IMG/VR virus record: IMGVR_UViG_3300034118_000624
Location: 1-23,311 of that record
Length of the DNA: 23,311 nt
From: a virus
Reading direction: 5' to 3' (one strand)
Part shown: one piece after another, positions 1-23,311 of the stretch
Position numbering within the stretch: the stretch's first letter is position 1
How the letters are laid out: each line of letters starts with the position of its first letter
The notes under the pieces: generated by a model
Database searches by the model: none
Seen by the model: the letters and a program-made list of their open reading frames with translations, nothing else
What the model was told of the DNA's origin: nothing
Made by a program: the position numbers and the translations under genes

Positions 1-70
1 GTTGGTTGGGCGAGGATGGTATCGGGACAAATTGGGACCAAAAAAGAAAAAGGGGAAATACCTTCGCGAC
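1..70 (+). other. Left end, non-coding leader of small terminase; possible half of cos/pac region
   Basis: No gene begins here. The reading frame of the small terminase stays open to the window edge, but its residues before Met at 71 are basic and low-complexity (GPKKKKGK), and the start-proximal TAnnTTCG element sits just before 71, so I treat this stretch as leader. It includes an A-rich run at about 40-58. If the genome is circular or cos-joined it continues from 23311, giving about 150 bp between HNH endonuclease and small terminase, where HK97-like phages often carry the packaging site. That placement is inference. Confidence 0.4.
59..66 (+). promoter_or_regulatory. TAnnTTCG start-proximal element before small terminase
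   Basis: TACCTTCG, followed by four bases and then ATG at 71. It resembles the Bacteroidota -7 element (TAnnTTTG). The same spacing recurs before the portal, connector, chaperone and 15832 genes. No convincing TTTG lies 19-21 bp upstream (a TTG at 32-34 is 24 bp away). Promoter function is inferred. Confidence 0.4.
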
Positions 71-394
71 ATGGAGTACATGAACGACGCGCAACGGGCG
101 CAGTTGGCTGAATTGGTGGCTAAATGGAGCGCCTACAAGACGCTGAAGGTGGACGACTACGTCCGGCTTGAGCTGCTGGCCTGCGTCCTGGTGGAGGTGA
201 GCCAGCTGCAGGCGTACGTCAACACCAACGGCACGACCTACCAGGTGGTGGGAAAGAGCGGCGACACGTACAGCCGGGCGCGGCCGGAGTACCAGCAGCT
301 GCAGGAGCTACGCCAGCGGGCGTCGGTCATCATCGACAAGCTGGTGAAGGACGCCGCGCCGGTGGATGACGAATACAGCGAGCTGCTTGCCTGA
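71..394 (+). CDS. terS: Terminase small subunit, P27-like
   Basis: 107 aa. It probably recognises phage DNA at the packaging site and loads the large terminase subunit. The sequence is helical and charged, with the pattern NTNGTTYQVVGKSGDTYSRARPEYQQL at about residues 50-72 followed by a helix (LRQRASVIIDKL), which is the usual core of P27-family small terminases (NG.....G....HP......L). I chose ATG 71 because the TAnnTTCG element lies 4 nt before it and because the upstream extension is low-complexity. It overlaps the large subunit by 29 nt, the normal order for HK97-like phages. The short length fits the family. The family call rests on motif recognition only. Confidence 0.75.
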   Translation: MEYMNDAQRAQLAELVAKWSAYKTLKVDDYVRLELLACVLVEVSQLQAYVNTNGTTYQVVGKSGDTYSRARPEYQQLQELRQRASVIIDKLVKDAAPVDDEYSELLA

Positions 395-1919
395 ATACTA
401 CTTCGACGACGCTGCTGCCGACCGCGCCGTCCAGTTCATCGAGACGTTTGGCTCCCACGTCAAGGGGCACAGTGGCGCGTTCCTGCTGGAGCCGTGGCAG
501 AAGGACGACATCATCCGCCCGCTGTTCGGGTGGAAGCGTGCCGACGGGCTGCGCAAGTACCGCACGTGTTACGTGGAGATTCCGCGCAAGAACGGAAAGT
601 CGAACCTGTCGGCCGTCATCGCTTTGTACCTGCTGCTCGGCACCAAAGAGGCAGGCGCCGAAATCATCAGCGCGGCCGGTGACCGCAACCAGGCCCGCAT
701 TGTCTACGACATCGCCGCTCAAATGGTCCGGCAGAACAAGACGCTGGCCAGCCGGTGCCGCGTGCTCAAGAATGAAATCCACTACAAAGGCAGCTTTTAC
801 AAGTCCATCAGCGCGGAGGCCTCCACCAAACACGGCTTCAACTGCTCGGGTATCATCTTCGACGAGCTGCACACCCAGCCCAACCGCGACCTGTGGGACG
901 TGCTGACCACGTCGGTAGGCGCACGGGCCGAGCCGCTCATTATCGCCCTGACCACCGCCGGACACGACACGGCCTCCATATGCTACGAGGTGCACGAGTA
1001 CGCCCTGCGCGTGAAGCGCGGCGAGATTGATGACCCCACATTCCTGCCGGTGCTGTACCACGCCGACCCCGGCGACGACTGGACGCAGCCGGAGACGTGG
1101 AAAAAAGCCAACCCCGGCTTTGGCTCCATCTGCCGGGCGGAGTATTTTGAGCAAGAGGTGATGAAGGCCAAGGCCAACCCCAACCACGTGAACACCTTCA
1201 AACGGCTGCACCTGAACATATGGACCGGCAGCTCGACCGCGTGGATTACAGACGACGAGTTCATGCGCGGCGGAGCACCGTTGCCCGATGACGACTACTT
1301 GGCTACGCTGCCCTGCTGGGGCGGCCTCGACCTCGCCTCCACCCGCGACCTCACCGCTTTCGCCCTGCTCTTTTGGGACGAGGTGGTGCAGGTGCACTAC
1401 CTCAAGGTGCACCAGTTCGTGAACGAGGAGCGGGCGCACAGCAAGAAGCTGGCGGAAGGGGTGGACTACCTGGCGTTTGAGCGGGACGGTGACCTGACTA
1501 TCACACCAGGCAACGTCACCGACTACCGCATCGTGCGCGACCACATCCTCACCGCCTGCGAGAAGTACCAGGTGGCGGGCGTCGCCTTCGACCGCAAGTT
1601 CTCCACCTACATCGTGCCCGAGCTCATCGACGCCGGGGTGGAGATGCTGCCGTTTGGGCAGGGCTTCTACGACATGAGCTACCCCACAAAGCAATTCGAG
1701 ATGAAGCTGGTGGCCGGCGAAATCATCCACGGCGGCAACCGCTGCCTACGCTGGCAGGTGGGCTGCGTCAAGCTCGACCGCGACCCGGCCGACAACATCA
1801 AGGTCGGCAAGAACCGCAACAAGCTGGGCCAGCAGGTGGACGGCGTCGTCGCGTCCATCATGGCGCTGGGCATCAGCGACAACGACGACAACCTCATCAC
1901 AGAAGTGTTTACCCTGTAG
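366..1919 (+). CDS. terL: Terminase large subunit (HK97-type ATPase/nuclease)
   Basis: 517 aa packaging motor: an N-terminal ATPase drives DNA into the prohead and a C-terminal RNase H-like nuclease cuts the concatemer. Visible motifs are a Walker A variant EIPRKNGKS (residues 71-79), Walker B with catalytic acid GIIFDELH (D166/E167), and a coupling motif LTTAGH (195-200). The nuclease domain has acidic clusters GGLDLASTRDL (D322) and VAFDRKFS, with VDGVVASIMALG near the C-terminus. Length is typical of the Terminase_1 / HK97 gp2 group. ATG 366 overlaps the small subunit by 29 nt. The group often uses cos ends, which suits the organisation at the window ends, but this sequence alone does not prove cos packaging. 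Confidence 0.95.
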   Translation: MTNTASCLPEYYFDDAAADRAVQFIETFGSHVKGHSGAFLLEPWQKDDIIRPLFGWKRADGLRKYRTCYVEIPRKNGKSNLSAVIALYLLLGTKEAGAEIISAAGDRNQARIVYDIAAQMVRQNKTLASRCRVLKNEIHYKGSFYKSISAEASTKHGFNCSGIIFDELHTQPNRDLWDVLTTSVGARAEPLIIALTTAGHDTASICYEVHEYALRVKRGEIDDPTFLPVLYHADPGDDWTQPETWKKANPGFGSICRAEYFEQEVMKAKANPNHVNTFKRLHLNIWTGSSTAWITDDEFMRGGAPLPDDDYLATLPCWGGLDLASTRDLTAFALLFWDEVVQVHYLKVHQFVNEERAHSKKLAEGVDYLAFERDGDLTITPGNVTDYRIVRDHILTACEKYQVAGVAFDRKFSTYIVPELIDAGVEMLPFGQGFYDMSYPTKQFEMKLVAGEIIHGGNRCLRWQVGCVKLDRDPADNIKVGKNRNKLGQQVDGVVASIMALGISDNDDNLITEVFTL

Positions 1920-1923
1920 TTCC

Positions 1924-1931
1924 TACCTTCG
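1924..1931 (+). promoter_or_regulatory. TAnnTTCG start-proximal element before portal
   Basis: TACCTTCG, then five bases (CCACA), then ATG 1937. It lies in the 17-nt gap between large terminase and portal. No TTTG element at 19-21 bp spacing. Same layout as at 59, 5122, 7990 and 15819. Confidence 0.4.
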
Positions 1932-1936
1932 CCACA

Positions 1937-3133
1937 ATGGCCACACTCCTCGAACGTCTCGGCATCCAAAAGCGGGCCCGCGTGGGCAAGTTCGACAGCC
2001 AAACCATAGGCGCCGAGCTGGGCGTCTACGGCATGACGGCGTCAGGCATCACTGTTAGCGAGCAGGGCGCCCTCGCCATCTCGACCGTATACGCCTGCAT
2101 CTACCGCATCGCGTCCACCGTCAGCTCCCTGTCGCTGAACATCTACCTGCGCGAAGGCAGCCGCGTGACGCTGGCCGAGTCGCATCCGGCCTACGACCTG
2201 TGCAAGTACGAGCCCAACAGCTACCAGACGGCTATGGAGTTTTGGGAACGGCTGTACAGCTCGGCCCTTATGTACGGCGTGGGCTATGCGATGATTACGC
2301 GCGACAACAGCGGCCGCCCCGTCGCCCTCGACCTGCTCGACTACTACGACGTGGAGCCGAAGCTGGTGGGCAATGAGAAGGTGTACAGCGTTCAGGGCGT
2401 GGGCGTGGTCCGTCCGGAGAACATGCTGGAGCTGGCCAACATCATGCGCATGTCGCCGCTGCGCCTGCACCGGGAAAACCTGGGGCTGACGAAGGCCGCG
2501 CAGGATTTTGGGGCGGAGTACTTCGGCAACGGCGGACAGGCCACCGGCATCCTCAAGCCAAAGAACCCACTGAAGCCGGAGCAGGTGGACACGCTGCGCA
2601 AGTCGTGGAAGCACGGCGGCCCTGGCGTCAAGTTCCTTGGCGTGGACATGGACTACCAAAGCATCCAGCTCCAGCCGGAGGAGGCCCAGTTTATCGAAAC
2701 CCGCAAGTTTCAGGCGGAGGAGATTTGCCGCATTTTCAGCGTACCGCCCGACCTGGTGCAAGTGCCGGGACAGTCGACCTTCAACAACGTCGAGCAGCAG
2801 CACATCCAGTTTGCCCGCCATACCATTCAGCCGTGGGCCGTCCGCCTGCAGCAGGAGGTGGACCGCAAGCTCATCGCCAGCTTTGACCGTCCTCAGGTCT
2901 ACAGCCGCCACGACATGACCGACCTGTACCGTGGCGACATGGCCGCTCGTGCCAACTTTTACACGCAAATGCTGCAGGCCGGGGTGTTGTCCATCAACGA
3001 GGCCCGCGCCAAGGAGGACCTGAACCCCGTCGCAGGCGGCGATATCCACACCGTCCAGGTCAACCAAATTGCCCTGTCGGAGTTCGGTGCATATTCGCAA
3101 AAAATAGCAAATGAAAACACAGGAAGCATTTGA
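1937..3133 (+). CDS. Portal protein, HK97 family
   Basis: 398 aa. It forms the dodecameric ring at the capsid vertex through which DNA enters and to which the neck attaches. Family features visible: N-terminal ALAISTVYACIYRIASTVSSL (about residues 46-66), a middle YGVGYAMITRD segment, IMRMSPLRLH, GNGGQATGIL, and the late motif AEEICRIFSVPPDLV (about residues 260-274) followed by FNNVEQQHIQFARHTIQPWAVRLQQEV. These are the standard blocks of HK97 gp3-like portals, and the length is normal. It is followed by the protease-capsid gene with a 23-nt overlap. The ATG choice is supported by the start-proximal element. Confidence 0.95.
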   Translation: MATLLERLGIQKRARVGKFDSQTIGAELGVYGMTASGITVSEQGALAISTVYACIYRIASTVSSLSLNIYLREGSRVTLAESHPAYDLCKYEPNSYQTAMEFWERLYSSALMYGVGYAMITRDNSGRPVALDLLDYYDVEPKLVGNEKVYSVQGVGVVRPENMLELANIMRMSPLRLHRENLGLTKAAQDFGAEYFGNGGQATGILKPKNPLKPEQVDTLRKSWKHGGPGVKFLGVDMDYQSIQLQPEEAQFIETRKFQAEEICRIFSVPPDLVQVPGQSTFNNVEQQHIQFARHTIQPWAVRLQQEVDRKLIASFDRPQVYSRHDMTDLYRGDMAARANFYTQMLQAGVLSINEARAKEDLNPVAGGDIHTVQVNQIALSEFGAYSQKIANENTGSI

Positions 3134-5072
3134 GCAGGAGGTCCGCGCCCAGTATGGGGAGGCGGTAGAACTGCGCGTCAGCGAGGTCCGCGCGGCCTCC
3201 GATGACACCCTTACCGTCAGCGGCTACGCTGCCATGTTTGACGACATCACCGACCTCGGCTACTTCAAGGAGCGCATCGCCCGCGGAGCTTTCGACGGGG
3301 TAATGGAGGACGACGTCCGGCTGCTCATCAACCATGCCGGCGTCCCGCTGGCACGCACCACCAACGGCACCCTCGACCTCGAGGTGGACGAGACCGGCCT
3401 GCGCTACACCGCACGCCTGGCGGACACCACCGAAGGGCGCGACCTGTACAAGCTCATCAAGCGCGGCGACATCTCGCAGTCGAGTTTCGCCTTTACGATT
3501 GCAGAGGAGGACTACGACCGCAAGGCCAACCTGCGCACCATCACAAAGATGGGCAGCCTGCTCGACGTTAGCCCGGTCACTTATCCAGCTTACCCCACTA
3601 CCACGGTGGCCGCTCGCATGAAGGCGCAGCAGGAGGAGCGCTCTATCGACCCGGAGGACGAGGAGCTGCTTGACGACATCTTGGAAGCTATCGACGAAAT
3701 CAAGGTAAAAATCGAAGAGGCCAAAGCCGTCGAGGAGCAGGAGGACGTCATGCCCGCCGCACCCGTAAATTCTGAACGCAGTACATTCGCACAAACTAAA
3801 CCCCAGACCATGAACTTGAATGAATTGAAGGCGCTCCGCGCCAAGTACTACGAGGAGCACGTCGCCCTCGTGGAGAACCCTGACAAAGAAGGCCGCCAAA
3901 TTACCGAAGCTGAAGAGCAGCGGGCCGAGTGGTTGGTTGCCGAGGTTGCATCTTTGGACAAGCGCATCAAGCACCGCGCCGACCACGAGAAGATGGTCGC
4001 CCGCATGGTGGGTGGTGAGGCAGTGAGCCGCGGCGAAGAGCGTGAAATCGAGAAGCTGAATGGCAAGTTTAGCCTGTCGCGCGCCGTATTGACTGCAGCA
4101 AACGGCCGCTCGTTGGAAGGTATCGAGGCAGAGTGGGCACAGGAGGCACAGCGTGAGATGCGGGCCCAGGGCTTGCAGGCTGTCGGCCAGGTGGCCATTC
4201 CAATGAAGGCGCTGTACCGCGGTGCTGCTGACAACTTTACCGCGACTATTGGCAACGGAGACGGCGAAGGCTTTGTGCCAATTAACGTTCCCGGCGCTAT
4301 CGGCTCCCTGATTTCTCCGTCTGTCATCGAGCGGTTGGGCACGACTGTCATCAACGGAGCTACGGGGAACCTCAAGTTCCCGCGCGTGTCTGTCGCACCT
4401 ACCGGAACGGCTGAAGGCGAAGTGGATGCTAACGCAAACAGCGGCATGGAGATGGACGAGCTGACCCTCAGCCCGCAGCGGGTTTCTGCGAAGACCACCT
4501 ACTCCAAGCAGCTCCTCCTCCAGGGCGGCGCAGCAGTGGACATGGTCATCGCGCAGGAGTTGAACCAAGCCATGAACAAGTTCATCGACACGAAAGCCTT
4601 CGACACGCTCGACGGCGCTACCATGAACGACCTGAGCACGGCTGGCGTAACGAACACGGTGTTCAACGCAGCCCTCGCTGTGGCTATGGAAGCTGCTGTC
4701 CTCGCTGACGGAGCCGACCTGTCAAACTGCTACTACGTCATGAGCCCGTACGCTTACCAGCTTGCGAAGAATCTCGCACAGGTTTCCTCCGTATCTGCTC
4801 TCTTCGACCTCAGCACGAACACCTTCAACGGCTACCGCGCTATTGCCACGCCGTACCTGGTGGACACGACCGCTGGCTCGGTGGGACAGCTGCTCTTCGG
4901 TAACTTCCAGCAGGGCGCCATCCTCGCCTACTTCGGAGGTATCGACCTGCTCGTCGACCCGTACAGCGCAGCAGGCAACGCGCAGATTGTCCTGCACGTC
5001 AACCGCTTCTTCGATTTCGACGTTCGCCAGGCGAACGCCCTCGCGAAGTGCAACGACGCTGCAGCGTCTTAA
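3111..5072 (+). CDS. Fused prohead protease-major capsid protein (HK97 fold)
   Basis: 653 aa, one uninterrupted frame. Residues about 20-170 are an HK97-type prohead protease: LLINHAGVPLART carries the expected catalytic His (H75) and ISQSSFAF the catalytic Ser (S122-S125 region), followed by LLDVSPVTYPAYP. Residues 175-225 are acidic and helical. From M234 (MNLNELKALRAKYYEEH) a coiled-coil delta/scaffold domain runs to about 310, then the HK97 capsid fold (FVPINVPGAIGSLISPSVIERLG, LSPQRVSAKTTYSKQLL, FDFDVRQANALAKCN at the end). The protease would process the scaffold region after assembly. In most relatives protease and capsid are separate genes. An in-frame ATG at 3810 preceded by TACATTCG could give free capsid protein. 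The start overlaps the portal by 23 nt. Highly confident of both domains; the expression mode is inference. Confidence 0.92.
   Translation: MKTQEAFEQEVRAQYGEAVELRVSEVRAASDDTLTVSGYAAMFDDITDLGYFKERIARGAFDGVMEDDVRLLINHAGVPLARTTNGTLDLEVDETGLRYTARLADTTEGRDLYKLIKRGDISQSSFAFTIAEEDYDRKANLRTITKMGSLLDVSPVTYPAYPTTTVAARMKAQQEERSIDPEDEELLDDILEAIDEIKVKIEEAKAVEEQEDVMPAAPVNSERSTFAQTKPQTMNLNELKALRAKYYEEHVALVENPDKEGRQITEAEEQRAEWLVAEVASLDKRIKHRADHEKMVARMVGGEAVSRGEEREIEKLNGKFSLSRAVLTAANGRSLEGIEAEWAQEAQREMRAQGLQAVGQVAIPMKALYRGAADNFTATIGNGDGEGFVPINVPGAIGSLISPSVIERLGTTVINGATGNLKFPRVSVAPTGTAEGEVDANANSGMEMDELTLSPQRVSAKTTYSKQLLLQGGAAVDMVIAQELNQAMNKFIDTKAFDTLDGATMNDLSTAGVTNTVFNAALAVAMEAAVLADGADLSNCYYVMSPYAYQLAKNLAQVSSVSALFDLSTNTFNGYRAIATPYLVDTTAGSVGQLLFGNFQQGAILAYFGGIDLLVDPYSAAGNAQIVLHVNRFFDFDVRQANALAKCNDAAAS
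3782..3789 (+). promoter_or_regulatory. Internal TAnnTTCG element before in-frame capsid Met 3810
   Basis: TACATTCG inside the protease-capsid gene. It ends 20 nt before the in-frame ATG at 3810, where the capsid delta domain begins, and the intervening sequence is A/C-rich. Spacing resembles that before the major tail protein (18 nt). It could be an internal promoter producing capsid alone. No TTTG is seen at the expected -33 position. Confidence 0.35.
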
Positions 5073-5092
5073 TTGACCTGACACTATAGGCG

Positions 5093-5121
5093 AAGGCCCG
5101 GGGCACTCCCCCGGGCTTTCG
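5093..5121 (+). terminator. Hairpin between capsid and connector genes, likely partial terminator
   Basis: A perfect 8-bp stem GCCCGGGG / CCCCGGGC (5096-5103 with 5109-5116) has a 5-nt loop. Outer G-U and two A-U pairs extend it to about 11 bp, and TTTC follows. The T-run is short, so it may attenuate rather than stop transcription. It sits in the 61-nt gap after the capsid gene and immediately before the start-proximal element of the connector gene. Confidence 0.6.
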
Positions 5122-5129
5122 TACTTTCG
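5122..5129 (+). promoter_or_regulatory. TAnnTTCG start-proximal element before connector
   Basis: TACTTTCG, then GGCC, then ATG 5134. It follows directly on the capsid-distal hairpin, which would fit transcription restarting here. Function is inferred from recurrence. Confidence 0.4.
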
Positions 5130-5133
5130 GGCC

Positions 5134-5700
5134 ATGGTTACCACCGTCAAGGTCACGGGCACCCCGGTGCTCAACGACATCATCACCGTCGCGGACCTCA
5201 AGACCTTCTGCCGCGTCGACAGCGCCGACGAGGATACGCTGATGGACGCGCTGCGACAAACAGCTATATCATGGTGCGAGCAGTACTGCAGCATCCGCCT
5301 CGGCGACGTCGCAGCCATAGCCTACGCTGACGCGTGGGCGCCGCTCGGCATTAACGTTGGGCCGGTGCAAAGCATCACCTCAATCACGTACCTGTCGACG
5401 GCCAACACGACGCAGACGCTGGGGGCGAGCTACTACTACTCCGACCTGAACAGCCAAATCGCACGCATCCGTTTCGTCAGTCCGCCGGACCTGTACGACG
5501 ACGCCCTCAACCGGGTGCAGGTGAACTGCGTCATCGGCTACCCTGAGGCGTCTGTGCCGAAGCCTATCCTGCAGGCCATCCGTATCCTGGTGGGACACTT
5601 CTACGAGAACCGCCAGCAGGTCGTCACCGGCACCATCGCCACCGCCGTACCCTTTGCGGTGGAGGCCCTGCTATCACCCTACCGCCTGCTGCATCCATGA
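5134..5700 (+). CDS. Head-tail connector, gp6-like
   Basis: 188 aa. Probably forms the ring docking under the portal. The N-terminal third has the typical pattern of gp6/YqbG-like connectors: VADLKTFCRVDSADEDTLMDALRQTAISWCEQYCSIRL (about residues 22-59), meaning a short helix, an acid-rich turn with DED, then a long helix. The end (PKPILQAIRILVGHFYENRQQV, then FAVEALLSPYRLLHP) is also characteristic: a helical segment with Y/F-ENR and a final L-L-S-P-Y-R. Length is ordinary. ATG 5134 is supported by the start-proximal element, and the stop overlaps the next start as ATGA. Position between capsid and head-closure gene agrees. Confidence 0.85.
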   Translation: MVTTVKVTGTPVLNDIITVADLKTFCRVDSADEDTLMDALRQTAISWCEQYCSIRLGDVAAIAYADAWAPLGINVGPVQSITSITYLSTANTTQTLGASYYYSDLNSQIARIRFVSPPDLYDDALNRVQVNCVIGYPEASVPKPILQAIRILVGHFYENRQQVVTGTIATAVPFAVEALLSPYRLLHP

Positions 5701-6011
5701 AGATAGGAACCCTTGACCGCCGCGTAGAGATTCAGAACTATGTGACCACGCGCGACACATGGAACTACCCTGTCGAAACATGGTCGACGCTGGCGGAGGT
5801 ATGGGCGTCGCGCCGCGACCGGAGCAGCGGCGAAGTGACGGAGGTCATGAAATCGGTGCAGCTGAACCGCACGGAGTGGACGGTGCGCTACCGCTCCGAC
5901 GTAGACACCACCATGCGCATCATGCACGACAGCACGTACTACTACATCGTGGGCATCGTGCAGATAGGACGCAAAGAGGGACTGCTGCTCATCACTGAAC
6001 TTCGCGACTGA
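5697..6011 (+). CDS. Head closure / head-tail joining protein (gp16-like)
   Basis: 104 aa beta-barrel type protein, likely the stopper ring under the connector. It shows the family pattern: MKIGTLDRRVEIQNY at the start (the G-x-L-[DR]-x-R-[IV]-x-[IL]-[EQ] signature), W near the middle (WSTLAEVWASRR), SGEVTEVMKSVQLNRTEWTVRYR, then YYYIVGIVQIGRKEGLLLITELRD at the end. Length matches SPP1 gp16 / HK97 joining proteins. It starts by ATGA overlap and ends by TGATG overlap, so it is translationally coupled on both sides. Confidence 0.88.
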   Translation: MKIGTLDRRVEIQNYVTTRDTWNYPVETWSTLAEVWASRRDRSSGEVTEVMKSVQLNRTEWTVRYRSDVDTTMRIMHDSTYYYIVGIVQIGRKEGLLLITELRD

Positions 6012-6652
6012 TGGACATCAGGCCGAGGTCCAAGGTCATCAAGTCGCAGCTCGGCAGCTTCGGCTTTGACGGGCGCCAGCTGAAGGCCATCGAGGACGAG
6101 CTGATGAGCATGCCGCTGCGCTACCGCGCCAAGGCACTCATCGGCCCTATGAAGACCGCGCTCGGTATCACCAAACGCCAGGCGGCAGCTAACGCGCGTG
6201 CGAGCGCCCGCACGGGCAACCTCGCCAAAGCTATTCAAGTAGTGGAAGGGAAGGACAAGCGTTACACCTACGTGGTGCTGCGCGTCAATCCGAGGACCAG
6301 CTACTACCTCCCGGCACCGGCGTGGATGGACCGCGGCCAGCCACAGCTGCAGCGCCCTATCAAGTACGCCCACCTCGTTGCCGGAGGCACAAAGGCAGGG
6401 CTGCGCACCAACCGCGAACTGCAGGACGGACGCCGCAAACACTTTACCGTACGCAACGAGGAGAGCGGAAAGGTGCACCGCCTGTCGCAGTGGCTGACCC
6501 CTAAGGTGCCAGGCATCCAGCACCCCGGCACCCCGGCAAACAATTTTATTGAAGACGCATGGACGGCTACGCAGGATGCGGCTGAAGCCAAGTTCCGCGA
6601 CATCGCCATCGACCGAATTCTCAAGTTCAAAAACAGGCAAGGCTTCAAATGA
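6011..6652 (+). CDS. Neck / tail completion protein, HK97 gp10-like
   Basis: 213 aa, basic. Residues about 25-70 contain a helix and ITKRQAAANARASARTGNLAKAIQVVEGK, the R-T-G-x-L..A/S-I pattern of gp10-like proteins. A segment with PIKYAHLVAGGTKAG matches the usual Y-A-x-x-V-E-x-G-T region. PGIQHPGTPANNFIEDAW near residue 175-190 matches the P-x-P-F-[LI]-x-x-A ending of the family. At about 210 aa it is longer than the compact 130-150 aa versions because of an insertion around residues 100-160. Order between head closure and tail terminator supports the role. Confidence 0.8.
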   Translation: MDIRPRSKVIKSQLGSFGFDGRQLKAIEDELMSMPLRYRAKALIGPMKTALGITKRQAAANARASARTGNLAKAIQVVEGKDKRYTYVVLRVNPRTSYYLPAPAWMDRGQPQLQRPIKYAHLVAGGTKAGLRTNRELQDGRRKHFTVRNEESGKVHRLSQWLTPKVPGIQHPGTPANNFIEDAWTATQDAAEAKFRDIAIDRILKFKNRQGFK

Positions 6653-7416
6653 TAAACCACATTATCGACATCCTTATTGAGGACGGTGCGACAGGTGCTA
6701 TCACCACCAACAGCCGCATCTTTCCGCTAGCTCGCTTGCAGGGCAGCGCCGTGCCTGCTGTAGTGGTGCAGCTGACAAACACCACGCCCGTCGACACACA
6801 CGACGGGGTGGCCACCGTAGACGAACATACCGTACAGGTGACGGCTATAGCTGAAACCCCGAAGGCATGCTACGACCTGGGCGAGGTGGTGCGTTTGGCG
6901 CTCGATGGCTACACGGGCGGAGACATCAGCAGCCTGCGCTTTGTCACGCAGGCCACGGACATCTTCGAGGCGGACGACCTGTTCACGATTACGATGCAAT
7001 TCGAGGTGGCGCTCAACCGCTCCGAGGTGAGCGTGCCCACCAGCGCGGCAGTAGGTAACGACCTTGAAATCCGCGGCGCGCTATACTATCAAGTGCGCGA
7101 CATTGAGCTGGAGCATAATACCACCTACACCGTAGGCACCGCCGACTACTGCATCTTTGCCAACTATGCAGAAGCCCGCGACACAAAGACGGCCACGCTG
7201 CGCCTGCCTTCTGTGGCTGTAAATGAAGGCCGCGTCCTGCGCGTAAAGACAGGCTCCAACCTCAGCAATCAGCGCACCTTTGTACTCGAGCCAAACCCTA
7301 ACGACGGCAGCACCATCGACGGAGCCGCATCGGCCACCATGGACCGCGACTACGACGGCATCACGCTGCTCTGCCATCTTGGCGAGTGGTACGTCGTACA
7401 GCGCAAAAGCAAATAA
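6649..7416 (+). CDS. Tail terminator (DUF3168-like) with extra C-terminal beta domain
   Basis: 255 aa. Residues 1-125 look like a tail completion/terminator protein: MINHIIDILIEDGATGAITTNSRIFPL, then AVPAVVVQLTN, then DEHTVQVTAIAETPKACYDLGEVVRLALDGYTG and a strand ending in FEVALN. That is the usual full length of the family. Residues about 130-255 are an additional beta-rich domain (TTYTVGTADYCIFANYAEARDT, TATLRLPS, GRVLRVKTGSN, DGSTIDGAAS, GEWYVVQRKSK), a layout I know from phage fibre C-terminal domains and similar in plan to the end of the fibre at 12929-14671. This would put decorations at the tail-neck joint. ATGA overlap with the upstream gene. First domain likely, second an inference from pattern. 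Confidence 0.75.
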   Translation: MINHIIDILIEDGATGAITTNSRIFPLARLQGSAVPAVVVQLTNTTPVDTHDGVATVDEHTVQVTAIAETPKACYDLGEVVRLALDGYTGGDISSLRFVTQATDIFEADDLFTITMQFEVALNRSEVSVPTSAAVGNDLEIRGALYYQVRDIELEHNTTYTVGTADYCIFANYAEARDTKTATLRLPSVAVNEGRVLRVKTGSNLSNQRTFVLEPNPNDGSTIDGAASATMDRDYDGITLLCHLGEWYVVQRKSK

Positions 7417-7428
7417 TTGACACTCCCT

Positions 7429-7436
7429 ATCTTCAC
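7429..7436 (+). promoter_or_regulatory. TAnnTTC element before major tail protein
   Basis: TATCTTCA ends 18 nt before ATG 7455. The leader after it is A/C-rich with a run of six A, the composition associated with strong translation in Bacteroidota. It lies in the 38-nt gap after the tail terminator gene. A TTGACA lies only 6 bp upstream of it, too close for a standard promoter pair. Confidence 0.4.
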
Positions 7437-7454
7437 CAAAAAATCTGAACCATC

Positions 7455-7982
7455 ATGGCAACTACTGGAAAAGTCCGCTCTAACGCCATCGGCGTGTACA
7501 TCTCCAACACCGCCCTCCCGGACGCAGGGCTCACCTACGTAGGCCCAACCTTCGGAGACGGAGCTACGGAAGACGACGACTTCGAGCTCATCGCCTGCGC
7601 GACCTCCGGCTCGTTCTCAGGCTCTATGGAAGTCATTGACGCAACGACCAAAGACAACGACGGCCAGCGCGAAATCCTGACCAGCGCCCTGTCGTGGTCT
7701 ATGTCTTGCGACGGTCTCATCGACTACAGCACGGCAGCAGGCAGCAAGTCGGCCATTGAGCTGTTCGACATTTGGAAGGCAAAGACCAAGGTGCGTATCG
7801 CATGGACCACGGGCGTAGACGGTGACGTCATGCTGTGGGGCGACGCCTACATCACCAGCTACGAGGAGACCGCCGGATTGAACGAGGTGGCCACCTACGC
7901 GGTGCAGTTCGAAGGCGACGGCTCTATCACTAAATCCATCATCGACGACGCGAACGTGGCATTCACGAACAACAACGACTAA
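7455..7982 (+). CDS. Major tail protein
   Basis: 175 aa. Hexameric rings of this protein form the tail tube. Start MATTGKVRSNAIGVYISN, a middle SGSFSGSMEVIDATTKDNDGQREILTSALSWSMSCDGLIDY (about residues 55-97), then WKAKTKVRIAWTTG and late SYEETAGLNEVATYAVQFEGDGSI follow the TP901-1-type (Phage_tail_2) plan. In that plan the protein opens with a short strand, then I-D-x-T-T-K-D..G, then S-W-x-x-S-x-D-G-L, and finishes with a G-x-N-x-x-A-x-[FY]-x-x-x-F-x-G-x-G signature. Length and position just before the chaperones agree. It has its own upstream element and an A-rich leader, as expected for an abundant protein. Confidence 0.9.
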   Translation: MATTGKVRSNAIGVYISNTALPDAGLTYVGPTFGDGATEDDDFELIACATSGSFSGSMEVIDATTKDNDGQREILTSALSWSMSCDGLIDYSTAAGSKSAIELFDIWKAKTKVRIAWTTGVDGDVMLWGDAYITSYEETAGLNEVATYAVQFEGDGSITKSIIDDANVAFTNNND

Positions 7983-7989
7983 GTCGCTG

Positions 7990-7997
7990 TAACTTCG
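7990..7997 (+). promoter_or_regulatory. TAnnTTCG start-proximal element before tail chaperone
   Basis: TAACTTCG, then GGGC, then ATG 8002, inside the 19-nt gap after the major tail protein. No -33 partner is recognised. Confidence 0.4.
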
Positions 7998-8001
7998 GGG
8001 C

Positions 8002-8352
8002 ATGACTAACACGCTCCGCGGACAATTCGACGTGAAGCTCGGGGGCGACCTCGAGCTTCCGTGTTTCCTGAACCTCCACGCCGTGAACCTCGTCTGCGAG
8101 GAGCACGACCTGAACCTCACAGGCTTCCAGCAGGCGCTGGCCGAGAAGCCTCTCAAGTTCCTGCCGCTCTTCATTTGGGCTGGAGTGCGGACCGCTGCTG
8201 TCTTAAACGACAGCGAGCTGCCTATCACCTTCGAGAAGTTCAGCGTGCTGTTCGGCTCTACCGACTGGTCAGAAATCACCGAGAAGGTGGGCCTGGCCAT
8301 GGCTCTTGACGCGCCAAAAAAAGCGACGGCTCGGGGCCAGCAGAAGAGCTAA
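8002..8352 (+). CDS. Tail assembly chaperone, unshifted product (G-like)
   Basis: 116 aa. It sits between major tail protein and tape measure, the fixed position of the G/GT tail assembly chaperones, which coat the tape measure before tube polymerisation. MTNTLRGQFDVKLGGDLELPCFLNLHAVNLVCEEHDLNLTGFQQAL and the following IWAGVRTAAVLN suit the all-helical chaperone fold of small-tail phages. Codons 106-107 are AAA AAA after CCA, so the mRNA carries seven A in a row. Slippage there leads to the longer product. Unshifted reading stops ten codons later, at TAA 8350-8352. Confidence 0.8.
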   Translation: MTNTLRGQFDVKLGGDLELPCFLNLHAVNLVCEEHDLNLTGFQQALAEKPLKFLPLFIWAGVRTAAVLNDSELPITFEKFSVLFGSTDWSEITEKVGLAMALDAPKKATARGQQKS

Positions 8353-8681
8353 CGCTTCGAGCCCTGTACGTCGAAGCTCTGCGCCGCGGCCTCAAGCCGC
8401 CCGACTTCTGGTGTAGTACCTTCGGGGAGGTGATGGTAATGCTACGCACATACGAGCACAGCGATGAGCTGGCGTGGATGCGGACCTCGGCGATGATGGC
8501 CATGCAGGCCAACATCCACCGCGGAAAGAATTCACGGCCGTATGACTGGAACGACTTTAACCCGTACGCTTCGCAGCGTCGCAGGGCCACGCCACCTCCG
8601 AAGATTACCCCCAAGATGGCCGACCTGTTTGGCCGCATGGGAAAAACTATGAAGCATGGCCAAGAAAAACGCGGTACTTAA
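8002..8681 (+). CDS. Tail assembly chaperone, -1 frameshift product (GT-like)
   Basis: Predicted 226 aa: 107 residues in the first frame up to nucleotide 8322, then a -1 slip so that reading resumes at 8322 (AGC GAC GGC). It continues without a stop to TAA 8679-8681. The second frame lacks a good start near its beginning, fills the otherwise empty 8353-8432 interval, and reads as a plausible protein (LRALYVEALRRGLKPPDFWCSTFGEVMVMLRTYEHSDELAWM). Its early E-A-L-R-x-G-x-x-P-x-x-F-W resembles the T part of other siphovirus chaperones. It overlaps the tape measure start by 26 nt. Independent initiation at ATG 8433 remains possible, since TACCTTCG occurs at 8417-8424. Confidence 0.78.
8316..8322 (+). 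promoter_or_regulatory. Programmed -1 frameshift slippery site (A AAA AAA)
   Basis: Seven A read as CCA AAA AAA in frame. Both tRNALys can re-pair after a -1 slip, a classic slippery heptamer. GC-rich sequence follows directly (GCGACGGCTCGGGGCC), which may fold as a stimulator. Slipping joins two frames that otherwise have an 80-nt gap with no independent explanation. Confidence 0.78.
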
Positions 8682-10848
8682 TATCATTTTCGGCGCCGAC
8701 ACCAAGGAGCTGGACAAAGCTCTGCAGGGTGTAGCGAAGCGCCTGCGCAGCACGGCCGACGACCTGAACGGGCTAGGCCAGTCGCTGTCGCTCGGCTTGA
8801 CTGCACCCATCGTGGCGTTTGGGGCGCTGGCCACCAAGAACGCCGTCGACAGCGCCAAGGCCATCGCGCAGGTGGAGGCTGCTGTCAAGTCGACCGGCGG
8901 AGCTGCAGGCAAATCCGTTGCTGACTTAGAAGCGATGGCCGAAGGCTTGCAGCGTATCAGCCTGTATGACGACGACCAAATCCTCAAGGAGGTCACGGCC
9001 AACCTGCTCACCTTTACCAACGTCACCGGCACCCAGTTTGACAAGGCGCAGGTGGCTATCCTCAACCTGTCGACCCGTTTGGGCACGGACTTGACGAGTG
9101 CTTCGGTGCAGGTAGGCAAGGCTTTGAACGACCCTATCAAAGGCGTGACGGCTCTTGGCCGCGCCGGGGTGCAGTTCACCGCAGAGCAGAAGGAACTCAT
9201 CACCACACTCACGGAAAGCGGCGACGTAGCCGGTGCGCAGGCTATCATCCTGGGTGAGCTTGAAACCCAGTTCGGAGGAGCAGCGGAGGCAGCGGCCAAC
9301 GTCGACCCCTACACGCAGCTGGCCAACGAGGTAGGCAACCTGTCGGAGGACTTCGGCGCAATCATCAACGACGCTATCAAGCCGCTGGTCCGTTACGTCC
9401 GTCAAGCGGTGGACGCTATCAAAGGCTGGAGCGACGAGACCAAAGCAACGGTGCTCGTGGTAGGCGGCCTGCTCGCCGTCCTAGGCCCCACCCTCATCGC
9501 GGTGGCTGGCCTCATCAACGCCTACACCACTATCAAAGGCGCGCTGCTGGCGGCCAAGACCGCACAAATAGGTTTGAATGTGGCAACATTAGCCAACCCG
9601 TACGTGCTGGCTGCAGCTGCTGTAGTAACCCTTGGCATAGCCATTTATGGCATGAACCAAAGGGCAACCGATGCAGCAGACCAGGTAAACAAATTGACGA
9701 ACGCGGTGCGCGAGTTGAGTGCTCAAGAAGCTATCGCAGAAGTCAACAAAGCCATCACTGAACAGACGACGAAAGTCCGAAAGCTGCAGGAGACCTACGA
9801 TACACTACAGAAGCAACGCGAGACAGGTGACCAATTTGATAAACGCATTGCCAGCCAACGCAAACAACAAGCTCGTGATGAGTTAGCAAACGCTCAAAAG
9901 ACCTTGCAAGGGTATGGCGATTTATTAGATGCTAAGAAAAAAGATTTAGCCGCTGAACAAGCTGCAGCAAAAGCCGCACAGGACACGGCAAAGGCTGTAA
10001 CCACAGCAAACACCAAAATCAAAGAGAGCGCCTACGACCGTTTTGTGCGGGTTAACAAGGCATATATGGCCGAGCAGCAAGCCATTGAGGACTTAAATGC
10101 CGAGATGAACAAGACGCTGCTGACCATTGAAAGCCTCGGCGAAGGGCCTTCGGTAGCGGAGGCTTTGTTAGGCAAAGCACCTGAAGCTCCATTCATGATG
10201 AACCTCATGGATTTGGAGATGCAGGACGAGCTCATCCCCGAAGAGGCCATCGAAGGGGCCGACAGATATGTTGCTGCATTTATGCGCGCTCGCAACGCAG
10301 CCGTAGAGTTTAACTATGCCGTTAGTCAAGCCGTCGAGCAGGCAGCCGAAAGCATGGCCTACAACTTCGGCGAGATGCTCGGCACGGCCATGGCTACGGG
10401 CGACGGCATGCAGGGCCTCGGGCGCATGGTGCTCGGCACCCTCGCCGACCTCGCCGTGCAGGTGGGAAAAATTGCCATCGGCGTAGGTATGTCTGTCGAA
10501 GGCATCAAGAAGGCGCTGCAGTCGCTTAACCCCGTCCTCGCCATCGCCGCAGGTATCGCCCTCGTGGCGCTCGGCTCCTACGCCCGCACCCGCCTGAGCG
10601 AAAGCGCCGGCGGTGGGGTGCCTGCCTTTGCGCAGGGCGGCCTCGTCACCGGCCCGACGCTCGCCATGGTGGGCGACAACCGGAGCGGAAAGGAGGCCAT
10701 TATCCCCTTCGAGCGCATGGGCGAGTTCCTGCAAATGGCAGGAGCACAGCAGCAGAACGTCGTCGTGACCGGCCGTATCTCCGGCAACGACATCCTACTC
10801 ACTAACGACCGGGCCAGCCGCGACCGGTCACGCATCCGCGGATTCTAA
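8656..10848 (+). CDS. Tape measure protein
   Basis: 730 aa. It sets tail length and is ejected into the cell envelope with the DNA. It is the longest tail gene, directly after the chaperones, and alanine-rich with a helical character. Start MAKKNAVLNIIFGADTKELDKALQGVAKRLRSTADDL is typical of siphovirus tape measures. Hydrophobic segments are visible at about residues 265-290 and 310-333, a long charged coiled-coil region at about 345-475, and another hydrophobic stretch at about 590-650. The Ala/Gly-rich end FAQGGLVTGPTLAMVGDNRSGKEAIIPFERM matches the conserved C-terminal tape measure motif (GG-x-V-x-G-P-T...G-[ED]). At 3 residues per 4-5 angstrom it suggests a short tail of roughly 100 nm. 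Base composition drops in GC between about 9570 and 10090. Confidence 0.92.
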   Translation: MAKKNAVLNIIFGADTKELDKALQGVAKRLRSTADDLNGLGQSLSLGLTAPIVAFGALATKNAVDSAKAIAQVEAAVKSTGGAAGKSVADLEAMAEGLQRISLYDDDQILKEVTANLLTFTNVTGTQFDKAQVAILNLSTRLGTDLTSASVQVGKALNDPIKGVTALGRAGVQFTAEQKELITTLTESGDVAGAQAIILGELETQFGGAAEAAANVDPYTQLANEVGNLSEDFGAIINDAIKPLVRYVRQAVDAIKGWSDETKATVLVVGGLLAVLGPTLIAVAGLINAYTTIKGALLAAKTAQIGLNVATLANPYVLAAAAVVTLGIAIYGMNQRATDAADQVNKLTNAVRELSAQEAIAEVNKAITEQTTKVRKLQETYDTLQKQRETGDQFDKRIASQRKQQARDELANAQKTLQGYGDLLDAKKKDLAAEQAAAKAAQDTAKAVTTANTKIKESAYDRFVRVNKAYMAEQQAIEDLNAEMNKTLLTIESLGEGPSVAEALLGKAPEAPFMMNLMDLEMQDELIPEEAIEGADRYVAAFMRARNAAVEFNYAVSQAVEQAAESMAYNFGEMLGTAMATGDGMQGLGRMVLGTLADLAVQVGKIAIGVGMSVEGIKKALQSLNPVLAIAAGIALVALGSYARTRLSESAGGGVPAFAQGGLVTGPTLAMVGDNRSGKEAIIPFERMGEFLQMAGAQQQNVVVTGRISGNDILLTNDRASRDRSRIRGF

Positions 10849-12929
10849 TGGCATACAACCTCCGACTATACAGCGAGTTCACGGACTACGAAGGCGACAC
10901 GTGGCGCGTCAACATCTATCAGGACAGCTACGGCGGCTCCAGCTCCAGCTTTACGCTCGGCGCGGACGGCTTCATCCTGACCTATGAAGGCGACAACCAA
11001 AGCCGGTACCAGCCCATCATCGGCTCGTCCGTGGAGATACCCTTCACGGAGACGACCGCCGCGCATACCAATTTCCTGAACGCCATTGCCACGTCGGCAG
11101 AAGGCGACTTCACGGTGGGCATCTTTCGCGACCCCGACGGAGCGAACACGCTGTACTGGGGTGGCGTTCTGCTCGGCGACCAGTGCGTGCTGGTGGACGA
11201 GGCCATGCCGCGGCGGGTGCAGCTGAAGGCGGCCGATGACCTGGGCAACCTAAAGCAGGTGCTGTACAACAACAACGGCGCAGGCTACGGCGGACACGAC
11301 ACCGTACCGGAGCACCTCATCATTTCGCTGTCGCTGGTGCGCCATTCGCACCTGTGGACCTCGGCGACGGTGATGCTGAAGTACGTCGACGACTTCTTCC
11401 CAGAGAACGCACCAACGGCCAGCAACTACCTCAGCCAAGTCACCGTATATCACAACGGCTTCTACAACCCGGACGAGGACGGAGTTAACCAATTTTTGCC
11501 TACGTATACCATACTGGAGTCCTTCGCGACCGCGTTCAACGCGCGCATCTTTCAGGCCAACGGCACGTACTGGTTCCTGCCTATCGGCGCGCAGCAGTAC
11601 GACGACACCATCAACTACTACACCGTTACCAAAGGCGGCACCATCAGCGGCTCAAGTACCAGCCTCGCCACCGCCCTCACTATCGAAAGCGACGCCATTA
11701 AGCTCCGCGGCTACGAGCACAGCTTTCTGCCGCCGCTCAAGTCGGTGGTTCGGACGCAGAACTACAGCGGAAACATCCCGCGCATCTTCAGCAACCTGCA
11801 CCCCAAAGCGGCGTTTGGTACGACATTAAGCGATGCCGACTTCGACTTCGACCAGGACAGCCTGTTCCGCCTCACCGGGACGTTCCGCTGCACGCAGCCA
11901 GGCGACAACACCACCACAGGGAACAGCCGCCTCAAGCGGTTCCGCCTGCGCTTCACCCTCAAGGTAGGCAACTACTACCTTAAGCGGCTCGCCACCTTCT
12001 CTGGCACGGCCTACGAGTTTCAGATGGAGGCGGGCGAGGTGCTCACCTACACGCCACACACCTACGGAGCGACGTCGTGGGAGCTGTCCGCAACGTATTA
12101 CGAAGTAATTACCCCGTACTATGACCTCAACCGCGGGCTCACCGGCGACACGACCATGGTCCTGCCGCTCAACTTCATCACGCCCGAGCTGACCGCCGCG
12201 TCCAACGGCATGGACCTGACGCTGGCCATCTCCAACGTCAGCGACACCGGAGGCATCTCCGCGGTGACCAACGTAGACACCAACTACAGCGTGCAGCTGC
12301 TGCGCGTGGACCAAATTGACGAGGACGAAACCAACGGCGATGAGGTAACGTACACCGCCACCGGCCTGTCGAGCAGCCGCGTGCAGTACGAGCAGGCCAA
12401 GGTGTACGTCGGCGATGCCGTCAGCACCAGCAGCCTCGGCGTGCTGCGCGTTGTCGATTTTCCGGACCTGCCGCTGGCAACGGGGTGGCAGTCGCTCAAC
12501 TACACCAGCACGGCCATAGGCATCCACCTGCTCGGCGTGCGCGAGGTGCTCGGCGGACAGCGCGTTCACACAAGGACGCAACGCGGTACCTTCTACAAAG
12601 GGCCCATCGAGATGTACAACCTGCTCAGCGATGATGGAGACCTGTACCTCCCGTTCCAGCTGACGTTCTACGCCAACCGGCGCCAGGTGGAGGTGGAGTC
12701 CTTCTTTGTGGCCCGCGACCTGACCGGCATCACTGCTGACGACGGAGGCCGGCGCAACGTCAACCCGCCGGTGGACGGTCTACCCGGTAAGCCTGAGACC
12801 AACGTAATCGTCGGGCTGGCCAACGCAAATGCAAATGTTGGAGGCCTCAGCACCGACCTCAACGCCAAGGTCGCAGACGCCGAGCTGCTTACCATATTTT
12901 TACCCATATCCTTCGATAAGCTCCGATAA
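10848..12929 (+). CDS. Tail tip / baseplate structural protein
   Basis: 693 aa, no motif that gives a precise role. It follows the tape measure with a TAATG overlap and precedes the fibre, which is where distal tail and tail-tip (hub) proteins lie. The first 140 residues (LRLYSEFTDYEGDTWRVNIYQDSY, then FILTYEGDNQSRYQPIIGSSVEI, VGIFRD, WGGVLLGDQC, RRVQLKAADDLGNLKQV) have the strand-rich, aromatic look of a distal-tail-like domain. The rest is beta-rich with many Thr/Tyr/Asn. I recall similar long proteins in this position in Bacteroidota siphophages, so a combined tail-tip component is likely. Receptor contact is possible but unproven. Confidence 0.65.
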   Translation: MAYNLRLYSEFTDYEGDTWRVNIYQDSYGGSSSSFTLGADGFILTYEGDNQSRYQPIIGSSVEIPFTETTAAHTNFLNAIATSAEGDFTVGIFRDPDGANTLYWGGVLLGDQCVLVDEAMPRRVQLKAADDLGNLKQVLYNNNGAGYGGHDTVPEHLIISLSLVRHSHLWTSATVMLKYVDDFFPENAPTASNYLSQVTVYHNGFYNPDEDGVNQFLPTYTILESFATAFNARIFQANGTYWFLPIGAQQYDDTINYYTVTKGGTISGSSTSLATALTIESDAIKLRGYEHSFLPPLKSVVRTQNYSGNIPRIFSNLHPKAAFGTTLSDADFDFDQDSLFRLTGTFRCTQPGDNTTTGNSRLKRFRLRFTLKVGNYYLKRLATFSGTAYEFQMEAGEVLTYTPHTYGATSWELSATYYEVITPYYDLNRGLTGDTTMVLPLNFITPELTAASNGMDLTLAISNVSDTGGISAVTNVDTNYSVQLLRVDQIDEDETNGDEVTYTATGLSSSRVQYEQAKVYVGDAVSTSSLGVLRVVDFPDLPLATGWQSLNYTSTAIGIHLLGVREVLGGQRVHTRTQRGTFYKGPIEMYNLLSDDGDLYLPFQLTFYANRRQVEVESFFVARDLTGITADDGGRRNVNPPVDGLPGKPETNVIVGLANANANVGGLSTDLNAKVADAELLTIFLPISFDKLR

Positions 12930-14671
12930 TGGCGAACAACTTCAAGGTCAAGAACTTCAGCAACAGCGCCACGAATACCTCGCAGGCGCTCTTCACCGCG
13001 TCCGCCTCGACCACGCTGGTCAAGTCCATCATCGTGAACTGCGACAAGGCCACGCCCAACGCCACGGCCACACTAAAGCTCAAGAAGAGCGGAGGCGCCG
13101 AGGAGCTTATCAAGCGGGTGACGGTGACGAGCCAAGACGTGAGCACGGAGCTGCTGTACGACGTGCTGCCGCTCGAGGCCGGTGATGCCCTTTACGCGAC
13201 CAGCAGCGACACCGACCTCAACTTCATGATGTCGTGGGTGGAAAACACGACTGGTGCCATTGGTGCCTCTTTAGATGCTCTCAGCGACGTCGACACCACG
13301 GGGGTGGCCAACGGCGACGTGCTGACCTACAACAGCACGAGCGGCAACTGGGAACCGGAGGCGCCCGCAGCAGGTGGCGACATCTTCAAGACCATTGCCG
13401 TCGCAGGGCAGAGCAGCATCGTGGCGGACAGCAGCACCGACACGCTGACCATTGCAGCAGGCACCGGAATCACCCTGACCACCGACGCTGGCACCGACAC
13501 CTTGACCATCACCAACAGCGCGACGGGTGCCAATGCCTTTGGCAGCGTGGCGGTAGCTGGGCAGACAACGGTGGAAGCGGACTCTACAGGGGACACTCTT
13601 ACCCTCGTTGCAGGAACGGGGGTAACAATTACCACTAATGCGGGGGCGGATAGCATCACGATAAACAGCACGATTAACTCATTTAGTAATATCGCCGTAT
13701 CGGGACAATCGAATGTGATAGCGGACAGCGCGGGGGATACCCTCACGCTGGTCGCAGCCGGGGGGATGACTATTACTACCGCAAGCGGAACTGATACTAT
13801 AACCTTTGACAGCGCACGGCTCGATGACGATGACGTGACATTGAGCGGGACCCGGACCATTGACCTAAACGGAGAGGAGTTTATATTTACATCCGGAGTT
13901 GCCAACGTAATTGAAATTAGCGGAGGCTCGGCGGTTTTGCCAAGCACAACAATACGCTCGACCGACGGGGCGGTGGCGTCATATATTACTTTGTTCGAGG
14001 CTCCAAATAACGGGGGGGCTTATATCACTTTACAAGCACCCGCACAGCTAACCGCTAGTACCACCTTTACCCTCCCTTCTGCCGACGGGACCAACACACA
14101 GGTGCTACAGACTAACGGCTCCGGAACGCTTTCGTTTGTCTCTCTGATGACCACGGCGGCCACCGCGTCCGTAGGTGCCTACCTCGAGCTGAAGGAGGCA
14201 GCCAACAACGGCACCAACTACATCCGCCTGCAAGCTCCGGCCACACTCGCCGCGGACAAGACGTACACGCTGCCAGCGACCGACGGCAGCAACGGCGACC
14301 GACTGACGACGGACGGCAGCGGCACTCTTTCATGGTCCGCTGTGACCACCGGGGCCAGCTACAGCACCGTGCGCACACAGTCCGGCACCACGTACACCCT
14401 CGTGCTCGGAGACGCGGGCGACTACATCCAAACCACGAGCACCACGGCCGTAACTATCACCGTTCCGAACCAAGTAACGGTAACGTGGGCGGCAGATACG
14501 GAAATCTATTTTGAGCAGAACAACACCGGTCAAATCACATTCGTAGGTGCCAGCGGCGTGACCATTAACAGCAGCGAAACCCTCAAGACCTTCGCGAGGT
14601 ATTCGGTGGTGGCGCTTAAGCGGGTGGCGTCCGACGTGTGGACCTTAACTGGAGAACGCGCACTGGTATGA
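12929..14671 (+). CDS. Repeat-containing tail fibre protein
   Basis: 580 aa, rich in Thr, Ser, Gly and Asp. Residues 1-125 form an N-terminal domain that probably attaches to the tail tip. Three tandem copies of about 43 residues (155-197, 206-247, 254-295) share I/V-AV-x-GQ-x-x-x-x-AD-S-x-x-DTLT-x-x-A-x-x-G-x-T-x-x-T. Two further copies of about 65 residues (about 340-406 and 408-473) share E-A-x-NNG-x-x-Y-I-x-LQAPA-x-L, then T-x-x-LP-x-x-DG, then T-x-GSGTLS. Such beta repeats are typical of trimeric phage fibres. The C-terminal 100 residues (TYTLVLGDAGDYIQTT, AVTITVPN) look like a compact beta domain. TAATG start overlap, ATGA overlap with the LamG gene. The GC content falls in the middle of the gene. 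Confidence 0.8.
   Translation: MANNFKVKNFSNSATNTSQALFTASASTTLVKSIIVNCDKATPNATATLKLKKSGGAEELIKRVTVTSQDVSTELLYDVLPLEAGDALYATSSDTDLNFMMSWVENTTGAIGASLDALSDVDTTGVANGDVLTYNSTSGNWEPEAPAAGGDIFKTIAVAGQSSIVADSSTDTLTIAAGTGITLTTDAGTDTLTITNSATGANAFGSVAVAGQTTVEADSTGDTLTLVAGTGVTITTNAGADSITINSTINSFSNIAVSGQSNVIADSAGDTLTLVAAGGMTITTASGTDTITFDSARLDDDDVTLSGTRTIDLNGEEFIFTSGVANVIEISGGSAVLPSTTIRSTDGAVASYITLFEAPNNGGAYITLQAPAQLTASTTFTLPSADGTNTQVLQTNGSGTLSFVSLMTTAATASVGAYLELKEAANNGTNYIRLQAPATLAADKTYTLPATDGSNGDRLTTDGSGTLSWSAVTTGASYSTVRTQSGTTYTLVLGDAGDYIQTTSTTAVTITVPNQVTVTWAADTEIYFEQNNTGQITFVGASGVTINSSETLKTFARYSVVALKRVASDVWTLTGERALV
13391..13813 (+). repeat. Three tandem 43-residue coding repeats in the fibre gene
   Basis: Copies at about 13391-13519, 13544-13669 and 13688-13813, each ending with a T-[DN]-S or N-S step. 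They are conserved at protein level (VAGQ/VSGQ, ADS, DTLT, G-x-T-x-x-T) but diverged at DNA level: the first copy uses GC-rich codons and the third uses AT-richer ones. Confidence 0.85.
13946..14343 (+). repeat. Two 65-residue coding repeats in the fibre gene
   Basis: Approximate boundaries. Both copies carry a Y-[IL]-x-L-[FK]-EA..NNG..YI-x-LQAPA-x-L segment, a T-[FY]-TLP segment followed by DG-[TS]-N, and an L-T/Q-x-x-GSGTLS ending. The second copy is visibly more GC-rich than the first. Confidence 0.8.
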
Positions 14672-15459
14672 TGTTCCTAAATGCAGTGGCCGCCGGGCGG
14701 CGAAGGTATCCTGTAATCACCGACGGCCTCAAGTTGTACCTCGACGCGTACAACCTTGACAGCTACAGCGGCTCTGGAGGCACGTGGACGGACTTATCCA
14801 ACAGCGGGTACAACTTTACCATAACCGGGCCGACATGGACCACCAGCGGAGGCCGGAGGTACTTCGAATTTGACGGGGTGAATGATTACATGATAGGCTC
14901 GGCATCCACCTCCATCTTTGACATGAATACCAGCGGCTTCACGTGGTCCTTTTGGATTTATTACGTGACCTCGCCTGCCGTTCTGGATGTAGTTGTGTTT
15001 AGCGAATTTGTAAACACTGGCGGCGCTTTGGTTCGTTATTACGTTTTGGACAATAGAAACACAGACGCGGGGAGCGGAACAGGCGCTGGCTACATGATAG
15101 CTTTATTTAAGGCTGCCCCCAACATTATTGATACGCGCACCACATACGCTGAAACCGTGCCCACAGGTAGCTGGTTCCAGTTGACTGGTACCTTTACGTA
15201 CAACTCAAGCACCACAGGCACCCTGAAAATCTACAAAAATGGTTCCCAAGTAGTAACCGAGGACCACACAATCACAGGCACCACTTGGAGCGCTATGAAC
15301 AGCTTTTTAAAGCCAGTCCTTGGGGCTTTGTCTTTGAATGGTGCATATAGCCGATTCAACAACATCCGTCTAGGTGAGGTGCTACAATACAACCGACCAC
15401 TAACTGCCACCGAAGTAGACAACAACTACCAAAGCACGAAAACGAATTACGGGCTATGA
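14668..15459 (+). CDS. LamG / concanavalin A-like receptor-binding protein
   Basis: 263 aa. Start MMFLNAVAAGRRRYPVITDGLKLYLDAYN leads into the standard opening of LamG-type jelly-roll domains: D-G-L-x-L-x-L-D-A, a G-T-W-x-D-L-S-x-S-G-x-N block, then RRYFEFDGVNDYM (about residues 70-82) and FTWSFWIYYV. Later come TGTLKIYKNGSQV and a final RLGEVLQYNRPLTATEVDNNYQ, the closing signature of this fold. Position directly after the fibre suggests a fibre tip or adhesin that binds surface glycans. The ATGA overlap with the fibre gene fixes the start (ATG 14668; 14671 also possible). From about 14880 the sequence is richer in AT than the tail genes upstream, as often seen in exchanged adhesin genes. 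Confidence 0.8.
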   Translation: MMFLNAVAAGRRRYPVITDGLKLYLDAYNLDSYSGSGGTWTDLSNSGYNFTITGPTWTTSGGRRYFEFDGVNDYMIGSASTSIFDMNTSGFTWSFWIYYVTSPAVLDVVVFSEFVNTGGALVRYYVLDNRNTDAGSGTGAGYMIALFKAAPNIIDTRTTYAETVPTGSWFQLTGTFTYNSSTTGTLKIYKNGSQVVTEDHTITGTTWSAMNSFLKPVLGALSLNGAYSRFNNIRLGEVLQYNRPLTATEVDNNYQSTKTNYGL

Positions 15460-15680
15460 ACGAATACTGGTACCACCTTTACACCCTCGCGGAACTGCCG
15501 AGCGTCCCGTGGAACTTGTTTAAGCAGACGCTGCTGTGGAACCTTGCGGGCACGGAGTTCATGCTGGAATACAAAGAAGAACCTGCCGACAAGACCGGCG
15601 TGCTCACCCGCGAAGAGGCGGCCGAGTTGAGCAAGACGGACGCATGGCAAAACAACGACCCCAACCTTGGCCAAGGCTAA
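15456..15680 (+). CDS. Small unknown protein downstream of adhesin
   Basis: 74 aa, start ATGA overlap with the adhesin stop. It has an aromatic N-terminus (NEYWYHLYTLAELPSVPWNLFKQTLLW) and a charged C-terminal half (EEPADKTGVLTREEAAELSKTDAW). No signal peptide or clear TM segment. I recognise no family. Its place between the adhesin and the lysis region could mean a fibre-associated or virion accessory protein, but nothing in the sequence proves it. Its last 14 nt overlap the small basic gene that follows in another frame. Confidence 0.6.
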   Translation: MNEYWYHLYTLAELPSVPWNLFKQTLLWNLAGTEFMLEYKEEPADKTGVLTREEAAELSKTDAWQNNDPNLGQG

Positions 15681-15807
15681 AGCACAAGCCCAGCCCGTCC
15701 GCATAGAGCGGCAGGTAAGCAGGCCCGGCGTCCACGCCAAGACAAAGCAGGGAACGCACAAGCGCGGCAAGAACTGGCGCAAGCCGTACAAAGGACAAGG
15801 CAGGTAA
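15667..15807 (+). CDS. Small basic protein ending in PYKGQGR
   Basis: 46 aa if started at TTG 15667. There is no ATG in this frame. The product is strongly basic: RPGVHAKTKQGTHKRG followed by KNWRKPYKGQGR and a stop. I recall a family of tiny phage proteins with the ending G-V-H-[AS]-K-T-K ... K-N-[YW]-x-K-x-Y-x-GQGR in Bacteroidota-infecting phages, placed near lysis or tail genes; the recollection is not checked here. The frame otherwise fills a gap between two well-supported genes and carries a coherent conserved-looking end. Function unknown; the basic charge would allow nucleic acid binding. Confidence 0.6.
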   Translation: MAKAKAQAQPVRIERQVSRPGVHAKTKQGTHKRGKNWRKPYKGQGR

Positions 15808-15818
15808 TTCACCTGCAG

Positions 15819-15826
15819 TATATTCG
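15819..15826 (+). promoter_or_regulatory. TAnnTTCG start-proximal element before lysis module
   Basis: TATATTCG, then five bases (CCGCC), then ATG 15832. Just upstream is a 6-bp inverted repeat GCAGGT / ACCTGC (15800-15805 with 15811-15816, loop AATTC) without a T-run. The copy closest to TAnnTTTG in the late genes. Confidence 0.45.
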
Positions 15827-15831
15827 CCGCC

Positions 15832-16047
15832 ATGGACATACAAGCACTGTACTCCCTACTAGCTGCACTTGGCGCCGTCGTAGGCGTATACGTCAAGATG
15901 AGCAACGAGCTGGCACGCCTCAAGTCCCGCGTGATCCAGCTCGAGCTCAACGACGGAGAAACACGCAGGCAGCTCAAGGAGATAGTCGAAAGCATCCATA
16001 AAATTGAGCTCACGCTCGCGCAGCTGGTGGCTCGCCTCGAGCGTTGA
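15832..16047 (+). CDS. Membrane-anchored coiled-coil protein, lysis-associated (XhlA-like layout)
   Basis: 71 aa. An N-terminal hydrophobic segment (YSLLAALGAVVGVYVKM, about residues 6-22) is followed by a heptad-like charged helix (LARLKSRVIQLELNDGETRRQLKEIVESIHKIELTLAQLVARLE). This TM-plus-coiled-coil layout, directly before an endolysin, resembles the XhlA-type accessory lysis proteins, although in those the membrane segment is usually C-terminal. A spanin-like or holin-accessory role is possible. The start has the TAnnTTCG element 5 nt upstream. I see the layout directly; the function is inferred from position. Confidence 0.65.
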   Translation: MDIQALYSLLAALGAVVGVYVKMSNELARLKSRVIQLELNDGETRRQLKEIVESIHKIELTLAQLVARLER

Positions 16048-16064
16048 ACTGGTACAACCACCGC

Positions 16065-16433
16065 ATGAGATACTTCCAACTGTCCGAGTTCGACAGCCCC
16101 GACGCGCCCGGCTCAGGCGCCAAGATGGACAAGGAGTTCCTCGCCCTGCTCGACGAGGCCCGCCACATCGCCGGGGTTCCCTTCAAGGTGAACAGCGGCT
16201 ACCGCACCCAAGCCCACCACAACAGCCTCACCAAACGAGGCTTTAAGACCGCCAAGAACAGCGCGCACCTGCGCGGCTTTGCAGCGGACATCCACGCGCC
16301 CGACAGTCGTACACGCTACGCCATCCTGCAGGCGCTCATCAAGGTGGGCTTCAACCGCATCGGCGTGGCCAACACCTTCATTCATGTCGACAACGACCCC
16401 AGCCTCCCCGAAGAGGTCATCTGGACATACTAA
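16065..16433 (+). CDS. Endolysin, M15 family peptidase
   Basis: 122 aa Zn-dependent peptidase that should cut peptide bonds in the cell-wall cross-bridge for host lysis. The start MRYFQLSEFDSPDAPGSG is typical of the phage Peptidase_M15_3 group. Metal ligands are visible: H68 in SAHLRGFAADI, D75 in the same block, and H107 in FIHVDND. VNSGYRTQAHHN (about residues 42-53) carries the conserved S-G-[YF]-R motif. Length is right for the compact single-domain form. No signal peptide, so it needs a holin. I prefer ATG 16065 over TTG 16044 because homologous starts begin with M-[RK]-Y-F. The nearest genes are small membrane proteins and a phosphoesterase. Confidence 0.92.
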   Translation: MRYFQLSEFDSPDAPGSGAKMDKEFLALLDEARHIAGVPFKVNSGYRTQAHHNSLTKRGFKTAKNSAHLRGFAADIHAPDSRTRYAILQALIKVGFNRIGVANTFIHVDNDPSLPEEVIWTY

Positions 16434-17289
16434 GCTGAAGCAGCACGGACCGACCACGTGGTCGACGGCCTACACCCGCACCGTATCAGACGGGCCGGCC
16501 AAGTTCCTTCTGCTGTCCGACGTCCACTTCGATTCCGTCAAGTGCGACCGCGACCGGCTGAAGCGGCACCTCGACGAGGCCGTGGCGAAAGACGCCGCGG
16601 TCTTTTGCTTTGGTGACTGGTTTGACCTCATGCAAGGCATGTATGATCCACGGCGCAGCTACGCCGGACTGCGACCGGAGTACAAGTCCATCACCTACCT
16701 CGACGACGTCATCAACGACAGCATCGAGTTCCTGAAGCCCTACGCCGACCGCTGGCTGTTTATGGGCCGCGGCAACCACGAGACCAACATCGAGAAGCGC
16801 CTGAGCACCTCACCCATCGACCGGCTATGCCAAGGCATGGGTGGCATAGTTTCGCCAGGCAGCTACAGCGGGTGGATTAAAATCCAAATGACCAGGTACG
16901 AGAACGCCAGCTTTGTCCCGATGCTGATGCACTTCCATCACGGCTACGGAGGCAACGCGCCACGCTCCAAGGGCGTCCTGAACGTCGACCTCGACCAGAA
17001 GGAGTGGCCGGATGCCGACGTCATTGTGAGCGGGCACACGCATCAGAAGTGGCACGTCCCGATGACGGTGGAACGCATCGGCCAGCATATGGCACTGCGC
17101 GAGGAGACCGTGCACCACGTGAAGCTGGGCAGCTACAAGATGCTGGACCGCTTTGCCGGGTGGGAGGTGGAGAAGGGCTTTGCACAGCCCCGCCTCGGCG
17201 GGTGGTGGATGGACGTGAAGCTCAACCGCGTGATGATTAACCGAAAGGAGACAGTTAAGCCAATCACTACCTTCACCGAAGCACACTAA
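16384..17289 (+). CDS. Calcineurin-like metallophosphoesterase
   Basis: About 301 aa from ATG 16384. All metal-binding motifs are present: D-x-H (D46-x-H48 in LLSDVHFD), GD (G77-D78 in CFGDWFD), GNHE (G130-E133), an H-rich strand (MLMHFHHGYG) and GHTH (217-220). It should be a two-metal phosphodiesterase or phosphatase; the substrate could be nucleic acid, cyclic nucleotide or another phosphodiester, and the sequence does not tell which. The start is uncertain: ATG 16384 overlaps the endolysin by 50 nt, and the part before residue 18 reads as out-of-frame endolysin. A non-ATG start just after 16433 is possible. Its place inside the lysis segment is odd. Confidence 0.85.
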   Translation: MSTTTPASPKRSSGHTKLKQHGPTTWSTAYTRTVSDGPAKFLLLSDVHFDSVKCDRDRLKRHLDEAVAKDAAVFCFGDWFDLMQGMYDPRRSYAGLRPEYKSITYLDDVINDSIEFLKPYADRWLFMGRGNHETNIEKRLSTSPIDRLCQGMGGIVSPGSYSGWIKIQMTRYENASFVPMLMHFHHGYGGNAPRSKGVLNVDLDQKEWPDADVIVSGHTHQKWHVPMTVERIGQHMALREETVHHVKLGSYKMLDRFAGWEVEKGFAQPRLGGWWMDVKLNRVMINRKETVKPITTFTEAH

Positions 17290-17302
17290 CCAACACCATA
17301 CA

Positions 17303-17473
17303 ATGTGGGATTTTTTCGCAGACAATTGGGCCGAGCTGGCGCTGGCCCTGATAGGCTTAATGGGCACAGTCACGGCCCTCACCTCAACCACGAAGGACGA
17401 CACGGTGGTGGACATCCTGAAGCGGATTCTGATGGCGGTGGTGGTGGGCAAGACGCCCACGCCAAAGCCGTGA
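17303..17473 (+). CDS. Small membrane protein, holin candidate
   Basis: 56 aa: MWDFFADNWAELALALIGLM, then GTVTALTSTTKDDTVVDILKR, then ILMAVVVGKTPTPKP. One clear hydrophobic segment near residues 10-28 and a weaker one near 43-52. A short N-terminus with aromatic residues, a single TM helix, a T-x-T-x-K-D-D turn and a short polar tail are common in phage holin-like proteins near endolysins. It overlaps the next gene as GTGA. TACCTTCA occurs 27 nt before the start, inside the end of the phosphoesterase gene. Holin function is inferred from layout and neighbourhood. Confidence 0.6.
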   Translation: MWDFFADNWAELALALIGLMGTVTALTSTTKDDTVVDILKRILMAVVVGKTPTPKP

Positions 17474-17694
17474 ACCCGGCCGCCTCGGCATTGCTCAAGC
17501 TGCTGGGCAAATTTGACGTCACTGAGGTATTCAAGACCAAAGGCGACCTGCGCCGATGGTCGGCGAAGCGGACGGTGGGCGGCGTCATTGCCTTGACAGC
17601 TTGCAGCGACATCATGACCAACGGCATGAGCTGGCCAGCTGTTGCACTCTGTGCTGTGGCGGTCACGCCTTTGTGCTTATCTTTCGCGGAGTAG
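17470..17694 (+). CDS. Small hydrophobic protein, second holin-like candidate
   Basis: 74 aa from GTG 17470, coupled to the upstream gene by a GTGA overlap. The N-terminal half is amphipathic (ASALLKLLGKFDVTEVFKTKGDLRRWSAKRTVGG). The C-terminal half is hydrophobic with two possible short membrane segments (VIALTACSDIM and AVALCAVAVTPLCLSF). It is the last gene before the intrinsic terminator, closing the late operon. I recognise no named family. Candidate roles are holin, antiholin or pinholin partner of the gene at 17303; none is demonstrated. Confidence 0.55.
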   Translation: MNPAASALLKLLGKFDVTEVFKTKGDLRRWSAKRTVGGVIALTACSDIMTNGMSWPAVALCAVAVTPLCLSFAE

Positions 17695-17739
17695 TACGCA
17701 CACACTACGCAGGCGATTCTGTTTGATTTGATTTGGTTG

Positions 17740-17769
17740 GGGCCTCAGAACGCTGGGGCCCTTTCTTTT
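17740..17769 (+). terminator. Rho-independent terminator of the late operon
   Basis: The stem GGGCCTCAG / CTGGGGCCC (17740-17748 with 17753-17761) forms 9 bp with one G-U pair and a 4-nt loop AACG, followed by TTTCTTTT. It comes 45 bp after the last late gene and directly before the early promoter. Confidence 0.88.
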
Positions 17770-17798
17770 GGCATGTCCTATAAAAAAGTTTGAAAAAA

Positions 17799-17830
17799 TT
17801 TGGAGTGATGGGAAACGTGCTGTAACATTG
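17799..17830 (+). promoter_or_regulatory. Bacteroidota-type early promoter
   Basis: TTTG at 17799-17802, a spacer of exactly 20 bp, then TAACATTG at 17823-17830, close to the TTTG / TAnnTTTG consensus. The expected transcription start is near 17836, giving a leader of about 22 nt before ATG 17858. The upstream sequence is A-rich (17781-17798). It follows the late terminator, so it should drive the early and replication genes. Confidence 0.75.
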
Positions 17831-17857
17831 CCGAGTCAAATCAAACAGACACACATC

Positions 17858-18361
17858 ATGAACCTCTACGACGTAACCGTCAGCGCGTGCCGCGGTGCAA
17901 TGACACCCCACGTGCACTCCGTCAACCTCGGGGAGTGGCTGGCCACCAACCACGAGCACCGAGCCAACAAGAAGGACAGCGCGGCCATCATGCCGCACGG
18001 CATGTTCCTGTCACGCCGAGCCGCTGACCTGCAGTACAGCTCCGGCCTCGTGCAGGTCGACCTCGACGCCAAAGACAACCCCGGCATCAGCAACTGGCAC
18101 GAGGTGGTTCACGCTTTGGGAACCCTCGACAGCGTGGCATATGCCAACATCAGCGTCAGCGGTGCGGGCTGCTTTGTCCTGGTGAACGTGCTCGGCCTTG
18201 TGGGGCACCCGTTCGTGGCTGTGGCCAACCGTGCTATCGAGTACATCACAGACCAGGGCTTCATTGCCGACGAGAAGGTCAGCCGCAACCTCGCCAGCCT
18301 TCGCTTCATGCCATTCAGCCCTGACACCGCATACTGGAACCTCCAAAGCGTCTCCCTGTGA
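17858..18361 (+). CDS. BT4734/VirE-N domain protein, stand-alone
   Basis: 167 aa. YSSGLVQVDLDAKDNPGISNW (about residues 60-80) is the recognisable core of the BT4734-like / VirE N-terminal domain, where an acidic [IV]-x-[IV]-D-[IL]-D strand leads to K-D-N. It is followed by ISVSGAGCFVLVNV in place of the usual S-P-S-G-x-G-x-[KH]-x-[FVL] strand and by a late SLRFMPFSPDTAYWN. The domain is related to archaeo-eukaryotic primase folds and in Bacteroidota is usually fused to a primase-helicase region. Here it stands alone. The role in replication initiation or priming is inference. ATG 17858 was chosen because an upstream in-frame start would lie before the promoter -7 element. It is the first early gene. 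Confidence 0.78.
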   Translation: MNLYDVTVSACRGAMTPHVHSVNLGEWLATNHEHRANKKDSAAIMPHGMFLSRRAADLQYSSGLVQVDLDAKDNPGISNWHEVVHALGTLDSVAYANISVSGAGCFVLVNVLGLVGHPFVAVANRAIEYITDQGFIADEKVSRNLASLRFMPFSPDTAYWNLQSVSL

Positions 18362-18597
18362 AAGATTACATCGCCATGACCATCGCCGACTTAGATGTCG
18401 ACGACGTGACCTTCGAGATTGAGTTCGAAGCGTGGACCGACACCAGCGGCCCCGGACCTGATGACAGCTACATCGAGGTGACAAAGGCCACTTTATGGTG
18501 CGGCAAGTTGAACATCGACGTGACTGAGCTCATGCAGCGCAGCAGCGACGTGTTGGCGGTGATTGATAACTACCTCGACGAAACCAGCGGCGACTGA
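18358..18597 (+). CDS. Small acidic unknown protein
   Basis: 79 aa from GTG 18358, coupled by GTGA to the VirE-N gene (ATG 18376 is an alternative giving 73 aa). Strongly acidic (DLDVDDVTFEIEFEAWTD, then DDSYIEV) with a helical end (ELMQRSSDVLAVIDNYLDET). The alternating pattern suggests two or three strands then a helix. No family recognised. High negative charge is seen in DNA-mimic inhibitors of host proteins, but that is only a suggestion. Its stop overlaps the next start (TGATG). Confidence 0.6.
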   Translation: MKDYIAMTIADLDVDDVTFEIEFEAWTDTSGPGPDDSYIEVTKATLWCGKLNIDVTELMQRSSDVLAVIDNYLDETSGD

Positions 18598-18833
18598 TGG
18601 CACACAACCACTACACCACCAACGGCCCGCGCATCGCATCCACGTCGATGCCGGAGCGGGCGCCTGAGAGCTTCAACGCCTGGCAGGAGGAGCTGCAATG
18701 GGAGCGCGACCTTGAGCGCATCCTGGAGGACTTCAAGTACCAGCTGCGCGAGAAGCTGCGCACGGCGTACTACAACAACACGAGGTCACAATCTGTGATG
18801 TCAAGTGACCACCAGCGTATCCAACAGTCATGA
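18597..18833 (+). CDS. Small helical unknown protein
   Basis: 78 aa. The first 25 residues are polar and probably unstructured (HNHYTTNGPRIASTSMPERAP). The middle is a long charged helix (FNAWQEELQWERDLERILEDFKYQLREKLRTAYYNN), likely coiled coil. The Q/S-rich tail includes SSDHQRIQQS. No family recognised. TGATG overlap upstream and ATGA overlap downstream indicate translational coupling within the early operon. Confidence 0.6.
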   Translation: MAHNHYTTNGPRIASTSMPERAPESFNAWQEELQWERDLERILEDFKYQLREKLRTAYYNNTRSQSVMSSDHQRIQQS

Positions 18834-19015
18834 GCAAGTTCAAAGACGGCGAGCGCGTGGAAGTATGCACGAACGACGACCGGCGCTGGAGGCAAGCCAC
18901 GTTCCGGCAAAAGACCGTAGAGGTGACCTACTGGACACAAGAGCCGGGAGAGCCACCGTGTGGCTGGGACCGAATACGCAAGATTGACCCGAACGAGGCG
19001 AAATCTCATCACTAA
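18830..19015 (+). CDS. Small basic unknown protein with SH3-like look
   Basis: 61 aa, ATGA-coupled to the upstream gene. FKDGERVEVCTNDDRRWRQATFRQKTVEVTYWTQEPGEPPCGWDRIRKIDP reads as a short beta barrel of Tudor/SH3 type: F-x-x-G-x-x-V-x-V, then W-x-x-A-x-F, then W-x-x-I-R. That pattern is visible; the fold assignment is inference. It ends 18 nt before the next gene, the only real gap in this part of the operon. Confidence 0.6.
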   Translation: MSKFKDGERVEVCTNDDRRWRQATFRQKTVEVTYWTQEPGEPPCGWDRIRKIDPNEAKSHH

Positions 19016-19033
19016 CACCCAAATCCACGCATA

Positions 19034-19291
19034 ATGTCGGACATCGACTTCACAACCTGGAAGCACTGGAACGAGTTGCCAAAAGAGGAAACCTGGTGCC
19101 TTATCGCATACCGCTGGAAAGCCGTAGGAGACCCGTCACGCATCAGGTACCAAGTAGATCGCACCATCCAAGGCGAGGCCCGCTGGTGGGGCACTGACCC
19201 ACTCCGCGGACCCTTCGAAATTCTCGGATGGAAACCTTTTGACCCCATCTCCGTACAGGAGGCCATCAACCTCGAAACCATCAAGCAATGA
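19034..19291 (+). CDS. Small tryptophan-rich unknown protein
   Basis: 85 aa with seven Trp residues (TWKHWNELPKEETW, YRWKAVG, ARWWGTDP, EILGWKPFDP). The arrangement E-E-x-W-x-L-I-A-Y and a later W-x-P resemble the short phage proteins whose core is W-x-x-[VL]-x-x-x-P-x-x-x-x-V-L-V, but I am not certain. It is the first gene after an 18-nt gap with no TAnnTTCG element before it. Its stop overlaps the next start (ATGA). Function unknown. Confidence 0.6.
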   Translation: MSDIDFTTWKHWNELPKEETWCLIAYRWKAVGDPSRIRYQVDRTIQGEARWWGTDPLRGPFEILGWKPFDPISVQEAINLETIKQ

Positions 19292-19440
19292 CACCGGAAA
19301 CAATCCAAGCCATGCGCGACCTGCGCGCAGAGTTAGAAGGCGTGAACAGCGCCATCAGCGCCCTCAACCCGCAGCTGTCCCTCGGCATCGGAATGGCACT
19401 CACCCTCATCGACCGACGCATCCATGGGACAGCCGGTTGA
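19288..19440 (+). CDS. 50-residue unknown protein
   Basis: ATG 19288 overlaps the preceding stop as ATGA and the frame runs to TGA 19438-19440. Product: MTPETIQAMRDLRAELEGVN, SAISALNPQLSLGIGMALTL, IDRRIHGTAG. An amphipathic helix of coiled-coil character is followed by a mildly hydrophobic stretch. It overlaps the following gene by 17 nt. Support comes from the exact coupling on the left and the otherwise empty interval; no family recognised. Confidence 0.5.
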   Translation: MTPETIQAMRDLRAELEGVNSAISALNPQLSLGIGMALTLIDRRIHGTAG

Positions 19441-19810
19441 GGAGTTCCGGAAGCTGGCAGCGGCCTACAACATGGCGCCGCACCACTTCCACAAGGACAA
19501 GCGCGGCTTCATCATCGTGACCCGGCAGGGCATCGACTACCTCCAGGCGCACCTCGGCATCGTGGTGACCTTCGAGACGGTGCTGGAGTGGTCCGATCCG
19601 GAGGCTGGCCGGTACGTCATCAAGGCCACCGGGACGATGCCGCGCAAGGACGGCAGCCCGCACGTCATCTGCAGCTTCGGCGAGACGAGCAAGGCCAACA
19701 ACACCAACCCCTACCCCGTCGCCATGTGCGAGAAGCGCGCGCTGTCGCGGGTGGTGCTCAAGCTGGTGGGCATGTACGAACTGGGCGCGGTAGGTGAGGA
19801 CGAGGTATGA
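19424..19810 (+). CDS. Unknown early protein with AMCEKRALSR motif, possible recombination function
   Basis: 128 aa. It starts at ATG 19424. The middle has TFETVLEWSDPEAGRYVIKATGTMPRKDG and a final conserved-looking block NPYPVAMCEKRALSRVVLKLVGMYELGAVGEDE (about residues 94-126). I recall Bacteroidota phage proteins that end with a Y-P-x-x-M-A-E-K-R-A-x-x-R-[VA]-[VI]-L-x-L-x-G-x-Y-x-x-G block. The block also resembles the A-x-[TK]-R-A-x-x-x-A-L helix of single-strand annealing proteins. A role in DNA recombination is therefore a weak inference, supported by SSB-like, initiator and NinG genes downstream. Ends by ATGA overlap with a tiny membrane protein gene. Confidence 0.65.
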   Translation: MGQPVEEFRKLAAAYNMAPHHFHKDKRGFIIVTRQGIDYLQAHLGIVVTFETVLEWSDPEAGRYVIKATGTMPRKDGSPHVICSFGETSKANNTNPYPVAMCEKRALSRVVLKLVGMYELGAVGEDEV

Positions 19811-19950
19811 GCCAGCTACGCAAGAACATGAAGGACATGCTCGCTGAGACGGTGGGCTTCCTTGCACAGTTCCTTTTCATGGTCGGTATTTTCGTCATTA
19901 TTGGCCTCGCTCTGGTCCTGGGTTACCGCATAGTCATGTGGCTGCTATGA
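19807..19950 (+). CDS. Tiny single-TM protein 1
   Basis: 47 aa. A polar N-terminus (MSQLRKNMKDMLAETVG) is followed by a strong hydrophobic helix (FLAQFLFMVGIFVIIGLALVLGY) and a short end RIVMWLL. ATGA overlap at both ends. No signal-peptidase site evident. It is the first of three consecutive micro-genes encoding membrane helices in the middle of the early operon. Possible roles are superinfection exclusion or membrane anchoring of early proteins, neither shown by the sequence. Confidence 0.55.
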   Translation: MSQLRKNMKDMLAETVGFLAQFLFMVGIFVIIGLALVLGYRIVMWLL

Positions 19951-20057
19951 TCAAGCTGGCACGATTCGTAGGCCAAGTCACCGCCATCGCGGTGTGGATT
20001 ATGGCCACCGGCGTCCTTGTCGTGGCATTGTGGCAAATAATCCGATACCTGCTATGA
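19947..20057 (+). CDS. Tiny single-TM protein 2
   Basis: 36 aa: MIKLARFVGQ then VTAIAVWIMATGVLVVALWQ then IIRYLL. Almost the whole protein is one membrane helix with a basic N-terminus and a short R-Y-L-L end similar to the M-W-L-L end of the preceding protein. ATGA overlap with both neighbours, which supports real translation despite the small size. No family recognised. Confidence 0.5.
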   Translation: MIKLARFVGQVTAIAVWIMATGVLVVALWQIIRYLL

Positions 20058-20254
20058 TTGACGAACACATCGCCGCGTGGGTTATCGTAGGCACCATCCT
20101 CGTCCTCGGTTATTTGTTAGTGAATAACCTCGACATGCGCTGGAGATTAGCAAAGGCAAACGCACGCATCCGCGTCCTTGAGCGCAAGCTGTGGACCAGC
20201 GACGTCGACGCCATTCTTGACGAAATACTAGGCGACCCACATGAGCGAGCTTGA
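20054..20254 (+). CDS. Small TM protein 3 with charged cytoplasmic helix
   Basis: 66 aa from ATG 20054 (ATGA overlap upstream). A short acidic N-terminus (MIDEHIAA), one TM helix (WVIVGTILVLGYLLVNNL), then a basic and later acidic helix (MRWRLAKANARIRVLERKLWTSDVDAILDEILGD). The layout predicts a membrane anchor with a coiled-coil domain inside the cell. It overlaps the next gene by 14 nt. An in-frame extension further upstream is open but would overlap the preceding micro-gene completely, so I prefer this start. Confidence 0.55.
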   Translation: MIDEHIAAWVIVGTILVLGYLLVNNLDMRWRLAKANARIRVLERKLWTSDVDAILDEILGDPHERA

Positions 20255-20522
20255 CGACTTCTTCGACGAGGCAGAGCTGGACAGCACCACGCTCATCGAG
20301 GTGCGACGCGTTCGCCTTGAGTCACTTATGCAGTGCACCGTCCTGTGGGATGACGAGGCAACCCTCGACGCCATCATGTACGGGCCGATGGATGACCAGA
20401 CCTACCACCACCTCAACCTGCGCCTCATCGCGCACCTCGACCGGCCCGACTCACGCGGCCGATGGACACAGACCCAAATGGCACGTTTTATTAAATCCTT
20501 TACCCATGAAACTAACTATTAA
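20241..20522 (+). CDS. Small acidic unknown early protein
   Basis: 93 aa. N-terminal half strongly acidic (SELDDFFDEAELDSTTLIEV), then RRVRLESLMQCTVLWDDEATLDAIMYGPMDDQTYHHLNLRLIAHL and a basic end with GRWTQTQMARFIKSF. The last part could be a small helix-turn-helix. The D-D-[EQ]-T-Y-x-x-L-x-x-x-L region looks like a regulatory helix pair. No family recognised. It overlaps the SSB-like gene by 17 nt. Confidence 0.6.
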   Translation: MSELDDFFDEAELDSTTLIEVRRVRLESLMQCTVLWDDEATLDAIMYGPMDDQTYHHLNLRLIAHLDRPDSRGRWTQTQMARFIKSFTHETNY

Positions 20523-20856
20523 CGGCACCGTAAAATGGGTGCAAGCACCAAAAACGTACGCGTCCGGCTTTACTATTTGCGACGTTTTTATTGAGAGCGG
20601 CAGCAACATCTACCCCGTCACCTTCAAGAAGGACGACGTGGATGAAGCCCTTGCACTGGTGGCCGAGCAGCCTATCACCCTCGAGTGCTGGCTAAACAGC
20701 CGCGAGTGGCAGGGACGCTACTTTATTGAGCTGAAGTACGCGGGGAAGCCGGAGGAGGCACCTGCGCCGGAGACGGCCAAGAAGCCGCTGGCAGGACGCA
20801 CCACCAACCGCATGGCACCACCGTCAACCCCAGCGCCCAATGACCTCCCGTTCTGA
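20506..20856 (+). CDS. DUF3127-like single-strand DNA-binding protein
   Basis: 116 aa. It begins MKLTINGTVKWVQAPKTYASGFTICDVFIES and continues with YPVTFKKDDVDEALALV and ITLECWLNSREWQGRYFIELKYA. This five-strand OB-like pattern, ending in W-x-G-[RK]-x-F-x-x-L, matches the DUF3127 family found mainly in Bacteroidota, which I take as SSB-like. The C-terminal 40 residues are disordered, rich in Pro and Ala, and end in PNDLPF, like the D-D-[IL]-P-F tip by which SSB contacts partner proteins. Seen: strands and tip. Inferred: ssDNA binding. Its neighbours are replication genes. The A-rich, pyrimidine-containing leader carries no SD. Confidence 0.8.
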   Translation: MKLTINGTVKWVQAPKTYASGFTICDVFIESGSNIYPVTFKKDDVDEALALVAEQPITLECWLNSREWQGRYFIELKYAGKPEEAPAPETAKKPLAGRTTNRMAPPSTPAPNDLPF

Positions 20857-20863
20857 GCACGTT

Positions 20864-21094
20864 ATGATGAACAGCCTGGAGTGCTTTCTGACCAAACACT
20901 ACGGCAGCGTGACCATGGCCGCCGGGCACCTCAAGGTCAGCCCGCAGACCATCACCAACTGGCTGAAGCGTAACCCGCGCGGGCTGCTGAAACACATGCC
21001 GACCATGGTGCAACAGTGCAACGTCACCGAGACCCAAATCATGGGCGAGGTGCTGTACCACGAGGAGTACCTGCAGAGCATCGGACAACGGTGA
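20864..21094 (+). CDS. Small HTH DNA-binding protein, Cro/YdaS-like
   Basis: 77 aa from ATG 20864 (the in-frame ATG 20840 would overlap the SSB-like gene by 17 nt). CFLTKHYGSVTMAAGHLKVSPQTITNWLKRNPRGLLKHMPTMV contains a clear helix-turn-helix: G-S-x-x-x-A-A-x-x-L-x-V-S-x-x-T-I-x-x-W-L. The remaining residues form a helical tail. It is a candidate transcription regulator, possibly acting on the inverted-repeat region at 17718-17849 or on the origin; neither target is shown. Its stop overlaps the initiator start (GTGA). The lack of any other repressor-like gene and of an integrase argues against a full lysogeny module. Confidence 0.72.
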   Translation: MMNSLECFLTKHYGSVTMAAGHLKVSPQTITNWLKRNPRGLLKHMPTMVQQCNVTETQIMGEVLYHEEYLQSIGQR

Positions 21095-21855
21095 ACAACT
21101 ACCTCCAGCTACCGACAGAGGCTGCCGCGCACCTGCGGCGGCTCTCTGCCGTGCAGCTGTACATATGGGCCGACGCGTGGACCTTCCAGCAGAACGGACA
21201 GCAGGCCTACCGCTCCAACGCGAAGCTGGCGCAGATGCTCGACATCTCACCGCGCAGCGTGTCACGCGCCATCCAAGGCCTGCACGAGGCGGGCATGCTG
21301 TCCGTACGCATCCAGCAAGAAGGCGAGACCGTCAAGCGGTACGTCACGGCCACCCTACCGACACGAACGTCACCCCCCGACACGAACGTCGTGGGGGTAC
21401 CGACACCAACGTCGGGGGGGTACCGACACGAACGTCATGGGGGTACCGACACGAACGTCCACATAATAGATAAGAAGAATAGAGAAGTTAATAGAGAAGT
21501 TAAAAGAGAAACGCGCACGCGCGAGGTGGTTTGGCCTTTCGATTCTGACCAGTTTATGAATGCCTGGAAGGAGTGGGAGGCCGACCGCCGCGAGCGACGC
21601 ATCAAGCCATACACCACCCGCGGCCTACAGACCGCACTACACCGCCTCCAACAAATCAGCGAGTACAATGAAGGAATCGCAATCCGAATTATCTCCCAGT
21701 CCATCGCCAACGGATGGCAGGGGCTCTTTCCTCTTGACAACAAGCGGGGAAATCATAAGCATGACCGACCACGAGGTAAGGACATCACTGCGGACGACCT
21801 TGCGCGCCTTGTGGCAAAGCGATACGGGCCTCGCTTTCCCCCAGCCAACAAGTGA
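21091..21855 (+). CDS. Replication initiator with winged-helix domain (lambda O-like) and intragenic origin
   Basis: 254 aa from GTG 21091. The N-terminal domain (about residues 15-85: LSAVQLYIWADAW, RSNAKLAQMLDISPRSVSRAIQGLHEAGMLSV) is a winged helix as in phage and plasmid replication initiators. Residues about 90-123 are encoded by the iterons and are Thr/Pro/Gly/His-rich, not globular. A basic linker (KKNREVNREVKRETR) follows. The C-terminal domain (FMNAWKEWEADRRERRIKPYTTRGLQ ... ISQSIANGWQGLFPL, about 145-206) is the usual ending of phage replisome organisers, with W-x-x-W-x-x-x-R-[RK] and S-I-x-N-x-W-x-G-[LI]-F. It should bind the iterons and recruit the host helicase. GTGA overlap with the HTH gene. 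Confidence 0.85.
   Translation: MNNYLQLPTEAAAHLRRLSAVQLYIWADAWTFQQNGQQAYRSNAKLAQMLDISPRSVSRAIQGLHEAGMLSVRIQQEGETVKRYVTATLPTRTSPPDTNVVGVPTPTSGGYRHERHGGTDTNVHIIDKKNREVNREVKRETRTREVVWPFDSDQFMNAWKEWEADRRERRIKPYTTRGLQTALHRLQQISEYNEGIAIRIISQSIANGWQGLFPLDNKRGNHKHDRPRGKDITADDLARLVAKRYGPRFPPANK
21358..21459 (+). repeat. Five iterons CCGACACGAACGTC (origin of replication)
   Basis: Copies at 21358-21371, 21377-21390, 21400-21413 (one mismatch, CCGACACCAACGTC), 21423-21436 and 21446-21459. The last four are spaced exactly 23 bp apart, about two helical turns; the first is 19 bp from the second. G-runs lie between copies (GGGGGTA). They are inside the initiator gene and are followed at once by an AT-rich stretch, the same layout as the lambda origin within gene O. 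Confidence 0.9.
21461..21512 (+). other. AT-rich DNA-unwinding element of the origin
   Basis: About 50 bp, strongly purine- and AT-rich against a GC-rich background. It includes AATAGAGAAGTT in direct repeat with a 12-bp period (21478 and 21490). It immediately follows the fifth iteron and encodes the basic linker of the initiator. Position and composition fit an unwinding element; strand melting is not demonstrated. Confidence 0.7.
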
Positions 21856-21859
21856 CGAC

Positions 21860-22429
21860 ATGACCATCCGCAAAGCCCTCGAGCTGGGGCCCGAGGACAC
21901 CAACGCCGCCATCCTCTACACCCTCAAGGAACTGGTCAACGCCCTCGAGTGCAAGGTCACCATGCGAACCGCCACCGACTTCGACGACGCTATGACCGTC
22001 ATCACCGAGAACTACGGATGGACCCTCGACGAGCTGCGCCACTGCTTTGCCATGATACGGACCGGACGCCTGGGGCCGGAGAACCTGTACGAGCGATTCA
22101 AGGCGCGTGAGCTGTACGCCTGCATGCGCCAGTATGCCGACGAGCGGGCACGCCACCGCATGCGACACGCCGCCAAGTACGACCCCGACGTGCAGCACGT
22201 CAAGCCAGCCACCGAGCGCACCGCCCAGTCCCTCACCGCCATAGCCGACGTCCTCGACCTGCCTTTCTACAAACCAAAGGCCGGTATCTTAGGGACCGAT
22301 GGCGAAAGACAGCAAGGCGAGCAGGCAGCTGCACACCAAACCCAAGGCAAAGCCAAAGGGCAGGAAACTCACCCACGCGCAGGCAGTCAAGAAGGTCGAC
22401 CTGTGGTTCAGCAAGCTGGTGCGCTATGA
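21860..22429 (+). CDS. Unknown protein in helicase-loader position
   Basis: 189 aa from ATG 21860, five bases after the initiator stop. ATG 21761 is in frame too but would overlap the initiator by 95 nt. A helical protein: LGPEDTNAAILYTLKELVNALEC, then TDFDDAMTVITENYGWTLDELRHCFAMIRTGRLGPENLYERFKARELYACMRQYADER. I recall Bacteroides-type phage proteins after the initiator with a similar L-x-E-[LI]-x-x-C-F-x-x-x-[KR]-x-G-x-x-G-x-x-Y-[ED]-R-[FL] pattern. The position parallels lambda P, so helicase loading is a guess from place only. The last 45 residues (Gln/Gly/Ala-rich) overlap the NinG gene in another frame by 131 nt and may be non-essential. Confidence 0.7.
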   Translation: MTIRKALELGPEDTNAAILYTLKELVNALECKVTMRTATDFDDAMTVITENYGWTLDELRHCFAMIRTGRLGPENLYERFKARELYACMRQYADERARHRMRHAAKYDPDVQHVKPATERTAQSLTAIADVLDLPFYKPKAGILGTDGERQQGEQAAAHQTQGKAKGQETHPRAGSQEGRPVVQQAGAL

Positions 22430-22808
22430 AGCAGCAGACAGGCACGGAAACGCTCGCTGCTTCACATGCGGCAAAGAAGACCACGTCAGCAACCTGCAGG
22501 CCGGACATTTCGCCTCTCGCCGCTTTTGGGCTACACGATGGGATTCGGATAACGTCCGCACGCAGTGCGTTTCCTGCAACATTTACCGAGCAGGAGAACA
22601 GTGGCTTTTCGGATGCGCTCTTGAACGTGAGCAGCCAGGACGAGCTCATCAGGTTATGCAACGAGCGCAGCAGCACCGAGCGTACAAGGTGGAAGAGCTG
22701 GTGGAGCTTGCATCCAGATACAAAGCGGCTGCGCTCCTTCATGCCAGCATCAAGCGAGTGGTACATCGAGCCGGAGGACGAGATGCAAGTGCAGGAGCTG
22801 AGGAGTGA
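22299..22808 (+). CDS. ninG: NinG-like recombination nuclease
   Basis: 169 aa. A basic N-terminus (KASRQLHTKPKAKPKGRKL) leads to LWFSKLVRYEAADRHGNARCFTCGK with C54 and C57, then LQAGHFASRRFWATRWDSDNVRTQCVSCN with GHF at 69-71 and C90, C93, N94. This is the HNH-like zinc core of the NinG/Rap family, which acts on branched DNA in phage recombination. The following YRAGEQWLFGCALEREQPGRAHQVMQRA and VEELVELASRYKA match the family's helical end. TATCTTAG lies 6 nt before ATG 22299, a degenerate version of the start-proximal element. Length is slightly below lambda NinG. Family call confident. Confidence 0.88.
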   Translation: MAKDSKASRQLHTKPKAKPKGRKLTHAQAVKKVDLWFSKLVRYEAADRHGNARCFTCGKEDHVSNLQAGHFASRRFWATRWDSDNVRTQCVSCNIYRAGEQWLFGCALEREQPGRAHQVMQRAQQHRAYKVEELVELASRYKAAALLHASIKRVVHRAGGRDASAGAEE

Positions 22809-22950
22809 ACGGTTGCACATCCTGCACTGGTTGGCAGACAACCGCGGCGCGGGTAAGAACTTCAGCCATTGGAAAACGCAGAGCGACAGGCTTGAACGAG
22901 TCAAGACGAAACTGGTGGAGTTGACTGGACACCGAGGATTCACGCTGTGA
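22741..22950 (+). CDS. Small unknown protein between NinG and HNH
   Basis: 69 aa from ATG 22741; ATG 22783 (55 aa) would reduce the overlap with NinG from 68 to 26 nt. The core EMQVQELRSERLHILHWLADNRGAGKNFSHWKTQSDRLERVKTKLVELTGHRG is helical and charged. HWKTQSDRLERV could be a nucleic-acid contact. No family recognised. The frame is open far upstream within NinG, but NinG is clearly the coding frame there. The stop overlaps the HNH start as TGATG, which supports this gene. Confidence 0.55.
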   Translation: MPASSEWYIEPEDEMQVQELRSERLHILHWLADNRGAGKNFSHWKTQSDRLERVKTKLVELTGHRGFTL

Positions 22951-23228
22951 TGCCTACCATGCCAACCTCCGGCAAGCCTAACAGATGGCACGCAGCACGC
23001 TCGCCTGAGCAGGCTAAACTTCTTTACAATTCGCAGCGATGGAGGAACTACCGTGAAGTGTTCCTGCGGCAGCATCCTGTCTGCGTCGTATGCGAACACA
23101 TCGCGACAGTCGTAGACCATATACAGCCTGCAGCCTACCGTCCTGACTTGTTTTGGAAGAGCAGCAACCACCAGCCTATGTGCGCCGAGTGCCACAACCG
23201 CAAGCGAGCGACGTCAGACAAGGGCTGA
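22950..23228 (+). CDS. HNH endonuclease
   Basis: 92 aa from ATG 22950 (TGATG coupling; GTG 22947 also possible). Short N-terminal helix (AKLLYNSQRWRNYREVFLRQHPVC), zinc ligands C45-x-x-C48, catalytic D56-H57 (VVDHIQPAAY), N73-H74 (SSNHQPMC) and second pair C78-x-x-C81 with H82-N83 (CAECHNRKR). This is the standard phage HNH of the kind placed just upstream of terminase small subunit in HK97-like genomes, where it supports packaging cleavage by the terminase. Here the small terminase is at the left edge of the window, so the two ends probably adjoin. Confidence 0.92.
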   Translation: MPTMPTSGKPNRWHAARSPEQAKLLYNSQRWRNYREVFLRQHPVCVVCEHIATVVDHIQPAAYRPDLFWKSSNHQPMCAECHNRKRATSDKG

Positions 23229-23311
23229 CACACCTTATCTCAAACTACTGAGCGCCAATATCTCGACGGGGTAGGGGGGTGGAGAAAACCACCCGCGCGG
23301 AAGGTCTACAC
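23229..23311 (+). other. Non-coding right end, candidate cos/pac region
   Basis: No gene. It contains a G-rich run GGGGTAGGGGGGTGG (23268-23282) whose last bases form a 6-bp hairpin GGGTGG / CCACCC (23277-23282 with 23289-23294, loop AGAAAA), without a T-run. If joined to positions 1-70 it makes a spacer of about 150 bp between HNH endonuclease and small terminase, the usual location of cos in HK97-like phages. Confidence 0.45.

Follow-up and report, generated by a model that had tools for sequence, protein, structure and literature searches.

The promoter of the Bacteroidota primary sigma factor (sigma-ABfr) consists of a -33 TTTG and a -7 TAnnTTTG element. In Flavobacterium johnsoniae, positions T-12, A-11, T-8, T-7, T-6 and G-5 of the -7 element are nearly invariant, no G occurs at -10/-9, the element lies 4-5 nt from the start site and there is hardly any -33 signal (PMC6847099). 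In F. psychrophilum, -7 boxes were found at -12 to -5 (PMC9723704). According to published descriptions, few mRNAs of the Bacteroidota species studied are leaderless, and the late promoters of phages of this phylum are little described. Leaderless transcripts or very short leaders amount to 3.7% (under 10 nt) in B. thetaiotaomicron (PMC7366714) and to 5.5% in F. psychrophilum (PMC9723704), and a survey of 37 Bacteroidetes/Chlorobi genomes detected leaderless genes in a single one (PMC3160421).

The late boxes described here resemble the sigma-ABfr promoter in the TAnnTT.G core, in the distance of 4-5 nt to the predicted start and in the lack of G in the variable pair, and both boxes of that promoter are present at the early promoter of the phage family. 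Unlike the known promoter, the late sites lack a -33 box, often carry C instead of T at -6 and have their predicted start on or next to the ATG. A -33 element that is weak or absent genome-wide is shared with the -7-only promoters of Flavobacterium, although F. johnsoniae transcripts, unlike the predicted late mRNAs of the phage, are mostly leadered (87% over 10 nt, PMC6847099). The leaderless genes of Actinobacteria and Deinococcus-Thermus (TANNNT about 12 bp before the start) also have a -10/-7 box at leaderless distance, but differ from the phage boxes in sigma preference and in the TT.G end. No description of systematic leaderless-spaced Bacteroidota-type -7 boxes at phage late genes was found in the open-licence papers searched. 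What is new is the combination, namely Bacteroidota-type -7 boxes that stand systematically at leaderless spacing for the late genes of a phage.

Late boxes in the window and in related phages

The window, which is the whole stretch of DNA analysed, is a linear viral contig of 23,311 bases with about 60% GC. Most of the longest related contigs measure 25-26 kb, and the window therefore probably covers the greater part of a genome. Relatives of its TerL are encoded on 80 viral contigs (37-100% identity), to which further scans added more. No tRNA genes were found, and the Rfam search gave no match. The late genes lie on the + strand in the standard order of tailed phages: TerS, TerL, portal, protease/major head protein, connector and neck genes, major tail protein, tail chaperone, tape measure, tail proteins and an M15-type endolysin, after which the small early genes follow. 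The putative late promoter boxes and a hairpin next to one of them are located as follows.

59..66, + strand: late promoter box TACCTTCG; N4, then the ATG of the terminase small subunit gene at 71
1924..1931, + strand: late promoter box TACCTTCG; N5, then the portal ATG at 1937
5092..5120, + strand: terminator-like hairpin (fold z -3.5) behind the major head protein gene, directly 5' of the box at 5122
5122..5129, + strand: late promoter box TACTTTCG; N4, then the head-tail connector ATG at 5134
7990..7997, + strand: late promoter box TAACTTCG; N4, then the ATG of the tail chaperone-like gene at 8002
15819..15826, + strand: late promoter box TATATTCG; N5, then the ATG of the first gene of the lysis module at 15832

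An earlier, sequence-only reading had placed TAnnTTCG-N4/5-ATG at these five late-gene starts, and all five sites are present, with the T of TA at -12 or -13 from the ATG. The frequency is above chance: the + strand has five sites, compared to a mean of 0.051 and a maximum of 2 in 1000 dinucleotide shuffles. The pattern occurs nowhere else on this strand and not once on the - strand of the window. TA..TTCG is also the commonest word of its shape before ATG in the window. At any position in the genome, 11 copies of TAnnTTCG were counted compared to 5.9 expected, which is a slight excess; the non-random feature of the motif is placement, not abundance. The motif was picked after inspection of the window and the independent test is therefore provided by the relatives.

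A related copy claimed before the major tail protein gene (7429) did not hold up, as it reads TATCTTCA, lacks the G, lies 18 nt from the ATG and is not kept in diverged relatives. The tail chaperone gene and the next frame (8002-8681) resemble a pair of tail assembly chaperones linked by a frameshift, and the second frame has a conserved S-T-F-G-E-V-M stretch at 8417. The copy of TACCTTCG at 8417 was rejected as a promoter box, since this stretch is read in the relatives and codons explain it better. At 3782, 16847 and 19887, the copies look like coding sequence and are not followed by an ATG at the required spacing; they were likewise discarded.

Among the relatives, the box at orthologous starts takes the form TAnnTT(C/T)G. 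In a set of 65 diverged loci (583 kb), in which an ATG was counted if it opened at least 60 codons, the spacing from TAnnTTYG to the ATG was N4 in 18 cases, N5 in seven and N6 in four, with one case at N0-3 and about 0.9 per position further out. Control words gave a flat distribution and the opposite strand was empty. When similar contexts were merged, 15 cases remained at N4 and six at N5. Counted in distinct orthologous upstream regions, TAnnTTYG-N4-6 was present at the portal gene in 9/19 (TAnnTT in 14/19), at the connector gene in 4/11 (TAnnTT in 7/11) and at the gene starting at 15832 in 3/4 (TAnnTT in 4/4). At coupled genes it was absent throughout: TerL 0/21, prohead/MCP 0/21, g5697 0/16, g6649 0/11 and TMP 0/9. 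In the first locus set, the five gap genes carried the box in 17/46 distinct upstream regions and the coupled genes in 0/72 (p about 1e-8); the grouping follows the gaps seen in the window, and independence among related sequences is incomplete. The noted preference of the box for genes with an upstream gap is borne out, and the box recurs in related phages with a spacing peak at 4-5 nt.

Conservation differs between the sites. The TerS box is exact only in closer lineages, while distant TerS genes carry GAnnTTCG-N4/5-ATG (GACATTCG/GACCTTCG). The tail-chaperone box is also exact only in closer lineages; it reads TAAATTCG in L011 and TAAATTAG in L278 with unchanged spacing, and is absent in the L014-L027 clade. 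At the connector, relatives show TACTTTTG, TATTTTTG, TATTTTTA or TATTTTAG, again with unchanged spacing. The portal or connector box is missing in some lineages. In the clade of L054, L061 and L078, the portal gene has no box next to the ATG and a shared TATATT is located about 20-27 nt upstream, as though the promoter had been shifted to a leadered position.

Of the 11 distinct connector upstream regions, 10 have a hairpin with a T-rich tail at this position. The hairpin is kept down to about 35-39% protein identity although its sequence changes, mostly with TAnnTT before the ATG. In the window, its T tract is interrupted and the hairpin was not called by the terminator scan. Standing directly 3' of this terminator-like hairpin, the connector box may restart transcription downstream of the major capsid gene.

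TAnnTTYG occurs at 22 distinct late sites, with C or T at -6; the C at -6 of the phage in the window departs from the published T-6. A G in the two variable positions was found at 0/22 late sites, compared to 35/91 copies of the motif located elsewhere (p=1.6e-4), and this no-G rule played no part in finding the late sites. The distance from the box to the A of the ATG is 4-5 nt, and N4 would put this A exactly at +1. A TTG at -33 distance is present at none of the 22 late sites, in agreement with the earlier remark that the -33 TTTG is missing. The likeness to the Bacteroidota -7 element TAnnTTTG is strengthened by the relatives, which read TAnnTTTG at the same places, and by the matching spacing and no-G rule. 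At box spacing, the start codon was ATG in 34 cases versus one GTG at N4, and in 15 versus four at N5. A pyrimidine directly precedes the ATG at 18/22 late sites; in this pyrimidine/start pattern, the late sites differ modestly from other starts (p=0.03, from a smaller set). Other starts have a Shine-Dalgarno-like sequence in 2/70 cases.

The early promoter and the late/early boundary

The last late gene stops at 17694 and the first early ATG is at 17858. Between and behind these positions the following features were assigned.

17739..17762, + strand: terminator hairpin with T tract at the late/early boundary (fold z -2.6); a different hairpin stands at the same place in relatives
17799..17830, + strand: putative early promoter TTTG-N20-TAACATTG, separated by 27 nt from the ATG at 17858, with a leader predicted at about 23 nt
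17858..18361, + strand: first early gene, with its true start at ATG 17858 and a match to BT4734-like_N below the threshold

A loose match to the early promoter arises in 29% of shuffled windows, and the match in the window alone proves little. Relatives have the same layout at the same place, with a perfect TTTG-N20-TATGTTTG in L251, GTTG-N19-TATCTTTG in L040 and CTTG-N19-TACGTTTG in L263. Judged by its sequence, the early promoter of the relatives is a canonical Bacteroidota -33/-7 promoter. Given the -33 box and leader at this promoter and the lack of TTG at the 22 late sites, early and late promoters differ in the -33 box and in the leader.

An inverted repeat (TCTGTTTGATTTGA at 17718-17731 and TCAAATCAAACAGA at 17836-17849, arms about 105 nt apart) flanks the terminator and the early promoter. 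In relatives, the arms differ but stay complementary, e.g. TTGTTTGATT/AATCAAACAA and TTAGTTTGT/ACAAACTAA; among the most remote lineages, only 7-9 nt match. The arrangement suggests an operator pair or RNA pairing of the late 3' end with the early leader. Further downstream, a small early protein (20840-21094) has weak helix-turn-helix matches and is a candidate repressor or late activator.

Promoter grammar in bacterial genomes

In GC-rich Bacteroidota, TTTG-N19/20-TAnnTTTG outnumbers its reversed control (26 vs 2, 9 vs 1 and 16 vs 4), whereas it is not enriched in Phycisphaerae or Planctomycetota bins (1-4 vs 2-11 matches, both strands). The motif at leaderless spacing was not seen in the planctomycete genomes. 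Besides the BT4734-like_N match, another early protein has a sub-threshold Pfam match to DUF3127; both are mainly Bacteroidota families.

The motif is frequent at leaderless spacing in G150 (loci L126, L170-L179 and L190-L209), a Bacteroidota genome with 55% GC and 272 predicted genes in 355 kb. At N3-6 before ATG it has 12 TAnnTTCG and 12 TAnnTTTG, with almost no control words, so that about 9% of its genes (24/272) carry the box. The box is commonest at divergently oriented genes (13/86, compared to 3/66 tightly spaced same-strand genes), and one copy follows a hairpin ending in ttcgTATTTTCGccccATG, as in the connector layout of the phage. This pattern suggests that leaderless mRNAs are unusually frequent in G150 for a member of the Bacteroidota. 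Other GC-rich genomes of its order (G355, G119) are mostly leadered, and leaderless spacing is not general there. The 34% GC genome G076 was dismissed as an enriched genome, as its pattern counts were misleading and its gene starts show ordinary leadered spacing; gene-start histograms replaced genome-wide pattern counts.

A GTDB scan returned mainly remote TerL matches in planctomycete bins. The sole close relative, L084 (JAGYIQ010000025.1), is in a bin named Pirellulaceae. The phage contig has 59% GC compared to 36% in the sampled contigs of the bin, and this host label is unreliable. A TerL profile run over 395 Bacteroidota genomes found no close relative, and a spacer search of the DNA of 123 genomes gave only matches of chance length without repeats. 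A 28-nt match in G355 raised an endolysin lead, which then failed. The genomes searched provided no direct phage-host link; from the promoter grammar, we infer that the host belongs to the Bacteroidota and is probably GC-rich.

Proposed late promoter class and alternative explanations

Taken together, the late blocks would each be transcribed from a -33-less promoter of the sigma-ABfr type that gives rise to a leaderless mRNA, a reading to which we assign a probability of roughly 0.78. The sequence-only reading had proposed such -7-like promoters and leaderless late messages, for which the spacing, the no-G rule, the TAnnTTTG of relatives, the early -33/-7 promoter and the GC-rich Bacteroidota genome now provide support. 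In TAnnTT(C/T)G, a Bacteroidota-type primary sigma factor would recognise the -7 element of the late promoters, and the first transcribed base would be the A of the ATG or one base off. A leaderless mRNA, translated as such, would start each block, i.e. TerS-TerL, portal-MCP, connector and neck genes, tail genes and lysis. The early operon would have a full TTTG-N19/20-TAnnnTTG promoter and a short A-rich leader free of Shine-Dalgarno sequences. Host RNA polymerase would transcribe the late blocks, perhaps with a phage activator.

Leaderless genes with a TANNNT box about 12 bp before the start occur in many phyla (PMC3160421), and TAnnTT plus N6-8 fits this layout. The boxes could thus be general sigma-70 -10 boxes (TAnnnT-N6-ATG) of leaderless genes, as in Actinobacteria or Acidobacteria, in a host outside the Bacteroidota, which would agree with the missing host link and with the planctomycete bins that hold most remote TerL matches. 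We consider this unlikely: -6 is preferentially Y and -5 preferentially G, TAnnTTTG stands in relatives, the early TTTG-N19/20-TAnnTTTG is not enriched in the planctomycete genomes tested, Shine-Dalgarno sequences are nearly absent and the sub-threshold matches are to BT4734-like_N and DUF3127. The box might also act in translation, as an initiation signal that substitutes for Shine-Dalgarno in a leadered polycistronic mRNA. Its fixed distance to the ATG and the Shine-Dalgarno-like sequences at just 2/70 other starts are in line with this alternative, which had been raised beforehand. However, the box never occurs at coupled genes, its two-base gap, conserved T-12, A-11 and T-7 and no-G rule fit a promoter -7 element, the connector box stands directly 3' of a terminator-like hairpin and G150 has its boxes preferentially at divergent genes (13/86 vs 3/66 at tight same-strand genes). 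A translation signal is therefore quite improbable, and much less likely than a promoter.

Cleavage of a single long late transcript just 5' of each ATG would explain why boxes occur only between genes and why one of them lies beside a hairpin. Such RNA-processing sites appear very improbable in view of the promoter rules, which were matched at every tested position, and of the same motif before divergently oriented genes of G150. Single sites such as 8417 do arise from codons and the plain count is only mildly raised, but chance or coding coincidence as a general explanation is statistically refuted by the shuffle, control-word, strand, orthology and spacing tests, and its probability is negligible.

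The sigma-ABfr-type promoter reading may extend to an early-to-late switch in both transcription and translation, a proposal that we regard as tentative and rather doubtful. Leadered early promoters with a -33 box would give way to a late class without it, perhaps dependent on an activator such as the helix-turn-helix-like protein at 20840-21094, and the leaderless mRNAs would use a different initiation route in a phylum in which such messages are thought to be rare.

If the promoter reading is true, the late promoters and true start codons of these widespread, uncultured phages could be recognised from the sequence by a simple rule, and the assignment of hosts from promoter grammar alone would gain support. 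Some GC-rich Bacteroidota may then rely on leaderless messages to a far greater extent than the model species of the phylum.
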